Below, one piece after another: positions 1 to 64,000 of a DNA stretch of 64,000 nt. The notes under the pieces were generated by a model. That model was given only the letters and a program-made list of their open reading frames with translations, was not told the DNA's origin and made no database searches. This DNA is from Streptomyces vietnamensis. Its GTDB lineage: Bacteria; Actinomycetota; Actinomycetes; Streptomycetales; Streptomycetaceae. Within the stretch, counting starts at the first letter, position 1, and each line of letters starts with the position of its first letter. The translations under genes were made by a program, and so were the position numbers. The DNA lies in the NCBI RefSeq assembly GCF_000830005.1, contig NZ_CP010407.1, forward strand, positions 5,212,001 to 5,276,000. The letters are read 5' to 3'.

Positions 1-312
1 CGGGACCAAGCTCCAGAACGCGCCGTGGAGTTCATGCGGTGCGACCTCCGCGTCCTTCCCCAGGAGCCGCGCGAGCAGCAGGTCCGACTCCTCCGTGGTC
101 CACCCCAACTCCTGCTCCGCCAGGACGGCGAGGGCGGGTGCCGTCAGGGTCGCGAGGCCACGGCAGGCCCGCAGATGCAGCGCGAGCGCGCACTCCCTGC
201 GTTCCCGCGCGCCCAGGGACGCGAGCAACTCGCCGACCGCTCCCGGTCCTTCCGTGCGCTCGCGCTCGACCGCCTCGTCCAGCCTGCTCTCCAGGCCCGT
301 GATCCCCACCAT
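1..312 (-). CDS. Hypothetical protein, 3' part outside window
   Basis: An open frame of 104 codons runs from ATG at 312 into the left edge with no stop, so only the N-terminal part is seen. It begins MVGITGLESRLDEAVERE and has the high-GC third positions of a real Streptomyces gene. GGGAG lies only one base before the ATG, so GTG at codon 2 is an alternative start. The visible part is Leu/Ala/Glu-rich and probably all-helical, with no signal peptide or membrane segment. I do not recognise a family. The gene downstream, at 345, reads towards it on the same strand with a 32-bp gap. Confidence 0.7.
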   Translation of the reverse strand, partial: MVGITGLESRLDEAVERERTEGPGAVGELLASLGARERRECALALHLRACRGLATLTAPALAVLAEQELGWTTEESDLLLARLLGKDAEVAPHELHGAFWSLVP

Positions 313-344
313 GCTCCCGACGGTAGAGGACCCCACTGACAGCC

Positions 345-1571
345 CTACCGGAACCGCCTCACCCCCGGCACAAGCGCCGTCCCCGCGCAGCACCCGCCCA
401 CCACCGCCGCCGCGACGAGCAGCGGCACTTGGGGCCCCCACGTCGAGGCGGCGATCGGTGCCAGGGCGTACCCGAGGGGCATCGCGGCGAGCGAGAGCAG
501 CCAGTCGTACGAGGTGACCCGGGCGAGCGCGTGCTCGGGCACCGCGCGCTGGACGGCGGTCTGCCACACGGGGGACAGGAAGCCGAGGCCCGCCTGCGCG
601 AGCCCGTACGCCGCGATCGTCAGCCATGCGGGCGCGGCGAGCGCGAGCAGGACCAGCGGCAGTGCGTACGTGGCGAGGCCGAGGTTCGCGGTCAGGACCG
701 GGCGCCGGGGGCTGACCCGGTCGGCGAGCAGCGCCCCGAGGAGGAAGCCGACGGCGCCGACCTGGAGGAGGACGACCCAGGTGGTGCCGCCGCCGAGCCG
801 GTCCACGGCGATCGCGGGCCCGAGGGTCATCAGGACGGCGGCGGCGCCGTTCCAGGCGCTGTGGCCGACGAGGCTGGTCCAGTACCAGTCCCGGGAGCGG
901 ACCTCCTGCCAGCCCTCGGTGAGGTCGGCGCGGAGCGAACGGCGCGGGATCGGGACCCGCTTCACCCGTACGGCCGTCAGGAGCAGGGCGCTGACGGCGA
1001 AGGTGGCCGCGTCCAGGACGAACGCCCAGCCGGGGCCCACGGTCAGGACGAGGGTGCCGGCGAGCGCGGGTCCGGCGAGGCGGCTGCCGCTCTGGGCGAC
1101 GCTCATCGCCGCGTTGGCCCGGTGCAGCGCGGCCTCCTCCACGGTGCCCTTCACCAGGGGCGAGCCGGTCGGCATGGCGAAGGCTCCGGCCGCCCCGCCG
1201 AGTGCCTCGGCGACCGCGAGGACGGCGAGGCTGGGGGTGCCGCCGAGCAGCTGGACGCCGACGACGAGCTGGGTGGCGCAGCGTACGAGGTCCGTGGTGA
1301 GCGCGACCGTACGGGCGTCGAAGCGGTCGCCGACGACCCCGCCCAGCGGCAGCAGGAGCAGCTTGGGGACCATCGCGCAGCCGAGGACCAGGGCGAGCGC
1401 CGAGGTGGAGCCGGTGGCCTCCAGGACGGCGAGGGCGAGGGCGGCGGGGATGGCGGCGTCGCCGAGGAGGGAGAGGGCGCGGCCGGTGAAGAGGAGGCGG
1501 AAGGAGCGGGTGCGCAGGGGGTGGGGGACGGACGGGGGTGCGACGGGGTGGTGCACGGGAGCAGTGGCCAT
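345..1571 (-). CDS. MFS transporter, drug-efflux type
   Basis: The 408-aa protein is hydrophobic throughout and has the length of a 12-helix major facilitator. A short cytoplasmic N-terminus precedes the first helix near residue 33. The loop between helices 2 and 3 carries GDRFDAR (residues 81-87), a version of MFS motif A. It is inferred to be a proton-driven exporter in the cytoplasmic membrane; the substrate is unknown. It is transcribed divergently from a MarR regulator with 85 bp between the starts, and that gap contains nested inverted repeats, so drug-inducible repression by the MarR protein is likely. Confidence 0.9.
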   Translation of the reverse strand: MATAPVHHPVAPPSVPHPLRTRSFRLLFTGRALSLLGDAAIPAALALAVLEATGSTSALALVLGCAMVPKLLLLPLGGVVGDRFDARTVALTTDLVRCATQLVVGVQLLGGTPSLAVLAVAEALGGAAGAFAMPTGSPLVKGTVEEAALHRANAAMSVAQSGSRLAGPALAGTLVLTVGPGWAFVLDAATFAVSALLLTAVRVKRVPIPRRSLRADLTEGWQEVRSRDWYWTSLVGHSAWNGAAAVLMTLGPAIAVDRLGGGTTWVVLLQVGAVGFLLGALLADRVSPRRPVLTANLGLATYALPLVLLALAAPAWLTIAAYGLAQAGLGFLSPVWQTAVQRAVPEHALARVTSYDWLLSLAAMPLGYALAPIAASTWGPQVPLLVAAAVVGGCCAGTALVPGVRRFR

Positions 1572-1580
1572 GACCGGCAG

Positions 1581-1617
1581 AGTATTTCGGTGCCGAATAA
1601 TTCGTCAACGAAATACT
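1581..1617. promoter_or_regulatory. Nested inverted repeats between MFS and marR genes
   Basis: AGTATTTCG at 1581-1589 is the exact reverse complement of CGAAATACT at 1609-1617. Inside lies the palindrome CGAATAATTCG (1594-1604). The stretch can also be read as two tandem operators, TATTTCGG-TG-CCGAATAA and ATTCGT-CA-ACGAAAT. It is AT-rich against its surroundings and sits in the divergent promoter gap, which fits a MarR-family binding site. Confidence 0.6.
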
Positions 1618-1656
1618 TTTCGGGACGGGAGCGCCCCGCCGACGTACGATCACTCC

Positions 1657-2184
1657 ATGGCGTCCCCCGACGAACCGCGCGACTGGACCGACGAGCACGT
1701 CGACCGCTGGCAGCCCGTCCTGCCCGGCCTCGACCCCGTCGTCGAGGGCGCGGTCACCCGGATGAAGAAGCTCTCGGTCCATCTGCGCAGGGTCAGGGAG
1801 CAGTCCCTCGTCGACTTCGACCTGGAACGCCACGAGTTCGACACCCTCCACAAGCTCGCGGGGCGCGGCGGCAGCGCCGCCCCCTCCGAACTCGCCCAGG
1901 ACCTCGACCTGGCCCCCGCCTCCGTCTCCGGCCGCCTCGACGCCCTGGAGAAGCGCGGCTTCGTCCGCCGCACCCAGTCCACGACCGACCGGCGCCGGGT
2001 CGTCGTCGAACTCACCGCCTCCGGCCGCGAGACCTGGCTCGGCGCGATGGACGTCCTCGGCCACGAGGAGGAGCGGCTGCTCGGCGTCCTCACCCCCGAG
2101 GAGCGCGACCAGCTCAACGGCATGCTGCGCCGGATCATGGTCGAGGCGGAGGCGGGCGGCCCCGTCCAGGCCTGGCACGGCTGA
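1657..2184 (+). CDS. MarR family transcriptional regulator
   Basis: The 175-aa protein has the MarR layout: an N-terminal helical dimer arm, a winged helix-turn-helix at about residues 60-125 with recognition segment LAPASVSGRLDALEKRGFV, and a wing with TDRRRVVVEL (110-119). The C-terminal helices complete the dimer interface. ATG 1657 was chosen because the sequence before it is the divergent promoter region. It probably represses itself and the adjacent MFS gene through the inverted repeats at 1581-1617. The effector cannot be told from the sequence. Confidence 0.93.
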   Translation: MASPDEPRDWTDEHVDRWQPVLPGLDPVVEGAVTRMKKLSVHLRRVREQSLVDFDLERHEFDTLHKLAGRGGSAAPSELAQDLDLAPASVSGRLDALEKRGFVRRTQSTTDRRRVVVELTASGRETWLGAMDVLGHEEERLLGVLTPEERDQLNGMLRRIMVEAEAGGPVQAWHG

Positions 2185-2233
2185 ACCGGACGCCCCCGGG
2201 GCGTTGTCGGTGGTGGCCCCTACTCTGCTCGGC

Positions 2234-2530
2234 ATGGCAATGGTGACCTTCGTCGACGAGACGACGTCAGGGGCGCGGACCGAGGCCGGCGGCCTCTCCG
2301 TCGCCGAGGAGCGCCTCGCGCTGCGCGAGCTGATCCGCCGCCGGGTCGAGCAGGAGACCGCGCCGGAGGCGGCCGAGCGGGAGTTCGCCCGCGCGGTCGA
2401 GGCCTTCGGGCGGAACGGCTTCCTGGTCCTGGTGGGCGACCGCCAGGTCGAGGAGCTCGACGACGAGGTGGAACTGGGCCCGGGCGTCGAGGTCACGTTC
2501 CTCAAGCTGGTACCGCTGGTGGGGGGATGA
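2234..2530 (+). CDS. Small beta-grasp-like protein with C-terminal Gly-Gly
   Basis: This 98-aa protein has an N-terminal strand (MVTFVDETTSG), a helix ERLALRELIRRRVEQE, and a C-terminal strand ending FLKLVPLVGG. The ending resembles MoaD/ThiS and ubiquitin-like proteins, whose terminal Gly-Gly is adenylated or conjugated; the resemblance is inferred from pattern only. From memory, similar proteins ending LVPLVGG sit next to DUF4132 genes, and the overlap here (ATGA at 2527-2530) couples it to what appears to be the remnant of such a gene. TACTCT seven bases before ATG 2234 could be a -10 box for a leaderless transcript; ATG 2240 is an alternative start. If the DUF4132 partner is dead, this gene may be an orphan. 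Confidence 0.6.
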   Translation: MAMVTFVDETTSGARTEAGGLSVAEERLALRELIRRRVEQETAPEAAEREFARAVEAFGRNGFLVLVGDRQVEELDDEVELGPGVEVTFLKLVPLVGG

Positions 2531-2682
2531 CGGCACTGGAGCGGATGCGGGCGCTCGCCGCCCGCGCGGCGAGCGCCGAACTTGCCGAGGAGACGGTCCA
2601 GGAGTCCCCCAGCGGGCCGCCCGAGGTGTACGGCGGAAGTGCGCGACGGGTGGCGCGTGGGTCTCGCGCACATCCGCCTTAA
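2527..2682 (+). pseudogene. 5' fragment of the gene coupled to the Gly-Gly protein
   Basis: ATG 2527 overlaps the preceding stop (ATGA) and opens a 51-codon frame beginning MTALERMRALAARAASAELA. GC-rich third positions are lost after about codon 38, and the frame stops at TAA 2680. From 2639 a different frame looks coding instead (VRDGWRVGLAHIRLNWICRA, then CEGSGVKRFG, stop at 2729-2731), with a CxxC pair. This suggests a junction or frameshift near 2638. Together with the DUF4132 C-terminal remnant at 4152-4964, it is read as the debris of one gene or of two fused genes. Confidence 0.5.
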
Positions 2683-2737
2683 CTGGATCTGCCGAGCATG
2701 CGAGGGATCCGGTGTCAAGCGCTTCGGGTGAATTCAT

Positions 2738-4140
2738 GCGGGCTGATGTGCTGCCGCCTTACGGTGATCGGCATGCAGCTTCGTTACCAGTTTCGCGTGT
2801 ATCCGACGCCCGGCCAGGCGCTCCGCGCCCGGCGGGTGTTCGGGTGTAGGCGCGTGGTCTGGAACGATGCCCTGTCGGTCGTCAAGCCGCGCAAGGCGTC
2901 GAACAAGCTGCTCGGCAACCCCGAGCAGCGGATCGCCGAAGGTCCGTACCAGCAGATCCCGAAGAACCCGGACCTGTCCAAGACACTGATCACCGGCGCG
3001 AAGAAGACCCAGGAGCGGGCGTTCCTGTCCGACGCGCCGGTCGGAGTTCTCCAGCAGACCCTTCGGGACTTCGACAAGGCGTGGACGGCGCACGAGGACT
3101 CGAAGACCGGCAAGCGCAAAGGCCCGAAGGCCGCCCCGCCCCGGTTCAAGAGCCGTAAGGACAACCGGCAGACCGCCCGGTTCACCCGCTCCGACCGGTG
3201 GTCGATCCTCAGGGACGGCACACTGCGCCTCCCGAAGATCGGCGACATCGAGGTCAAGTGGACCCGCGATCTCCCGTCCGCTCCGTCGTCTGTGACGCTG
3301 ATCAAGGACCGGGCCGACCGGTACTTCGTGTCCTTCGTCGTCGAGTCCGACCCGGCGGCCGACATCCTCCCGCCGGCAGACGGGGACCAGGGCATCGACC
3401 TGGGCCTGACCCGCTTCGCGGTCCTCGCCGACGGCTCGCACATCGCCTCGCCGAGGTACCTGCGGAGGGCGGAGAAGAAGCTGAAGAAGCGGCAGCGGGA
3501 ACTGTCGCGGAAGAAGAAGGGAAGCAACAACCGGGACAAGGCCCGGATCAAGGTCGCCCGCGCTCACGCCGCTGTGGCGGATGCGCGCCGGAACTTCCAC
3601 CATCAGTGGTCCCACAAGCTGACGCGCGAGAACCAAGCCGTCTACGCGGAGAACCTGAACGTGCGAGGACTGGCACGCACACGGCTGGCCAAGAGCGTGC
3701 ACGACGCCGGATGGGCACAGTTCGTGTCCTTCCTCAACTACAAGGCAACCCGGCGCGGACGGTCCTTCGCCAAGGTCGACCGGCACTTCCCCAGCACGCA
3801 GATATGTTCCGGCTGCGGGCACCGCGACGGCCCCAAGCCGCTGAATGTCCGCACCTGGACCTGCCCGAACTGCGAGACCTGGCACGACCGGGACTGGAAC
3901 GCCGGCAAGAACGTCCGATACGAAGGCCGCCGCATCGTCGCGGCGGCAGAACCACCCACCCCCGGACCGGGGGCCCGACGCCGGTAACGGCGGCGGTAAA
4001 CGTCTGCGGAGCGCACGTAAGACCCGGCAGCGGCCAGGCGGCGCGCACAACCCCGGCACCTGTCGGGAGGAACCAGGAAACACCGTGGTCGTCGCCCACC
4101 GCACGTGAGCGACGACGGACGGAGAATCGCCCTCATTCAT
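2738..4140 (+). mobile_element. IS200/IS605-family tnpB-only element (boundaries tentative)
   Basis: A single tnpB gene sits inside a disrupted reading frame, with no tnpA. TTCAT occurs at 2733-2737 and again at 4136-4140, and the bases that follow are alike (GCGGGC and GGGGGC). IS605-type elements have no target-site duplication but insert 3' of a short motif that recurs at the right end, so TTCAT is the candidate motif and 2738-4140 the candidate element. The left end would then be only 35 bp from tnpB, which is short, so the left boundary may be wrong. Confidence 0.4.
2773..3987 (+). CDS. tnpB: TnpB RNA-guided nuclease of IS200/IS605 type
   Basis: The 404-aa protein has the typical N-terminus YQFRVYPTPGQ followed by a helix-turn-helix region. 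A split RuvC nuclease domain follows: D209 in GIDLG, E293 in YAENLN, and the DRDWNAGKN motif at 372-380. A zinc-binding pair is present at C345/C348 and C364/C367. All catalytic and zinc residues appear intact, so the protein could be active as an omega-RNA-guided DNA nuclease. ATG 2773 matches the usual start of the family; an upstream in-frame ATG at 2698 would add unrelated residues. Its GC-rich bias is weaker than that of neighbouring genes, consistent with transfer. Confidence 0.92.
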   Translation: MQLRYQFRVYPTPGQALRARRVFGCRRVVWNDALSVVKPRKASNKLLGNPEQRIAEGPYQQIPKNPDLSKTLITGAKKTQERAFLSDAPVGVLQQTLRDFDKAWTAHEDSKTGKRKGPKAAPPRFKSRKDNRQTARFTRSDRWSILRDGTLRLPKIGDIEVKWTRDLPSAPSSVTLIKDRADRYFVSFVVESDPAADILPPADGDQGIDLGLTRFAVLADGSHIASPRYLRRAEKKLKKRQRELSRKKKGSNNRDKARIKVARAHAAVADARRNFHHQWSHKLTRENQAVYAENLNVRGLARTRLAKSVHDAGWAQFVSFLNYKATRRGRSFAKVDRHFPSTQICSGCGHRDGPKPLNVRTWTCPNCETWHDRDWNAGKNVRYEGRRIVAAAEPPTPGPGARRR

Positions 4141-4160
4141 GGGGGCGAGGCGAGGTCAAG
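3950..4160 (+). ncRNA. Candidate omega RNA overlapping the tnpB 3' end
   Basis: TnpB guides are known to derive from the 3' end of tnpB and the element right end, with the guide lying just beyond it. Here the 153 bp after the tnpB stop contain a perfect 8-bp stem, GTCGTCGC (4088-4095) with GCGACGAC (4109-4116), and end at TTCAT 4140. If that is the right end, the guide would start at 4141 (GGGGGCGAGGCGAGGTC). Ends and folding are inferred. Confidence 0.3.
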
Positions 4161-4964
4161 TACTCCAACCGCTTCGCCGGGCACATCCTGCGCCAGTACC
4201 AGCTCAACGCCCTCGCCGCGCAGCGCGGCTGGACGGCGAAGCTGCGGCTGGCCGTGGACGACTCGTACCCGCCGCTGTACCGCGAACTGCCCGAGTGGGG
4301 GCTGCGCGCCGAGTACTGGGTCGAGGGCGCCGGCGGCGACCAGGACGGCGACATCACCGCCTCGTACGCCTACGCCCAGGTCACCACCGACCAGGTCCGC
4401 TTCCACCGGATCGACGCCGGGCACAACTGGGCGCACGCCGGCGGCGGCGCGTACACCGTCCCCTCCCGGCCGGTACCCCTCGCCGAGATCCCCGAGCAGG
4501 TGCTCTCCGAAGTCCTGCGGGACGTCGACCTGTTCGTCGGCGTCGCCAGCGTCGGCAACGACCCGACGTGGCAGGACGGCGGCCCGGGCGGCCGGCACCG
4601 CGACTACTGGCAGCGGTACGGCTTCGGCGAGCTGTCGCAGAGCGCCGAGACCCGCCGCGAGCTGCTCGCCCGCCTCGTGCCCCGGCTCGCGATCGGCGAA
4701 CGGTGCACGGTCGAGGGCCGGTTCCTGCGGGTGCGGGGCGACCTCCACACGTACGAGATCCACCTCGGCTCGGGCAACGTGCTGATCGCGCCGCACGGCC
4801 GGTACCTGTGCATCGTCCCGAAGCGGGCCTCCGGAGCGACGGACGGGGCCGGCCCGCTCCCGTACGAGGGCGACGGCATGCTCGCGATCGTCCTCAGCAA
4901 GGCGATGCTGCTGGCCGACGACACCGCGATCACCGACCCGACGATCGTCAGCCAGCTCGTATGA
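4152..4964 (+). pseudogene. C-terminal remnant of a DUF4132 (MolR-like) protein
   Basis: The frame from about 4152 to the TGA at 4962 encodes some 270 residues resembling the conserved C-terminus of DUF4132 proteins: NRFAGHILRQYQLNALA, then LFVGVASVGNDPTWQDGGPGG, ETRRELLARLVPRLAI, YEIHLGSGNVL and a terminal LADDTAITDPTIVSQLV. Full members are, as I recall, several hundred residues longer, so the N-terminal and central parts are missing. No start codon with a ribosome site precedes it, because the tnpB element lies directly upstream. Good codon bias throughout suggests recent decay. The family's function is unknown; an E. coli relative was named for molybdate metabolism. Confidence 0.7.
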
Positions 4965-4968
4965 AGCG

Positions 4969-5472
4969 TCAGATGCTGAGCGTCCGGGCGTAGTTGACCT
5001 GGTTCATCACGGCGTAGAACGTGTCGGGGGAGCCGGCCGGGATCAGCGTGGAGTGGTGCCGGCCGCCGCTGCTCACCGTCACCTGCACATAGCCCGTGGT
5101 CTGCTTCTCCTTCATCAGCAGGAAGAGCAGGCCGAGCAGGCAGAACACGGCGAAGACCACGGCGAGCACGATCGCGACCGTCGGGATCTTCTCCTCGACC
5201 CGGGACATGTCCATCGCGTTCCAGACCGCGCCCTTCAGCGGCATCGGGCCTGCGGGCGTGAGGATCTGGTCGCCGACGACCGAGATGTCGCCGATGGTCA
5301 GCGTCGGCACCCCGCCGAATCCCGCCGGGTACTGCGGCGGCACCGGCACGCCGCCCGGCAGGGTCGGCTGGTAGGGCGGCGGGGTCTGCGGGTATCCGTA
5401 CGCGGGCGTCGCGTCCTGCTGCCCCGGACCCCACTTGTACTCACCGTCCGCGTAAGGGTTCGGCTCGCTCAT
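4969..5472 (-). CDS. Proline-rich single-pass membrane protein
   Basis: The 167-aa protein starts with a Pro/Gly/Tyr-rich tail (MSEPNPYADGEYKWGPGQQD), then a short globular part, a single membrane helix near residues 97-120 (VAIVLAVVFAVFCLLGLLFLL) and a C-terminal domain of about 45 residues ending NYARTLSI. The part before the helix mentions LTIGDISVVGDQILTPAG, as in actinobacterial membrane proteins of unknown role. ATG 5472 is preferred over an upstream in-frame start at 5532, whose extra residues lack coding bias. It converges on the DUF4132 remnant with 4 bp between the stops. Confidence 0.75.
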   Translation of the reverse strand: MSEPNPYADGEYKWGPGQQDATPAYGYPQTPPPYQPTLPGGVPVPPQYPAGFGGVPTLTIGDISVVGDQILTPAGPMPLKGAVWNAMDMSRVEEKIPTVAIVLAVVFAVFCLLGLLFLLMKEKQTTGYVQVTVSSGGRHHSTLIPAGSPDTFYAVMNQVNYARTLSI

Positions 5473-5517
5473 CAATCCCCGATTCTCTGTGCCCTGGAAA
5501 AGCGCGTGCAAGGGAAA

Positions 5518-5555
5518 AGCCCGCTCCCGCACGCAGAAGCGTACAGAAGCGGGCT
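5518..5555. terminator. Possible terminator after sdhB
   Basis: AGCCCGCT (5518-5525) pairs with AGCGGGCT (5548-5555), an 8-bp stem with a 22-nt loop. It lies just downstream of sdhB on the minus strand and upstream of the next gene. The loop is long, so support is modest. Confidence 0.4.
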
Positions 5556-5589
5556 ATCCGGCCGACGGCCGAACGGAGCGTCAGGAGTG

Positions 5590-6348
5590 TCAGAAGCGAC
5601 GCGTGATCAGCGCGCGCTTGACTTCCTGGATGGCCTTCGTGACCTCGATGCCACGCGGGCACGCGTCCGTGCAGTTGAACGTCGTGCGGCAGCGCCACAC
5701 GCCGTCCTTGTCGTTCAGGATCTCCAGGCGCTGCTCGCCCGCCTCGTCACGCGAGTCGAAGATGAAGCGGTGCGCGTTGACGATCGCGGCCGGACCGAAG
5801 TACTGGCCGTCGTTCCAGAAGACCGGGCAGGACGACGTGCACGCGGCGCACAGGATGCACTTGGTGGTGTCGTCGAAGCGCTCGCGGTCCTCGGCGGACT
5901 GCAGGCGCTCGCGCGTCGGCTCGTTGCCCTTGGTGACCAGGAACGGCATGACGTCCCGGTACGCCTGGAAGAACGGCTCCATGTCGACCACGAGGTCCTT
6001 GAGGACCGTGAGGCCCTTGATGGCCTCGACCGTGATCGGCTTCTCCGGGTTGATGTCCTTGATCAGCGTCTTGCAGGCGAGCCTGTTCTTGCCGTTGATC
6101 CGCATCGCGTCGGAGCCGCAGATGCCGTGCGCGCAGGAGCGACGGAACGTCAGGGTGCCGTCGACGTCCCACTTGATCTTGTGAAGGGCGTCGAGGACAC
6201 GCTCCTTCGGGTCGATCTCGATCTGGAAGTCCTCCCAGACCGCGGCGTCCGACACCTCGGGGTTGAAGCGGCGGATCCGCATCGTGACCGTGATGTACGG
6301 GGAGGCGGCGGACTCCGCCTCGACCTTGTCCAGTACGGGGGTAGCCAT
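5590..6348 (-). CDS. sdhB: Succinate dehydrogenase iron-sulfur subunit
   Basis: SdhB passes electrons from the flavoprotein to the membrane quinone site in complex II. The 252-aa protein carries all three cluster motifs: C72, C77, D80 and C92 for [2Fe-2S], with Asp at the third position as in E. coli SdhB; CILCAACTSSCP for [4Fe-4S]; and CRTTFNCTDACPRG for [3Fe-4S]. It is the last gene of sdhCDAB. Its ATG overlaps the sdhA stop by one base (TGATG, 6346-6350), so translation is coupled. Length is normal for the family. Confidence 0.98.
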   Translation of the reverse strand: MATPVLDKVEAESAASPYITVTMRIRRFNPEVSDAAVWEDFQIEIDPKERVLDALHKIKWDVDGTLTFRRSCAHGICGSDAMRINGKNRLACKTLIKDINPEKPITVEAIKGLTVLKDLVVDMEPFFQAYRDVMPFLVTKGNEPTRERLQSAEDRERFDDTTKCILCAACTSSCPVFWNDGQYFGPAAIVNAHRFIFDSRDEAGEQRLEILNDKDGVWRCRTTFNCTDACPRGIEVTKAIQEVKRALITRRF

Positions 6349-8102
6349 CAGTACTTACGCTCCATCGGCTGGTAGCGGGTCTGGACGACCGGCTTGTAGT
6401 CGAGACGGACGGTCTCGGAGCCGTCCTCGCCGACCTCGCGGTACGCCATGGTGTGGCGCATGAAGTTGACGTCGTCGCGGTTCGGGTAGTCCTCGCGGTA
6501 GTGACCGCCGCGGGACTCCTTGCGCGCCAGGGCCGAGACGGCCATGACCTCGGCCAGTTCGAGCAGGTTGCCCAGCTCGATGGCCTCCAGGAGGTCGGTG
6601 TTGAAGCGCTTGCCCTTGTCCTGGATGGACACGTTCTCGTAGCGCTCGCGCAGTTCGGCGATCTTCTCGACGGCCGTCTTGATGGTCTGCTCCGTGCGGA
6701 ACACCATCACGTTGGCGTCCATCGTCTCCTGGAGCTCGCGGCGCAGGTCGGCGACCCGCTCGTTGCCCGTGGAGTTGCGCAGCTTCTCGATCTGCGCGAC
6801 GACGAAGGCCTCGGGGGCCTCGGGCAGCTCGACGAAGTCGTGCTTGGCGGAGTACTCGGCGGCGGCGATGCCGGAGCGCTTGCCGAAGACGTTGATGTCG
6901 AGCAGCGAGTTGGTGCCGAGACGGTTGGCGCCGTGCACGGAGACACAGGCGACCTCGCCGGCCGCGTACAGGCCCGGGACGACGGTGGTGTTGTCCGAGA
7001 GGACCTCACCCTCGACGTTCGTCGGGATGCCGCCCATGGCGTAGTGCGCGGTGGGCTGGATCGGGATCGGGTCCGTGTACGGCTCGATGCCGAGGTACGT
7101 ACGGGCGAACTCGGTGATGTCCGGGAGCTTGGCGTCGAGCTGCTCCGGCGGGAGGTGCGTCAGGTCCAGGTAGACGTGGTCGCCCTCGGGACCGCAGCCG
7201 CGGCCCTCGCGGATCTCCGTGTAGATGGAGCGGGAGACGACGTCACGGGACGCGAGGTCCTTCATGACCGGCGCGTACTTCTCCATGAAGCGCTCGCCGT
7301 CCTTGTTGCGGAGGATGCCGCCCTCACCGCGGGCGCCCTCCGTCAGCAGGATGCCCATGCGCCAGATGCCCGTCGGGTGGAACTGGAAGAACTCCATGTC
7401 CTCCAGGGGCAGACCGCGGCGGTAGCAGGCGGCCTGGCCGTCACCGGTCAGGGTGTGGGCGTTGGAGGTCACCTTGAAGAACTTGCCGGTGCCGCCGGAG
7501 GCGTAGATGACGGCCTTGGCCTGGAAGATGTGGATCTCGCCGGTGGCCAGCTCGTAGGCGACGACGCCCGCGGAGTGCTTCACACCGTCGACCTCGGTGA
7601 TCAGCTGGTCCAGGACGTAGAACTCGTTGAAGAACTCCACGCCCTCCTTGACGCAGTTCTGGTACAGCGTCTGGAGGATCATGTGGCCGGTGCGGTCCGC
7701 GGCGTAGCAGGACCGGCGGACCGGGGCCTCGCCGTGGTTGCGGGAGTGACCGCCGAAGCGGCGCTGGTCGATCGTCCCGTTGGGCGTCCGGTTGAACGGC
7801 AGGCCCATCTTCTCCAGGTCGAGGACGGCGTCGATGGCCTCCTTCGCCAGGATCTCGGCGGCGTCCTGGTCGACCAGGTAGTCACCGCCCTTGACCGTGT
7901 CGAAGGTGTGCCACTCCCAGTTGTCCTCCTCCACGTTCGCCAGCGCGGCGGCCATGCCGCCCTGCGCGGCGCCCGTGTGGGAGCGGGTGGGGTAGAGCTT
8001 CGTCAGCACGGCGGTGCGGCTGCGCTTCGTCGCCTCGATGGCGGCGCGCATGCCGGCGCCGCCGGCGCCGACGATGACGGTGTCGTACTTGTGGATCTTC
8101 AT
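6348..8102 (-). CDS. sdhA: Succinate dehydrogenase flavoprotein subunit
   Basis: SdhA oxidises succinate to fumarate using covalently bound FAD. The 584-aa protein opens with the FAD-binding motif VIVGAGGAGMRAA (about residues 10-22), then SHTGAAQGGMAAAL around the histidine that carries FAD, and the substrate region GGHSRNHGEAPVRR. The C-terminal domain ends normally at MERKY. It lies between sdhD (25-bp gap) and sdhB (one-base overlap) on the minus strand, as one operon sdhCDAB feeding the TCA cycle and respiratory chain. Confidence 0.98.
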   Translation of the reverse strand: MKIHKYDTVIVGAGGAGMRAAIEATKRSRTAVLTKLYPTRSHTGAAQGGMAAALANVEEDNWEWHTFDTVKGGDYLVDQDAAEILAKEAIDAVLDLEKMGLPFNRTPNGTIDQRRFGGHSRNHGEAPVRRSCYAADRTGHMILQTLYQNCVKEGVEFFNEFYVLDQLITEVDGVKHSAGVVAYELATGEIHIFQAKAVIYASGGTGKFFKVTSNAHTLTGDGQAACYRRGLPLEDMEFFQFHPTGIWRMGILLTEGARGEGGILRNKDGERFMEKYAPVMKDLASRDVVSRSIYTEIREGRGCGPEGDHVYLDLTHLPPEQLDAKLPDITEFARTYLGIEPYTDPIPIQPTAHYAMGGIPTNVEGEVLSDNTTVVPGLYAAGEVACVSVHGANRLGTNSLLDINVFGKRSGIAAAEYSAKHDFVELPEAPEAFVVAQIEKLRNSTGNERVADLRRELQETMDANVMVFRTEQTIKTAVEKIAELRERYENVSIQDKGKRFNTDLLEAIELGNLLELAEVMAVSALARKESRGGHYREDYPNRDDVNFMRHTMAYREVGEDGSETVRLDYKPVVQTRYQPMERKY

Positions 8103-8127
8103 GACGTGGATTACCTCAGCCCCGTGC

Positions 8128-8604
8128 CTAGCGGATGTTCGGGTCGAAGGTGAAGATCACCAGCGTGCCCAGAAGGATGGTGAACACCGTGGCGGTGTAC
8201 AGCAGGCCCTTGAGCCACAGGCGCGTGTTGGCCCGCTCCGCGTAGTCGTTGATGACCGTACGGAGACCGTTGGCGCCGTGCAGCATGGCGAGCCAGAGCA
8301 TCAGCAGGTCCCAGACCTGCCAGAACGGGGACGCCCAGCGGCCGGCCACGAAGGCGAAGCCGACCTTGGTGACGCCGCCGTCCAGCACGAGCTGGATCAG
8401 CAGGTGGCCGATGACCAGGACGACGAGGACCACGCCGGAGAGGCGCATGAAGAGCCATGCGGCCATCTCGAAGTTGCCGCGGGTCGCGCGCGGGGTCTTG
8501 CCCGTGCGCTTGCGGGGGGCCTCGATGTACGGCGCGGGATTGTCCACGTCGTAGTGCGCGCCGCCCTCGACGGGGCCGATCGCGGTGGAGGTGTCAGCAG
8601 ACAT
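8128..8604 (-). CDS. sdhD: Succinate dehydrogenase membrane anchor subunit
   Basis: The 158-aa protein has a soluble N-terminal tail of about 45 residues followed by three membrane helices (roughly 48-70, 95-117 and 130-152). H67 and H109 sit in helices and are candidate heme or quinone-site ligands. The family anchors the SdhAB head to the membrane and helps form the quinone pocket. It starts 8 bp after the sdhC stop, within one operon. Confidence 0.93.
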   Translation of the reverse strand: MSADTSTAIGPVEGGAHYDVDNPAPYIEAPRKRTGKTPRATRGNFEMAAWLFMRLSGVVLVVLVIGHLLIQLVLDGGVTKVGFAFVAGRWASPFWQVWDLLMLWLAMLHGANGLRTVINDYAERANTRLWLKGLLYTATVFTILLGTLVIFTFDPNIR

Positions 8605-8612
8605 GAGTGGCG

Positions 8613-8993
8613 TCAGCTCCCGAACAGTTCACGTGCGGCGTGGTTGAGGACGGGGTAGACGGCACCCGCCATCAGCACGACCCAGACGCCCACGACGGTC
8701 CAGAGCATCTGCTTCTGGTAGCGCGGGCCCTTGGACCAGAAGTCCACGGCGATGACCCGCAGGCCGTTCAGCGCGTGGAAGAGGATGGCGGCGACCAGGC
8801 CGTACTCCAGAAGAGCGACGATCGGCGTCTTGTAGGTCGCGACGACCTCGTCGTACGCCTCGGGGGAGACGCGGACGAGAGCGGTGTCCAGCACGTGTAC
8901 GAACAGGAAGAAGAAGATGAGGACGCCGGTGACTCGATGAGCCACCCAGCTCCACATTCCTTCCCGGCCGCGGTACAGCGTTCCAGCCGGCAC
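8613..8993 (-). CDS. sdhC: Succinate dehydrogenase cytochrome b subunit
   Basis: This 126-aa protein has three membrane helices and the SdhC signature MWSWVAHRVTGVLIFFFLFV, with H19, H33 and H73 as possible heme ligands. The start is GTG at 8993, supported by a GGAGGG ribosome site at 9001-9006 with seven bases of spacing. It is the first gene of sdhCDAB, so the operon promoter should lie in the 9000-9185 region, where I see no clear -35/-10 pair or operator. Confidence 0.94.
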   Translation of the reverse strand: MPAGTLYRGREGMWSWVAHRVTGVLIFFFLFVHVLDTALVRVSPEAYDEVVATYKTPIVALLEYGLVAAILFHALNGLRVIAVDFWSKGPRYQKQMLWTVVGVWVVLMAGAVYPVLNHAARELFGS

Positions 8994-9185
8994 GGAAAAA
9001 CCCTCCGGGAGCGGGGATCAGGGTCGGCCGGCTTCTCTGTCGGTCTGACCCGGCCGGGTACGGTCCACCGGCCCCGGTCATCGTAGCGACGACTCGCCGG
9101 TTCGCTCGCGCGGGGTCCATCGGTGTGATCAAACAGGCACGGACGGGCTATCGCACAGGGAGGAATCGCCGCATTACGGACGAAT

Positions 9186-9851
9186 TCACGGCGTGGTGAC
9201 GCCGAACGTGAGGCGGGCACGGGCGAGCCGGCGCAGTTCGTCGGCGGCCACCACCCGTTCCTCCTCCGGTTCGTTGCCGAGACGTGACCGGATACCGGCC
9301 AGTACGCGGTCGAGACGCTCGTCGGGCCGCACTCCGTCCAGGCTGATCACGAAGGCGTGCCCGAAGCGGCTCTCGTACGCGGCGTGGGCGGCGCCCAGCG
9401 CCATGAGGGCCGCCGGCGGGGCGTCGGGATGCGGGACGGCGGCGGACTCGGCGGCGAGCGCCTCGTCGAGCTCGGCCCGCGACAGGTCGTAGGAGGCCTC
9501 GTCCGCGGCGGCGAGCAGCGCGTCGAGCGTCGGGTACGGGCGGTGCGCGCTCACCCGTTCGGCCCAGCGCCGGCTCGCGCAGCAGTCGAACAGGAGCGCC
9601 TCGGCGGCCCCGGCCGGTGCGGCGTTGAAGCGGACGAGCCCGGAGAGGTGCCGGGCCGCGCCCTGCTGGGCAGGTATGGCAGGCGTGTCCGTGGAGCCCG
9701 GCTTCCGGCAGGGGGCGTGGGTGTCGCTGGTCAGCGTGGGCTCCGGTACTCCGGGACGGGTGGGGTGGGCGTGACGCAACGTTATCGACGGGATGAGGGA
9801 AGTGTCCGACGGATGCGCGAATTTCACCCGGAAGGGAGAGTTTCGGAACAC
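9186..9851 (-). CDS. OHCU decarboxylase-like protein (start uncertain)
   Basis: The C-terminal 150 residues match the 2-oxo-4-hydroxy-4-carboxy-5-ureidoimidazoline decarboxylase family: LVRFNAAPAGAAEALLFDCC, then RRWAERVSAHRPYPTLDALL and YESRFGHAFVISLDG. The family performs the last step from urate to S-allantoin. GTG 9851 gives 221 aa, but the first 60 or so codons lack GC-rich third positions and have no ribosome site. The true start is probably downstream, perhaps a TTG or CTG. No other purine-catabolism gene is adjacent, so the role is inferred from the domain only. Confidence 0.7.
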   Translation of the reverse strand: MFRNSPFRVKFAHPSDTSLIPSITLRHAHPTRPGVPEPTLTSDTHAPCRKPGSTDTPAIPAQQGAARHLSGLVRFNAAPAGAAEALLFDCCASRRWAERVSAHRPYPTLDALLAAADEASYDLSRAELDEALAAESAAVPHPDAPPAALMALGAAHAAYESRFGHAFVISLDGVRPDERLDRVLAGIRSRLGNEPEEERVVAADELRRLARARLTFGVTTP

Positions 9852-9916
9852 ATGATGGACGATCGTCTTCCGGCTCCGTCGACTGGTCGGACCGTCGTCC
9901 GTACGGGAGGATCCGA

Positions 9917-11539
9917 ATGATGCGGTACTCCCTTTGGGGGCCTCGCCGGGGCCCCGCCCTTCTGGCGACCGCGGTGGCGCTGGCCACCGTGGCGGCCTGC
10001 TCGAACGGCTCTCCGTCCACCCCGTCCGCCACGGGCTCGTCCGCGAGCGCCACGCCCACGAGCACCCCGCCGCCGAGCCCGAAACCGACGCCGACGCCCA
10101 CGCCGACGAAGAACTACCCCCTCTCCACCGCGCCGCGCACGATCCCCTCCGTCGGCGCCCACGAGGCCGCCCGCGGCCCCGGCTGGAAGCCCGCGCCCAC
10201 GGGCGGGGTCGTCCTCGCCGCGAACAGCGAGGCCCTCGCCGACGAAGGCCGGCTGATCGCCGGGGAGCTCGGCATCCCGTACCGGGGTGCCGCCGCGGCC
10301 GGACCCGGGGACGTCGAGCTGGCCCTGGGCGGGACGGGCGCCCCCGAGTCGTACGCCCTGACGGTTCGCGACGGCCGCGTCCGGATCGCGGGCCCCGACG
10401 AGGCCGGCGTCTTCTACGGCACCCGCACGCTCAAGCAGTCGGTCAGGGCCACCGGCGCGATGCCCGAGGGCACGGTCACCGACCGGCCGGCGAAACCGCA
10501 GCGCGGCCTGATGGTCGACATCGCCCGCAAGTACTTCACCGCGGCCTGGATCGAGGACCGCATCCGCGAGATGAGCGACCTGAAGCTCAACCAGCTCGGG
10601 CTGCACTTCTCCGACGACCAGGGCTTCCGGATCGAGTCCGACAGCCACCCCGAGGTGGTGTCGGCGGAGCACCTCACCAAGGCCGAGGTCCGCCGGATCC
10701 TCGCCCTCGCGGCGAGCCGCCACGTCACGGTCATCCCCGAGATCGACTCGCCGGGACACCTCGGCGCCGTCATCGCCGCCCACCCGAACCTCCAGCTCGT
10801 CAGCGCGAGCGGCCGGACCCCGCGCGGGACCGTCGACATCTCGAACCCGGACTCGGCGAAGATCGTCGACGAGCTGCTGCGCGAGTACACCCAGCTCTTC
10901 CCCGGGGCGTACTGGCACCTCGGCGGCGACGAATACGTCGCGCTGATGTCCAAGAACCCCGAGGCGAGCTACCCGAAGCTGGCGCGGGCCGCGGTCGCGA
11001 AGTACGGGCCCTCCGGCCGCGTCCAGGACCTCGCCACCGGCTGGCTCAACGACCGCGCGGCCGTCGTCCGGCCCACCGGCAAGACCCTCAAGGCCTGGAA
11101 CGACGGCTTCTTCACGGGCGGGGTGGTCAGCCCCGACAAGGACATCGAGGTCGAGTACTGGACGGGCCGCGAGATCGGCGCGCGGCTGCCGGCCTCGTAC
11201 CTGAGCGCGGGCCGCAAGCTGATCAACCTCAACGACGACTACCTCTACTACATCCTGGGCGAGCCCAACCGCTTCCCGTACCCCACCGGCCGCCGCATCT
11301 ACGAGCAGTGGACCCCGCGCGTCCTGCGCGGCTCCACCCCCGTGCCGGCGCGGTACGACCCCCAGATCCTCGGCGGCCGGCTCGCGGTCTGGTGCGACCT
11401 GTCCCGGGCCCAGACCCAGGCCCAGGTGGCGGCGGGCATCCACCTGCCCCTCGCGGCCCTGGCCCAGAAGGTCTGGGATCCGTCGACACCGACGCTGACC
11501 TGGGGGCAGTTCAGGGCGTTGGCGGCGAAGGTGACCTGA
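9917..11539 (+). CDS. Beta-N-acetylhexosaminidase lipoprotein, GH20
   Basis: The 540-aa protein releases N-acetylhexosamines from chitin- or glycoprotein-derived sugars. A signal peptide ends in a lipobox (VAAC, Cys28), followed by a Ser/Pro/Thr linker to about residue 65, a GH20 N-terminal domain, and the GH20 barrel with the acid-base pair D338-E339 in HLGGDEY. It is therefore expected to be anchored outside the membrane. GGGAGG precedes tandem ATGs at 9917 and 9920. It is divergent from the OHCU gene. Specificity between GlcNAc and GalNAc cannot be read from sequence. Confidence 0.93.
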   Translation: MMRYSLWGPRRGPALLATAVALATVAACSNGSPSTPSATGSSASATPTSTPPPSPKPTPTPTPTKNYPLSTAPRTIPSVGAHEAARGPGWKPAPTGGVVLAANSEALADEGRLIAGELGIPYRGAAAAGPGDVELALGGTGAPESYALTVRDGRVRIAGPDEAGVFYGTRTLKQSVRATGAMPEGTVTDRPAKPQRGLMVDIARKYFTAAWIEDRIREMSDLKLNQLGLHFSDDQGFRIESDSHPEVVSAEHLTKAEVRRILALAASRHVTVIPEIDSPGHLGAVIAAHPNLQLVSASGRTPRGTVDISNPDSAKIVDELLREYTQLFPGAYWHLGGDEYVALMSKNPEASYPKLARAAVAKYGPSGRVQDLATGWLNDRAAVVRPTGKTLKAWNDGFFTGGVVSPDKDIEVEYWTGREIGARLPASYLSAGRKLINLNDDYLYYILGEPNRFPYPTGRRIYEQWTPRVLRGSTPVPARYDPQILGGRLAVWCDLSRAQTQAQVAAGIHLPLAALAQKVWDPSTPTLTWGQFRALAAKVT

Positions 11540-11632
11540 CTTTTGTCGTGGACGCGATCGGTCCGGATCGCGTACGTTCCCCCGGCGGCGGCCGAGTGGC
11601 CGCCGCTTGTTCCTTTGGGGGGAACCCAGCAC

Positions 11633-12265
11633 ATGCGCATGCTCAAGAACCCGATCGGCCTGTCGAGAGCCGTCGTGGTCCTGCTCCTCGGCAACGTCTT
11701 CTTCGACGTCCTGCTCGGCGGGATCGAAGGCCACGACCTGGTGGCCGACGACCCGTACTACTCCGACGTGGCGGTCGGGCCGGTCGACGGGGCCTACGCC
11801 ACGGCGGGCCTGGTGTACCTGGCGACCATCGTCGTCTTCATCATCTGGTTCCACCGGCTGCGGAACAACGCCGAGGTCTGGGCCTCCGACCTGCAGAGCC
11901 GGACGCCGGGCTACGCCATCGGCGGCTGGTTCATCCCGATCCTCAACTTCTGGGTTCCGCGGGTGATCGCGGCCGACATCTGGCGGGCCAGCCGCTGGGA
12001 GCCGTACGCCGCCGATGCCAAGGGCGAGCTGACGCTGCTCAACAGCTGGTGGGTGTGCTTCGTCGCGAGCGGTGTGGCGGATTCGATCTCCCGGCAGTTT
12101 TACAAGAATGCTGAAACCGTCGAGGCCTACGACACCGCGACCCTCTGGTCACTCGCGGGCTACGGCCTCGACATCGCCGCCGCCTTCCTCGCCATCCTCG
12201 TCGTCCGCCGTCTGACCTCTATGCAGCACGCCAAGGCCACTGGCATGATTCCGGCCGCGCAGTGA
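11633..12265 (+). CDS. DUF4328-type membrane protein
   Basis: The 210-aa protein has about five hydrophobic helices. It contains a conserved block (FIIWFHRLRNNAEVWA, then YAIGGWFIPILNFWVPRVIA) that I associate with the DUF4328 family of actinobacterial membrane proteins of unknown function. ATG 11633 is preferred because a strong GGGGGGAA ribosome site lies at 11617-11624; an earlier in-frame start at 11543 would add residues without coding bias. It stands alone between the hexosaminidase and a hypothetical gene. Confidence 0.8.
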   Translation: MRMLKNPIGLSRAVVVLLLGNVFFDVLLGGIEGHDLVADDPYYSDVAVGPVDGAYATAGLVYLATIVVFIIWFHRLRNNAEVWASDLQSRTPGYAIGGWFIPILNFWVPRVIAADIWRASRWEPYAADAKGELTLLNSWWVCFVASGVADSISRQFYKNAETVEAYDTATLWSLAGYGLDIAAAFLAILVVRRLTSMQHAKATGMIPAAQ

Positions 12266-12283
12266 CGAAAAAGCGCCCCTCGG

Positions 12284-12304
12284 CGCAGTAGTGGAAGTAC
12301 TGCG
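12284..12304. promoter_or_regulatory. Short inverted repeat before hypothetical gene
   Basis: CGCAGTA (12284-12290) and TACTGCG (12298-12304) form 7-bp arms around a 7-bp spacer, 27 bp before the ATG at 12332. It could be an operator or the terminator of the preceding membrane-protein gene. Confidence 0.35.
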
Positions 12305-12331
12305 TCCGCATCGGGTGGCGAGGAGGCGTCC

Positions 12332-12892
12332 ATGGCGTCGGGGAACGGCCGGAGCCTGCTGGAACTGATCGACGGGGCCGACGAGCGGGGGCTGGCCGCG
12401 GCCGGGCTCGCCTGCCTCGACCGCTGTCTGCCGCTGCTCGCCCCCGACCGGGCCGACGCCCTGCGCCCCGTGTGGGCCGCCGTCGCGCGCGGCGACGGGG
12501 CCGCCTGGGGCGAGGCCGTCGCCAAGGCCCGGGTCGAGCTCGACGTCGAGGGCACGGAGGACGCCGAGGCCGTACGCGCCATGCTCGCGCAGGCCCCGGC
12601 GGCCTGGACCGCCGAGGCCCTGCGCGCCTGGGCCGGCGACTGCTCCGTCGCGGCGCTCGCCCTGCACGGGCGGTACGACGCGGCCGGGGTGCCCGACGGG
12701 CTCGTCGAGCGCTGCCGGGCCGGGGACGCGGACGGTGCGGGCCCGCTGCTCGCGGGGGAGCTCCGCCGCCAGCAGGCCGTCCTCGAAACGGCCGCCCACG
12801 GCCCGACCGGACTGCGCCGGGCACGTGAACTCTCCGTCGAGGGCGGCCGGGTGCTGCGCGCGGTCGTGTCGCGCAGGGCCCGCACCGCCTGA
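12332..12892 (+). CDS. Hypothetical helical protein
   Basis: The 186-aa protein is almost entirely Ala/Leu/Arg-rich helix and has no recognised domain. It starts MASGNGRSLLELIDGADERG and contains the helical block CLPLLAPDRADALRPVWAAV. A GAGGAGG ribosome site precedes ATG 12332 with good spacing, and codon bias is typical. It converges with the ClpN/HTH gene at 12902, with only 9 bp between the stops. No function is offered. Confidence 0.75.
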   Translation: MASGNGRSLLELIDGADERGLAAAGLACLDRCLPLLAPDRADALRPVWAAVARGDGAAWGEAVAKARVELDVEGTEDAEAVRAMLAQAPAAWTAEALRAWAGDCSVAALALHGRYDAAGVPDGLVERCRAGDADGAGPLLAGELRRQQAVLETAAHGPTGLRRARELSVEGGRVLRAVVSRRARTA

Positions 12893-12901
12893 CCGTTCGG
12901 T

Positions 12902-13639
12902 CTACGCCTCCGGCGGCTGGATCGCGATCGAGGCGATCGTCTCCGCGATCTCCCGTTCCGCCGTGGCCTTGTCCAGGCCGAGCCCGCTCAGTACGCCCTG
13001 CCCGTCCTCGTGCTCGAGCAGGGCGAGCAGGATGTGCTCGGTGCCGACGTAGTTGTGCCCGAGGCGCAGGGCCTCGCGGAACGTCAGCTCCAGGACCTTC
13101 TTCGCCGCCGCGTCGTACGGGACGAGCGCGGGCACTTCGTCGGCGGCCGGCGGCAGGGTCGCCGTGACCGCCTCGCGGACCTGGTCGAGGGTCACGCCCC
13201 GCGAGGTGATCCAGTGCGCCGCGAGCCCCTCGGGCTCGGCGAGGAGGCCGAGCGCCAGGTGGGCGGGGAGGGTCTCGGCGTTCCGGGCGGCGGTGGCCTC
13301 GTTCTGGGCGGCCATGACCACGTTCCGGGCCCGCGGGGTGAAGCGGCTGAACCCGGCGTTCGGGTCCATCTTCTCCGCGTCCGGCTCCTTGGGGACGAAG
13401 CGCTTCTGGGCCGCCTGGCGGGTGACGCCCATGCTGCGGCCGATGTCGGTCCAGGAGGCGCCGGAGCGCCGGGCCTGGTCCACGAAGTGGCCGATGAGGT
13501 GGTCGGCGACGTCGCCGAGGTGGTCCGCCGCGATGACCGCGCTGGAGAGCTGCTCCAGGGAGTCCGGGTGGACCTTCTTGATGGCTTCGATGAGTTCGTC
13601 GAGACGGACAGGGACATTCAAGCCGACTGGATTCGTCAT
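12902..13639 (-). CDS. ClpN-domain protein with helix-turn-helix
   Basis: The 245-aa protein joins an N-terminal DNA-binding-like region (residues 1-85, with SWTDIGRSMGVTRQAAQKRF as helix-turn-helix) to two ClpA/ClpC-type N-terminal repeats (about 95-160 and 170-235, the second with LGHNYVGTEHILLALL). The ClpN repeat binds adaptors or substrates in Clp ATPases, but there is no ATPase domain here. Such proteins occur widely in Streptomyces; a role as regulator or stress sensor is inferred. The repeated GTTGACA motif just upstream may be an autoregulatory site. Confidence 0.88.
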   Translation of the reverse strand: MTNPVGLNVPVRLDELIEAIKKVHPDSLEQLSSAVIAADHLGDVADHLIGHFVDQARRSGASWTDIGRSMGVTRQAAQKRFVPKEPDAEKMDPNAGFSRFTPRARNVVMAAQNEATAARNAETLPAHLALGLLAEPEGLAAHWITSRGVTLDQVREAVTATLPPAADEVPALVPYDAAAKKVLELTFREALRLGHNYVGTEHILLALLEHEDGQGVLSGLGLDKATAEREIAETIASIAIQPPEA

Positions 13640-13652
13640 GAGGCAACCTTAG

Positions 13653-13690
13653 GTTGACACTCCTCCACTGTCAACGGCCGGTTGACACTC
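13653..13690. promoter_or_regulatory. GTTGACA repeats upstream of the ClpN/HTH gene
   Basis: GTTGACACTC occurs at 13653-13662 and 13681-13690 (28-bp period). Between them TGTCAAC (13669-13675) makes a perfect 7-bp inverted repeat with the first copy across 9 bp. TTGACA on the minus strand (13669-13674) could also be the -35 of the ClpN/HTH gene, whose start is 30 bp away. Three half-sites in 38 bp suggest an operator. Confidence 0.5.
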
Positions 13691-13964
13691 GAAGGGCGTA
13701 CGACTCCCCGGGAGGCGAAAGGTCACCAGAAAGAGTGAGAAGAAGGGGGGAAATGGGAGACGACCGGGGCCGCCACCCCCCACAGGAGAGGCCCCGGTCG
13801 TCGTCCACGGAGCCGCAGCACGGCTCCGTACTCCTATCAGCGCCAGTGGTGCGTTTTCTGTCACACCCTCCCGGACCGCTCGGAGGTTGCAAGTTGTACA
13901 AAGACCCCTGACCACGTGGACGTGACGCCGCGACACCACGTAGCGTGCAGGTGCGCGAGGCGGC
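13691..13964. other. Divergent intergenic region with orphan hairpin
   Basis: No convincing gene lies between the ClpN/HTH start (13639) and the sigma factor start (13965). GACGACCGGGGCC (13759-13771) and GGCCCCGGTCGTC (13790-13802) form a perfect 13-bp stem with an 18-nt loop, which looks like a terminator although both flanking genes point away from it. The rest (13803-13964) should hold the sigma factor promoter; I see no clear motif. Confidence 0.5.
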
Positions 13965-14708
13965 GTGGCGGTGGTGACCAGCCGCGATGACGCGGGCGTG
14001 ACCACGTCACCGACGAACAGGGTTTGGGGAGTGCTGGGGGACGACGCGGAGCTGACCGCCGCGGTGCTCGCTGCGCAGGACGGGGACGAAGACGCCTTCC
14101 GTACCGTCTACCGCGCCGTGCACCCCCGGCTGCTCGGCTACATACGCACGCTGGTCGGCGACGCGGACGCCGAGGACGTCGCCTCCGAGTCCTGGCTCCA
14201 GATAGCCCGCGACCTCGACCGCTTCGACGGCGACGCGGACCGGTTCCGCGGCTGGGCGGCCCGGATCGCCCGCAACCGCGCCCTCGACCACATCCGGATG
14301 CGCGGCCGCCGCCCCGCCATGGGCGCCGACGAGACCGAGCTCGCCGACAAGCCCGCCGATTCCGACACGGCCGGCGAGGCCCTGGAGGCCCTCGCCACCG
14401 GCGACACCATGCACCTGATCGCCCAGCTCCCGCAGGACCAGGCCGAGGCCGTCGTCCTGCGCGTCGTCGTCGGCCTCGACGCCAAGAGCGCCGCCGACAC
14501 CCTGGGCAAACGCCCCGGCGCCGTGCGCACCGCCGCGCACCGGGGGCTCAAGAAGCTCGCCGAACTCCTCGGGGTCGACGGGCAGGACGACGGCGCGGGA
14601 ACCGTCGTCCCCCTGGACGGCGTCCCTCCGCAACGCGGTCGCGCGCCGGGGTCCGTGGCCCCCGGCGGTGTGACGCAATCACGTCCGCGTACGCAGAAGG
14701 ACATGTGA
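13965..14708 (+). CDS. ECF-type RNA polymerase sigma factor
   Basis: The protein of up to 247 aa has sigma region 2 (DAFRTVYRAVHPRLLGYIRT, then DVASESWLQIARDLDRFDG and FRGWAARIARNRALDHIR) and region 4 (LPQDQAEAVVLRVVVGLDAK, then GKRPGAVRTAAHRGLKKLAE), joined by a short linker. No extra C-terminal domain is seen, only a disordered tail of about 45 residues. The start is uncertain: GTG 13965, GTG 13998 and GTG 14031 are in frame, and the sigma domain itself begins after the last. Its stop overlaps the next gene's ATG (TGATG), so that gene probably encodes the cognate regulator. Confidence 0.9.
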   Translation: MAVVTSRDDAGVTTSPTNRVWGVLGDDAELTAAVLAAQDGDEDAFRTVYRAVHPRLLGYIRTLVGDADAEDVASESWLQIARDLDRFDGDADRFRGWAARIARNRALDHIRMRGRRPAMGADETELADKPADSDTAGEALEALATGDTMHLIAQLPQDQAEAVVLRVVVGLDAKSAADTLGKRPGAVRTAAHRGLKKLAELLGVDGQDDGAGTVVPLDGVPPQRGRAPGSVAPGGVTQSRPRTQKDM

Positions 14709-15877
14709 TGGCCGACGAGCGGTACCAGTGGCTCGATCAGGAGGCCGCGGAGCGGCTGCTCCGCGGCGAACCGGTCGAGGCCCTCGACGACCGCGCGCGT
14801 TTCCAGGCCGAGCGCCTCGCCGAGGCCCTCGGCACGGCCCGTGTTCCGGCCGTCCCGCCGGCCGCGCGCACCGAACTGCCGGGCGAGGCCGCGGCGCTCG
14901 CCGCCTTCCGCAAGGCCACCGCCGAGCGCGCCGCCGCCGCGTCCGCAGTGTCCGCGTCCGCCGCTACCGCCGCCTCGCCCGCTGCCACCGCGTCCGCCGC
15001 TTCGGCCGCGTCCGCCGGTCGCGCCGCCGTCGCCGAGCTGGGCCGGGTGCGGCTCGCGCCCGTCACCGCCCCGGCGCGCCGCTGGGGACGTTCCGTGCGG
15101 TACGGGCTGGCCGCCGCGGTCGCCGCCGTCACGGTCGGCGGCGTCGCCGTCGCCGCCGGTACGGGTGTGCTGCCGCTGGTCGGCCCCGCGCCCGCCAGCT
15201 CCGTCACGGCGGTGGAGACGACGGACCCGCTCGTCTCCGAGGAGCCCGGAATACGCCAGGACCCCGAGGCACCCCCGACGGAACCGGGCGGCGGCGACCC
15301 CACGCCCGGCTCGTCCCCCTCGGCCGACTCCTCGTCCACCGCCCCGACCCCCGGCGTCCCGGACGGGCACGGCACGGTCACCCCCGGCACGGGCACCCCG
15401 AAGCCGGGCAGGACGCCTTCGACCGGGGGCGGCACCACTTCCACGGATCCCCGGGGGAAGGCCCTCGACGCCTGCCGGGCCTACCGGAAGGGCGTACTCG
15501 ACGCCGCCGGCCGGCAGCGGATCACGAACGCCCTGCGCAAGGGCGAGACCCTGGGCGGCTACTGCGACCGGATCCTCTCCGGCGACACCGGCACGTCCAC
15601 GGCGGGCGGCCAGAACGGCTCCAACGGCAACGGCAACGGCAAGGGCGACGGCAAGGGCGACTCCGAGGACCCCTCCGACGGCGACCACGAGGGCGGCTCG
15701 AACGGCACCTCCGACGGCGGCGCGAACAGCGGCTCCGAAGGCAACTCCGACAGCGGGCCCGCCGGCGTCGGGAACCGGGCCGGAAGCGTCCTTCCCGACG
15801 CCCAGTCCCAGACCGGAGTCACCGTCACGCTGCCCGCCGGAATCACCGCCGAAGCACGCCTCCCGCTCGCGGTGTAA
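14708..15877 (+). CDS. Membrane protein coupled to ECF sigma, likely anti-sigma
   Basis: The 389-aa protein has a cytoplasmic part of about 135 residues, beginning RYQWLDQEAAERLLRGEPVE, with Ala-rich low-complexity sequence. One membrane helix follows (about 137-157, YGLAAAVAAVTVGGVAVAAG). Then comes a long external Pro/Thr/Ser-rich and Gly/Asn/Ser/Asp-rich region around a conserved-looking segment, DACRAYRKGVLDAAGRQR to GYCDRIL, with two cysteines. One-base overlap with the sigma gene and this topology fit an anti-sigma factor, but no zinc-binding HxxxCxxC motif is visible, so this is inference. Confidence 0.75.
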   Translation: MADERYQWLDQEAAERLLRGEPVEALDDRARFQAERLAEALGTARVPAVPPAARTELPGEAAALAAFRKATAERAAAASAVSASAATAASPAATASAASAASAGRAAVAELGRVRLAPVTAPARRWGRSVRYGLAAAVAAVTVGGVAVAAGTGVLPLVGPAPASSVTAVETTDPLVSEEPGIRQDPEAPPTEPGGGDPTPGSSPSADSSSTAPTPGVPDGHGTVTPGTGTPKPGRTPSTGGGTTSTDPRGKALDACRAYRKGVLDAAGRQRITNALRKGETLGGYCDRILSGDTGTSTAGGQNGSNGNGNGKGDGKGDSEDPSDGDHEGGSNGTSDGGANSGSEGNSDSGPAGVGNRAGSVLPDAQSQTGVTVTLPAGITAEARLPLAV

Positions 15878-15972
15878 CACTTCTGGGCCCGTCGGCGCAG
15901 TAAGAAATGCCGACTGGTCATCGGCCGCGCAGAGAGCCGGGGTTCCCCCCGTACCTACGGCTCCGCGCACCC

Positions 15973-16011
15973 GGCGCGGGTGGGACACGTTCCCCCGGTC
16001 CCACCCGCGCC
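15973..16011. terminator. Bidirectional terminator
   Basis: GGCGCGGGTGGGAC (15973-15986) pairs perfectly with GTCCCACCCGCGCC (15998-16011), a 14-bp stem with an 11-nt loop, between convergent genes ending at 15877 and 16029. Confidence 0.85.
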
Positions 16012-16028
16012 CCTTCCTCCTCCGTCCC

Positions 16029-16904
16029 TCACCAGTGGACGACGACCTTGTCGCCGACCTTCACCTGGTCGAAGAGGGCCGAGAGCTTGGCCCGGTCCCG
16101 GACGTTGACGCAGCCGTGCGAGGCCCCGGCGTAGCCGCGGGCCGCGAAGTCCGCCGAGTAGTGCACGGCCTGACCGCGGCTGAAGAACATCGCGTACGGC
16201 ATGGGCGTGTGGTAGATCGTCGACGTCCACTCCCTCGCCTTCCACTCCACCTTGAAGAGGCCCTCACGGGTCGGCGTGTTCTCCGAGCCGAAGCGGACGT
16301 CCATCGACGAGACGACCTTCCCGTCGATCATCCAGGCGAGCGTCCGGCTCTCCTTGCTGATGCACAGCACCCGGCCGGTCATGCACCGCGGGTCCGGGGT
16401 GTCCAGCTTGTTGGTCGTCGACGGCTTCAGTTCGTCGGCGGTCGGCTTCCGGGTGACGGACAGCAGCGTCTGCCAGGTCGTCTCGTCGACCGAACCGGTC
16501 TCCGGCAGCCCCCGGCGCGCCTGGAACTTCCTGACCGCGCCCGCCGTCATCGTCCCGTAGAAACCGGTGGGCGCCCGGTCGAAGAAGTCGAGCTGCCGAA
16601 GCCGCGCCTGGAGCTCGCGCACCTGCTCGTTCTCGTCCCCGTCGCCCATGAGGGGCTTCGGCGCGGGCGTCCCGGTGGAGGACGTGGGCGTGGGGGTGGC
16701 GGCCGACGGGGCCGGGGACGACGGCTTCCCGTCCGTGGTGGGGGTGGAGCTCGGGGCGGAGGTCCGGGGCGCGGCCGAACTCGGCGCGGGACCCGTACCC
16801 GTGCCCGTACCCGCACCGGACGCGTCGGGTGTGCAGCCGGCGGCGAGTGCCACCGCCGCGGCCGCCAGGACCACTCTGCGTACGACGGACGAATACCGTT
16901 TCAT
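16029..16904 (-). CDS. L,D-transpeptidase lipoprotein with PG-binding domain
   Basis: L,D-transpeptidases form 3-3 crosslinks in peptidoglycan. The 291-aa protein has a lipoprotein signal (LAAGC, Cys24), a Pro/Thr/Ser linker, a peptidoglycan-binding domain (about 88-150, EQVRELQARLRQLDFF) and a C-terminal YkuD-type catalytic domain with HYSADF and SHGCVNV, Cys265 being the nucleophile. ATG 16904 follows a GGGGGGC ribosome site. It should sit outside the membrane. A second, shorter L,D-transpeptidase is at 38236-38943. Confidence 0.93.
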   Translation of the reverse strand: MKRYSSVVRRVVLAAAAVALAAGCTPDASGAGTGTGTGPAPSSAAPRTSAPSSTPTTDGKPSSPAPSAATPTPTSSTGTPAPKPLMGDGDENEQVRELQARLRQLDFFDRAPTGFYGTMTAGAVRKFQARRGLPETGSVDETTWQTLLSVTRKPTADELKPSTTNKLDTPDPRCMTGRVLCISKESRTLAWMIDGKVVSSMDVRFGSENTPTREGLFKVEWKAREWTSTIYHTPMPYAMFFSRGQAVHYSADFAARGYAGASHGCVNVRDRAKLSALFDQVKVGDKVVVHW

Positions 16905-17102
16905 TGCTGCCCCCCGGGGTGTGTCGTGTGTACGTAGGGATGCTTCCCGCGCGCGTGCGGTTGCGCACCTGGGGAACGGAGTGCGCATCCTGTGAGGAAG
17001 GTCCCAGCGCGCTGCCCTCCATCGCCCCGTTACAGTCCGTCGCGAGGGTCGGTACCGCTGGGTGAACGGGTCCGAGCACAGGTCTACCGGGAGGCACAAC
17101 GC

Positions 17103-18683
17103 ATGGCGCGCGAGTCGGAGTCGGGGCTGCCCATCGAGCCGGTGTACGGGCCGGACGCCCTGGACGGTTGGGATCCCGCCGAGAAGCTGGGCGAGCCGGG
17201 CGCGTACCCCTTCACGCGCGGTGTGTACCCCTCGATGTACACCGGGCGGCCCTGGACGATGCGGCAGTACGCCGGTTTCGGCACCGCCGTCGAGTCCAAC
17301 GCCCGCTACAAGGAGCTCATCGCCCACGGCACCATGGGCCTGTCGGTAGCCTTCGACCTGCCGACCCAGATGGGCCACGACTCCGACGCCCCGATCGCAC
17401 ACGGCGAGGTCGGCAAGGTCGGCGTCGCGATCGACTCGATCGACGACATGCGGGTCCTGTTCGACGGGATCCCGCTGGACAAGGTCTCCACGTCGATGAC
17501 GATCAACGCCCCCGGCGCGCTCCTCCTGCTGCTCTACCAGCTCGTCGGCGAGGAGCAGGGCGTCCCGGCGGACAAGCTGACCGGCACGATCCAGAACGAC
17601 GTGCTCAAGGAGTACATCGCCCGCGGCACGTACATCTTCCCGCCGAAGCCCTCGCTCAGGCTGATCGCCGACATCTTCAAGTACTGCAGGGCCGAGATCC
17701 CGAAGTGGAACACGATCTCGATCTCCGGCTACCACATGGCCGAGGCGGGTGCCTCGCCCGCGCAGGAGATCGCGTTCACCCTCGCCGACGGCATCGAGTA
17801 CGTCCGCACCGCCGTCGCCGCGGGCATGGACGTCGACGACTTCGCGCCCCGGCTCTCCTTCTTCTTCGTGGCCCGTACGACGATCCTGGAGGAGGTCGCG
17901 AAGTTCCGGGCGGCCCGCCGGATCTGGGCGCGGGTGATGAAGGAGGAGTTCGGCGCGAAGAACCCCAAGTCGCAGATGCTCCGCTTCCACACCCAGACCG
18001 CCGGGGTGCAGCTCACCGCCCAGCAGCCCGAGGTCAACCTCGTGCGGGTCGCCGTGCAGGGCCTCGCGGCCGTCCTCGGCGGCACGCAGTCGCTGCACAC
18101 CAACTCCTTCGACGAGGCCATCGCCCTGCCGACGGACAAGTCCGCCCGCCTGGCCCTGCGCACCCAGCAGGTCCTGGCGTACGAGACGGACGTGACGGCC
18201 ACCGTCGACCCCTTCGCCGGCAGTTACGTCGTGGAGAAGATGACCGACGACGTCGAGGCCGCGGCCCTGGAGCTGATGGGCCGGGTCGAGGAGATGGGCG
18301 GCGCGGTCAGCGCGATCGAGCGCGGCTTCCAGAAGAACGAGATCGAGCGCTCGGCGTACCGGATCGCGCAGGAGACCGACAGCGGCGAACGGGTCGTCGT
18401 CGGCGTCAACCGCTACACGATCGACGTCGAGGAGCCCTATGAGCCGCTCCGCGTCGACCCGGCCATCGAGGCCCAGCAGGCCGAGCGCCTGGCCCGGCTG
18501 CGCGCCGAACGCGACCAGGCGGCCGTGGACGCGGCCCTCGCCGAGCTGAAGAAGGCGGCGGAGGGCACGGACAACGTCCTCTACCCGATGAAGGACGCCC
18601 TCAAGGCCCGGGCCACGGTCGGCGAGGTCTGCAACGCGCTCCGGGAGGTCTGGGGCACGTACGTCCCGACCGACGCGTTCTGA
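17103..18683 (+). CDS. Acyl-CoA mutase large subunit, methylmalonyl-CoA type
   Basis: The 526-aa protein aligns by eye with the catalytic barrel of B12-dependent methylmalonyl-CoA mutase ([53 protein letters not shown]). It lacks the C-terminal cobalamin-binding domain, so it needs a separate B12 subunit. Tyr56 and Arg174 have the 118-residue spacing of Tyr89 and Arg207 in the P. shermanii enzyme. From memory, isobutyryl-CoA mutase has Phe and Gln there, so a dicarboxylic substrate (methyl- or ethylmalonyl-CoA) is favoured. ATG 17103 has GGGAGG eight bases upstream. No partner subunit is nearby. Confidence 0.9.
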
Positions 18684-18722
18684 CCGGGTCCGCCGGCGAA
18701 AGATCCCATCTGTTGAAATTTA

Positions 18723-18758
18723 AAGCGGAGTGTCGTACCGGTATGCGACACTCCGCTT
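18723..18758. promoter_or_regulatory. 36-bp palindrome abutting the LysE-type gene start
   Basis: AAGCGGAGTGTCG (18723-18735) is exactly complementary to CGACACTCCGCTT (18746-18758); the 10-nt centre includes the palindrome TACCGGTA. The right arm ends one base before ATG 18760, and there is no ribosome site outside the stem. A possible -35, TTGAAA, lies at 18713-18718. It could be a repressor operator over the promoter of a leaderless transcript, or a terminator for the mutase gene. Confidence 0.65.
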
Positions 18759-18759
18759 C

Positions 18760-19413
18760 ATGCTGGGTGTCACCGATCTTCCGACCTATCTCGCCGGGCT
18801 CGTCCTCATCATCCTCCTCCCGGGGCCGAACTCGCTGTACGTGCTGTCCGTCGCCGCCCGCAAGGGCACCCGGACCGGATACAAGGCCGCCGCCGGGGTG
18901 TTCACCGGCGACGCGATCCTCATGACGCTGGCCGCCCTCGGCGCGGCCTCGCTGCTCCAGACCACCCCGCTGCTCTTCATGATCGTGAAGTACGCGGGCG
19001 CGGGATACCTGGCCTGGATGGCGTACGGAATGCTGCGCGCCGCCCTGGCGATGTGGCGCACCCGGCACGAGCCCGCCGCCGAGTCCGCCGCCGAGCCGGA
19101 CGCCGGACCGTCGGAGCACCCGTACCGCCGCGCACTGATCATCAGCCTCTTCAACCCGAAGGCGATCCTCTTCCTGATCTCCTTCTTCGTGCAGTTCGTG
19201 GACCCGTCCTACGCCTACCCGGCGCTCTCCTTCCTGGTCCTCGGCACCCTGCTCCAGCTCGGCAGCTTCCTCTACCTCACGACCCTGATATTCGGCGGGA
19301 CCCGGCTCGCCGCCGCCTTCCGCCGCCGCAAGCGGCTCTCGGCGGGCGCCACCACCGCCGCCGGCGCCCTCTTCCTCGGCTTCGCCGTGAAGCTCTCCCT
19401 GGCCGGTGCTTGA
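18760..19413 (+). CDS. LysE/RhtB family exporter
   Basis: The 217-aa protein has the family signature near its N-terminus (LAGLVLIILLPGPNSLYVLS, then KGTRTGYKAAAGVFTGDAIL) and about six membrane helices. The second half has the equally conserved ISLFNPKAILFLISFFVQFV. LysE/RhtB proteins export amino acids such as lysine, homoserine or threonine, or related metabolites; the substrate here is unknown. ATG 18760 sits directly after a long palindrome and has no Shine-Dalgarno, so leaderless expression is plausible. Confidence 0.88.
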   Translation: MLGVTDLPTYLAGLVLIILLPGPNSLYVLSVAARKGTRTGYKAAAGVFTGDAILMTLAALGAASLLQTTPLLFMIVKYAGAGYLAWMAYGMLRAALAMWRTRHEPAAESAAEPDAGPSEHPYRRALIISLFNPKAILFLISFFVQFVDPSYAYPALSFLVLGTLLQLGSFLYLTTLIFGGTRLAAAFRRRKRLSAGATTAAGALFLGFAVKLSLAGA

Positions 19414-19414
19414 C

Positions 19415-19431
19415 CCTCACACCGTGTGAGG
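19415..19431. promoter_or_regulatory. MerR-type operator
   Basis: CCTCACAC-C-GTGTGAGG is a perfect 8-bp inverted repeat around one base, preceded by GA as in many MerR-family sites. It lies 19 bp before the MerR-family start at 19451 and just after the exporter stop. Autoregulation is inferred. Confidence 0.6.
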
Positions 19432-19450
19432 CCGTTCCGTAGGGGGCGTC

Positions 19451-20272
19451 ATGTTTGCCATCGGAGACTTCGCCCGGCACGGGCGGGTGTCGGTCCGGAT
19501 GCTGCGCCATTACGACGCGATCGGACTGCTGCGCCCGGCCCACGTCGACCCGCACAGCGGCTACCGCTTCTACTCGGCGGACCAGCTCGCCCTGCTCAAC
19601 CGCGTCATCGCGCTCAAGGACCTCGGCTTCACCCTCGAACAGGTGGGGGCGATCCTCCGGGACGAGATCGGCGCGGAGGAGCTGCGGGGGATGCTGCGGC
19701 TGCGCCAGGCCGAGCTGGAGGCCGCCCTGGAGGCGGCGCGGGCCCGGCTCGCCCAGGTCGGGGCGAGGCTCCACGCCATCGAGAGCGAGGGACGCATGTC
19801 CACGCAGGACGTCGTCGTCAAGAAGGTTCCCGCCGTCCGGGTCGCCGAGCTGAGCGGGGTCGCCGAGAGCTTCGGCCCGGAGGACATCACCCCGGTCATC
19901 GGGCCGCTGTACGAGGAGCTGTGCGGCCGCCTGGAGGCCGCGGGCGTCACCGGTTTCGGCCCGGCCGTCGCGTACTACGAGGACGCGGGCCGGGGGGACG
20001 GTTCGGTCCGCGTGCACGCGGCGACGACCGTGCCCGAGGGCACGGTCGCGGAGGGCGTCGAGGTGCACGTCCTGCCCGGCATCGAGGAGGCCGCCACCAT
20101 CGTCCACCGCGGTTCGATGGACGAGATCCTGCCGACCGTGCAGACCCTGGCCGCCTGGATCGACACCAACGGCTACCGCTCGGCCGGCTACGCCCGTGAG
20201 CTGTACCTGGAGTGCCCGGAGGACCCGGCCGGCTGGGTCTCCGAGATCCAGGAGCCGATCATCCGCGCCTGA
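19451..20272 (+). CDS. MerR family regulator with GyrI-like effector domain
   Basis: The 273-aa protein has an N-terminal MerR DNA-binding domain (FAIGDFARHGRVSVRMLRHY, then DAIGLLRPAHVDPHSGYRFY), a dimerisation coiled coil near residues 75-112 and a C-terminal GyrI/BmrR-like ligand-binding domain (about 118-270). This layout is that of multidrug-sensing activators such as BmrR. ATG 19451 is preceded by GGGGG. The palindrome at 19415-19431 is its likely binding site. It may also control the LysE-type exporter upstream, which reads in the same direction. Confidence 0.92.
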   Translation: MFAIGDFARHGRVSVRMLRHYDAIGLLRPAHVDPHSGYRFYSADQLALLNRVIALKDLGFTLEQVGAILRDEIGAEELRGMLRLRQAELEAALEAARARLAQVGARLHAIESEGRMSTQDVVVKKVPAVRVAELSGVAESFGPEDITPVIGPLYEELCGRLEAAGVTGFGPAVAYYEDAGRGDGSVRVHAATTVPEGTVAEGVEVHVLPGIEEAATIVHRGSMDEILPTVQTLAAWIDTNGYRSAGYARELYLECPEDPAGWVSEIQEPIIRA

Positions 20273-20289
20273 CCCCCCTCGTGGCCTCT

Positions 20290-20326
20290 GCGGGCCCGGG
20301 ACCCCCGCACGGGTTCCCGGGCCCGC
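20290..20326. terminator. Bidirectional terminator
   Basis: GCGGGCCCGGGA (20290-20301) pairs with TCCCGGGCCCGC (20315-20326), a 12-bp stem with a 13-nt loop, between convergent genes. Confidence 0.85.
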
Positions 20327-20343
20327 CCTTTCGGTGGGGTCCG

Positions 20344-21660
20344 CTACTTCTTCAGCGCCTTGCGCAGGCGCAGTGCGCGGCGCGCGAGCCGGCGGACCTT
20401 GGGGTGGCGGGGGATCGGCAGGCCGCCCGGCAGGTTCAGGACGGTGAGGCGGCGCAGGGTGAAGTGGTGCCGGGTGCGCTCGGCGAGCGGGCCCGAGAGG
20501 TGCCGTACCGCGGGTTCCCGCAGTTCCGGGCGTATCTTCGGCTGCATCGCGAAGCCGACCGCGGCGACCAGGTCGTTCAGCTCCTCCGTACCGACCGCGG
20601 TGTCGTCGACCTCCCCCTCCAGGGGCGGGACGACCGCGTCGACGACCGTGAGCGGGATCCGGTTGCTGTTCTGGAACGGGGTGAGCCGCTCCAGGAGGGC
20701 GCGCGTGCCGACCCGGGCGACCGGCACCCCGTAGAAGGTCGCCGCCGTGAGCAGCGCCGTCGAGAAGCAGCCGACGACGAGCGCGGGCCGCAGCTCGCGG
20801 TAGAGCACCTCGGCGAGGACCGGCCGGTCCTCGACGGTCAGTTCGGCGCCGAGCTCCTCCGCCGCCTCCACCAGGGTCCGCGACCAGGCGTCCGGGGCCG
20901 TCGGGTGCGGCTTGAAGACGAGCCGGCGGTGGCCGCGGGCGATCGCGCCCCGGACCATCCGCAGGTGCAGTTCCTCCTCCTCGGCGGCGGTCAGCAGGTT
21001 CAGCGCGGCCAGGTACTGGCCGAGGAGCAGCGCGGGACCCTCCCCGGCGGCCCCGGCGGCCGGTCCCGCCAGCTCCTCCACGACCTTCGTGAACGCCTCC
21101 GTCGGCACCGGCTCCGGCACCGCGCCGAACTCGGCGAGCAGCAGCGGCGCGAGCCCGGGGACGAGGTCCAGGTGGAGCAGCCGGCCCACGCGCCCGCCGA
21201 TCAGCGGGTCGATCTTGTTGCGGGTCGGCCCGTAGCTCATCAGGCCGTCCGCGTACACCGTGATCGGGGCCTCGGGAAGCAGCTGGGCGATGGCGAGCGC
21301 GGGCGTCACCTGGATCGATTCCAGGGCGAGTTCGACGCGGTCGTCGCCGAGCTCCCACAGCTTGCGCAGATGGCGCTGGAGCATGGGCAGGTCGCTCGCG
21401 CGGGGGGTCCAGCCGGCCGGGTGGAGCGGGGAGATCGTCTCGTTCCAGGACAGGACGGAGTCGAAGCGGCCGCGTACCCGCTCGAAGCCCTCGGCCTCGT
21501 CCAGGGCGGGGGTCGTCTCCGGCACGGCCGCGTTGTTGGTGACGAGGAGGATCCGGCGGTCGGCGGGGCCGAAGCCGCCGCTGTCGAGCGCGGCGGCGAG
21601 CGTCACGGCGCCGTAGAGGGTGGAGGCGCAGAAGATCTGGGTGGTCCGGCGGGTGCTCAC
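20344..21660 (-). CDS. Polysialyltransferase-like glycosyltransferase
   Basis: The 438-aa protein begins STRRTTQIFCASTLYGAVTL, typical of the alpha-2,8-polysialyltransferase-like family. It carries the motifs of bacterial sialyltransferases: ADGLMSYGP (the acidic-Gly motif), FKPHP (the HP motif) and CFSTALL (the Ser/Thr motif). It is inferred to add nonulosonic acid residues to a cell-wall polymer. The start is GTG 21660, overlapping the preceding glycosyltransferase stop by four bases (GTGA), so the two are translated together. They diverge from the neuA/neuB operon. Confidence 0.8.
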   Translation of the reverse strand: MSTRRTTQIFCASTLYGAVTLAAALDSGGFGPADRRILLVTNNAAVPETTPALDEAEGFERVRGRFDSVLSWNETISPLHPAGWTPRASDLPMLQRHLRKLWELGDDRVELALESIQVTPALAIAQLLPEAPITVYADGLMSYGPTRNKIDPLIGGRVGRLLHLDLVPGLAPLLLAEFGAVPEPVPTEAFTKVVEELAGPAAGAAGEGPALLLGQYLAALNLLTAAEEEELHLRMVRGAIARGHRRLVFKPHPTAPDAWSRTLVEAAEELGAELTVEDRPVLAEVLYRELRPALVVGCFSTALLTAATFYGVPVARVGTRALLERLTPFQNSNRIPLTVVDAVVPPLEGEVDDTAVGTEELNDLVAAVGFAMQPKIRPELREPAVRHLSGPLAERTRHHFTLRRLTVLNLPGGLPIPRHPKVRRLARRALRLRKALKK

Positions 21661-22676
21661 GCGGCCACCTCCGCGGACTTCGCTCCGGCCTCGTGGGCCG
21701 GTGCCGTCGGCGGGGGTGCGGGGCGGCGCCTGCGCAGTCGGCGCAGCATCGTCGCGCGGTCCCCGCCCATCGCGGTCAGGGCCTCGTCGAGGACGTCCTG
21801 CGGCATCCGTCGCAGCGCGCCCGCGCTCATCGCCTTGAGCTGGCGCGCCACCTCGGGCTCGAACCTTTCGATCGAACCGATGTGATGGGAAATCACCGCG
21901 CAATACGTACGGACGGCCTTGGGAAGAAGACGGTCCGCGTCCGCGTCCTTCGCGGTTTCCTCGATCACCTGGTCGAAGGCGCGGATGAAATCCAATTGCC
22001 GGACGTCGCCGATCTGGGTGAGCGAGGTCGCGACTCCGCGCCGGTAGAAGACGCCGAGTTCCCCGATCGCCGCGAACGATTCCGCCTCGCGGTGCAGTTT
22101 CCAGATCCAGGGCCGGTCCTCGGCCGTCCGCAGGCCGTGCGGGAAGTGCAGCAGGCCCCGGTCGAGGAGCCGCCGGTGGTAGATCCCGGCCCAGGCGTAC
22201 GGGTAGTCGACCGAGGTCGTGCGGTGCGACGGCAGGATCGCGTCCCGGGGGCGCAGCACCTCGCCGCGCCGGGGGACCGGCACCCGCCGCACCGCCCGCT
22301 GGCGGCCGGTGACCGTGACGTGGTCGGTGCGCAGGAAGTCGCAGCGCAGTTCCTCGGCGGCGGCGACCAGCCGGTCGTAGTAGCCGGGGGCGAGCCAGTC
22401 GTCCCCGTCGAGGAAGGCGACGTACTCGCCGCGGGCGGCGTCCAGGCCGGTGTTGCGGGCCGTGGCGAGGCCCTCGTTGTGCGCGTGCCTGATCAGGACG
22501 GCACCCGGGATCTCGCGCGCGGCCCGTTCGAGGAGCTCCGGGGTCCCGTCCGACGAGCAGTCGTCGACAAGCAGGAACTCGAAGTCCTCGCGGGCGTTGG
22601 CCCGCAGGCTCGTGAGGGTGTCGGGGGCGTATGTCTGCACGTTGAAGAACGGCACGACGACGGAGAGCTTGACCAC
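21657..22676 (-). CDS. Glycosyltransferase family 2
   Basis: The 339-aa protein has the GT2 fold signature: VKLSVVVPFFNVQTYAPDTL at the N-terminus, FLLVDDCSSDGT, ARNTGLDAARGEYVAFLDGD with the metal-binding DGDD near residues 93-96, then AEDRPWIWKL. It should transfer a sugar from a nucleotide donor at the inner membrane face. It is the first gene of a two-gene operon with the polysialyltransferase-like gene. The first 200 bp upstream contain the divergent promoters for both arms of the cluster, with no obvious operator. Its 3' third is somewhat less GC-rich than its neighbours. Confidence 0.9.
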   Translation of the reverse strand: MVKLSVVVPFFNVQTYAPDTLTSLRANAREDFEFLLVDDCSSDGTPELLERAAREIPGAVLIRHAHNEGLATARNTGLDAARGEYVAFLDGDDWLAPGYYDRLVAAAEELRCDFLRTDHVTVTGRQRAVRRVPVPRRGEVLRPRDAILPSHRTTSVDYPYAWAGIYHRRLLDRGLLHFPHGLRTAEDRPWIWKLHREAESFAAIGELGVFYRRGVATSLTQIGDVRQLDFIRAFDQVIEETAKDADADRLLPKAVRTYCAVISHHIGSIERFEPEVARQLKAMSAGALRRMPQDVLDEALTAMGGDRATMLRRLRRRRPAPPPTAPAHEAGAKSAEVAA

Positions 22677-22895
22677 GCGGCCGACGCTAGGCGCCGCCCC
22701 GGCATTACCGCCGACCGCCGGGCGGCCTTTCGGTGAACACCAAGCGGCGGGCCGATTAACCGCCTTTACCTACGGGGAAAATCGGCCTCTCCGTAGCCGG
22801 ATAACGACCCACTTCAACGGGCGGGAAGGCTCTGTTCACCGTTTGTTGTGGCTCAGTTGGGCCGGAAAGCGGAATGCCCTTCTAGCGTCCTCGAC

Positions 22896-24185
22896 GTGCC
22901 AGCAAGTACCAGAGAAGCGATACGGGTCGCCGTACTCGCCGACTCCGACACCCGGTGGAAATGGGGCGCCCTCACCGCGCGCCGCATCACCACGGCGACC
23001 GCCGAGCCCACCGGTTTCGTCCTGCGCGGACGGGCCACGCCCACCGCGCGCCAGCTCGCCGAGACCGGGGTGTCCCAGGCCGCCCCGCGCGAGGTGACGG
23101 GCGCGGAGTTCCTGCGCGCGGTACGGGACGCGGAGGCGCGCGGCGAGGGATACGACGTCCTCGTGCTCGCCCTGGTCGGCGGCACCGTCCGGGCCGTCCT
23201 CCAGGGGCTGGCCGACCTCGCCCTGGAACGGCGCCCGGTGATCGTCACCGGCTACGTCGGGGTCGTCTACGAGAAGCTGACCGACGGCCTGCTGCTGCGC
23301 CACGGCGCCGACGTGGTCCTCGCCAACTCCCGTCACGACGCCGAGCGTTTCCGCGCCGTGTACGAGGGCGTGGGCGCCGGCGCCGACTCGGTCGTCGAGG
23401 CCGCGCTGCCCTTCCTCGGCGGCGCCCCGCACGCCCCCGAGACCGGCCGCGACACCCTGGTCTTCGCCGCCCAGCCCTCCGTGCCCGCCACCCGGGCCGA
23501 ACGGGCCTACGTACTGCGGCGGTTGATCGGGCACGCCCGCCTCCACCCGGGCCGCGAGGTCCTCCTCAAGCTCCGCTCCAAGCCGGGCGAACACACCACG
23601 CACCTGGAGGAGTTCCCGTTCCAGAAGCTGGTGCGCGAGCTCGACCCGCCGGACAACTTCCGGCTCGTGTACGGGCACATGGGCGAGGTCCTCGACCGCA
23701 CCGACCTGCTCGTCACCGTCTCCTCCACGGCCGCCCTCGAAGCGCTGCACCGCCGGATCCCCACCGCGATCCTCACCGACCTCGGGGTCCGCGAGGCGCT
23801 CGGCAACCACCACTTCGTCGGCTCCGGCCTGCTGACCTCCTTCGACCGGCTCGACAAGGGGGACGTGCCGGCGCCCGACGAGACCTGGCTCGCCCGGCAG
23901 GGCGTCGCCTCCGGCGGCTCGTACGGGGAGGCCTTCGACGCCGCCCGCGAGCGGGTCGCCGAGCTCCTCGCGCTTCCCGCGCTGCCCCCGATCAGCCCCT
24001 ACTACACCGCGGAGACGGCCCCCGGCTACCTGCCCGGGATCCTCGCCCGCCACCGCCTGGACGTCACCGCGCCGGAACCCCGCGAGAGCGGGCTCCGCCG
24101 GGTCGTCCGGGAGGCCGCGCGGGGCGCGTACCGCCACGGCGTGCAGCGCGTCGCCCCCGTCATCCGCCGCCTGGGAGAACTGTGA
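22896..24185 (+). CDS. Putative glycosyltransferase, DUF6716-like
   Basis: The 429-aa protein starts VPASTREAIRVAVLADSDTR and looks like a GT-B-type transferase. It has two Rossmann-like halves, a KLRSKPGEHTTH segment, and VTVSSTAALEALHRR, resembling the Ser/Thr motif of sialyltransferase-like enzymes. I place it with the DUF6716 family of putative actinobacterial glycosyltransferases, without certainty. GTG 22896 is chosen over 22848; TAGCGT about eight bases before it could be a -10 for a leaderless transcript. The stop overlaps the neuA start by one base. Confidence 0.7.
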   Translation: MPASTREAIRVAVLADSDTRWKWGALTARRITTATAEPTGFVLRGRATPTARQLAETGVSQAAPREVTGAEFLRAVRDAEARGEGYDVLVLALVGGTVRAVLQGLADLALERRPVIVTGYVGVVYEKLTDGLLLRHGADVVLANSRHDAERFRAVYEGVGAGADSVVEAALPFLGGAPHAPETGRDTLVFAAQPSVPATRAERAYVLRRLIGHARLHPGREVLLKLRSKPGEHTTHLEEFPFQKLVRELDPPDNFRLVYGHMGEVLDRTDLLVTVSSTAALEALHRRIPTAILTDLGVREALGNHHFVGSGLLTSFDRLDKGDVPAPDETWLARQGVASGGSYGEAFDAARERVAELLALPALPPISPYYTAETAPGYLPGILARHRLDVTAPEPRESGLRRVVREAARGAYRHGVQRVAPVIRRLGEL

Positions 24186-25369
24186 TGTCGACCCCCACCG
24201 TGCTTGCCGTCATCCCCGCCAGGGGCGGCTCCAAGGGCGTGCCCGCCAAGAACCTCGCCCCGGTGGCCGGGATCCCCCTGGTGGCCCGCGCCGTCCACGC
24301 CTGCCTCGGCGCCCGCACCGTCACGCACGTCGTCGTCTCCACCGACGACGCCGCCATCGCGGCCGCCGCCCGCACCGCCGGAGCCGAGGCCGTCCAGCGG
24401 CCCGCCGCCATCGCGGGCGACACCGCCACCAGCGAGGCCGCCGTGCTGCACGCGATGGACGCCTTCGAGGTCACCCACGGCCGCCCGGCCGACGTGGTCC
24501 TCCTCGTCCAGTGCACCAGCCCCTTCCTCACCTCCGCCGAGGTCGCCGAGACCGCCGAACGCATCACCTCGGGCGCCGCCGACACCGCGTTCACGGCCGC
24601 CCCGTCCCACGGCTTCCTGTGGCGCGAGACCCCCGAAGGGGCCACCGGCGTCAACCACGACAAGGCGCACCGCCCGCGCCGCCAGGACCGCGAGCCCGAG
24701 TACCTGGAGACCGGCGCCGTCTACGCGATGGACGCGGCCGGCTTCCGTACCCACGGGCACCGCTTCTTCGGCCGCACCGCGCTCGTCGTCACCGACCCCG
24801 CCCGGGTCCTGGAGATCGACGACCCGCACGACCTCGCCCGCGCCAAGGCCCTCGCGCCGCTCCTCGACGAGCCCGTCACGCCCGGCTTCGCCGACGTCGA
24901 CGCCGTCGTCCTCGACTTCGACGGCACCCAGACCGACGACCGCGTCCACCTCGACGCCGAGGGCCGCGAGTTCGTCTCCGCGCACCGCGGCGACGGCCTC
25001 GGCATCGCGGCCCTGCGCCGCGCCGGACTGCCCGTCCTCATCCTCTCCACCGAGCAGAACGCCGTGGTCGCCGCCCGCGCCCGCAAGCTCAAGATCCCCG
25101 TCCTGCACGGCATCGACCGCAAGGACCGCGCCCTCAAGGAGTGGTGCGAGGCCGAGGGCATCGACCCGCAGCGCGTCCTCTACGCCGGCAACGACGTCAA
25201 CGACCTGCCCTGCTTCCACCTCGTCGGCTGGCCCGTCGCGGTGAGCAGCGCCCACGACTCCGTACGGGCCGCCGCCCGCGCGGTCACCGTCACCCCGGGC
25301 GGCGCCGGAGCGATCCGCGAGATCGCCGCCTGGCTCCTCGGACCCGAGCTGAACACCCCCAACCCGTAA
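24185..25369 (+). CDS. neuA: CMP-nonulosonate synthetase fused to HAD phosphatase
   Basis: Residues 1-230 match CMP-sialic acid/CMP-Kdo synthetases (IPARGGSKGVPAKNL, CTSPFLTSAEVAETAE, RRQDREPEYLETGAVYAMD), which activate a nonulosonic acid with CTP. Residues 236-390 match KdsC-type HAD phosphatases (VVLDFDGTQTDD with D244 and D246, STEQNAVVAARA, YAGNDVNDLPCF), which dephosphorylate a nonulosonate 9- or 8-phosphate. The 394-aa fusion would carry out two consecutive steps. It is coupled by one-base overlap to the upstream transferase and lies 11 bp before neuB. Confidence 0.9.
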   Translation: MSTPTVLAVIPARGGSKGVPAKNLAPVAGIPLVARAVHACLGARTVTHVVVSTDDAAIAAAARTAGAEAVQRPAAIAGDTATSEAAVLHAMDAFEVTHGRPADVVLLVQCTSPFLTSAEVAETAERITSGAADTAFTAAPSHGFLWRETPEGATGVNHDKAHRPRRQDREPEYLETGAVYAMDAAGFRTHGHRFFGRTALVVTDPARVLEIDDPHDLARAKALAPLLDEPVTPGFADVDAVVLDFDGTQTDDRVHLDAEGREFVSAHRGDGLGIAALRRAGLPVLILSTEQNAVVAARARKLKIPVLHGIDRKDRALKEWCEAEGIDPQRVLYAGNDVNDLPCFHLVGWPVAVSSAHDSVRAAARAVTVTPGGAGAIREIAAWLLGPELNTPNP

Positions 25370-25380
25370 GGAAAAGCACC

Positions 25381-26274
25381 ATGAGCACCCGTCTGCGCAC
25401 CCTCGGCACCAAGACCGCCGGCCCGGGTCAGCCCGTCTACGTCTGCGGCGAGATCGGCATCAACCACAACGGCGACCTCGACAACGCCTTCAAGCTGATC
25501 GACGTGGCCGCCGAGGCCGGCTGCGACGCCGTCAAGTTCCAGAAGCGCACCCCGGAGATCTGCACCCCGCGCGACCAGTGGGACATCGAGCGCGACACCC
25601 CCTGGGGCCGGATGACGTACATCGACTACCGCCACCGCGTGGAGTTCGGCGAGGACGAGTACCGCAAGATCGACGAGTACTGCAAGGAGAAGGGGATCGA
25701 CTGGTTCGCCTCCCCGTGGGACAACGAGGCCGTCGCCTTCCTGGAGAAGTTCGACGTCCCCGCCCACAAGGTCGCCTCCGCCTCCCTCACCGACGACGAG
25801 CTGCTCCGAGAGCTGCGCGCCACCGGCCGCACGGTGATCCTCTCCACCGGCATGTCGACCCCGAAGCAGATCCGCCACGCGGTCGAGGTCCTGGGCTCGG
25901 ACAACATCCTGCTCTGCCACGCCACCTCGACGTACCCGGCCAAGGCCGAGGAGCTCAACCTGCGCGTCATCCAGACGCTCCAGGAGGAGTACCCGAACGT
26001 CCCGATCGGCTACTCCGGCCACGAGACCGGCCTCCAGACCACCCTCGCCGCCGTCGCCCTCGGCGCCACCTTCGTCGAGCGCCACATCACCCTCGACCGC
26101 GCCATGTGGGGCTCCGACCAGGCCGCCTCCGTCGAGCCGCAGGGCCTCCAGCGCCTGGTCCGCGACATCCGCACCATCGAGACCGCGCTCGGCGACGGCG
26201 TCAAGAAGGTGTACGAGTCGGAGCTCGGCCCGATGAAGAAGCTCCGCCGGGTCCAGGGCGACGCCGCCGCATGA
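25381..26274 (+). CDS. neuB: Nonulosonic acid synthase, NeuB family
   Basis: NeuB enzymes condense phosphoenolpyruvate with a hexosamine or hexose (or its 6-phosphate) to give a nine-carbon acid. The 297-aa protein has the barrel signature: VCGEIGINHNGDLDNAFKLI, DAVKFQKR, STGMSTPKQIRHA, CHATSTYPAKAEELNL, GYSGHETGL, and VERHITLDRAMWGSDQAAS. It stops soon after the barrel, so the C-terminal SAF (antifreeze-like) domain of longer NeuB proteins is absent. AAGGAAAA precedes ATG 25381. The product could be sialic acid or Kdn for a teichulosonic-type wall polymer, known in Streptomyces; the choice is not settled by sequence. Confidence 0.9.
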   Translation: MSTRLRTLGTKTAGPGQPVYVCGEIGINHNGDLDNAFKLIDVAAEAGCDAVKFQKRTPEICTPRDQWDIERDTPWGRMTYIDYRHRVEFGEDEYRKIDEYCKEKGIDWFASPWDNEAVAFLEKFDVPAHKVASASLTDDELLRELRATGRTVILSTGMSTPKQIRHAVEVLGSDNILLCHATSTYPAKAEELNLRVIQTLQEEYPNVPIGYSGHETGLQTTLAAVALGATFVERHITLDRAMWGSDQAASVEPQGLQRLVRDIRTIETALGDGVKKVYESELGPMKKLRRVQGDAAA

Positions 26275-27434
26275 CCGGGCAGCTGGCGTTCGTCGAGAGC
26301 CCGGTCCAGCTTCTGAACGTCCTGGAGTGGGCGCACACGCAGTCGACTGCCCCCGTTGTGGGCACAACGGACGGCGCCCCTGCCGGGCCCAGGCTCCCGG
26401 CCCCCAGGGTGCCCACGAGCGCGGCACCCGCAACGGACGGGGCCACGGACGCCACCACCCTCACGGTCGTCGTGCTCTCGCCGACCGACCCCATGTCGCG
26501 TGGCCAGCTGCGCCGGATGGCCCAGCTGGCCCGCGACCAGGGCCTCACCGTCCACTGGCAGGAGGCCCGCAACGGCCGGGGCGCGCTCGTCCGCACCCTG
26601 CGCGAGCTCGCCCGGCCGCTGCGCTCGGCGGAGCGGGTGATCATCGGGGACCCGTTCTCCCGGTACGTCCAGCTCCTCCTGACCCTCTTCGCCCCCCGGC
26701 ACCTGACGGTCGTCGACGACGGCACCGCGACCATGGAGTTCGCCGCCCAGCTCGGCCGCGGCGAGCGCCTGGTGCGCTGGCACCGCAAGGGCAGCCTGGG
26801 TCCCCGCGAGCTGGTCCTCGCCCCCGTCACGACCCTCGCGCGGCGGAAGCTCGCCCCCACCCGGGGTCGTACCGTCGAGATCTTCACCTCGCTGCCCGTG
26901 GAGGCCCCGCCCGGCGTCACGGTCACCGAGAACGCGTACGCCTGGACCCGGGACACCTTCGGCCCGCCGCTGCTCACGGGCGGTGCGGACCTGGTCGGCA
27001 CCTCGCTCGTCGAGACGGGCGTCGTCGACGCCGACCACTACGCGCGCGTGGTGAGCGAACTCGCCCGCGCCCACGGCGCCACCCGCTACTTCGCGCACCG
27101 CAGGGAGAGCGCCGAGAAGCTGCACCGGATCGCGGTCGAGACGGGCCTCCAGGTGGTCCGGCCCGAACTGCCCCTGGAGCTGATAGCGCGACGCGGCCCC
27201 ATCGGGCGTACGGTCGTCAGCTTTCCGTCCACGGTCGTGCACACCCTGCCACTGGCCCTGGCCGGCACGGGGGTGAAGGTCGCCGTCATCGACATAGCGC
27301 CCGAGTGGCTGCGGGCGACCGCCTCACCGCGTGCCCAGGGCTTCCTGTCCGGTATCACGGGCACCGCGGCCCACGAGGTCGACCGGCTGACCACCCGGGC
27401 GACCCATCCGGCCGACCGGCTCGAATTCGGCTGA
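26271..27434 (+). CDS. GT52/sialyltransferase-like protein carrying a repeat insert
   Basis: The 387-aa protein opens with LAFVESPVQLLNVLEWAH, as in GT52-type sialyltransferases. It has the motifs of that superfamily: VVDDGTATMEF (acidic-Gly), YFAHRRES (basic) and SFPSTVVHTLPLAL (Ser/Thr). It is inferred to transfer an activated nonulosonic acid. Its start overlaps the neuB stop (ATGA). Residues about 25-62 are Ala/Pro/Thr-rich, unlike the rest, and are encoded by DNA matching the inverted repeat near 45.7 kb. An in-frame repeat insertion between the first strand and LTVVVLSPTDPM is therefore likely. Confidence 0.75.
   Translation: MTGQLAFVESPVQLLNVLEWAHTQSTAPVVGTTDGAPAGPRLPAPRVPTSAAPATDGATDATTLTVVVLSPTDPMSRGQLRRMAQLARDQGLTVHWQEARNGRGALVRTLRELARPLRSAERVIIGDPFSRYVQLLLTLFAPRHLTVVDDGTATMEFAAQLGRGERLVRWHRKGSLGPRELVLAPVTTLARRKLAPTRGRTVEIFTSLPVEAPPGVTVTENAYAWTRDTFGPPLLTGGADLVGTSLVETGVVDADHYARVVSELARAHGATRYFAHRRESAEKLHRIAVETGLQVVRPELPLELIARRGPIGRTVVSFPSTVVHTLPLALAGTGVKVAVIDIAPEWLRATASPRAQGFLSGITGTAAHEVDRLTTRATHPADRLEFG
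26353..26400. repeat. Compact copy of the 45.7-kb dispersed repeat, in frame
   Basis: CCGTTGTG-GG-CACAACGG (26353-26370) is a perfect palindrome. The following bases (ACGGCGCCCCTGCCGGGCCC, then AGGCTCCCGG) match the left arm of the inverted repeat at 45695-45950 with a few differences. The longer copy has about 30 extra bases between the two halves of the palindrome. Confidence 0.7.
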
Positions 27435-27458
27435 GCGTACCCACAAGGAGTGAGCTTC

Positions 27459-27497
27459 ATGCCTGGGAAACCGAGATTCTTTCCCCTAAGGGGCTGA
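27459..27497 (+). CDS. Candidate 12-codon small ORF
   Basis: AAGGAG lies nine bases before ATG 27459, which opens the frame MPGKPRFFPLRG and stops at TGA 27495. The Shine-Dalgarno is stronger than that of most genes here. The stop region contains CCCCTAAGGGG followed by a T-rich stretch. It could be a leader peptide or chance; codon bias is not informative at this length. Confidence 0.25.
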   Translation: MPGKPRFFPLRG

Positions 27498-27550
27498 ACT
27501 TTTTGTGATCAACGGGCAGTTGACCTCTCTGCGGGCCTACCCTTCAAAGG

Positions 27551-28771
27551 GTGAACCAGTTGAAGTCCCGTGAGCCAGGCTCCGTCACCCTGCCCGGAAC
27601 GCTGTCCGACTCCCTGCGCGCCGAACTCGTCGCCTTCCGCAGGGACTTGCACATGCACCCCGAGCTCGGGAACCAGGAGTTCCGTACGACCGCCGCGCTC
27701 AAGGCCCGCCTGGAGGCGGCCGGCCTCGCGCCGAAGGTCCTCCCGGCCGGCACGGGGCTCATCTGTGACATCGGCACCCGGGCCGGCGGCCGGCCCATGC
27801 TGGCGATCCGCGCCGACCTCGACGCGCTGCCCATCCCCGACGTCAAGACCGTCGCCTACCGCTCCACCGTGGCCAACCGCGCCCACGCCTGCGGACACGA
27901 CGTCCACACCACCACCGTCCTCGGCGCCGGACTCGTCCTCGCCGACCTCGCCCGCCGGGGCCTGCTGCCGAACGCCGTGCGGCTGATCTTCCAGCCCGCC
28001 GAGGAGGTCCTGCCCGGCGGCGCCGCCGACGCCGTCGAGGCAGGGGTCCTGGACGGGGTCGGCCGGATCATCGCCGTCCACTGCGACCCCCGCGTCGACG
28101 CCGGGAAGATCGGGCTCCGGGTCGGCCCCATCACCTCCGCCTGCGACCGCCTGGAGATCACCCTCGACGGCCCCGGCGGCCACACCGCCCGCCCGCACCT
28201 CACCACCGACCTCGTCACCGCCGCCGCCCGGGTCGCCACCGACGTCCCCGCCGTCCTCGCCCGCCGCGTCGACGCCCGCTCGGGCCTCTCGGTGACCTGG
28301 GGCCGCATCGAGGCCGGCCACGCACCGAACGTCATCCCGCAGCACGCGGCGCTCTCCGGCACCGTCCGCTGCCTCGACCTGCCGACCTGGCGGGAGGCGC
28401 CCGATCTGGTCCACGCGGCGATCGACGAGGTCGCCACCCTGCACCGGGCCAAGTCGACCGTCACCTACGTCCGCGGCGTCCCCCCGGTCGTGAACGACCC
28501 GCTCGTCACCGAACTGCTGCACGACGCCATGGCGGCCCGCCGGGGCTCGCACGCGATCGAGGACACCGAGCAGAGCCTCGGCGGCGAGGACTTCTCCTGG
28601 TACCTGGAGCACGTCCCCGGCGCCATGGCCCGCCTCGGCGTCCGCGTCCCAGGCGACGCCCGGGTCAGGGACCTGCACGCCGGCGACTTCGACGTCGACG
28701 AGCGGTGCATCGAGACCGGCGTGGAGCTCTTCACGGCCGCGGCCCTGCTCGACGCCACGCCCCAGGGCTGA
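27551..28771 (+). CDS. M20-family amidohydrolase
   Basis: The 406-aa protein matches the M20D amidohydrolases (hippurate hydrolase, IAA-amino acid hydrolase, N-acyl amino acid deacetylase). It has FRRDLHMHPELGNQEFRT, the metal ligands in ANRAHACGHDVHTT, and the catalytic Glu pair in FQPAEEVLPGGA, followed by a dimerisation domain (GPGGHTARPHL). It cleaves amide bonds of N-acyl amino acids or similar; the substrate is unknown. GTG 27551 has no spaced ribosome site, but TACCCT lies seven bases upstream, so a leaderless transcript is possible. It stands alone between the glycopolymer cluster and the nucleoside genes. Confidence 0.88.
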   Translation: MNQLKSREPGSVTLPGTLSDSLRAELVAFRRDLHMHPELGNQEFRTTAALKARLEAAGLAPKVLPAGTGLICDIGTRAGGRPMLAIRADLDALPIPDVKTVAYRSTVANRAHACGHDVHTTTVLGAGLVLADLARRGLLPNAVRLIFQPAEEVLPGGAADAVEAGVLDGVGRIIAVHCDPRVDAGKIGLRVGPITSACDRLEITLDGPGGHTARPHLTTDLVTAAARVATDVPAVLARRVDARSGLSVTWGRIEAGHAPNVIPQHAALSGTVRCLDLPTWREAPDLVHAAIDEVATLHRAKSTVTYVRGVPPVVNDPLVTELLHDAMAARRGSHAIEDTEQSLGGEDFSWYLEHVPGAMARLGVRVPGDARVRDLHAGDFDVDERCIETGVELFTAAALLDATPQG

Positions 28772-29068
28772 CATCCGGCCGGACGGAGAGGGCGGGAACG
28801 TGCCGGGCGGAGGGCGGGAACGCGCCGTACGGAGGGCGGGAACGTGCCGGGCGGAGGGTGGGGCCCGCTTCGAACAGGACCGCTCATCCGTCCGGCCCAC
28901 CGCCGTCCCACGCCCGGCCCAGCGCCCGGCGCGTCGCCTCCCGACCCCTGTCCGGCCACCCTTCCCCGGCGGTATAACCGGCGGTACCGGGCCGAACGCC
29001 CCCGGTCGCCTCGGCTGGCCGGTTCGCGACGATCCGATAACGACTCATGAACGGGTCTTTAACTGACA
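28772..29068. other. Gene-free region with 22-bp tandem repeats
   Basis: About 3.5 copies of a 22-bp unit (GGGCGGGAACGTGCCGGGCGGA and variants) occupy 28783-28863, with GGGCGGGAACG at 28790, 28812 and 28834. Further on, GGCGGTATAACCGGCGGTA (28970-28988) is a short direct repeat. No coding sequence is evident. The promoter of the lipoprotein gene at 29144 should lie at the right end. Confidence 0.6.
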
Positions 29069-29082
29069 TCTACGCGCGTTAC
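29069..29082. promoter_or_regulatory. Nucleoside-regulon operator, site 1
   Basis: TCTACGCGCGTTAC has the core ACGCGCGT of the palindrome CTACGCGCGTAG with one arm mismatch. It lies 61 bp before the BMP lipoprotein start. Five other nucleoside units in the window have the same motif. Confidence 0.65.
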
Positions 29083-29143
29083 GATCGCCGCGAAACCAGC
29101 GCCGGAAGAGGCGCTTTCGGTCAGTCTTGAAGGGACCCTCCTC

Positions 29144-30202
29144 TTGCGCCGGATCACCAGGATCACGACCGTGGGCATCGCCTCTGCGGCGCTCGCGCTC
29201 TCCGCCACCGCCTGTGGCAAGTCGTCGAACAACACGGGCTCCAGCCCGTCCTCGTCCTCGCAGGCGACCAAGGTCGCCCTCGCGTACGACATCGGCGGCC
29301 GCGGCGACCAGTCCTTCAACGACGCCGCCTACGCCGGCATGAAGAAGGCCGAGGACGAGCTCGGCGTCAAGGGCTCCGAGGCCGAGCCGTCGCAGGGCGA
29401 GAGCGACGCCGACAAGGTCGCGCGCCTCACCTCGCTGGCCCGCGCCGGCAACAACCCGGTCATCGGCGTCGGCTTCTCCTACGCCCCGGCCATCGCGAAG
29501 GTCGCCAAGGCCTTCCCGAAGACCACGTTCGGCCTCATCGACGACACCTCGGTGACCGCCCCGAACATCGCCAACCTGGTCTTCAACGAGGAGCAGGGCT
29601 CCTACCTGGCCGGCGTCGCCGCCGCCAAGACCTCGAAGACCGGCACCGTCGGCTTCATCGGCGGCGTCGAGGTTCCGCTGATCAAGAAGTTCGAGGCGGG
29701 CTTCACGCAGGGCGTCAAGGACACCAACCCCAAGGCGAAGGTGCTCACCCAGTACCTGACCCAGCCGCCGAACTTCGACGGCTTCTCGAAGCCCGACCTC
29801 GGCAAGGCCGCCGCGCAGGGCCAGCTCGACAAGGGCGCCGACGTGATCTACGCCGCCGCCGGTCTGGCCGGTTCCGGCTCGATCGAGGCCGCCGCGACCG
29901 CCGGCAAGTGGGCCATCGGCGTCGACTCCGACCAGTACAACCAGTCGGGTCTGTCCTCGTACAAGGACCACATCCTGACCTCGGTCACCAAGAACGTCTC
30001 GGGCTCCGTCTTCAACCTGATCAAGTCGGTCAAGGACGGCAAGCCGGAGTCCGGTGAGATCCGCTACGGCCTCGCCACGGACGGCGTCGGCCTGGCCGAC
30101 TCCAACCCGGCGTACAAGAAGATGACCGACGTCATCGCCGCCGTGGACGCCGCGAAGAAGAACATCGTCGACGGCAAGATCACGGTCAAGACCGCTCCGT
30201 AA
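29144..30202 (+). CDS. BMP-family nucleoside-binding lipoprotein
   Basis: The 352-aa protein is the substrate-binding component of a nucleoside ABC importer. It has a lipoprotein signal with Cys24 (SATACGKS), a Ser-rich linker, and the BMP/Med fold (VALAYDIGGRGDQSFNDAAY, NLVFNEEQGSYLAGVAAA, GADVIYAAAGLAGSGSIEAA, WAIGVDSDQYNQ). The start is TTG 29144 with AAGGGA eight bases upstream. It reads towards the ATPase and permease genes, separated by a hairpin and a second operator, so it may be made in excess of the membrane parts. Confidence 0.95.
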   Translation: MRRITRITTVGIASAALALSATACGKSSNNTGSSPSSSSQATKVALAYDIGGRGDQSFNDAAYAGMKKAEDELGVKGSEAEPSQGESDADKVARLTSLARAGNNPVIGVGFSYAPAIAKVAKAFPKTTFGLIDDTSVTAPNIANLVFNEEQGSYLAGVAAAKTSKTGTVGFIGGVEVPLIKKFEAGFTQGVKDTNPKAKVLTQYLTQPPNFDGFSKPDLGKAAAQGQLDKGADVIYAAAGLAGSGSIEAAATAGKWAIGVDSDQYNQSGLSSYKDHILTSVTKNVSGSVFNLIKSVKDGKPESGEIRYGLATDGVGLADSNPAYKKMTDVIAAVDAAKKNIVDGKITVKTAP

Positions 30203-30234
30203 GGACACCCAGGTCACGACCTGAGCCCGGGCCT

Positions 30235-30264
30235 GGGATCCGGTGGCACCCCCCGCCGGATCCC
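30235..30264 (+). terminator. Hairpin after lipoprotein gene
   Basis: GGGATCCGG (30235-30243) pairs with CCGGATCCC (30256-30264), 9 bp with a 12-nt loop, 33 bp after the lipoprotein stop. It probably terminates or attenuates transcription into the ATPase gene. Confidence 0.7.
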
Positions 30265-30309
30265 GGGCCCTGGGCCCATTCCCGTACGGGTTTTCATTTT
30301 TCGGCAGCG

Positions 30310-30321
30310 CTACGCGCGTAG
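30310..30321. promoter_or_regulatory. Nucleoside-regulon operator, site 2
   Basis: CTACGCGCGTAG is a perfect 12-bp palindrome. It lies about 16 bp before a likely -10 (GATAAC, 30337-30342) and 75 bp before the probable ATPase start, which places it at the -35 region, as expected for a repressor site. Confidence 0.75.
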
Positions 30322-30396
30322 ATGTCTCCCTGGCACGATAACTTCGCCCCGCCCTGCCCTCCCGCTCCCACTCCTTCCGGCCAAGGAGAGTGCGTC

Positions 30397-32027
<1,631 letters not shown>

Positions 32028-32031
<4 letters not shown>

Positions 32032-33143
32032 TGAAATTCGACAAGGACAAGCTGATCATCGGGGCCGCCGGCCCGGTGCTCGCCCTGGTCACCTCCTTCG
32101 TGCTCACCGTCCTGGTGCTGCTCGCGACGGGCCTGGACCCGATCGAGCCGATCCGGCTGATGATCGACAACGCCGGGTACTCCGACGTCCAGGTCCTCAT
32201 CGTCAACCAGACGGGGATCTACTACCTGGCAGCGCTGGCCGTGGCCATCGGCTTCCGGATGAACCTCTTCAACATCGGCGTCGAGGGCCAGTACCGCCTC
32301 GCCGCGATGGTCTCGGCGCTGGTGGGTGCGGCCATCGACCTGCCCGGCCCGCTGCACATCCTGGTCATCGTGCTCGTCGCCATCGCGACCGGCGCCCTCT
32401 GGGCCGGTATCGCGGGCATCCTGAAGACCACCCGCGGTGTCTCCGAGGTCGTCTCCACGATCATGCTCAACGCCATCACCACCTCCCTGGTGGCCTGGCT
32501 GATCCTGCCGAAGAACTTCGGCGTCCAGCCCGCCGGCTCCAACGACCTCACCACCGGTCAGATCCCCGAGTCCGGCTGGTTCCCCGGCATCGACATGGGC
32601 GAGGGCGGCCAGATCTACGGCTTCACCTTCGTCGCGCTCGCGCTCGGCGTCGTCTACTGGTTCATGCTCAACCGCACGCGCTTCGGCTTCGACCTGCGCG
32701 CCACCGGTGAGAGCGAGTCCGCGGCCCAGGCCAGCGGCGTCGACGCCAAGAAGATGATCCTCACCGCGATGCTGATCTCGGGCGGCCTCGCCGGTCTGGC
32801 CGGCATGCCGATCCTGCTCGGCGAGTCGCACACGTACAGCCTGGCCTTCCCGGTCAACGTCGGCTTCACCGCCATCACCGTCGCGCTGCTCGGCCGCAAC
32901 CACCCGGTCGGCATCCTCTTCTCGGCCCTCCTCTTCGCGTTCCTCGACAAGGCGTCCTCCAGCCTGGACGTCGAGGGTTACCCGAAGGAGATCACCGAGA
33001 TCATGCAGGGCATCATCGTGATCGCCGTGGTCGTCTCCTACGAGCTCGTCCGCCGTTACGGCCTCCGCCGCCAGCAGCAGAAGGTCGGCGAGGAGCTCGC
33101 CGCCGGCGGCGCCATCAAGACCGACAAGGAGGTGGCGGCATGA
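32028..33143 (+). CDS. Nucleoside ABC transporter permease 1
   Basis: The 371-aa membrane protein belongs to the BPD_transp_2 permeases of BMP-type importers, with about nine hydrophobic helices and the conserved block FNIGVEGQYRLAAMVSALVG. The EAA-like cytoplasmic region reads TGESESAAQASGVDAKK. It pairs with the next permease to form the channel. ATG 32028 overlaps the ATPase stop by four bases, and its own stop overlaps the next start by four, so all the importer genes are translationally coupled. Confidence 0.95.
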
Positions 33144-34402
33144 GCACCGGCACCGTTGCCAAGCCGAGCGCCGCGCCCAAGAAGGCCGGACGCCGCAAGC
33201 TGACCTGGCCCTGGATCCTGCTGATCGTCGCGGCCGGTCTCGTCCTCTTCTCGCTCGTCCGCGTCGTCTCCGGGGCCGACGACCTCACCTCCGTCGGCCA
33301 GATCTCCGGCGCGCTCCAGCTCGCCGTGCCGATCGCCATGGCCGGTCTCGGCGGTCTGTGGTCCGAGCGCGCGGGCGTCGTCAACATCGGCCTCGAAGGC
33401 ATGATGGTCCTCGGCACCTGGTTCGGCGCCTGGGCCGGCTACCAGTGGGGCCCGTGGACGGGTGTCGTCGTCGGCATCCTCGGCGGCGCGGTCGGCGGTC
33501 TGCTGCACGCGATCATCACCGTCACGTTCAACGTGAACCACATCGTCTCCGGTGTGGCGATCAACATCCTCGCGGTCGGCTTCACCAAGTACCTGTCGAA
33601 CTTCACCTTCGACAAGGCCGAGGGCGGTTCCTCCAAGCAGTCCCCGCGCATCGACCCGATCACCGACATCACCATCCCGGGGCTCTCCGACTGGCTGGCG
33701 GACCTCCACGGCAAGCACTGGTTCCTGATCTCGGACCTCGCCGGCATCCTCGGCGGCCTGGTCACCAACCTGTCGGTGCTCACGATCGTGGCCGCCCTGC
33801 TCATCCCGGCCACCTGGTGGGTGCTGTGGCGCACGGCCTTCGGCCTGCGGCTGCGCTCCTGCGGTGAGAACCCGGTCGCCGCCGAGTCCCTCGGCGTCAA
33901 CGTCTACAAGTACAAGTACATCGCCGTCGTCGTCTCCGGCGGCCTCGCCGGCCTCGGCGGCGCGTTCCTCGCGATCGTCTCCACCGGCATCTACCAGGAG
34001 GGCCAGACCGGCGGCCGCGGCTACATCGGTCTCGCCGCCATGATCTTCGGCAACTGGATGCCCGGCGGCATGGCCATGGGCGCCGGCCTCTTCGGCTTCA
34101 CCGACAGCCTCAAGCTGCGCGGCGGCGCCGAGAACGTCCACGCGCTCCTCCTGCTCGTCGCGCTGCTCCTGGTGATCGCCGCCGCGTGGCAGCTGTACAA
34201 GAAGAAGTACATCCCGGCGGTCATCGCCGCGGTCTTCTCCGTCGGCTTCTTCCTCTGGTACGCGCTGACCGACCAGGTCCCGAGCCAGTTCGTCGACGCC
34301 GCCCCGTACATCACCACGCTGCTCGTGCTCGCCCTCTCGGCGCAGCGCCTGCGGATGCCCAAGGCGGACGGCCTGCCGTACCGGAAGGGCCAGGGCAAGT
34401 GA
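33140..34402 (+). CDS. Nucleoside ABC transporter permease 2
   Basis: The 420-aa protein is the second BPD_transp_2 permease. After a Lys-rich cytoplasmic tail it has about ten helices and the conserved segments LWSERAGVVNIGLEGMMVLG, VNHIVSGVAINILAVG and SCGENPVAAESLGVNVYKYK. Compared with permease 1 it has an extra C-terminal hydrophobic part. It overlaps its upstream partner by ATGA and the cytidine deaminase gene by GTGA, which ties uptake to the first catabolic step. Confidence 0.95.
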   Translation: MSTGTVAKPSAAPKKAGRRKLTWPWILLIVAAGLVLFSLVRVVSGADDLTSVGQISGALQLAVPIAMAGLGGLWSERAGVVNIGLEGMMVLGTWFGAWAGYQWGPWTGVVVGILGGAVGGLLHAIITVTFNVNHIVSGVAINILAVGFTKYLSNFTFDKAEGGSSKQSPRIDPITDITIPGLSDWLADLHGKHWFLISDLAGILGGLVTNLSVLTIVAALLIPATWWVLWRTAFGLRLRSCGENPVAAESLGVNVYKYKYIAVVVSGGLAGLGGAFLAIVSTGIYQEGQTGGRGYIGLAAMIFGNWMPGGMAMGAGLFGFTDSLKLRGGAENVHALLLLVALLLVIAAAWQLYKKKYIPAVIAAVFSVGFFLWYALTDQVPSQFVDAAPYITTLLVLALSAQRLRMPKADGLPYRKGQGK

Positions 34403-34803
34403 CGCCCGCCGCTGCGGAACCCGACTGGGAGCTGCTCCGGGAGACCGCCCGCGAGGCGATGTCCCACGCGTACGCCCCGTACTCGGGCTATCCGGTCGGC
34501 GCGGCGGCCCTCGTGGACGACGGGCGGGTGATCTCCGGCTGCAACGTGGAGAACGCCTCCTTCGGCCTCGGCCTGTGCGCCGAGTGCGGGCTCGTCTCGC
34601 AGCTCCAGGCGACCGGCGGCGGCCGGCTCACGCACTTCGTGTGCGTGGACGGGCGGGGCGAGTCCCTGGTCCCGTGCGGGCGCTGCCGGCAGCTCCTGTA
34701 CGAGTTCGGGGGCCCCGAACTGGTCCTGGAGACGCCCGCCGGGTTCCTCACCCTGGCGGACATGCTTCCGCAGGCCTTCGGGCCCGGCCACCTCGCCAAG
34801 TAG
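34399..34803 (+). CDS. cdd: Cytidine deaminase
   Basis: Cytidine deaminase converts cytidine and deoxycytidine to uridine and deoxyuridine. The 134-aa protein is the usual length of the tetrameric type. It contains PYSGYPVGAAALVDDG, CNVENASFGLGLCAECGLVS (Cys and catalytic Glu of the CAE motif) and PCGRCRQLLYEFGG with the other two zinc ligands. GTG 34399 overlaps the permease stop (GTGA). It is the last gene of the importer operon and supplies substrate for thymidine phosphorylase downstream. Confidence 0.96.
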   Translation: MTPAAAEPDWELLRETAREAMSHAYAPYSGYPVGAAALVDDGRVISGCNVENASFGLGLCAECGLVSQLQATGGGRLTHFVCVDGRGESLVPCGRCRQLLYEFGGPELVLETPAGFLTLADMLPQAFGPGHLAK

Positions 34804-34859
34804 CACCTCGGAGCGACCCTTCCGGCACGATGGGAGGGTCGCTCCCCTTTCCTCCCCCC

Positions 34860-34873
34860 TCTATGCGCGTAGA
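34860..34873. promoter_or_regulatory. Nucleoside-regulon operator, site 3
   Basis: TCTATGCGCGTAGA matches the palindrome with one change (T for C). It ends 12 bp before the deoA start, directly upstream of its AGAGG ribosome site, so it overlaps the leader or transcription start. Confidence 0.7.
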
Positions 34874-34885
34874 AAGAGGCACACC

Positions 34886-36163
34886 ATGGACGTCATCTCC
34901 GTCATCCGCACCAAGCGGGACAAGGGCGAGCTGAGCCCCGAGCAGATCGACTGGGTCATCGACGCGTACACCCGCGGCGAGGTCGCCGACGAGCAGATGT
35001 CCGCCCTGGCCATGGCCATCCTGCTGAACGGCATGAACCGCGCGGAGATCGCCCGCTGGACCGCCGCGATGATCGCGTCCGGCGAGCGCATGAACTTCGA
35101 CTCCCTCTCCCGGCCGACCGCCGACAAGCACTCCACCGGCGGCGTCGGCGACAAGATCACCCTCCCGCTCGCCCCGCTCGTCGCCGCCTGCGGCGCGGCC
35201 GTGCCGCAGCTCTCCGGCCGCGGCCTCGGCCACACGGGCGGCACGCTCGACAAGCTGGAGTCCATCCCCGGCTGGCGCGCCCTGCTCTCCAACGAGGAGA
35301 TGCTGCACGTCCTCGACACCACGGGCGCGGTCATCTGCGCGGCGGGCGACGGCCTGGCCCCCGCGGACAAGAAGCTGTACGCGCTCCGCGACGTGACGGG
35401 CACGGTGGAGGCGATCCCGCTGATCGCCTCGTCGATCATGTCGAAGAAGATCGCCGAAGGCACCGGCTCCCTGGTCCTGGACGTCAAGGTCGGCACCGGC
35501 GCCTTCATGAAGAACATCGAGGACGCGCGCGAGCTGGCGCGGACGATGGTCGGCCTCGGCACGGACAGCGGCGTGAAGACGGTCGCCCTCCTCACCGACA
35601 TGTCGACCCCGCTCGGCCTCACCGCGGGCAACGCCCTCGAGGTCCGCGAGTCCGTCGAGGTCCTCGCCGGCGGCGGCCCGAAGGACGTCGTCGACCTCAC
35701 GATCGCCCTCGCGGCCGAGATGCTGGCCGCCGCCGGCATCAAGGACGCCGACCCGGCGAAGGCCCTCGCGGACGGCTCGGCGATGGACGTCTGGCGCCGG
35801 ATGATCGCGGCCCAGGGCGGCGACCCGGACGCGACCCTCCCGGTCGCCCGCGAGCAGCACGTCGTCACGGCCCCGTCGACCGGTGTCCTGACCCGCCTCG
35901 ACGCGTACGACATCGGCATCGCCGCCTGGCGCCTGGGCGCGGGCCGCGCCCGCAAGGAGGACCCGGTGCAGGCGGGCGCGGGCGTCGAGCTCCACGCGAA
36001 GCCGGGCGACACGGTGACGGCGGGCCAGCCGCTCCTCACCCTCCACACGGACACCCCGGAGAAGTTCGACTACGCCCTGAAGTCCCTGGAGTCGGCCTGG
36101 GACATCGCGGCCCCGGGCACGGAGTTCACCCCGAACCCGATCGTCCTGGACCGCATCGCATAG
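34886..36163 (+). CDS. deoA: Thymidine phosphorylase
   Basis: DeoA splits thymidine (and related pyrimidine deoxynucleosides) into base and deoxyribose 1-phosphate. The 425-aa protein has the family signature SGRGLGHTGGTLDKLESIPG and the phosphate-binding KHSTGGVGDK, a middle alpha/beta domain, and a C-terminal domain ending TEFTPNPIVLDRIA. Length is normal. Ribosome site AGAGG precedes ATG 34886. It has its own operator, 34860-34873, although it lies only 82 bp after cdd. Confidence 0.96.
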   Translation: MDVISVIRTKRDKGELSPEQIDWVIDAYTRGEVADEQMSALAMAILLNGMNRAEIARWTAAMIASGERMNFDSLSRPTADKHSTGGVGDKITLPLAPLVAACGAAVPQLSGRGLGHTGGTLDKLESIPGWRALLSNEEMLHVLDTTGAVICAAGDGLAPADKKLYALRDVTGTVEAIPLIASSIMSKKIAEGTGSLVLDVKVGTGAFMKNIEDARELARTMVGLGTDSGVKTVALLTDMSTPLGLTAGNALEVRESVEVLAGGGPKDVVDLTIALAAEMLAAAGIKDADPAKALADGSAMDVWRRMIAAQGGDPDATLPVAREQHVVTAPSTGVLTRLDAYDIGIAAWRLGAGRARKEDPVQAGAGVELHAKPGDTVTAGQPLLTLHTDTPEKFDYALKSLESAWDIAAPGTEFTPNPIVLDRIA

Positions 36164-36223
36164 GCATATGCCTAAGACACCTTCGGGTGAACGGGACCGG
36201 TGGACCCCTGCCGGTCCCGTTCG
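36161..36223 (+). terminator. Terminator after deoA
   Basis: GAACGGGACCGG (36190-36201) pairs perfectly with CCGGTCCCGTTC (36212-36223), 12 bp with a 10-nt loop. The palindrome TAGGCATATGCCTA (36161-36174) begins at the deoA stop codon and may add to it. Confidence 0.85.
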
Positions 36224-36263
36224 GCATGCTGGGATCGGTGACACATCGACAGAGGAGACCGCC

Positions 36264-36854
36264 ATGAGCGCACTCACCGTCGACCACTCGCCCTCTGGGT
36301 ACGAGTGGAACGACCTCGTCCGGCTCTGGGAGGAGACGGACGCGCCCGAGGGCTGCAAGGTGGAGATCATCGAGGGGATCATCACCGTGTCACCGCCGCC
36401 TGCCAACGACCACAACGACATCGCTGACCAGATTCAGCGGGCGCTCTACACAGTGATCCCGCAGGATTGGGGCATTTACCAGACGCTCGGTGCGGCGGTT
36501 CCGTCCCGTCAGGGGCTGTTCATCCCTGATCTGGCCGTGGTGCCCAAGGCGGTGCTGCGCGGCGAGGGCGGGTACTTCGTCTCAGCCGCTGGCGCGGAGA
36601 TGATCGTCGAGATCACATCGCCGTCCAATGCGGGTACGGACCGGATCACGAAGGCCGCTGGGTGCGCCCAAGCCGGTGTGCCGCTTTACCTCCTGGTTGA
36701 CTCGTTCGCTCCGGGTGGCCCCACCATCACTCTCTACGGTGAGCCGAAGGGCGACGTCTACCGCGTACTGAGCGCGGTCCCGTTCGGCGAGGAGATCCGC
36801 CTCCCCGCCCCCTTCGACCTCACCCTCGACACCGCAGAGTTCCCCGTCACGTGA
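36264..36854 (+). CDS. Uma2-family (DUF820) putative endonuclease
   Basis: The 196-aa protein has the Uma2 restriction-endonuclease-like core: GCKVEIIEGIITVSPPP, FIPDLAVVPK, MIVEITSPSNAGTDRITKAA (the E-x-K-like catalytic region), and ACAQAGVPLYLLVD-type ending. Uma2 genes are abundant in Streptomyces and their role is unknown; nuclease activity is inferred from the fold. AGAGGAGA precedes ATG 36264. Its third-position GC is clearly lower than that of deoA upstream, which suggests acquisition by transfer. Confidence 0.85.
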   Translation: MSALTVDHSPSGYEWNDLVRLWEETDAPEGCKVEIIEGIITVSPPPANDHNDIADQIQRALYTVIPQDWGIYQTLGAAVPSRQGLFIPDLAVVPKAVLRGEGGYFVSAAGAEMIVEITSPSNAGTDRITKAAGCAQAGVPLYLLVDSFAPGGPTITLYGEPKGDVYRVLSAVPFGEEIRLPAPFDLTLDTAEFPVT

Positions 36855-36882
36855 ACAGCAGTACCCGGTCACGCCCCTGGCG

Positions 36883-37191
36883 ATGAGTTCCGGGCACGCC
36901 GACGGTCAGAGGGATGTGGACACCAGTCAGCCCCTTGTCGTCACCCTGCCCGCCCACCCCACCCGGGAGGAGCTGGCCCGGCTGTGCGCCGAGCTCGCCG
37001 CCGCCCCGCCCTGTGAGGTCGTGTGCGAGGTCGGCGCCCTCGCGCGCGCCGATCTCGCCGCCGTCGACGCCCTCGCCCGGCTGAAGCTCGCCGCCGGGCG
37101 GCAGGGGCACCGGATCCGGTTCGAGGGAGCGGGGCCCGAGCTGCGGACCCTGCTCCTCCTCACCGGCCTCGCCGAAACGCTAGGCCTCTAG
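36883..37191 (+). CDS. STAS-domain protein
   Basis: The 102-aa protein resembles an anti-sigma-factor antagonist STAS domain (LVVTLPAHPTREELARLCAE, then DLAAVDALARLKLAAGRQGH and a Leu-rich C-terminal helix). The site where such proteins carry the phosphorylatable Ser/Thr appears to read DLAAVDAL, without Ser or Thr, so classic SpoIIAA-type switching is unlikely. Its 3' end overlaps the convergent sigma factor gene by 12 bp. A partner kinase is not visible. Confidence 0.7.
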   Translation: MSSGHADGQRDVDTSQPLVVTLPAHPTREELARLCAELAAAPPCEVVCEVGALARADLAAVDALARLKLAAGRQGHRIRFEGAGPELRTLLLLTGLAETLGL

Positions 37192-38151
37192 CCGCGCCGG
37201 GAGGTCGAAGAGCGGGAACCAGCGCTCCGTGTCCAGGAAGAAGTCCATCCCGGCGACCTTGCCGTCCCGCAGCTCCAGGACGATCAGCGCCCACGGGCTG
37301 AAGCCGCCCTCCGGGTCCGGGTGGTACTGGGCGAAGGCGGGGGAGCCGTTCGCCACGGTCGGCACCAGCTTCGAGCCCGAGCAGACCTCGCCGACGCCCA
37401 GCATCCAGCCCACGATGTTCTCGTGGCCCTGGAGCCACAGGTCGTACGGCGGCATGGACATCGTCGCGTCCTCGTGGAGGAGCGCGGTGAGCGCCTTCAT
37501 GTCGTAGCCCTCGAAGGCGGCGACATAGCGCTCCAGGAGCGCCTTCTGCTCCTCGTCCAGCGGGTCCGCCGCGTCGGAGGCGGCCGGCGCCTGCTCGGCG
37601 AGGGTCGCGCGGGCCCGCTGGAGGGCGCTGTTGACCGAGGCGACCGAGGTGTCGAGGAGCTCGGCGACCTCGCTCGCCTTCCAGGCGAGCACCTCGCGCA
37701 GGATGAGCACGGCCCGCTGCTTGGGCGGCAGGTGCTGGAGCGCGGCCACGAACGCGAGCCGCACGGACTCCCGGGAGAGCGCCGTCTCCGCCGGGTCCCC
37801 GGCCGAGGGCATGACCCGCCCGTCCGGGATCGGCTCCAGCCAGGTGATCTCCGGCTGCTTCACGAGCTGCGCCTGCGCGACGGGCGTCGGCCCGGTGAGG
37901 TCCATGGGCCGTGCTCTCCTGTTCCCCGCGTTCAGCGCGTCCAGGCAGACGTTGGTGGCGATCCGGTACAGCCAGGACCGCAGCGAGGAGCGGCCCTCGA
38001 AGGAGTCGATGGCCTTCCAGGCCCGGACCATGGTGTCCTGCACCGCGTCCTCCGCCTCGAAGGAGGATCCGAGCATCCGGTAGCAGTAACCGGTCAGCTC
38101 CCTGCGGTACTTGTCGAGTTCCTCGGTCGTCGCGGTCGCGGCGTCACTCAT
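37180..38151 (-). CDS. ECF sigma factor with SnoaL-like C-terminal domain
   Basis: The 323-aa protein has sigma region 2 (YCYRMLGSSFEAEDAVQDTM, then SSLRSWLYRIATNVCLDALN), region 4 (LPPKQRAVLILREVLAWKAS, then TSVASVNSALQRARATL) and a C-terminal NTF2/SnoaL-like domain of about 120 residues (LERYVAAFEGYDMKALTALL). Such tails regulate the sigma factor in the ECF41-like groups, usually without a separate anti-sigma. ATG 38151 is chosen over an upstream in-frame start because a 29-bp hairpin lies between them. Target promoters are unknown. Confidence 0.9.
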   Translation of the reverse strand: MSDAATATTEELDKYRRELTGYCYRMLGSSFEAEDAVQDTMVRAWKAIDSFEGRSSLRSWLYRIATNVCLDALNAGNRRARPMDLTGPTPVAQAQLVKQPEITWLEPIPDGRVMPSAGDPAETALSRESVRLAFVAALQHLPPKQRAVLILREVLAWKASEVAELLDTSVASVNSALQRARATLAEQAPAASDAADPLDEEQKALLERYVAAFEGYDMKALTALLHEDATMSMPPYDLWLQGHENIVGWMLGVGEVCSGSKLVPTVANGSPAFAQYHPDPEGGFSPWALIVLELRDGKVAGMDFFLDTERWFPLFDLPARLEA

Positions 38152-38173
38152 CGGGTCCACACCCCACTCACCC

Positions 38174-38202
38174 CTCACCGGCACCCGTTCGGTGCCGGTG
38201 AG
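38174..38202. promoter_or_regulatory. Perfect hairpin upstream of the ECF sigma gene
   Basis: CTCACCGGCACC (38174-38185) and GGTGCCGGTGAG (38191-38202) form a 12-bp stem with a 5-nt loop, 23 bp before ATG 38151 on the minus strand. It may be an operator, an mRNA hairpin near the ribosome site, or the terminator of the divergent-side transcript. Confidence 0.55.
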
Positions 38203-38235
38203 AGGGAAGCTACCGCAGCGCACTGACAGCCGGGG

Positions 38236-38943
38236 TCAGGTTCCCGGCTTGCGCCCGTAGACGAAGACGTCGTCGCCGTTCCTGAGCAGGTTCCAGTACG
38301 CCTTCGCGTCCGCCGGCCGCATGTTGACGCAGCCGCCGGAGCCCGGCGGGTTCCACATGGACTTGGTGGTCGAGTGGAAGGCCTGGCCGCCGTCGAAGAA
38401 CTGCGCGTACGGCATGGAGACGTGGTAGAGCGTCGACCAGTGGTTGATGTTCCGCCAGTAGATCTTCTTGGAGCCGGTACGGGTCTCGGTGCCGTCCTTG
38501 CCCGTACGCACCGGCACCGGCCCGTACTTGAGGCGCGAGCCGTCCTGGATCCAGCTGAGCTGCCGCGTCAGGTCGACGCAGGCGATCCGGCCCCGGTTGG
38601 TCGGACAGGTGCCCGCCCGGTTGGGGGTGGTGCCGGCCGCCCTCTGCTGGAGCATCGTGTTCATGGTGCGCCAGGTGACCGGCCCCGCGTACCCCATGGT
38701 CGGGGTGATGCCGTGCTTGGCCTGGAAGGCCTGGATGGCCTGGCAGTCGGCGAGCGACTGGCGTCCGTCGACCGGCCGGCCGAGGAACTTCTCCACCTGC
38801 TTCTGGTACGGCCCCGTCGTCACGTTGCAGGACGCCGCCTGCGCCGGGGCCGTACCGAGCGCGATCGTCATCGGCACCACGAGCGAGGTGATCCCGGCGG
38901 CGATGCCCGCCCTTCTGCCCATCCGTCGAGCGATTCTCTTCAT
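38236..38943 (-). CDS. Secreted L,D-transpeptidase
   Basis: The 235-aa protein has a Sec signal peptide ending near APAQAA, a peptidoglycan-binding-like N-terminal domain (CQAIQAFQAKHGITPTMGYA) and a YkuD catalytic domain with FHSTTKSMW and GSGGCVNM, Cys205 as nucleophile. It has no lipobox, so it is expected to be secreted rather than anchored, unlike the enzyme at 16029-16904. GGGGGAG lies about nine bases before ATG 38943; TTG 38952 is an alternative start. Four further cysteines may form disulfides. Confidence 0.92.
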   Translation of the reverse strand: MKRIARRMGRRAGIAAGITSLVVPMTIALGTAPAQAASCNVTTGPYQKQVEKFLGRPVDGRQSLADCQAIQAFQAKHGITPTMGYAGPVTWRTMNTMLQQRAAGTTPNRAGTCPTNRGRIACVDLTRQLSWIQDGSRLKYGPVPVRTGKDGTETRTGSKKIYWRNINHWSTLYHVSMPYAQFFDGGQAFHSTTKSMWNPPGSGGCVNMRPADAKAYWNLLRNGDDVFVYGRKPGT

Positions 38944-39025
38944 GATCGTCAACTCCCCCTTGAGTCCCTGTATTTGAGGACGTAAGGGGGAGTGTGGCGG
39001 TTGCAGACCGGGAGCGGGAGACCGC

Positions 39026-40285
39026 CTACGCCGTCGCCGGGTGCAGGCGCCGCGCCGCGACGCGCGCGCTGTGCGAGCCGTACAGGGTGACCGAGACGAC
39101 CCCGAGGACCGCGACCAGACCGATCAGGACCGTGCCCGCCCAGCCGCCCGCGTGGAAGGCGATCGCGCCGAGCGTGCCGCCCGCGCTGCTGCCCAGGTAG
39201 TACGCGGACTGGTAGAGCGCCGAGGCCTGCGCGCGGCCCGTCTTCGCCGTGCGGCTCACCGAGGAGGAGGCGACCGCGTGGCCCGCGAAGAAACCGGCGG
39301 TGATCAGGACCAGGCCCGCCAGGACGAGACCCAGCGCATCGGAGAGCGAGAGCAGCAGGCCCGCCGCCGTCGTCGAGACCGCGAGGTAGAGCGCGCCCCT
39401 CCGGCCCATCCGGCCGACCAGCTTGCCCGCGGCCGCCGAGGAGACCGTACCGACCAGGTAGACCAGGAAGATCGAGCCGATCACGCCCTGCGGCAGCGAG
39501 AACGGCGCCTCCACCAGGCGGTAGCCGATCACCGTGTACACGGCGCCGAAGACCGTCATGAACAGCGCGCCGATCACGTACAGGCGCATCAGGAGCGGGT
39601 CCGCGAGGTGGCCGCGGACCGTTCGGGCCAGCGCCTTCGGGTTCAGCGTGCCGGGCGTGAAGTGCCGGGCCTTCGGGAGCAGCGCCCGGAAGGCGAGCGC
39701 GCACGCCAGGGAGGTCAGGCCGACGGCGGCCAGACCCGCGCGCCAGCCCCACAGCTGGGCGACCCAGCCGGTCACGAGCCGGCCGCTCATGCCGCCGATC
39801 GAGTTGCCCGCCACGAACAGGCCGATCGCGGCGATCAGCGCCTTGGGGCGCACTTCCTCGGCGAGGTACGCCATCGCCGAGGCCGGGAGGCCGGCGAGCG
39901 CCGCGCCCTGGACGGCGCGGAGCGCGATCAGCGACTCCAGGTTCGGGGCGAGCGGCACCAGGAGCGCCACGGCGACCGCGACCGAGAGGGAGGCCGTCAT
40001 CATCGCGCGCCGCCCGAAGCGCTCCGAGAGGGCGCTGAGCGGCAGGACGCAGAGGGCGAGGGCGCCGGTCGCGGCGGAGACCGTCCAGGAGGCGGCGGAG
40101 GCGGTGGCGCCGAACTCGGCCGAGATGGCCGGGAGGAGGGCCTGCGTGGAGTAGAGGAGGGCGAAGGTGGCCAGTCCGGCGGCGAAGAGCGCGAGGCTCA
40201 TCCGGCGGTAGCCGGGGGCACCGGGGGAGAGGCGGGTGTCGGCGGACGCGGTGGTGGCGGCCGCCTTGGTACTGGCGGAAGGCAT
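39026..40285 (-). CDS. MFS transporter
   Basis: The 419-aa protein has 12 predicted helices. MFS motif A follows helix 2 (PLSALSERFGRRAMMTASLS), and a GRMGRRGAL-type repeat lies in the second half. It resembles YnfM/arabinose-efflux-type exporters of unknown substrate. It is divergent from a LysR regulator with 62 bp between starts, which suggests control by that regulator. It is in the cytoplasmic membrane. Confidence 0.92.
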   Translation of the reverse strand: MPSASTKAAATTASADTRLSPGAPGYRRMSLALFAAGLATFALLYSTQALLPAISAEFGATASAASWTVSAATGALALCVLPLSALSERFGRRAMMTASLSVAVAVALLVPLAPNLESLIALRAVQGAALAGLPASAMAYLAEEVRPKALIAAIGLFVAGNSIGGMSGRLVTGWVAQLWGWRAGLAAVGLTSLACALAFRALLPKARHFTPGTLNPKALARTVRGHLADPLLMRLYVIGALFMTVFGAVYTVIGYRLVEAPFSLPQGVIGSIFLVYLVGTVSSAAAGKLVGRMGRRGALYLAVSTTAAGLLLSLSDALGLVLAGLVLITAGFFAGHAVASSSVSRTAKTGRAQASALYQSAYYLGSSAGGTLGAIAFHAGGWAGTVLIGLVAVLGVVSVTLYGSHSARVAARRLHPATA

Positions 40286-40347
40286 GTCACGAACGTAGGA
40301 CGGTCGGGTTCATGCGTCCAATGCACGGAACTGCTGTAATCGTTCCC

Positions 40348-41328
40348 ATGGTGCATGAGTACAGGTCACAGCCTCGCCTGTCACCGAACAGTAACGAAGA
40401 AGACATGGGGCTGCTGCTCGCGCCGCGGCTCGCGTACTTCGCCGCCGTCGCCCGGCACGAGCACGTGACCCGTGCGGCGGCCGAGATGGGCGTGCCGCAG
40501 TCGACGCTCTCGCGGGCCATGGTCCGGCTCGAACAGGACCTCGGCGTCACGCTCTTCGCCCGGCGCGGCCGCACGGTCTCCCTCACTCCGGCGGGCCGCC
40601 GCTTCCTGACCGCCGCCGAGCGGGCCCTCGCCGAGGTGGAGCGGGCCGCCGACACCGTACGGGCCGATGCCGACCCGACGGCGGGCCGGGTCGCCTTCGG
40701 TTTCCTCCACACGATGGGCTCCGAGACCGTCCCCGGCCTCATCCGCGCCTTCCGGGTCGACCACCCGAGGATCCGCTTCACCCTCGTCCAGAACTACGGC
40801 GAGGCCATGATCGAGCGGCTGCGGGCCGGGGACCTGGACCTGTGTCTGACCTCCCCGGTGCCGGACGCCCCCGACCTGGTGGCCCGGCGCCTCGACGAGC
40901 AGCGGCTGCGGCTCGTCGTCCCCGACGACCACCGGCTCGCGAACCGCAAGCGGGTGCGGCTCGCCGAGGCCGCGGAGGAGACCTTCGTGACCCTGGAGCC
41001 GGGTTACGGGCTCCGCCGCATCACCGACGACCTGTGCGCGGAGGCCGGCTTCAAGCCCCGGGTCGCCTTCGAGGGCGAGGAGGCCGAGACCCTGCGCGGC
41101 CTGGTCGCCGCCGGGCTCGGCGTCGCCCTGCTGCCGCCGCCCGCCGTCTCCCGCCCCGGCGTCGTCGAACTCACCGTCACCGCGCCGCGCGCGGTCCGCG
41201 AGATCGGCGTCGCCTGGCTGGACGGCCACCCGGACACGGCCCCTGTGGCCGCCTTTAAGAAGTTCCTGCTCAGCAGGCGCGGCCATCTGCTCCCGAAGGA
41301 GCCCCTGGAGGGTTCACCGCCGGCGTGA
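40348..41328 (+). CDS. LysR family transcriptional regulator
   Basis: The 326-aa protein has the LysR helix-turn-helix (RLAYFAAVARHEHVTRAAAE, then MGVPQSTLSRAMVRLEQDLG) after an N-terminal extension of about 20 residues, and a periplasmic-binding-like effector domain (about 110-310). ATG 40348 fits the usual start; ATG 40405 would begin at MGLLLAPRL. The gap to the divergent MFS gene contains TGC-N5-GCA (ATGCGTCCAATGCA, 40313-40326), in keeping with the T-N11-A style of LysR sites. It ends 15 bp inside the convergent hydrolase gene. Confidence 0.92.
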   Translation: MVHEYRSQPRLSPNSNEEDMGLLLAPRLAYFAAVARHEHVTRAAAEMGVPQSTLSRAMVRLEQDLGVTLFARRGRTVSLTPAGRRFLTAAERALAEVERAADTVRADADPTAGRVAFGFLHTMGSETVPGLIRAFRVDHPRIRFTLVQNYGEAMIERLRAGDLDLCLTSPVPDAPDLVARRLDEQRLRLVVPDDHRLANRKRVRLAEAAEETFVTLEPGYGLRRITDDLCAEAGFKPRVAFEGEEAETLRGLVAAGLGVALLPPPAVSRPGVVELTVTAPRAVREIGVAWLDGHPDTAPVAAFKKFLLSRRGHLLPKEPLEGSPPA

Positions 41329-42090
41329 GCCGCCGAAGCCCGCCGCGAGCGGCATCCGCAGGCCGAGCGGCGGGGGAGCCGCCATCGCGTCGGTCACCGG
41401 GCGGGCGACCGGCCGGGCGAACAGGGTGCCGAGCACGAAGTCCGCGGCGAGGGCCCGGACCTCGGCCGCGTACTGGCGCAGCGCGTGGCCGTCCGAGTGG
41501 ACCTCGAAGCGGCAGGTGTCCCGGTTCGCCTTCTTCGCCCGCTCGGCGAACCGGAACGACAGCTCCGGGTCCGTCCGCGCGTCGTTCGTGCCGTGCACGA
41601 GCAGCACCTTGCGCCCCACCAGCTGCCGCACCGGCTCGGGCTCCGCCGCCACGTCGTCCTCCGGCAGCCACGGCGCGAGCGCGAGGACCGCGCCGACCGC
41701 CGGATGCCCGGCCGCCCGCAGCGCCGCCCGCGCGCCCATCCCGTGCCCCAGGAGGCAGACCGGGACGTCGCCGTAGCGCCGTACCGCCTCCTCGACCGCC
41801 CAGGAGGCGTCCGCCGCGAGGTCCGCGTCCGCGCCGTTCCAGCCGTGCGCCCGGTAGCGCACCACGTGCGCCGCGAGCCCCTCGGACCGGCCCGCCCGGA
41901 CCAGGGTGCGTCCCAGCGGCAGCATCGCCGCGTGCGCCCGCGCCGAGGCCCGCCGGGTCGACACGGGCTCACCGTCCGGCAGGAGCAGCACCACGCCGCC
42001 CACCGCCGCCACCGCCGACCGGGAACTGACGGGGCGCCCGAGCCGGGGTCTCCGGGCTTCGGGCGGCCCCACGAGTGCGAAGTGCGCCAT
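41314..42090 (-). CDS. Alpha/beta-hydrolase-fold protein lacking nucleophile Ser
   Basis: The 258-aa protein has the alpha/beta-hydrolase layout: a first strand (GGVVLLLPDGEP), the elbow region CLLGHGMGARAALRAAGH, an acidic strand end LLVHGTNDARTDPE, and HSDGHALRQ near the C-terminus. In the elbow, the usual GxSxG reads GHGMG, so the nucleophile serine is replaced by glycine. The Asp and His candidates remain. It may be a non-catalytic binding protein. It overlaps the lysR 3' end by 15 bp, convergent. Confidence 0.8.
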   Translation of the reverse strand: MAHFALVGPPEARRPRLGRPVSSRSAVAAVGGVVLLLPDGEPVSTRRASARAHAAMLPLGRTLVRAGRSEGLAAHVVRYRAHGWNGADADLAADASWAVEEAVRRYGDVPVCLLGHGMGARAALRAAGHPAVGAVLALAPWLPEDDVAAEPEPVRQLVGRKVLLVHGTNDARTDPELSFRFAERAKKANRDTCRFEVHSDGHALRQYAAEVRALAADFVLGTLFARPVARPVTDAMAAPPPLGLRMPLAAGFGGSRRR

Positions 42091-42178
42091 GGCAGAACAG
42101 TCTCAGAAGCGGAGGTGTACGCCAGTCGTACGCGCGGTCTCTGTTACGTATCGTCCGGAGAGCGAACGCCCTTTGCTC

Positions 42179-42952
42179 CTATACCCGTTCGAACCGGGCC
42201 ACCGAGCCGACGACCGTGAAGCCCTTCCGTTCGTACCAGGTGTGCGGCCAGTCGCCCGCGAACGCGGTGAGGAAGCGGGTCCCGCAGCCCGCGGCGGCGG
42301 CCTCGTGCAGCGCCGTGTCGAGGACCTTCCCGGCGTACCCCTGCTTCAGATGGGCCTCCACGGTGACGAGGTCCTCGATCTGCGCGATCCCGGTCGCCGG
42401 GTCCATGTACAGGTCGACCCAGGCGGCCACCTCGCCCTCCGGGGTGTACGCGGCGAAGAACCGCACGACGTCGGCCCCGCGCCGCCGCGCCACCCGCCGC
42501 TCCACCAGGTGCTCGATCTGCTCCGGCGTCGCCCGCGGGGCGAACCGCGGCCAGGATTCGGCGACCGGGCCGCGCAGCTCGTCGAAGTCGACCTCCCGCG
42601 CCCCGCCGTGCTCCGGCACCGGGCCGGTGTGCGCCATGATCAGCGTGGTGGCGTGCCGGAACCCGGCCCGCTCCATGGGTGCCACGCAGGCGGCGGCGAC
42701 CGCCTCGTCGAGGACGTACGCGAAGCGGTACGGGAGATGGCTCTGCGCCTCGTCCGTGTACCCGGCCAGCGCCTCCGGGTCCACGGCCCCGTAGGCGAGC
42801 ACGTGGTTGTTCCCCCGGGAGTGCCGGTAGGCGTCGTCGAGCACGGCGACGGCGCCGGGGAACTCGACGGTACGGGCCGCCTGACGGCGGTGGAAGTCGG
42901 ACAGGAAGCGGTGGATGCGCGGGAGTTCGTCCGCGGGCGTGGTCGAGGTCAT
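42179..42952 (-). CDS. GNAT family N-acetyltransferase
   Basis: The 257-aa protein has a C-terminal GNAT domain (about 155-250) with the acceptor-side strand VAAWVDLYMDPATGIAQIED, the acetyl-CoA-binding region TVEAHLKQGYAGKVLDTALH and a final WYERKGFTVVG. The N-terminal 110 residues may be a second, degenerate GNAT half. It probably acetylates a small molecule or protein; the substrate is unknown. It lies divergent to add, with 92 bp between starts. Confidence 0.85.
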   Translation of the reverse strand: MTSTTPADELPRIHRFLSDFHRRQAARTVEFPGAVAVLDDAYRHSRGNNHVLAYGAVDPEALAGYTDEAQSHLPYRFAYVLDEAVAAACVAPMERAGFRHATTLIMAHTGPVPEHGGAREVDFDELRGPVAESWPRFAPRATPEQIEHLVERRVARRRGADVVRFFAAYTPEGEVAAWVDLYMDPATGIAQIEDLVTVEAHLKQGYAGKVLDTALHEAAAAGCGTRFLTAFAGDWPHTWYERKGFTVVGSVARFERV

Positions 42953-43016
42953 GCGGGCAGGCTAGGCGGGCCGGTCCGTGAGCCGCCACGAGAAATCCGG
43001 CGCCACGAGAGGTGTT

Positions 43017-43028
43017 CTACGCGCGTAG
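43017..43028. promoter_or_regulatory. Nucleoside-regulon operator, site 4
   Basis: CTACGCGCGTAG is a perfect 12-bp palindrome, 16 bp before the add start at 43045, so it overlaps the expected transcription start or leader. Confidence 0.75.
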
Positions 43029-43044
43029 GGGCTAGAGTGCGGAA

Positions 43045-44199
43045 ATGACGAGCCAGACCCCCAACGTCCCCACCGCGGACCAGATCCGCCGTGCCCCGAA
43101 GGTGCTGCTCCACGACCACCTCGACGGCGGACTGCGCCCCGGCACGATCATCGAACTCGCCCGGGAGCAGGGCTACGAGCAGCTCCCCGAGACGGAGCCC
43201 GACAAGCTCGGCATCTGGTTCCGCGAAGCCGCCGACTCCGGCTCCCTGGAGCGGTACCTGGAGACCTTCGCGCACACCTGCGCCGTCATGCAGACCAGGG
43301 ACGCCCTCTTCCGCGTCGCCGCCGAGTGCGCCGTCGACCTCGCCGAGGACGGCGTCGTCTACGCCGAGGTGCGCTACGCCCCCGAGCAGCACCTGGAGGG
43401 CGGTCTCACCCTCGAAGAGGTCGTGGAGGCCGTCAACGAGGGCTTCCGCGAGGGCGAGCGGCAGGCCAGGGCCAACGGCCACCGCATCCGGGTCGGCGCC
43501 CTGCTCACCGCCATGCGGCACGCCGCCCGCGCCCTGGAGATCGCCGAACTCGCCAACCGCTACCGCGACTCCGGCGTCGTCGGCTTCGACATCGCGGGCG
43601 CCGAGGCCGGCTACCCGCCCACCCGCCACCTCGACGCCTTCGAGTACCTCAAGCGGGAGAACAACCACTTCACCATCCACGCGGGCGAGGCCTTCGGACT
43701 CCCCTCGATCTGGCAGGCGCTCCAGTGGTGCGGCGCCGACCGGCTCGGCCACGGCGTCCGCATCATCGACGACATCGAGGTCGCCGACGACGGCTCGGTC
43801 CGCCTCGGCCGCCTCGCGTCCTACGTCCGCGACAAGCGCATCCCGCTGGAGATGTGCCCCTCCTCCAACCTCCAGACCGGCGCCGCCGCCTCGATCGCCG
43901 AGCACCCCATCGGCCTGCTCCGCACGCTCCACTTCCGGGCCACGGTCAACACCGACAACCGGCTCATGAGCGGGACGAGCATGAGCCGGGAATTCGAGCT
44001 GCTGACCGAGGCATTCGCTTACACGCTCGACGACATGCAGTGGTTCACTGTCAATGCGATGAAATCAGCGTTCATTCCTTTCGATGAACGACTCGCCATG
44101 ATCAACGAGGTCATCAAGCCCGGCTATGCCGAGCTGAAGTCCGAATGGCTGTTCCAGCAGACCGCAACGACCAGGGAGTCTTCCCGCACGGCGGACTGA
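43045..44199 (+). CDS. add: Adenosine deaminase
   Basis: Add converts adenosine and deoxyadenosine to inosine and deoxyinosine. The 384-aa protein has the zinc HxH in [12 protein letters not shown], catalytic residues in TIHAGEAFG and [12 protein letters not shown], and the late SSNLQTGA and [13 protein letters not shown]. Length is that of actinobacterial family members. Inosine would pass to the phosphorylase at 61269-62072. It is a single-gene unit with its own operator and a terminator at 44224-44254. Confidence 0.96.
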
Positions 44200-44223
44200 A
44201 AGGCGGCCCGCGAAGGGGACGGG

Positions 44224-44254
44224 AGCGGCCGGGTCGGTACGACACCCGGCCGCT
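44224..44254 (+). terminator. Terminator after add
   Basis: AGCGGCCGGGT (44224-44234) pairs with ACCCGGCCGCT (44244-44254), 11 bp with a 9-nt loop, followed by TTT, 25 bp after the add stop. Confidence 0.85.
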
Positions 44255-44381
44255 TTCCGGTGTTTGCGGAGGCGACGTTCGCTGGTTAGGTTGCAGAGCC
44301 GCTCTGCATTCCCATGGTTCCCAGGATTTCCCCTCCCGGCTTTTCCCCGAAGCCCCCGGATTCCCCAAGGAAGATTCTCTG

Positions 44382-44753
44382 ATGAAGCAGTCTGCCGCCA
44401 AGAAGCTCGGTGTCGCCGCTCTCGGTGCCGCTTTCGTCGCCGCCGGTGCCGGCGCGGCCAACGCCGCATCGGCCCTGCCGCTCGACGCCGACGCGCTGGG
44501 CACGGTGACCCAGGCCGTCCCGCTGGGTGACGGCCTCACCACGCTCCCTGACGGCGCCGCCGAGTCCCTCGGCGCCGGGCAGGGCGCGCTCGGCCAGGGG
44601 GTCGACCAGGGCGTGAAGACCCTCCCGGCCGCCGCCGGCCAGGCCACCCAGCACCTCCCGCTCGACGCCGCCGCCGGCGGCCTCGGCGCCACCCCGCTCG
44701 GCGGCCTCCTCGGCGGCCTGCCGCTCGGCGCCGGCGGCCTGCCGATCGGCTGA
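44382..44753 (+). CDS. Small secreted Gly/Ala/Leu-rich protein
   Basis: The 123-aa protein has a signal peptide (MKQSAAKKLGVAALGAAFVA, cleavage near ANA-AS) and a mature part of Leu/Gly/Ala/Pro repeats such as ALPLDADALGTVTQAVPLGD, ending PLGAGGLPIG. It has no cysteine or known domain. A similar protein is encoded at 50576-50974. AAGGAAG precedes ATG 44382. It should be released to the envelope or medium; the role is unknown. Confidence 0.8.
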   Translation: MKQSAAKKLGVAALGAAFVAAGAGAANAASALPLDADALGTVTQAVPLGDGLTTLPDGAAESLGAGQGALGQGVDQGVKTLPAAAGQATQHLPLDAAAGGLGATPLGGLLGGLPLGAGGLPIG

Positions 44754-44765
44754 CCCCCGCTCGTA

Positions 44766-44817
44766 CACGCCGAAGGGGCGCGCACCCGGAACTCCGGGTA
44801 CGCGCCCCTTCGGCGTG
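44766..44817. terminator. Strong bidirectional terminator
   Basis: CACGCCGAAGGGGCGCG (44766-44782) pairs perfectly with CGCGCCCCTTCGGCGTG (44801-44817). ACCCGG/CCGGGT extends the stem inwards, giving about 23 bp around a 4-nt loop, between convergent genes. Confidence 0.92.
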
Positions 44818-44831
44818 CGTACGAACCGCCG

Positions 44832-45032
44832 CTACCAGGCCGCGGTCGCCTTCTTCTCGCCGGGCAGGAAGATCCACAGGCCCAGGTAGATCAGGAACTG
44901 CGGTCCCGGCAGCAGGCACGAGACCAGGAAGATCAGGCGCATCGTCGTCGCGGAGGTGCCGAAGCGCCGGGCCAGCGCCGCGCACACTCCGCCGAGCACG
45001 CGTCCGTCACGGGGGCGGGTCAGTGCGGCCAT
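44832..45032 (-). CDS. PspC-domain membrane protein
   Basis: The 66-aa protein is a single PspC domain: TRPRDGRVLGGVCAALARRF followed by one hydrophobic segment (MRLIFLVSCLLPGPQFLIYL, then GLWIFLPGE) that may span the membrane once or as a hairpin. In other bacteria PspC takes part in phage-shock signalling. No PspA gene is nearby. Its short length is common for stand-alone actinobacterial members. Confidence 0.88.
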   Translation of the reverse strand: MAALTRPRDGRVLGGVCAALARRFGTSATTMRLIFLVSCLLPGPQFLIYLGLWIFLPGEKKATAAW

Positions 45033-45122
45033 GGTGGGCTCCTTCGGAGTCGGTCCGGGAGCCGCTCCTCCGGGCTCCCGATGACTCCATACTGCTGCCG
45101 CAAAGGGGGATGAAGCGTCCGT

Positions 45123-45617
45123 CTACGGGGCGATCGGGACCCTGGAAATCTTCGGGGTCGCACCCTGAGAAGCCCGGCCCGGCCTGCTCCCCCGGCGACG
45201 CAGCCGGGCCCGGGCGGCCGGGACCACCAGGAGATGCGCGAGCGCGACGCCCGCCGTGTTCAGGAGTACGGAGTCCACGTCCACGACCTGCCCCGGCACC
45301 GCGGTCTGCAGCAGCTCCACGGCCAGCGACACGAGCGCGCCGGCGGCGGTCGTCCGGGCCAGGGAAGCCCAGCCGGAGACGTGCAGCCGTCCGTCGGCCA
45401 TCGGGAGCAGCACCCCGAGCGGGGCCAGGAGCAGCAGGCCCTCGCCGATCAGCCGGGCCGCCGCGGCGCCGCCGAGCGCGAGATCGGCCCGCAGGCCGTG
45501 CAGCGGGATCGTGTTCGGCGGGGTCACCCAGGCGACGTCCCGTGGGCGCAGGCTGATCCAGGCGACGAGCAGCAGATGCGCGAGGAGGAGGGCGAACCCC
45601 GCCACGCGGACGACCAT
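45123..45617 (-). CDS. VanZ-family membrane protein
   Basis: The 164-aa protein has four hydrophobic helices and VanZ-like features (ISLRPRDVAWVTPPNTIPLH at the start of the loop, then LGVLLPM and SLAVELLQTAVPGQVVDVDS). VanZ confers low-level teicoplanin resistance in enterococci; stand-alone homologues have no known role. ATG 45617 is the first start after a gene-free region and fits the family's N-terminus. The ribosome site is weak. Confidence 0.85.
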   Translation of the reverse strand: MVVRVAGFALLLAHLLLVAWISLRPRDVAWVTPPNTIPLHGLRADLALGGAAAARLIGEGLLLLAPLGVLLPMADGRLHVSGWASLARTTAAGALVSLAVELLQTAVPGQVVDVDSVLLNTAGVALAHLLVVPAARARLRRRGSRPGRASQGATPKISRVPIAP

Positions 45618-45694
45618 GGCGGCCTGGCCGCCCGAACCTTGACGCTGCACGCCCCCCAAGACGCGCCGAACAGCCGAATCGGTTCCGCCGCCCG

Positions 45695-45950
45695 CCGTTG
45701 TGGGCCTGCGCCCCGCCCGTTGTGGGCAATCGTTCCGCTGGGGCGGAACGGGTGGGCACAACGGAACGGCGCCCTTGCCGGCGCCAGAGGCTTCCGCGCC
45801 CGGACCCGCACCACGTCGTGCGCCGCCGCTGGGGTGCGGGTCCAGGCGCGGAACGCGGAGGCGCCGCTGAAGGGCGCCGTCCCGTGTGCCCACCCGTCCC
45901 GCCCTGCGGGACGATTGCCCACACGGCAGCGGGTGCGGGCCCCACACGGG
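45695..45950. repeat. Long imperfect inverted repeat (about 256 bp)
   Basis: The 45618-45979 gap has no gene and is mostly this repeat. The left arm from 45716 (CCCGTTGTGGGCAATCGTTC...) to 45812 pairs with 45831-45933 with roughly 80-85% identity by eye, and outer segments 45695-45714 and 45931-45950 continue the symmetry. Each arm has its own smaller palindromes (CGTTCCGCTGGGGCGGAACG). The centre is near 45822. A compact related copy is in the gene at 26271. Confidence 0.8.
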
Positions 45951-45979
45951 GGTGAGCGGGGGCAACGCCCCGGTGGAGG

Positions 45980-46585
45980 TCAGCCTGTTGGTGGGGTCGT
46001 CGGAGGGGTCGAGTCCGGGTGTTCGCGGAGGTCCGTCGTGCAGCGGTAGCGCTTCGGCGCGTACTTGCCCGGCCCCCCGAGCAGCACCGTGTGCCCGCCC
46101 GCCCCCGCCGAGCTCTCCGCGAACGTGCAGACGAGCTGCGACAGCGAAGTCGGCGCCAGGTCCTCCGGCTGCCGGCTCAGCCGCAGCGTGCCCGCCGGGT
46201 CGCCGGCGTGCCCGCCGCCGACCGTCAGCGGCCCGCGCACCTCGGTCGTGAAGCCGGCCTGCCGTTCGGCCTCCGAGGGCTCGGCGAGCAGCTGTGCGAG
46301 CAGCCCCCCGGCCGTCCGTACCGGATCGCCGCCCGCCTTCTCCTCCGGCAGCGGCGACCGGCGGTCCACCGCCTCCAGTTGCGAGCCGCAGACCAGGTAC
46401 ACCCGGACCGGCACGCCCTGCGCCGCCGCCTGCGTCGTACCGTCGTCGGTGACGCTGCACGGGACCCGCGAGGGGGCCGCGCCCGCGTCCACCGGGACCG
46501 AGGTGGTCCGGATTCCGCAGCCGGTGAGCAGTGCGGGGAGCAGTGCGGTGAGCGCGACCGCCGGGATGAAGAGGCGACGCCTCAT
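45980..46585 (-). CDS. Lipoprotein coupled to AfsQ2
   Basis: The 201-aa protein has a lipoprotein signal (PALLTGCGIRTT), then a domain resembling the GerMN/lipoprotein type (VPVRVYLVCGSQLEAVDRRS, LLAQLLAEPSEAERQAGFTT). Cysteines are paired late in the chain. ATG 46585 overlaps the afsQ2 stop (ATGA), so it is made with the sensor kinase and could modulate ligand sensing outside the membrane. The gene order afsQ1-afsQ2-lipoprotein is, from memory, conserved in S. coelicolor. Confidence 0.88.
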   Translation of the reverse strand: MRRRLFIPAVALTALLPALLTGCGIRTTSVPVDAGAAPSRVPCSVTDDGTTQAAAQGVPVRVYLVCGSQLEAVDRRSPLPEEKAGGDPVRTAGGLLAQLLAEPSEAERQAGFTTEVRGPLTVGGGHAGDPAGTLRLSRQPEDLAPTSLSQLVCTFAESSAGAGGHTVLLGGPGKYAPKRYRCTTDLREHPDSTPPTTPPTG

Positions 46586-48114
46586 GCTTCCTCCTCCTCG
46601 CCCTGGCTGCTGCGCGTCTGCACCTCGCGCGTGATTCCCGAGGCGTCCAGCGGCAGTCGCAGCACGAACACCGCGCCGTCGACCGTCCCGTCCTCGCCGA
46701 CCGAGTTCGACGCCGTGATCGAACCGCCGTGGATCAGCGCGTTCTCCATGGCGATCGACAGGCCGAGCCCGCTGCCGTCGGACCGGGGCCGGGACGCGCT
46801 CGCCTTGTAGAAGCGGTCGAAGACGTGGGGGAGGACTTCCTCGGGGATGCCGGGGCCGTGGTCGCGTACCGCGATGACCAGCTCGTCGTCCTCCGTGCGC
46901 ACCGAGACCCGCACCGGCGAACCGCCGTGCTTGAGCGCGTTCCCGATCAGGTTCGCCAGGATCACGTCGAGGCGGCGCGGGTCGAGCGGCGCGACGATCC
47001 CGCGTTCCGCGTCGAGCTCCACCGCGTCCAGCCAGGCCCGCGCGTCGATGCACGCGGTGATCTGGTCGGCGATGTCCACCTCGTCGAGGACGAGCCGCGC
47101 GGTGCCCGCGTCGAAGCGGGTCACCTCCATCAGGTTCTCCACCAGGTCGTTGAGGCGCCGGGTCTCGCTCACCACGAGGGCCACCGCCGGGGCGATCATC
47201 GGGTCGAGGGAGTCCTGCTCGTCCTCCAGGACCTCGGTGACGGCCGTCAGCGCGGTCAGCGGGGTCCGCAGTTCGTGCGACATGTCGGCGACGAACCGCC
47301 GGGAGGACTCCTCCCGCGCGCTCATGTCCGCGACCTGCTTCTGCAGCGACTCGGCCGCGCTGTTGAACGTACGGGACAGATCGGCCAGTTCGTCCGCGCC
47401 GGTGACCCGCAGCCGGGTGTCGAGCTTCCCCTCGCCGAGCTGCCGGGCCGCCTCGCCGAGCCGGTGCACCGGCCGCAGCACGGTCGTCGCCGCGACCTGC
47501 GCGAGCAGCACCGAGCCGGCCACCGCGAGCGCGGTGGCGATCCCCAGCGACCAGCCGAGCGAGTTCAGGTCGGCCTTCTCCGGGGCCAGTGACTTGAACA
47601 TGTACCCGGCGGGCCCGCCGCCGTCGATCCGCGTCCCGCCGACCAGGTACGGCGTCCCGTTCCGCTCCGTACGCTGCCAGAACAGGTGGTACGGGTACGC
47701 GTTGGCGTCCGTCACCGGCCGCTTCGTGTCCACGGCCTCCTGGAGCGAGCGCGGCACGTCGGCGAGCGTGAAGTCGTCCGGGTCCGAGGCGCCCACGATC
47801 GGCTTGCCCGCGTCCCGCTCGCCGAGCAGCAGCACCTGGTAGTTCGCGGCGCTGCCGGTCGCGATCTGCTCGGCGGTCCGCCGCAGGTCGTCCTGGGTGG
47901 GCCGGAGCGGCAGCGTCGCCGCCCGGTTCTGCATCTCCTGCCGGAAGTCGTTGAGCGCCGAGTCCTGGGTGCGGGTCAGCACCGCCTCCCGGTTCAGCCA
48001 GTACGCGATGCCGGAGGCGGCGACGGCCGCGGTGAGCGCGACCAGGGCGAAGACGACGACGAGCCGGAGCCGCAGGCTCGAGAGCCGCAGCCGTGCGTAG
48101 ATCCCCTTGCTCAC
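46582..48114 (-). CDS. afsQ2: Sensor histidine kinase AfsQ2
   Basis: AfsQ2 is the sensor of a Streptomyces two-component system that affects antibiotic production and nitrogen metabolism. The 510-aa protein has two membrane helices (about 20-42 and 190-212) around an extracellular sensor, a HAMP domain, the phosphoacceptor H-box FVADMSHELRTPLTAL, and ATP-binding boxes NLIGNALKHG, VRDHGPGIPEE and GSGLGLSI. The start is GTG 48114, overlapping the afsQ1 stop by four bases. The identity rests on the neighbourhood and the AfsQ1 match. Confidence 0.93.
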   Translation of the reverse strand: MSKGIYARLRLSSLRLRLVVVFALVALTAAVAASGIAYWLNREAVLTRTQDSALNDFRQEMQNRAATLPLRPTQDDLRRTAEQIATGSAANYQVLLLGERDAGKPIVGASDPDDFTLADVPRSLQEAVDTKRPVTDANAYPYHLFWQRTERNGTPYLVGGTRIDGGGPAGYMFKSLAPEKADLNSLGWSLGIATALAVAGSVLLAQVAATTVLRPVHRLGEAARQLGEGKLDTRLRVTGADELADLSRTFNSAAESLQKQVADMSAREESSRRFVADMSHELRTPLTALTAVTEVLEDEQDSLDPMIAPAVALVVSETRRLNDLVENLMEVTRFDAGTARLVLDEVDIADQITACIDARAWLDAVELDAERGIVAPLDPRRLDVILANLIGNALKHGGSPVRVSVRTEDDELVIAVRDHGPGIPEEVLPHVFDRFYKASASRPRSDGSGLGLSIAMENALIHGGSITASNSVGEDGTVDGAVFVLRLPLDASGITREVQTRSSQGEEEEA

Positions 48115-48788
48115 GCAGGGACGTCCAGCCGGTAGCCGACCCCGCGGACGGTACGGATCAGCGTCGGCGAGGACGGCACGTCCTCGACCTTGGCGCGAAG
48201 CCGCTGCACACAGGCGTCGACGAGCCGCGAGTCGCCCAGGTAGTCGTGCTCCCACACGAGCCGCAGCAACTGCTGCCGGGACAGCGCCTGTCCGGGCCGC
48301 CGGCTCAGCTCCAGGAGCAGCCGCAGCTCGGTCGGGGTGAGCTGGAGGTCCTCGCCGTTCTTGGTGACCGTCATCGCCGAACGGTCGATCACCAGCGAGC
48401 CGTACGTCGCCGAGTCCGTCGACTCGCGCTCCCCGCGCCGCAGCACGGCCCGGATGCGGGCGTCGAGCACCCGTCCCTGCACGGGCTTCACGACGTAGTC
48501 GTCGGCGCCGGACTCGAGTCCGACGACGACGTCGATGTCGTCGCTGCGGGCGGTCAGCAGGATGATCGGCAGCTGGTCGGTCCGGCGGATGCGCCGGCAG
48601 ACCTCGAAGCCGTCGATGCCGGGCAGCATGACGTCGAGCACGACCAGGTCGGGCCGCTGCTCGCGCAGCAGCTGGAGACCGTCCTCGCCCGTCGCGGCGG
48701 TGGCCACCCGGTGGCCCTGCCGGGACAGGGAGAGTTCGAGGGCCGTGCGGATGGCGTCGTCGTCCTCGATCAGCAGCAGAAAAGGCAC
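48111..48788 (-). CDS. afsQ1: Response regulator AfsQ1
   Basis: The 225-aa OmpR-type regulator has a receiver domain (LLLIEDDDAIRTALELSLSR, phospho-Asp in VVLDVMLPGIDGFEV, conserved Lys in VVKPVQGR) and a winged-helix domain (LTPTELRLLLELSRRPGQAL, SRLVDACVQRLRAKVEDVP, TLIRTVRGVGYRLDV). GTG 48788 gives exactly the 225 residues I recall for S. coelicolor AfsQ1, and the sequence is very similar to it. It is divergent from sigQ, with a matching box between them. Confidence 0.95.
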   Translation of the reverse strand: MPFLLLIEDDDAIRTALELSLSRQGHRVATAATGEDGLQLLREQRPDLVVLDVMLPGIDGFEVCRRIRRTDQLPIILLTARSDDIDVVVGLESGADDYVVKPVQGRVLDARIRAVLRRGERESTDSATYGSLVIDRSAMTVTKNGEDLQLTPTELRLLLELSRRPGQALSRQQLLRLVWEHDYLGDSRLVDACVQRLRAKVEDVPSSPTLIRTVRGVGYRLDVPA

Positions 48789-48856
48789 GCCGTCATTCTG
48801 GCCCATGGGGCCGTCCGAGATCGACCGCCCGGGGACTCGCTTCTGTTCCGTTCCCT

Positions 48857-48872
48857 GTGACACGGCTGTGAC
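48857..48872. promoter_or_regulatory. AfsQ1-type binding box
   Basis: GTGAC (48857-48861), six bases, then GTGAC (48868-48872) matches the published AfsQ1 consensus GTnAC-n6-GTnAC exactly. It lies between the divergent starts of afsQ1 (48788) and sigQ (48958), which are known AfsQ1 targets in S. coelicolor. Confidence 0.8.
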
Positions 48873-48957
48873 AGTCGGCGGACAGCGCCATGAAGTCCGG
48901 GGGGCAAGCTTCTTGGCACACGGACCGAAACACACTCCAACCGACGGGGGGCGCAAG

Positions 48958-49680
48958 ATGAACGCACTGCACAGCACCACCTCAAGCGCAGTTGTCACGC
49001 GTCTCCACGACGTCGTGCGGAGCAACGAGAAGTCCGGCGGGATGAACGGGCGGGGGTGCGTTCGGACCGTCGGGCGTCAGCGCAAGGCGCCGTACATGGT
49101 GGCCGTTGCTGACGGGGGAGCGGCGTACGGGGAGGTCACGGGGGAGCGCACGAACTGCTCGGAAGCCGAGTTCACGGCTTACGTCCAGGAGCGTCGTGCC
49201 TCCCTGTACGCCACCGCCTACCACCTCACCGGTGACCGTTTCGAGGCCGAGGACCTGCTCCAGAGCGCGCTGTTCTCCACGTACCGCGCCTGGGACCGGA
49301 TCAGCGACAAGGCCGCCGTCGGCGGGTACCTGCGTCGCACCATGACGAACCTGCACATCAGCGCCTGGCGCCGGCGCAAGCTCAACGAGTACCCGACCGA
49401 GGAGCTGCCGGAGACGGTCGGCGAGACGGACGCGATGCGGGGTACGGAGCTGCGCGCGGTCCTGTGGCAGGCCCTGGCCCGCCTGCCCGAGCTCCAGCGC
49501 ACGATGCTGGTGCTGCGCTACTACGAGGGCCGGACCGATCCGGAGATCGCGGAGATCCTGGACATCAGTGTCGGCACGGTGAAGTCGAGCATCTGGCGCT
49601 CGCTGCGGCGACTGCGCGAGGACGAGGTGCTGAGCTTCGGCCGTGACGAGGAGGAGTCCTTCGGCGAGCTGGTGGCCTGA
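48958..49680 (+). CDS. sigQ: Sigma factor SigQ
   Basis: The 240-aa ECF-type sigma factor has a SigE/SigQ-like N-terminal extension of about 70 residues, region 2 (ASLYATAYHLTGDRFEAEDL, AAVGGYLRRTMTNLHISAWR) and region 4 (LARLPELQRTMLVLRYYEGR, SVGTVKSSIWRSLRRLRED). It lies divergent from afsQ1, as sigQ does in S. coelicolor, where it antagonises AfsQ1/Q2 effects on antibiotic genes. GGGGGG precedes ATG 48958. A strong hairpin follows the gene. Confidence 0.93.
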   Translation: MNALHSTTSSAVVTRLHDVVRSNEKSGGMNGRGCVRTVGRQRKAPYMVAVADGGAAYGEVTGERTNCSEAEFTAYVQERRASLYATAYHLTGDRFEAEDLLQSALFSTYRAWDRISDKAAVGGYLRRTMTNLHISAWRRRKLNEYPTEELPETVGETDAMRGTELRAVLWQALARLPELQRTMLVLRYYEGRTDPEIAEILDISVGTVKSSIWRSLRRLREDEVLSFGRDEEESFGELVA

Positions 49681-49775
49681 AGGTCGGGGGGAACGACCCT
49701 TCGGGGGCCCACGGGGGAAACGGGGCCTTGGGGGACGGGGGAAACACGGGGGAACCGTACGGGGGTACGGGGAAA

Positions 49776-49825
49776 CACGAAGCGGGTCGTACGAGTCCGG
49801 GGGGTCTCGTACGGCCCGCTTCGTG
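49776..49825. terminator. Bidirectional terminator after sigQ
   Basis: CACGAAGCGGG (49776-49786) and CGTACGAG (49788-49795) pair with CTCGTACG (49806-49813) and CCCGCTTCGTG (49815-49825), with one unpaired base on each side. The genes on both sides converge on it. Confidence 0.9.
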
Positions 49826-49833
49826 CGTCGCGT

Positions 49834-50457
49834 CTAGACCGGCGTGCGGTGGCGGCCCGCCGCCGCTGCCGCCAGGCGGCCCAGGGCCTCCGGCTTCGCG
49901 CACGGGTGGGCGCCCAGGGCCGTCTGCCGGGCGACGATCGCGCGTTCGGCGCGCATCAGGCGCCAGCCGCGGCGCAGCAGGAACGGGACGGACTTGCGGC
50001 CCTCGCGGAGGTCGCGGAGGAGCCGGCGGCGGAAGGTCGTCGAGGGGCGGCCGCGCAGGCACAGCGCGTCCGCGAGGACGTCGAGCTCGCGGCAGCGGTC
50101 CACGATCTCGGCCGCGAAGATGCCCTCCGCCACGAAGAGCGGCGTCCGCGCGATGTCGAGCCGCTCGCGGTCCACCCGGGAGCTGGTGGCGATGTCGTAC
50201 ACGGGGACGTCCGTCCGTCCCGTACGGCACAGTTCGACGATCGCGGCGACGGCGGCGTCCGCGTCCCAGGAGCGTGGGGAGTCCCAGTCGATGTCCTCGC
50301 TTCCCTCGACGAGCGGGAGCGAAGGGTCGTCGGCCTCCTTGTAGAAGTCGTCGAGGCGCAGGACCGGGAGGCCGGTGACGGCGGCGAGGGACGACTTGCC
50401 GGAGCCGGAGGGGCCCGCGAGCAGGACGACACGGGTCGGGATCGGTTGGGAACTCAC
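49834..50457 (-). CDS. Uridine kinase-like P-loop protein
   Basis: The 207-aa protein has a Walker A motif GPSGSGKSSLA (about residues 14-24), LPVLRLDDFYKEADDPSLPL, VPVYDIATSSRVDRE and VAEGIFAAEIVDRC, as in uridine kinase/phosphoribulokinase-like proteins. It may phosphorylate uridine or cytidine, which would fit the nucleoside genes, but no regulon operator precedes it. GTG 50457 is chosen because the residues before it lack the family pattern; a far upstream start at 50577 is unlikely. Confidence 0.85.
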   Translation of the reverse strand: MSSQPIPTRVVLLAGPSGSGKSSLAAVTGLPVLRLDDFYKEADDPSLPLVEGSEDIDWDSPRSWDADAAVAAIVELCRTGRTDVPVYDIATSSRVDRERLDIARTPLFVAEGIFAAEIVDRCRELDVLADALCLRGRPSTTFRRRLLRDLREGRKSVPFLLRRGWRLMRAERAIVARQTALGAHPCAKPEALGRLAAAAAGRHRTPV

Positions 50458-50575
50458 GGGACACCAGTGTGAACCATTCCCCCGTGCAGGGGACCCCCGA
50501 GGAAGGCCGTTGGTATCGAGCATCACACCTCCACTACTGTCGGTGGCCGCTCGGTCACCCCTCGGAAGGATCGTC

Positions 50576-50974
50576 ATGGCGCGTCACGCAGAACCCCGCA
50601 CCCCCCGCCGCAACGCCCTGCTCAAGGCGGGTCTGACGGTCACGGCGGCGGGTGCCGCGCTGGTCGGCGCGGGCGCCGCGGCGCAGGCCGTCGCGCCGGT
50701 GCCGCTGCCCGTCGACTCGCTGACCAGGACGGACGCGGGCGCGGCCGGGGCGGGCGCCCTGGAGGGCGTCACGCACGGCGTGGGCCCGCTGACGCAGCTC
50801 CAGCTCGACCCGCTGGCCAACACCGGCGTCGACCCGCTCGACAACGGCCTCGGCACCCAGGTCGCCGACTTCAAGCCGGTCGGCACGAACCTGGTGACCG
50901 ACCACGTCACGAAGGGCGGGGCAGTGGCCGATCTGCCGGTGGCCGGTCCGCTGACGCGGGGGCTGCTTCCGTAG
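50576..50974 (+). CDS. Small secreted protein
   Basis: The 132-aa protein has an Arg-rich start, a hydrophobic signal segment (LLKAGLTVTAAGAALVGAGA, cleavage near AQA-VA) and a mature part with VAPVPLPVDSLTRTDAGAAG and short Leu/Pro/Asp repeats. It resembles the protein at 44382-44753 in type. GGAAGGAT precedes ATG 50576. Its 3' end overlaps the MFS remnant on the other strand. Function is unknown. Confidence 0.8.
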   Translation: MARHAEPRTPRRNALLKAGLTVTAAGAALVGAGAAAQAVAPVPLPVDSLTRTDAGAAGAGALEGVTHGVGPLTQLQLDPLANTGVDPLDNGLGTQVADFKPVGTNLVTDHVTKGGAVADLPVAGPLTRGLLP

Positions 50975-51173
50975 CGTTCCGCAGGGGGACCTCGCGTACG
51001 AGCCGGGCCACCGCGAACGCCAGGGCGGCGAGCACGGCCGTGCCGAGCAGCACCCCGTGCACCCCGCCGGTCACCGCCGCCCGCAGGCCCTCCCGTACCG
51101 GCTCCGGCAGTTCGAGACGGGCCCGGAGTGCGTCCTCGGCGGGGTCGCCGGGCTGGTCGGGCGCGCCGGGGAA
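50907..51173 (-). pseudogene. C-terminal remnant of a DHA2-type MFS transporter
   Basis: A minus-strand frame from about 51173 to TGA 50907-50909 has strong coding bias and encodes ELPEPVREGLRAAVTGGVHG, then VLLGTAVLAALAFAVARLVR and EVPLRN. This is the last helix and tail of an EmrB/QacA-type drug transporter. No start codon or upstream transporter sequence is present; the frame abuts the terminator hairpin of the aldehyde dehydrogenase genes. About 85 codons remain of a protein that is normally over 450 aa. Confidence 0.75.
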
Positions 51174-51176
51174 TGA

Positions 51177-51219
51177 CGGAACGGCCCCCGGGCAGTGCTG
51201 CTGCCCGGGGGCCGTTCCG
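51177..51219. terminator. Strong terminator of the aldehyde dehydrogenase genes
   Basis: CGGAACGGCCCCCGGGCAG (51177-51195) pairs perfectly with CTGCCCGGGGGCCGTTCCG (51201-51219), a 19-bp stem with a 5-nt loop, right after the stop at 51228. Confidence 0.93.
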
Positions 51220-51227
51220 TGCGGCGG

Positions 51228-52118
51228 CTAGTAGGACGAGCCGCTCGCGCCCAGCGAACCCGTGGGGTGCCAGACCGTCTTCGTCTCCAGGAACGCGGTC
51301 ATGCGGTCCGTGCCCGGGGACTCGGCGAAGTCCTCGGTACGGGGGCGCAGGACGCGCTTCAGGTTGTCCGCCGCCGCGATCTCCAGGTCGCGGGCCAGAT
51401 CGGTGTCCGCGCCCGTCAGGTCGATCGCGTTGACGTCCTGGTGGGCCGCGAGGTGCGGGCCCATCTCGGCGGCCTTGCCGGAGAGGATGTTCACCACGCC
51501 GCCGGGGAGGTCGGAGGTGGCCAGGACCTCGCCCAGGGAGAGCGCCGGGAGCGGGGCCTTCTCGCTCGCGATGACGACGGCCGTGTTGCCCGTCGCGATC
51601 ACCGGGGCGATCACCGAGACCAGGCCCAGGAAGGACGAGTCCTGGGGGGCGACCACCGTGACGACGCCCGTCGGCTCCGGGGTCGACAGGTTGAAGTACG
51701 GGCCCGCCACCGGGTTCGCGCCGCCCACGACCTGGGCGATCTTGTCGGTCCAGCCCGCGTACCAGACCCAGCGGTCGATCGCCGCGTCGACGACCACGGC
51801 CGCCTTCGACTTCGACAGGCCCTCCGCGTCCGCGACCTCGCGGACGAACTGGTCCCGGCGGCCCTCCAGCATCTCGGCGACGCGGTAGAGGATCTGGCCG
51901 CGGTTGTACGCGGTCGCGCCCGCCCAGCCGCCGAAGGCCTTGCGGGCCGCGACGACCGCGTCACGCGCGTCCTTGCGGGAGGAGAGCGGCGCGTTCGCCA
52001 GCCACTTGCCCTTCGAGTCGCTCACCTCGTACACCCGGCCGCTCTCGGAGCGGGGGAACTTGCCCCCGACGTACAGCTTGTAGGTCTTGAAGACACTGAG
52101 GCGCGTCTGATCAGACAT
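51228..52118 (-). CDS. Short aldehyde dehydrogenase-family protein without active-site half
   Basis: The 296-aa protein matches the N-terminal cofactor-binding part of aldehyde dehydrogenases (YKLYVGGKFPRSESGRVYEV, NRGQILYRVAEMLEGR, TGVVTVVAPQDSSFLGLVSV, ATGNTAVVIASEKAPLPALS, LPGGVVNILSGKAAEMGPHL). It ends before the region that holds the catalytic Cys and Glu. The last residues, GSLGASGSSY, do not look like a random truncation. ATG 52118 overlaps the upstream full-length gene by eight bases. A role as a non-catalytic partner subunit is inferred. Confidence 0.85.
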   Translation of the reverse strand: MSDQTRLSVFKTYKLYVGGKFPRSESGRVYEVSDSKGKWLANAPLSSRKDARDAVVAARKAFGGWAGATAYNRGQILYRVAEMLEGRRDQFVREVADAEGLSKSKAAVVVDAAIDRWVWYAGWTDKIAQVVGGANPVAGPYFNLSTPEPTGVVTVVAPQDSSFLGLVSVIAPVIATGNTAVVIASEKAPLPALSLGEVLATSDLPGGVVNILSGKAAEMGPHLAAHQDVNAIDLTGADTDLARDLEIAAADNLKRVLRPRTEDFAESPGTDRMTAFLETKTVWHPTGSLGASGSSY

Positions 52119-53547
52119 CGAGGTAGGCCTCCAGACCGTGGCGGCCGCCCTCGCGGCCGAAGCCCGACTCCTTGTAGCCGCCGAAGGGCGAGGTCGGGTC
52201 GAACTTGTTGAACGTGTTGGCCCAGACGACACCGGCCCGGAGCTTGTTGGCGACCGCGAGGATGCGGGAGCCCTTCTCCGTCCAGATGCCCGCCGACAGG
52301 CCGTACTGGCTGTTGTTGGCCTTCGCGACGGCCTCGTCGGGCGTACGGAAGGACAGCACCGACAGGACCGGGCCGAAGATCTCGTCGCGGGCGATCCGGT
52401 GCGCCTGCGTGACGCCCGTGAAGAGCGTCGGGGCGAACCAGTAACCGGCCGACGGGATCTCGCACGCGGCGGTCCAGCGCTCGGCGCCCTCCGCCTCGCC
52501 CTGCTCCACGAGGGAGGTGATGCGGGCCAGCTGCTCCGAGGAGTTGATGGCGCCGATGTCGGTGTTCTTGTCGAGCGGGTCGCCGAGGCGGAGCGTCGAC
52601 AGGCGGCGCTTCAGGCTGTCAAGGAGCTCGTCCTGGATCGACTCCTGGACGAGGAGGCGTGAGCCCGCGCAGCAGACCTGGCCCTGGTTGAAGAAGATGC
52701 CGTTGACGATGCCCTCGACGGCCTGGTCGATCGGGGCGTCGTCGAAGACGATGTTGGCGCCCTTGCCGCCCAGCTCCAGGGTCACCTTCTTGTGCGTGCC
52801 GGCGATCGAGCGGGCGATCGACTTGCCGACCGCCGTCGAGCCGGTGAAGGCCACCTTGTTCACGTCCGGGTGCTCGACCAGTGCGGCGCCCGTCTCCCCG
52901 TACCCGGGAAGGATGTTGACGACGCCCTTCGGCAGCCCGGCCTGGCGGCAGATGTCCGCGAAGAACAGGGCGGAGAGCGGGGTCGTCTCGGCCGGCTTCA
53001 GGACGACCGTGTTGCCGGTCGCGAGCGCCGGGGCGATCTTCCACGCCAGCATCAGGAGGGGGAAGTTCCACGGGATGACCTGGCCGGCCACGCCCAGCGG
53101 CTTCGGGTTCGGCCCGTAGCCCGCGTGGTCGAGCTTGTCGGCCCAGCCCGCGTAGTAGAAGAAGTGCGCGGCGACCAGCGGGAGGTCCGCGTCGCGGGTC
53201 TCCTTGATCGGCTTGCCGTTGTCCAGGGTCTCCAGGACGGCCAGCTCGCGGCTGCGCTCCTGGATGATCCGGGCGATCCGGAAGAGGTACTTGGCGCGCT
53301 CGGAGCCGGGCAGCGCCGACCACTTCTCGAAGGCCCTGCGTGCCGCCTTCACCGCGCGGTCGACGTCCTCGGCGCCCGCCTGGGCGATCTCGGAGAGGAC
53401 TTCCTCGCTGGACGGCGAGACGGTCTTGAAGACCTTGCCGTCGGCCGCGTCGACGAACTCGCCGTCGATGAACAGGCCGTAGTTCGGCGCGATGTCGACG
53501 ATGGAGCGCGACTCAGGTGCCGGTGCGTACTCGAATGCAGATGCCAT
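52111..53547 (-). CDS. Aldehyde dehydrogenase, full length
   Basis: The 478-aa NAD(P)-dependent enzyme oxidises aldehydes to acids. It has the cofactor and active-site motifs QVIPWNFPLLMLAWKIAPAL, FTGSTAVGKSIA, catalytic Glu in TLELGGKGANIV, and nucleophile Cys in FNQGQVCCAGSRL, then EIFGPVLSVLSFRT and NTFNKFDPTSPFGGYKESGF. It starts 5 bp downstream of deoC (stop 53553). DeoC yields acetaldehyde, so oxidation of acetaldehyde is a plausible role. That is inference from gene order. Confidence 0.94.
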   Translation of the reverse strand: MASAFEYAPAPESRSIVDIAPNYGLFIDGEFVDAADGKVFKTVSPSSEEVLSEIAQAGAEDVDRAVKAARRAFEKWSALPGSERAKYLFRIARIIQERSRELAVLETLDNGKPIKETRDADLPLVAAHFFYYAGWADKLDHAGYGPNPKPLGVAGQVIPWNFPLLMLAWKIAPALATGNTVVLKPAETTPLSALFFADICRQAGLPKGVVNILPGYGETGAALVEHPDVNKVAFTGSTAVGKSIARSIAGTHKKVTLELGGKGANIVFDDAPIDQAVEGIVNGIFFNQGQVCCAGSRLLVQESIQDELLDSLKRRLSTLRLGDPLDKNTDIGAINSSEQLARITSLVEQGEAEGAERWTAACEIPSAGYWFAPTLFTGVTQAHRIARDEIFGPVLSVLSFRTPDEAVAKANNSQYGLSAGIWTEKGSRILAVANKLRAGVVWANTFNKFDPTSPFGGYKESGFGREGGRHGLEAYLDV

Positions 53548-53552
53548 GTTGA

Positions 53553-54512
53553 TCAGTCCACCGTCACGTAATCGGGGCCGGAGTAGCGGCCGGTCGCCAG
53601 CTTCTGGCGCTGCATCAGCAGGTCGTTGAGCAGGCTGGAAGCGCCGAAGCGGAACCAGTGGTTGTCCAGCCAGTCCTCACCCACGGTCTCGTTGACGAGA
53701 ACCAGGAACTTGATCGCTTCCTTGGTGTTGCGGATGCCGCCGGCCGGCTTCACGCCGATCTGCACGCCGGTCTGCGCGCGGAAGTCGCGCACGGCCTCCA
53801 GCATGAGGAGGGTGTTCGCCGGGGTGGCGTTGACCGCGACCTTGCCGGTCGAGGTCTTGATGAAGTCCGCGCCGGCCATCATGCCGAGCCAGGAGGCGCG
53901 GCGGATGTTGTCGTACGTGGAGAGCTCGCCGGTCTCGAAGATCACCTTGAGGCGGGCGCGGTCGCCGCACTCCGCCTTGATCGCGGCGATCTGCTCGTAC
54001 ACCTCCATGTACCGGCCGGCGAGGAAGGCGCCACGGTCGATGACCATGTCGATCTCGTCGGCGCCGGCGGCGATCGCGTCGGCGGTGTCGGCCAGCTTCA
54101 CGGGGAGCGCGGCGCGCCCGGCCGGGAAGGCGGTGGCGACCGAGGCGACCTTGACGCCCGAGCCCGCGACGGCGGCCTTGGCGGTGGCCACCATGTCGGG
54201 GTAGACGCAGACGGCGGCCGTCTTCGGGGTCGTGCGGTCGGTCGGATCGGGGTTGACGGCCTTGGCGGCGAGCGCCCGGACCTTGCCCGGGGTGTCCGCG
54301 CCTTCGAGAGTCGTCAGGTCGATCATGGAAATGGCCAGGTCGATGGCGTACGCCTTGGCCGTGGTCTTGATCGAGCGGGTGCCGAGGGACGCGGCGCGCG
54401 CCTCCAGGCCGACGGCGTCGACGCCGGGCAGCCCGTGGAGGAAGCGGCGCAGCGCACTGTCGGACGTGGTCACGTCGGCGAAAGCGGAAGCTGCGGTTGC
54501 AGTGGTGGGCAT
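53553..54512 (-). CDS. deoC: Deoxyribose-phosphate aldolase
   Basis: DeoC splits 2-deoxyribose 5-phosphate into glyceraldehyde 3-phosphate and acetaldehyde, the end step of deoxynucleoside catabolism. The 319-aa protein is the longer type, with an N-terminal extension, the Schiff-base Lys in DFIKTSTGKVAVNATPAN, AGADEIDMVIDRGAFLAG and KPAGGIRNTKEAIKF. ATG 54512 has only a weak ribosome site. The regulon operator lies 20 bp upstream. The two aldehyde dehydrogenase genes follow on the same strand, giving an operon deoC-ald-ald. Confidence 0.95.
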   Translation of the reverse strand: MPTTATAASAFADVTTSDSALRRFLHGLPGVDAVGLEARAASLGTRSIKTTAKAYAIDLAISMIDLTTLEGADTPGKVRALAAKAVNPDPTDRTTPKTAAVCVYPDMVATAKAAVAGSGVKVASVATAFPAGRAALPVKLADTADAIAAGADEIDMVIDRGAFLAGRYMEVYEQIAAIKAECGDRARLKVIFETGELSTYDNIRRASWLGMMAGADFIKTSTGKVAVNATPANTLLMLEAVRDFRAQTGVQIGVKPAGGIRNTKEAIKFLVLVNETVGEDWLDNHWFRFGASSLLNDLLMQRQKLATGRYSGPDYVTVD

Positions 54513-54531
54513 GGTCACCAGTCGAGCATAT

Positions 54532-54543
54532 CTACGCGCGTAG
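54532..54543. promoter_or_regulatory. Nucleoside-regulon operator, site 5
   Basis: CTACGCGCGTAG is a perfect 12-bp palindrome, 20 bp upstream of the minus-strand deoC start at 54512. Confidence 0.75.
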
Positions 54544-54764
54544 CGACCTGTACAGGGGAGCCCCTTCATGGAGCCCGAGGTCACAGGGGGGCCGACGGCG
54601 TGGTGACTCCTGTCACATGGCCGTGACGTGGAGCGGACGGCTCCCGCATACAAGATCTTTAGATTTTCATCAGCAGCCAGCGAGAACTCACCGGCCCTCC
54701 CCGAGGAGATGTCAGCGGCATGCGGCTCTTCCTCATCCGCCACCGAATCTCTTCGGGAGTCGTT

Positions 54765-56183
54765 ATGCGCACCGCCCTTCGCACCGCCCTCGCCACCGCG
54801 CTCGTCGCCGGCGTCGTCGCCACCCCGGTCCTCGCGGCCGGCAGTGCCTTCGCCGCCGGTACGACCCCGGCGCCGACGGCCACCGCGACCGCCACCGCTG
54901 CGGCGGCCGAGGTCGGGGTCGGGGCCGGGGCCTCGGAGGGCACTCTCGTCCGTACCGTCCAGCTGGCCGGCGGGCTGTCGGCCAAGGTGTACGCGAAGGG
55001 CGACCAGCACCCGTACTACACCGCCACCGTCCTCAAGGGCGGCACGGTGCTCGGCGAGCTGAAGGCCGGCGCCGGCTACCCGCCGAAGGAGACCAAGGTC
55101 TTCGGCGGATACGCGGTGACCCTGGACTCCGAGGGCAACGTGACCGCCGCCGCGGTCCAGCACACGGGCGGCACCCTGGTCCGCACCCAGACCCTCATCG
55201 GCGGCACCATCGCCAAGATCTACAAGGTCAAGGAGCAGAACTACCGCGCCGAGCTCTTCAGGGACGGCCACCCGGTCGGCGTCCTGGAGGCGATCACCCG
55301 CTCCGTCGCAGGCCAGGACAACGGCGAGTTCTTCGTCCTCAACCCGGACGGCACCACCTACAACTGGGTCGGCAACATCGCCCCCGGCACCCCCGGCATC
55401 TACCGGCTCGTCGACGGCACCGTCGTCGAACTCGGCAAGAAGGACGGCGCCTTCGGTCTCCAGAAGATCGACCCCGCCACCGACAAGGGCAGCGGCTACA
55501 TCTACGTCCACGGCGCCCGCAAGGTGTACTTCTTCGGCAAGGCCGTCGTCGTCCTGGAGCAGGACGGCCAGTTCTCCGCGTACGTCCCCGGCTCGGCGAA
55601 GCAGGCCGCCCCGAAGCCGTACGGCATGGGCGGCGGCGGTCAGCCCACGTCCGGCCCCACCGCCGGTCCCGTCGTCACCCTCGGCAAGTGCACCGTCCGG
55701 CAGGACATCCCCTCGGTCTTCGCGCTGCTGACCGTGACGCTCACCAACGACCTGGAGAAGGGCCCGAAGGCCGTCCTCAAGGACGAGGCCGGCAAGCCGA
55801 TCGTCACCCTCGACCGCGCCCACTCGGCCGACCGGGGCCAGGGCCTCACGATCAAGGGGGCGAACACCACCACCCCGCAGCTCGGCCAGCGCACCCAGGG
55901 CGGCGACACGCCGTACCGGTGGACCGCCTTCCCCAAGCTCCCCAAGGGCTGCGAGAAGGGCGCCGCCGTCGCGGCCTCGGCCTCCGCGGGCAACACCGGC
56001 ATCACCACCAACACCGGGCAGACCTCCGTCATCCCGCGGGGCGGCGTCGCCGCCGGTGCCGAGTTCGCCGCCGAGGGCGACTCCACCGCCCTGATCGCGT
56101 CCGGTGTCGGCGCCGCCTCGCTCGCCGCCGCGGGCCTCGGCTTCGTCGTCCTGCGCCGCCGGGCCGCCGCCGCCCGCGCCTGA
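54765..56183 (+). CDS. Surface protein with C-terminal membrane anchor
   Basis: The 472-aa protein has a signal peptide (MRTALRTALATALVAGVVAT to AAGSAFA), a Thr/Ala linker, a large extracellular part with repeated GG-x-KVY and GG-x-KIY segments, a Cys pair near the C-terminal third, and a C-terminal hydrophobic helix followed by RRRAAAARA. This is a cell-wall sorting layout, but no LPxTG, LAxTG or similar motif is present; PRGGVAAGAEF lies at the usual place. CGGGAG precedes ATG 54765. The sortase gene follows, so the protein is its likely substrate. Confidence 0.85.
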   Translation: MRTALRTALATALVAGVVATPVLAAGSAFAAGTTPAPTATATATAAAAEVGVGAGASEGTLVRTVQLAGGLSAKVYAKGDQHPYYTATVLKGGTVLGELKAGAGYPPKETKVFGGYAVTLDSEGNVTAAAVQHTGGTLVRTQTLIGGTIAKIYKVKEQNYRAELFRDGHPVGVLEAITRSVAGQDNGEFFVLNPDGTTYNWVGNIAPGTPGIYRLVDGTVVELGKKDGAFGLQKIDPATDKGSGYIYVHGARKVYFFGKAVVVLEQDGQFSAYVPGSAKQAAPKPYGMGGGGQPTSGPTAGPVVTLGKCTVRQDIPSVFALLTVTLTNDLEKGPKAVLKDEAGKPIVTLDRAHSADRGQGLTIKGANTTTPQLGQRTQGGDTPYRWTAFPKLPKGCEKGAAVAASASAGNTGITTNTGQTSVIPRGGVAAGAEFAAEGDSTALIASGVGAASLAAAGLGFVVLRRRAAAARA

Positions 56184-56383
56184 CCCGTACGGTCTCGGCC
56201 GCCCGCGTCTGACCCGTACGGTCTCGGCCGACCGCGTCTGACCTGTACGGTCTCGGCCGACCGCGTCTGACCTGTACGGTCTCGGCCGCCCGCGCCTGAC
56301 CCCTACGGTCCCGGCCGCCCGTGTCCGAGTCGTACGGTCCCGGCCGCCCGCGTCCGAGTCGTACGGTCCCGGCCGACCGCGCC
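56181..56383. repeat. 29-bp tandem repeat, seven units
   Basis: Units begin at 56181, 56210, 56239, 56268, 56297, 56326 and 56355, each about TGACCCGTACGGTCTCGGCC plus GCCCGCGTC with small changes, and a partial eighth starts at 56384. The first unit starts at the stop codon of the surface protein. There are no spacers. The remaining gap to 56628 is GC-rich and shows no gene. Confidence 0.9.
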
Positions 56384-56628
56384 TGACCCGCCCGGCGCCC
56401 TTGCCGGAGGGCCCGTGCCGGGCGCTCCGGCAAGCGCGCCGGGCGCTCCGGGCCTCCCCGTCCCTTGACCCGAGCGGGAGCACGCCCCATCCCGGGCCGG
56501 TCGCCGCGTCCCGCGCGGCGGCCGGCCCGGACCCGTCCGCCCGGAGCCCGCGCACCCCGTCCCGTCCCGGGCCCGCATGCCGCGCGGGACCGGGCGTCAC
56601 CCCGTCCCGTCCCGTCCGGAGTCCTCCC

Positions 56629-57273
56629 GTGAGCCGTCGCCCCGCTCGTACTCGTACCCGTACCGCTTCCGTCCTCCTCGTGGCCGCACTCGCCGCGCTC
56701 ACGGGCTGCGCCGCAGGAGGGGACGCCACCCCGCCCGCCCGGATCTCGCAGGCGACTGCCACCGCCACCGCCACCGCCCCCACGCCCGCGTCGGAGACGG
56801 TGGCGCCGCTCGCCCGGTCCCTGCCCGTGCGGGTGCGGCTGCCCGCCGCCGGGGTCGACGCCCGCCCGATCCTCGACCTGGGCCTGAACGCCGACGGCAC
56901 CGTCGAGGTGCCCTCCGTCGCCCAGGCCGACCGCATCGGCTGGTACGACAAGGGCGTCACGCCCGGCGAGACCGGCCCCGCCGTCCTCATCGGCCACTTC
57001 GACACCGTCCGCGGCCCCGCCGTCCTCAAGAACGTCTCCAAGGTCCGGATCGGCGACGAGATCACCGTGACCCGCGCCGACGGCACGACCGCCGTCTTCC
57101 GGGTCCGGGAGCTGGAGCAGGTCGACAAGGACGCCTTCCCGACGGCCAAGGTGTACGGGAACACCACCCGCCCCGAGCTGCGCCTCGTCACCTGCGGCGG
57201 GGAGCTGGTCGACGGCCACAGGCCCGACAACATCATCGTGTACGCGGATCTCGTGGCCGCGCAGGCCGCCTGA
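56629..57273 (+). CDS. Class F sortase with lipoprotein signal
   Basis: Class F sortases are transpeptidases of actinobacteria thought to attach surface proteins. The 214-aa protein has a signal peptide with a lipobox-like LTGC (Cys27), a Thr/Ala linker, and a sortase domain with VLIGHFDT (His), RLVTCGG (Cys189) and Arg198 in DGHRPDN. GTG 56629 follows CCGGAG. It is 445 bp after the surface protein gene, with a repeat array between, and reads in the same direction as the PH-domain gene. Confidence 0.92.
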   Translation: MSRRPARTRTRTASVLLVAALAALTGCAAGGDATPPARISQATATATATAPTPASETVAPLARSLPVRVRLPAAGVDARPILDLGLNADGTVEVPSVAQADRIGWYDKGVTPGETGPAVLIGHFDTVRGPAVLKNVSKVRIGDEITVTRADGTTAVFRVRELEQVDKDAFPTAKVYGNTTRPELRLVTCGGELVDGHRPDNIIVYADLVAAQAA

Positions 57274-57307
57274 GCCCCCACCCGCCCGCTGAGGCACAAT
57301 CGGCGGC

Positions 57308-58000
57308 ATGACGACCCCCGAGCCGACCCCCGAGCCCAGCCACGAGCCGAGCCGCGAGTCGACCCCCGCCCCCGAGCAGCCGTCCGCCGCACCGGCTCCC
57401 GCCGACAAGGTCTACCGGTCGCCCCTCGGGGTCGCGAGCGGGGTCTTCCTGGTGATCCTCGCGGCCTTCTTCGCCGGCGACGCGATGGTCCGCGGCGAGG
57501 GCCGCACGCCCTGGCTCGCGCTCGCGGGCCTCGTCCTCGCCGTCCCGCTGATCATCGCCTTCACGATCCGGCCCGCCGTGTACGCCAACGACGACCGGCT
57601 CCGGATCCGCAACCCGTTCCGGTCGATCACGCTGCCCTGGGCCACGGTCGCCGACGTCCGCGCCGGCTACTCCAGCGAGGTCTTCACGCAGGAGGGCGCC
57701 AAGTACCAGCTGTGGGCGATCCCCGTCTCGCTGCGCCAGCGGAAGAAGGCCGCCCGCCAGGCCGCCCGCGCCTCCCAGGACGATCCGCACGGCCGCACCT
57801 CCGTCACCGCCGACGTACGGGACAGCGCCTCCCGGATCGCGCCCAGCGACAAGACCGTCGCCGAGCTGCGCGAGCGCGCCGAGCTGCGCGCCGGGACCCC
57901 GGGCGCGCAGGGCGAGCCGCAGGTGCGCTGGGCGTACGAGATCGTCGGCCCCGCGCTGGCCGGGCTGCTGCTCGTCGTGATCCTGCTCGCGACGGGCTGA
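57308..58000 (+). CDS. PH-domain membrane protein
   Basis: The 230-aa protein begins with a Pro/Glu-rich cytoplasmic tail, has two membrane helices (about 40-60 and 70-90), then a bacterial PH-like domain (IRPAVYANDDRLRIRNPFRS, ITLPWATVADVRAGYSSEVF) and a C-terminal helix (about 209-229). Such proteins are common in Streptomyces and have no established function. It follows the sortase gene by 35 bp and may share its transcript. Its stop is 7 bp from that of the convergent gene. Confidence 0.82.
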   Translation: MTTPEPTPEPSHEPSRESTPAPEQPSAAPAPADKVYRSPLGVASGVFLVILAAFFAGDAMVRGEGRTPWLALAGLVLAVPLIIAFTIRPAVYANDDRLRIRNPFRSITLPWATVADVRAGYSSEVFTQEGAKYQLWAIPVSLRQRKKAARQAARASQDDPHGRTSVTADVRDSASRIAPSDKTVAELRERAELRAGTPGAQGEPQVRWAYEIVGPALAGLLLVVILLATG

Positions 58001-58006
58001 GCCCGC

Positions 58007-59155
58007 TCACGGGGCCCCGCCCCACACCAGGAGCATGTGGCCGCCCAGCCACGCCGAGGACAGCGCCGCCCCCGTGAGGACGAGGGCGGCGACGTGCCGG
58101 CGGGCGCGGGCGATCCCCACGGCGAGCGGCAGCAGCAGCGGGAAGCCCGGCAGCAGGAAGCGGGCGCGCGGGAACCAGACGCCGTCGCTGCCGAGGACCA
58201 CGAGCAGCAGCACCCCCGTGAACACGAGCAGCGGCAGCGGCTGCCGGTCCGCGAGACAGCACGCGTACAGGGCGGCGGACAGCAGCAGCACCGCCGAGAC
58301 GACGGACAGGAAGAACGACGGGGACGGGCTGTGGACGAGGTAGCGCCGCAGCTCCCGCAGGGTCACCGCGCCCCCGTCCCACGCGTTCCCCCAGCGCCGC
58401 TGCACCTCGAAGTACCCGTCCCAGCGCCCCCGCACCAGCGCCACCCACCCCACGTACCCGAGCCACCCGAGGGGTGCCGCCAGGGCGGCGGCCAGGGCCC
58501 GCCGCTCGCGCCGGGCGGCCAGGAGCCCCGCCGTACAGACCGCCGCCGCGACCGCGAGCCCGGTCGGCCGGGTGAGACCGGCGGCCACCGCGAGCCCGGC
58601 CGCCCACGCCCGGCGCCCGCCGAGCACCGCGTACAGGGCCCAGGCGGCCAGCGCCGTGAACAGCGACTCCGTGTACCCCATCCACTCCACGGCGGCCACC
58701 GGCGAAGCACCCCACAGGACCGCGAGGACCGTGCCCGTCCGGCGCCCGTGCAGCCGGTCGCCGACCGCGAACACCCCCCAGGCGGCGACCAGCGAGCACA
58801 CCACCGCGAGCCCGAGCGCGACCGAGGCGCGGGAACCGGGGAGGACCGCGGAAAGCCCCCGGACGAGCCCCGGGAAGAGCGGGAAGAAGGCGAGGTTCCG
58901 GGGGTAGCCCGGCTGGTCCGTGTATCCGTGCCCGGCGATGTCCAGGTACCAGAGCGAGTCCCACGTACGGGCGAGCAGCGGCCACAGGCCGTGGCCCCGC
59001 AGATGCGCCCAGCGGGCGAGCACCGCGAGCCCCAGGAGCCGTACCGCCAGGAAACCGAGCAGCGCCGGGGCCGCGTGCCGCAGCGCGCCGCGCCCGGGGG
59101 CGGCGGGGGCGGCGGTACGGGGGGTGGGGACGTACGGCACGGGGGTGACGGACAC
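58007..59155 (-). CDS. Polytopic GT-C-like mannosyltransferase
   Basis: The 382-aa protein has about ten hydrophobic helices. It contains TWDSLWYLDIAGHGYTDQPG after the first helix, as in PIG-V/GPI mannosyltransferase-like GT-C enzymes, with the acidic residue in a luminal-type loop, and EWMGYTESLFTALAAWAL. It is inferred to transfer a sugar from a lipid-linked donor on the outer face of the membrane. GTG/ATG context places the start at 59155. The acceptor is unknown. It converges with the PH-domain gene. Confidence 0.85.
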   Translation of the reverse strand: MSVTPVPYVPTPRTAAPAAPGRGALRHAAPALLGFLAVRLLGLAVLARWAHLRGHGLWPLLARTWDSLWYLDIAGHGYTDQPGYPRNLAFFPLFPGLVRGLSAVLPGSRASVALGLAVVCSLVAAWGVFAVGDRLHGRRTGTVLAVLWGASPVAAVEWMGYTESLFTALAAWALYAVLGGRRAWAAGLAVAAGLTRPTGLAVAAAVCTAGLLAARRERRALAAALAAPLGWLGYVGWVALVRGRWDGYFEVQRRWGNAWDGGAVTLRELRRYLVHSPSPSFFLSVVSAVLLLSAALYACCLADRQPLPLLVFTGVLLLVVLGSDGVWFPRARFLLPGFPLLLPLAVGIARARRHVAALVLTGAALSSAWLGGHMLLVWGGAP

Positions 59156-59232
59156 CGGGTCACCCTGGCGCGCGCCCCCGGCGCGCGGTCCACGCGTTAC
59201 GTCACGTGCCGTACGGGGTTCACCCGTACGGG

Positions 59233-59270
59233 CGAGGGCCCGTACGGAATCACTCCCGTACGGGCCCTCG
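59233..59270. terminator. Terminator after the phosphosugar mutase gene
   Basis: CGAGGGCCCGTACGG (59233-59247) pairs with CCGTACGGGCCCTCG (59256-59270), 15 bp with an 8-nt loop, 39 bp after the minus-strand stop at 59309. A tandem 16-bp duplication (GACGTCCTACAG twice, 59288-59314) covers the stop codon. Confidence 0.88.
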
Positions 59271-59308
59271 TCGGTGTGTCACATCCCGACGTCCTACAGG
59301 CCGACGTC

Positions 59309-60961
59309 CTACAGTCCGGCGGCCTCGGACAGGTCCCGCTTGATCGCGGCGAGGACCTCGGCGCCCGTCGCGCGGGCCGTCGCCAGCTCGCTGCCGTCGC
59401 CGACCGGGACGACGACCTCCAGGTAGCACTTGAGCTTGGGCTCGGTGCCGGAGGGGCGGACGATCACCCGGGCCTTGTAGTCGCCCTCCAGGTGGTAGCG
59501 GAGCCCGTCCGTCGGCGGCAGGGACTCCGTGCCCTTCGTCAGGTCCTCGGCCGAGACGACCGTCAGACCGGCGAGCCGGACCGGGGGCCGCTCGCGGAGC
59601 GTGGCCATCGCGTTCGCGATGATCGACAGGTCCTCGACCCGCACCGACAGCTGGTCCGTCGCGTGCAGACCGTGCGCCACCGCCAGGTCGTCGAGCAGGT
59701 CGGTGAGCGTGCGGCCCTGCTCCTTGAGCACCGAGGCCAGCTCGGTGACGAGCAGCGCCGCCGTGATGCCGTCCTTGTCGCGGACGCCCTCCGGGTCGAC
59801 GCAGTAGCCGAGCGCCTCCTCGTAGCCGTACCGGAGTCCGTCGACGCGGGCGATCCACTTGAAGCCGGTCAGCGTCTCCTCGTAGCCGACGCCCGCGGCC
59901 TCGGCGATCCGGCCGAGGAGGGACGAGGACACGATCGACTCGGCGAACACGCCGGTGGCGCCCTTGTGCACGAGGTGCGCGGCGAGCAGCGCGCCGACCT
60001 CGTCGCCGCGGAGCATCCGCCAGCCGCCCTCGGCGTCCGCGTCCGGGACGGCCACGGCGCAGCGGTCGGCGTCCGGGTCGTTCGCGATGACGAGGTCGGG
60101 GTCCACGGCCCGGGCGGCCTCGAAGGCCAGGTCCATGGCGCCCGGCTCCTCCGGGTTAGGGAAGGCGACCGTCGGGAACGCCGGGTCCGGCTCGGCCTGC
60201 TCGGCGACGAGCGCGGGCGGCGGGAAGCCGGCCCGGCCGAACGCGGCCGTCAGGACCTCCTTGCCGACGCCGTGCATGGCCGTGTAGACGGTCCGCGCGG
60301 TCCGGGGGGAGCCGGGGGTCAGGACGGCGTCCGTACGCTCCAGGTAGGCCTCCAGGACCTCGTCCCCGAGCACCTCCCAGCCCTCGGAGGCGCGGGGCAC
60401 GTCGTTCAGCGAGCGGATCGCGTCGATCTCGGCGGCGATCTCCGCGTCGGCCGGCGGCACGATCTGCGAGCCGTCGCCCAGGTAGACCTTGTAGCCGTTG
60501 TCGCGCGGCGGGTTGTGGCTCGCGGTCACCTCGACACCGGCGACGGCGCCCAGATGCCTTATGGCGTACGCGAGGACGGGCGTCGGCAGCGGGCGCGGGA
60601 GCAGCGCGGCGCGCAGCCCGGCGGCGGTCATCACGGCGGCGGTGTCGCGGGCGAAGTCGACGGACTTGTAGCGGGCGTCGTAGCCGACGACGACGAGGCC
60701 GCCGGTCCGGCCCTTGGCCTTGAGGTACGCGGCGAGTCCTGCGGCCGCGCGGATGACGACCGAGCGGTTCATCCGCATGGGCCCGGCGCCGAGCTCACCA
60801 CGGAGCCCGGCCGTGCCGAACTGCAGCGTGCCGCTGAAACGGGCGGCGAGCTCGTCGGTGGCGCCGGCCTCGATGAGCCGCGCGAGCTCCTCGCGGGTCT
60901 CGCTGTCGGGGTCCTCGGCGAGCCAGGCCTGGGCCCGGGTGAGGAGATCGTCCTGCGTCAC
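59309..60961 (-). CDS. Phosphohexo/phosphopentomutase
   Basis: The 550-aa protein has the alpha-D-phosphohexomutase motifs: phospho-Ser in TASHNPPRDNGYKVY, metal-binding NDPDADRCAVA, a substrate loop EEALGYCVDPEGVRDKDG, and phosphate-binding RPSGTEPKLKC. Members of this type include phosphomannomutase, phosphoglucomutase and the PGM2-like phosphopentomutases. It lies beside the purine nucleoside phosphorylase, so conversion of (deoxy)ribose 1-phosphate to the 5-phosphate is the inferred role. GTG 60961 has GAAAGG upstream. No regulon operator is directly upstream. Confidence 0.92.
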   Translation of the reverse strand: MTQDDLLTRAQAWLAEDPDSETREELARLIEAGATDELAARFSGTLQFGTAGLRGELGAGPMRMNRSVVIRAAAGLAAYLKAKGRTGGLVVVGYDARYKSVDFARDTAAVMTAAGLRAALLPRPLPTPVLAYAIRHLGAVAGVEVTASHNPPRDNGYKVYLGDGSQIVPPADAEIAAEIDAIRSLNDVPRASEGWEVLGDEVLEAYLERTDAVLTPGSPRTARTVYTAMHGVGKEVLTAAFGRAGFPPPALVAEQAEPDPAFPTVAFPNPEEPGAMDLAFEAARAVDPDLVIANDPDADRCAVAVPDADAEGGWRMLRGDEVGALLAAHLVHKGATGVFAESIVSSSLLGRIAEAAGVGYEETLTGFKWIARVDGLRYGYEEALGYCVDPEGVRDKDGITAALLVTELASVLKEQGRTLTDLLDDLAVAHGLHATDQLSVRVEDLSIIANAMATLRERPPVRLAGLTVVSAEDLTKGTESLPPTDGLRYHLEGDYKARVIVRPSGTEPKLKCYLEVVVPVGDGSELATARATGAEVLAAIKRDLSEAAGL

Positions 60962-61041
60962 GGTGTGCCTTTCGGGGGTGCGGGGCGGGGGTGCGGTGGG
61001 AGGGTGCGGGTGCGGGTACGTGGGCCGCTGCGCGGAGCCTT

Positions 61042-61240
61042 CCCCCACCCCGCCCCTTCCCGAAACCGGGGCTCCGCCCCGGACCCCGCGCCTCAAACTC
61101 CCCCTACGCCTGGCGGCGTGGGGGGACCCCCGGGCGGAAACTTCAGCCCGTCCGGCGTTTGAGGACACGCCCGAAGGGCGTACGGGGGCCCGGGGGCTTG
61201 CCCCCGGTTCGGGAAGGGGCGGGGTGGGGAAGAGGCCCCG
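61042..61240. repeat. Dispersed-type intergenic inverted repeat
   Basis: The 60962-61268 gap has no gene. CTTCCCCCACCCCGCCCCTT (from 61042) and CCGAAACCGGGGCTCCGCCC pair with GGGGCTTGCCCCCGGTTCGG and GAAGGGGCGGGGTGGGGAAG (to about 61232), and CTCAAA (near 61093) with TTTGAG (near 61160). It resembles a repeat often seen between Streptomyces genes, from memory. Confidence 0.7.
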
Positions 61241-61268
61241 CGCAGCGGCCCCGCACCCACCGCGACCG

Positions 61269-62072
61269 TCAGATCCGGTCGAGGACCCGCGTCAGCAGCT
61301 CACCCATCCGCGCCGCCGAGTCGCGCCCCGCCTGGAGCACCTCCTCGTGGTTCAGCGGCTCGCCCGAGAGCCCCGCCGCCAGGTTGGTGACGAGCGAGAT
61401 GCCGAGGACCTCGGCGCCGGCCTCGCGGGCCGCGATGGCCTCCAGGACGGTGGACATGCCGACGAGGTCGCCGCCGAGGACGCGGACCATGTTGATCTCG
61501 GCCGGGGTCTCGTAGTGCGGGCCGGGGAACTGGACGTACACGCCCTCCTCCAGCGTCTCGTCGACCTCCTTGCACAGCGCGCGCAGGCGCGGCGAGTACA
61601 GGTCGGTGAGGTCCACGAAGTTCGCGCCGACGATCGGGGAGGCGGCCGTCAGGTTGATGTGGTCGCTGATGAGGACCGGCTGGCCGGGGCGCATGCCCTC
61701 GCGGAGGCCGCCGCAGCCGTTGGTGAGGATGACGGTCTTGCAGCCGGCGGCGACGGCGGTGCGGACGCCGTGGGCGACGGAGGCGACGCCCCGGCCCTCG
61801 TAGAAGTGGGTGCGGCCGAGGAAGACGAGCGCGCGCTTCTCGCCGATCTTGTACGAGCGGACCTTGCCGCCGTGGCCCTCGACGGCCGGCGGCGGGAAGC
61901 CGGGGAGCTCGGTCACCGGGAACTCGGCCTCGGGGGCGCCGAGGGCGTCGACGGCGGGGGCCCAGCCGGAGCCCATGACCAGGACGACGTCGTGGTTCTC
62001 GACACCGGTCAGCTCGCGAAGACGTGCGGCAGCGGCCTCGGCGGCCTCGTACGGGGTGGCAGTTGCGTTCAC
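61269..62072 (-). CDS. Purine-nucleoside phosphorylase, trimeric type
   Basis: PNP converts inosine, guanosine and their deoxy forms to base and (deoxy)ribose 1-phosphate. The 267-aa protein matches the PNP/MTAP family: [80 protein letters not shown] and [14 protein letters not shown], then [20 protein letters not shown]. It uses inosine from adenosine deaminase. It has its own operator 82 bp upstream of ATG 62072. Confidence 0.95.
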
Positions 62073-62153
62073 TGACTCTCTCGCCTCGGGGAGGGGGGTC
62101 CGAGGGGAACCCCGGACGGATTTGGTACGCGAAGCAGCGTAGCCGGAGAATTC

Positions 62154-62165
62154 CTACGCGCGTAG
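62154..62165. promoter_or_regulatory. Nucleoside-regulon operator, site 6
   Basis: CTACGCGCGTAG is a perfect 12-bp palindrome upstream of the purine-nucleoside phosphorylase gene (minus strand, start 62072). The remaining 62166-62253 stretch shows no gene. Confidence 0.75.
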
Positions 62166-62253
62166 ATGACGATGCGGACGGACATGCGATCGTTGTCTTG
62201 TCGTTTCCGACGAACGGGCGATTTTGGCCACCGGTCGGATCGGCCCGGCCGGA

Positions 62254-62691
62254 TCAGCAGGGCCGCTTGCGCAACTCCATCACGTAGTCGTGCGGCGCGC
62301 CCGCCGACTCGGCCGCGTCGGCGACCTCGCCCAGGTACCGCGCGGACGGCAGCCCGCCCTCGTACGCGTTGAGGACGTACACCCAGGCCGGCTCCTCGCC
62401 GTCCAGGGTGTGCACCCGCACCCGCATCCGCCGATAGATGTCGAGGCCCACGCCCTCCCAGCGGTCCATGGAGTCCTCGTCCATCGGCGCGATGTCGTAC
62501 AGCGCCACGAAGACCTGGGAGCGGGGGGCCTCCACGATGGTGGCCAGCGCTCCCTCCCAGCCCATCTGCTCTCCGCCGAAGGTCAGCCGCCAGCCGTTCA
62601 GCCAGCCGGTGCCGCGCAGCGGGGAGTGCGGTGCGCGGCGGCTCATCAGCCGCGCGTCGAGGTTGCCGGCGAAAGCGGCGTAGAGCGACAT
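62254..62691 (-). CDS. Gamma-glutamylcyclotransferase-like protein
   Basis: The 145-aa protein begins SLYAAFAGNLDARLMSRRAP, close to the YxxYGSNL opening of the GGCT fold. It has LTFGGEQMGWEGALATIVEA, then a candidate catalytic Glu region (MDEDSMDRWEGVGLDIYRRM) and VYVLNAYEGGLPSARYLGEV. GGCT-like enzymes release 5-oxoproline from gamma-glutamyl peptides or act on related amines; substrate unknown. ATG 62691 is preceded by a weak purine-rich site. Confidence 0.82.
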   Translation of the reverse strand: MSLYAAFAGNLDARLMSRRAPHSPLRGTGWLNGWRLTFGGEQMGWEGALATIVEAPRSQVFVALYDIAPMDEDSMDRWEGVGLDIYRRMRVRVHTLDGEEPAWVYVLNAYEGGLPSARYLGEVADAAESAGAPHDYVMELRKRPC

Positions 62692-62841
62692 GGGACCGAG
62701 AGTACGGGAGGGGGCGGGGTGTCCGGAGAACCCCGAGGTGAAGGCCGTACGGGGGGCACCGGGGAGGGGTCGGCGCTCCGCGGCCGCCCCTCCCGCGGCC
62801 GCCCGCGCCCCTTCGGAGGCCCCGGCGCGAGGCCACGCCCG

Positions 62842-62901
62842 GCGTGCGGGAGAATGGGGTACGCACTTGAAGCGTGCGGGACAATGGCGTACGCACTGCA
62901 G
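62842..62901. repeat. Two 30-bp tandem repeats before the reductase gene
   Basis: GCGTGCGGGAGAATGGGGTA-CGCACTTGAA (62842-62871) is followed directly by GCGTGCGGGACAATGGCGTA-CGCACTGCAG (62872-62901). Each unit is itself an imperfect inverted repeat, GTGCG...CGCAC. They end 54 bp before the GTG start at 62956 and may be operators or doubled promoter elements. Confidence 0.7.
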
Positions 62902-62955
62902 CCCAGCGGGGGCCGCACACCCCCGGCAGAACGAGAGCGCGAGGCGTAGATCCCA

Positions 62956-64000
62956 GTGACCCGGATCGTGATCATCGGCGGCGGACCCGGCGGATACGAG
63001 GCGGCCCTGGTGGGCGCCCAACTCGGCGCGGAGGTGACCGTCGTGGACAGCGACGGCCTCGGCGGCGCGTCCGTCCTGACCGACTGCGTCCCCTCGAAGA
63101 CCCTGATCGCCACCGCCGAGGTGATGACCACCTTCGACTCCTCCTACGAGGAGCTGGGCATCATCGTCGCGGACGACACCCCGCACATCGAGCAGGCCGC
63201 CCGTGTCGTCGGCGTGGACCTCGGCAAGGTGAACCGACGGGTGAAGCGCCTCGCGCTCGCCCAGTCCCACGACATCACCGCCTCCGTGACCCGGGCCGGC
63301 GCCCGTGTCCTGCGCGGCCGCGGCCGGCTCGACGGGCGGCAGGCGATGGACGGCTCCCGCCAGGTGGTCGTCACCGCCGCCGACGGCACCGAGGAGACGC
63401 TGACCGCCGACGCGGTGCTGATCGCGACGGGCGGCCACCCGCGCGAGGTGCCCGACGCCAAGCCGGACGGCGAGCGCATCCTGAACTGGACCCAGGTCTA
63501 CGACCTGAAGGAGCTCCCCGAGGAGCTCATCGTGGTCGGTTCCGGTGTCACCGGCGCCGAGTTCGCCGGTGCCTACCAGGCGCTCGGCTCCCGCGTCACG
63601 CTCGTTTCCAGCCGTGACCGCGTGCTCCCGGGCGAGGACCCGGACGCGGCCGCCGTCCTGGAGGACGTCTTCCGGCGCCGCGGCATGAACGTCATGGCCC
63701 GTTCCCGCGCCGAGTCCGCCAAGCGGGTCGGCGACCGGGTCGAGGTCACCCTCTCCGACGGCCGGGTCATCTCCGGCACCCACTGCCTGATGGCGGTCGG
63801 CGCGATCCCGAACTCGGCCGGAATGGGCCTGGAGGAGGCGGGCGTCCGGCTGAAGGACTCCGGTCACATCTGGACCGACAAGGTCTCCCGTACGACCGCC
63901 CCGGGCGTCTACGCGGCCGGTGACGTCACGGGCGTCTTCGCGCTCGCCTCGGTCGCCGCCATGCAGGGCCGTATCGCCATGTACCACTTCCTCGGCGACG
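62956..64000 (+). CDS. NAD(P)H-quinone reductase-like flavoprotein, partial
   Basis: The visible 348 codons belong to the class I flavoprotein disulfide reductase family: FAD motif RIVIIGGGPGGYEAALVGAQ, NAD motif IVVGSGVTGAEFAGAYQALG and the late VYAAGDVTGVFALASVA. The redox-active CxxxxC site reads ASVLTDCVPSK, so only the second Cys is kept. That matches, from memory, mycobacterial LpdA (Rv3303c), an NAD(P)H-quinone reductase, rather than true dihydrolipoamide dehydrogenase. GTG 62956 is chosen at the conserved start; the interface domain lies beyond the right edge. Confidence 0.9.
   Translation, partial: MTRIVIIGGGPGGYEAALVGAQLGAEVTVVDSDGLGGASVLTDCVPSKTLIATAEVMTTFDSSYEELGIIVADDTPHIEQAARVVGVDLGKVNRRVKRLALAQSHDITASVTRAGARVLRGRGRLDGRQAMDGSRQVVVTAADGTEETLTADAVLIATGGHPREVPDAKPDGERILNWTQVYDLKELPEELIVVGSGVTGAEFAGAYQALGSRVTLVSSRDRVLPGEDPDAAAVLEDVFRRRGMNVMARSRAESAKRVGDRVEVTLSDGRVISGTHCLMAVGAIPNSAGMGLEEAGVRLKDSGHIWTDKVSRTTAPGVYAAGDVTGVFALASVAAMQGRIAMYHFLGD

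Follow-up and report, generated by a model that had tools for sequence, protein, structure and literature searches.

A palindrome conserved in Streptomycetaceae as a putative operator for nucleoside salvage and purine supply

Known nucleoside and purine regulons

In Escherichia coli, the DeoR and CytR regulons carry one set of operators before deoC, deoA, the purine-nucleoside phosphorylase gene (PNP), cdd and the genes for nucleoside uptake. The Streptomyces locus described here has the same layout, and a candidate regulator encoded close to it contains a DeoR-type sensor domain as E. coli DeoR does. However, the E. coli operator sequence differs from the palindrome CTACGCGCGTAG found at this locus, and the Streptomycetaceae set adds purSQ, a nucleobase permease, a 5'-nucleotidase and a nuclease. 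Nucleoside transport also has regulators of its own, namely the LysR-type PunR of E. coli and the GntR-type NupR of Bacillus thuringiensis; both are centred on transport, whereas CTACGCGCGTAG is a family-wide palindrome standing at many operons. The PurR box of Bacillus subtilis is not known to be related to CTACGCGCGTAG. The PurR regulon itself joins purine synthesis with purine and nucleoside uptake, according to the accessible part of its description (PMC8789054). The set reported here does so too, and differs in including deoxyribose catabolism and extracellular nucleotide breakdown. In Streptomyces, XdhR represses a purine salvage operon; it controls xdh, and the consulted sections of a review of Streptomyces purine metabolism show no link between XdhR and the CTACGCGCGTAG genes or palindrome and contain no mention of purR (PMC6627660).

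Excerpts of open-access work on DNA structures and on GapR contain the exact string, and in the open-access papers searched we found neither a description of the motif or its regulon nor any regulator that links nucleoside salvage to purine synthesis in Streptomycetaceae. The regulon is of a known kind and well supported by the data below. We consider it probable (about 75%) that one dimeric factor, most likely a repressor, uses CTACGCGCGTAG as its operator to control nucleic-acid scavenging and purine supply across Streptomycetaceae.

The palindrome in the window and in the genome

When up to two mismatches are allowed, CTACGCGCGTAG occurs exactly six times in the window, that is the whole stretch of 64,000 nucleotides analysed here (Table 1), in agreement with the original prediction, made from the sequence alone, of six sites and no other intergenic copy. 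Its four perfect copies at 30310, 43017, 54532 and 62154 stood, while the two imperfect ones each moved by one nucleotide, from 34860 to 34861 (CTATGCGCGTAG, one mismatch as predicted) and from 29069 to 29070 (CTACGCGCGTTA, two mismatches instead of one). The gaps between site and predicted start are, in site order, 62, 0, 13, 16, 19 and 81 bp, where 12–82 bp had been given originally. At the ABC transporter operon the site abuts the first ATG and falls within the extrapolated frame in some relatives, and therefore the true start of the ABC ATPase probably lies downstream of the predicted one. The downstream genes are those named in the prediction, confirmed by Pfam or NCBIfam models for all except deoC, which was recognised by its frame and orthologues; the second aldehyde dehydrogenase that accompanies it was seen as a gene stretch by tblastn.

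Table 1. Genes and putative operators in the window
Feature	Position	Strand	Evidence or remark
Imperfect putative operator CTACGCGCGTTA before the BMP lipoprotein gene	29070..29081	+	Same two-mismatch variant in 6/6 clusters
BMP-family lipoprotein, probable nucleoside-binding protein	29144..30202	+	NCBIfam BMP model, below cut-off; orthologues mapped
Perfect putative operator before the nucleoside ABC operon	30310..30321	+	Conserved across clusters
ABC ATPase and two permeases	30322..34402	+	Models matched below their cut-offs
cdd, cytidine deaminase	34420..34803	+	Pfam PF00383
One-mismatch putative operator CTATGCGCGTAG before deoA	34861..34872	+	Kept in only 2/10 clusters
deoA, thymidine phosphorylase	34886..36163	+	NCBIfam NF004490, over cut-off
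Perfect putative operator before add	43017..43028	+	4 nt upstream of TAGAGT, a -10-like hexamer; perfect in 9/9 clusters
add, adenosine deaminase	43045..44199	+	NCBIfam NF006847, over cut-off
Part of a second aldehyde dehydrogenase gene	51408..52085	-	tblastn, 35% identity to the first
Aldehyde dehydrogenase	52111..53547	-	Pfam PF00171
deoC, deoxyribose-phosphate aldolase	53559..54512	-	Open frame and orthologues; name from reading of the sequence
Perfect putative operator before deoC	54532..54543	-	1 nt upstream of TATGCT
Phosphoglucomutase/phosphomannomutase family, downstream of PNP	59309..61168	-	Pfam; putative phosphopentomutase role
Purine-nucleoside phosphorylase (PNP)	61269..62072	-	NCBIfam TIGR01698, over cut-off
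Perfect putative operator before PNP	62154..62165	-	12 nt upstream of TACGCT

At a tolerance of two mismatches, six copies are nothing unusual: shuffled sequences gave a mean of 4.8, and 36 of 100 shuffles reached six. The significance of the motif rests instead on the four perfect copies. These are the only ones in the 9.15 Mb genome; all fall inside 32 kb of the window, and each precedes nucleoside genes, namely those of the nucleoside ABC transporter, add, deoC and PNP, so that the genome-wide search bore out the predicted association in four cases out of four. A Markov model predicts approximately 0.48 perfect copies per genome, and the chance of four random places clustering so closely is approximately 2e-7. 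With up to one mismatch, on the contrary, the genome holds 20 copies against 30 of a control palindrome. Therefore loose matches alone prove nothing, and weak copies were counted only where they are conserved.

Conservation and target genes in Streptomycetaceae

Perfect copies occur in all 61 sampled Streptomyces genomes; they total 230, whereas the reversed palindrome, which served as control, occurs 37 times. In the wider Streptomycetaceae sample, 100 of 101 genomes and 16 of 17 genera carry a perfect copy; in the one genome without it (G214), deoC and PNP have copies with one and two mismatches. Across the class, the perfect motif was found in 13/13 Streptomyces and in 6/135 other Actinomycetia genomes. 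In 20 genomes from outside the family most of the nucleoside gene order is retained, and just one of 68 nucleoside promoters there has the motif at two mismatches, none having a better match. No relatives of the nucleoside proteins of the window were found beside the stray outgroup copies, one of which (L060) lies near an arginine deiminase gene. Of three copies in a genome of another family (G133), one lies close to a sulfatase gene, one to a transposase gene and one to nothing that our filter recognised; all were taken as chance. On reading the nucleoside clusters of 20 other Actinomycetia, no replacement palindrome stood out. An ATAACGG-like element recurs by eye at the BMP promoters of many other Actinomycetia (L164-L183) and is faintly visible before the BMP gene of the window too; possibly it represents a separate control site of older origin.

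We then compared orthologous promoters in eleven Streptomycetaceae clusters, counting matches with up to two mismatches in 6–11 genomes per promoter. Across Streptomyces the motif is kept before the same orthologues, and this extends to basal Streptomycetaceae. All nine add promoters have a perfect site; deoC has a site in 11/11 clusters (eight perfect, three with one mismatch), and so does PNP (seven perfect, three with one mismatch and one with two). The BMP promoter carries a site in 6/6 clusters, always in the imperfect form. For the ABC operon the count is 6/7 after removal of one artefact row, the gene scored as a miss in G222 being a homologue of 48% identity. The rows left out (ABCatp of G208, acc2 of G209 and perm1 of G035) had the gene start outside the fetched piece and each gave a false zero-mismatch match, so that the single matches at perm1 and acc2 are artefacts. 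The deoA site is present in only 2/10 clusters, and thus deoA probably depends mostly on an upstream promoter. No site with up to two mismatches was found in the eleven clusters before cdd, perm2, aldh1, lpd, deoR, accA, g39026 or g37180, and the phosphomannomutase family gene (PMM) and the histidine kinase gene g46582 had one each (1/11). In G012, two perfect palindromes lie 70 bp apart at the deoC promoter (L199:2964-3045).

The common link originally proposed, nucleoside uptake and breakdown, holds for all perfect copies of the genome, but the target set proved wider. Among the 16 one-mismatch places in the genome, six are found in front of nucleic-acid metabolism genes or at their very start: deoA, purSQ (L011), a 5'-nucleotidase-like gene (L012), a xanthine/uracil permease gene (L013), a gene for an exo/endonuclease-phosphatase family protein (L221) and a cyclic-nucleotide phosphodiesterase/3'-nucleotidase-like gene (L006), near whose start the site falls inside the predicted frame; the nucleotidase names come from NCBIfam models that were matched with scores under the cut-off. 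The remaining ten places resemble background. One-mismatch copies were noted close to rpoB (L014) and, in L219, between a gene of the MarR family and a GH25 gene.

Four of the six extended targets were followed across genomes. The purSQ promoter has a site with up to one mismatch in 26/30 cases and with up to two in 29/30, showing that de novo purine genes share the site with nucleoside genes. The permease promoter reached 27/30 and 28/30 at the same thresholds. For the 5'-nucleotidase, 22 of 26 loci matched with up to one mismatch and 24 with up to two; the two misses are homologues of 37% and 58% identity, and five of the 30 genomes gave no match. In these three sets each of eight control palindromes appeared at two mismatches in no more than two loci. 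At the nuclease promoter, the best 80 of 462 relatives, all from named genomes, gave 61 sites at two mismatches and 19 loci with none, the controls reaching at most 5.

Perfect copies in other genomes extend the list. One stands at the start of a second adenosine deaminase gene in six genomes (L039, L071, L202, L214, L215 and L217), and others precede a HAD-type (Cof-like) phosphatase gene (L062, L051), purSQ in G174 (L067) and, in two genomes of another genus, a formyltransferase-domain gene that is probably purN (L209, L212). Loci with no evident nucleoside gene also have perfect copies (L205, L206, L210 and L213); at L206, L210 and L213 another near-perfect copy lies about 35 bp away or closer, and genes for family 5 extracellular solute-binding proteins are found near L205 and L213. 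In another genus, G263 and G288 have a perfect site 40–44 bp before the gene of a 573-residue Ig-like-domain protein of unknown function (L208:2999-3010 and L211:2993-3004), and in G011 a perfect site lies 93 bp before a gene for a berberine-bridge-type FAD-binding protein (L204:3000-3011).

Imperfect sites mostly retain a variant typical of their promoter class. The BMP class has CTACGCGCGTTA in 6/6 cases, the 5'-nucleotidase class CTACGCGCGTTG in 21/26, the permease class CTACGCGCGGAG in 23/30 and the nuclease class TGACGCGCGTAG in 55/80 (the best 80 of 462 relatives); in the purSQ class, 19/30 sites have a change at position 4 or 5. Each class-specific variant keeps one half-site perfect. 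Variants with one intact half-site fit the graded affinity that a two-fold symmetric protein would have for them.

Candidate regulator and proposed mode of action

The prediction had noted that no DeoR-type gene was visible; this is true of the window, but one begins 585 bp past its end, at 64585-65547 in extrapolated window coordinates (L016:4585-5547). Its product has HTH_DeoR (PF08220) and DeoRC (PF00455) domains over cut-off. The gene is present in 101/101 Streptomycetaceae genomes, about 2–3 kb from the PNP site in the mapped clusters, and the first 60 residues of the protein are identical in 30/30 loci. In G274 the gene is in two frames (G274:C2:5624202-5625057), reflecting either a sequencing error or a real loss, yet four perfect motif copies are there. 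At E 0.001 a sequence search gave a single solved relative, the E. coli deoxyribose operon repressor 7l6l, which matches the C-terminal part of the candidate (E 8e-8); the candidate falls below the cut-off of the E. coli DeoR equivalog NF007961 (74 bits against 244). SCO4920 is presumably its orthologue in S. coelicolor. In the accessible parts of two studies, SCO4920 is the centre of network module 431, under sigma factors (PMC3224704), and a DeoR-family regulator in a glucose transcriptome table (PMC4848846). We tentatively regard the DeoR-family product as the leading single candidate for the binding protein.

Taken together, a different factor encoded elsewhere and present throughout Streptomycetaceae, for example of the LacI type, has somewhat better odds than this neighbour. 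The palindrome, which is short and gapless and has GCGC at its centre, appears similar to operators of the LacI type, for example that of Streptomyces CebR, and PurR, CytR and RbsR of E. coli are LacI-type regulators. Moreover, the deoR gene lacks a site of its own (0/11 genomes with up to two mismatches), although an operator at the promoter of its own regulator is common and not obligatory. DeoR relatives also occur in other families that lack the motif: homologues of 55–69% identity are found in 11 outgroup genomes, ten of which have no perfect copy, and their helix-turn-helix is very similar in the 10/11 compared. Among these outgroups, G106, G119, G138 and G162 have nucleoside promoters with no site or with at most one weak two-mismatch match, and the homologues do not lie beside nucleoside genes in the 13–20 kb fetched. 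A conserved element before deoR, considered by eye as an operator shared with the outside relatives, found no support in a shuffle test, in which 600, 68 and 211 of 1000 shuffles scored as high. Against a factor encoded elsewhere, the site neighbours searched for protein families, a part of all, revealed as sole regulator gene the MarR-family one near the weak copy L219, which weighs little.

Concerning the direction of control, the site ends 1 nt (deoC), 4 nt (add and 5'-nucleotidase), 12 nt (PNP) or 14 nt (purS) before a TANNNT hexamer, a loose pattern applied to five promoters with no control run, the promoter positions being taken from the sequence only. At these distances the site would overlie either the spacer or the region around -35. 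The add hexamer is only 6 nt from the ATG, and therefore the add message may be leaderless. An activator that switches the genes on through the palindrome would agree with the similar places of the sites near promoters and with several promoters that, on visual reading, have no obvious -35 hexamer; it is nevertheless unlikely, because the distance from site to hexamer varies and several sites would fill the spacer, a position better suited to repression by occlusion than to activation. Since the sites adjoin likely promoter cores, repression would be the simplest mechanism. That the sites share no regulator and arise by chance, from base composition or as structural DNA elements might be argued from the ordinary two-mismatch count in the window and from the commoner control palindrome at one mismatch, and is extremely improbable given that perfect copies and orthologous promoters stand far above the controls and that the conservation tests speak against chance. 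The suggestion that the palindrome is the operator of a dedicated repressor thus came through the genome-wide and conservation tests as a supported, still putative, assignment.

We infer a repressor that acts as a dimer and responds to a ligand. Bound at or beside the promoter core, the factor would block RNA polymerase at add, at PNP with the phosphomutase, at deoC with the aldehyde dehydrogenases, at purSQ and at the genes of the nuclease, the 5'-nucleotidase, the nucleoside ABC transporter and the nucleobase permease. A metabolite of the nucleoside or sugar-phosphate type would then release it. Against this model, a simple nucleoside-induced switch would not need co-repression of purSQ with the salvage genes. 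It is possible, although doubtful, that a single repressor, graded by promoter-specific mismatches, is a master switch of the nucleobase and nucleoside economy in Streptomycetaceae, acting on every stage from the breakdown of nucleic acids and the dephosphorylation of nucleotides, by way of uptake and salvage, to the synthesis of purines.

The question is directly testable now that the site, a candidate gene and nine classes of conserved promoter have been named, and mismatches that persist across genera offer a natural test of how selection tunes operator strength. Streptomyces are the makers of many clinical antibiotics. Purine and nucleotide pools affect the timing of antibiotic production in Streptomyces, according to the consulted sections of the review (PMC6627660). 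If the master switch were true, it would possibly tie the recycling of dying mycelium to growth.
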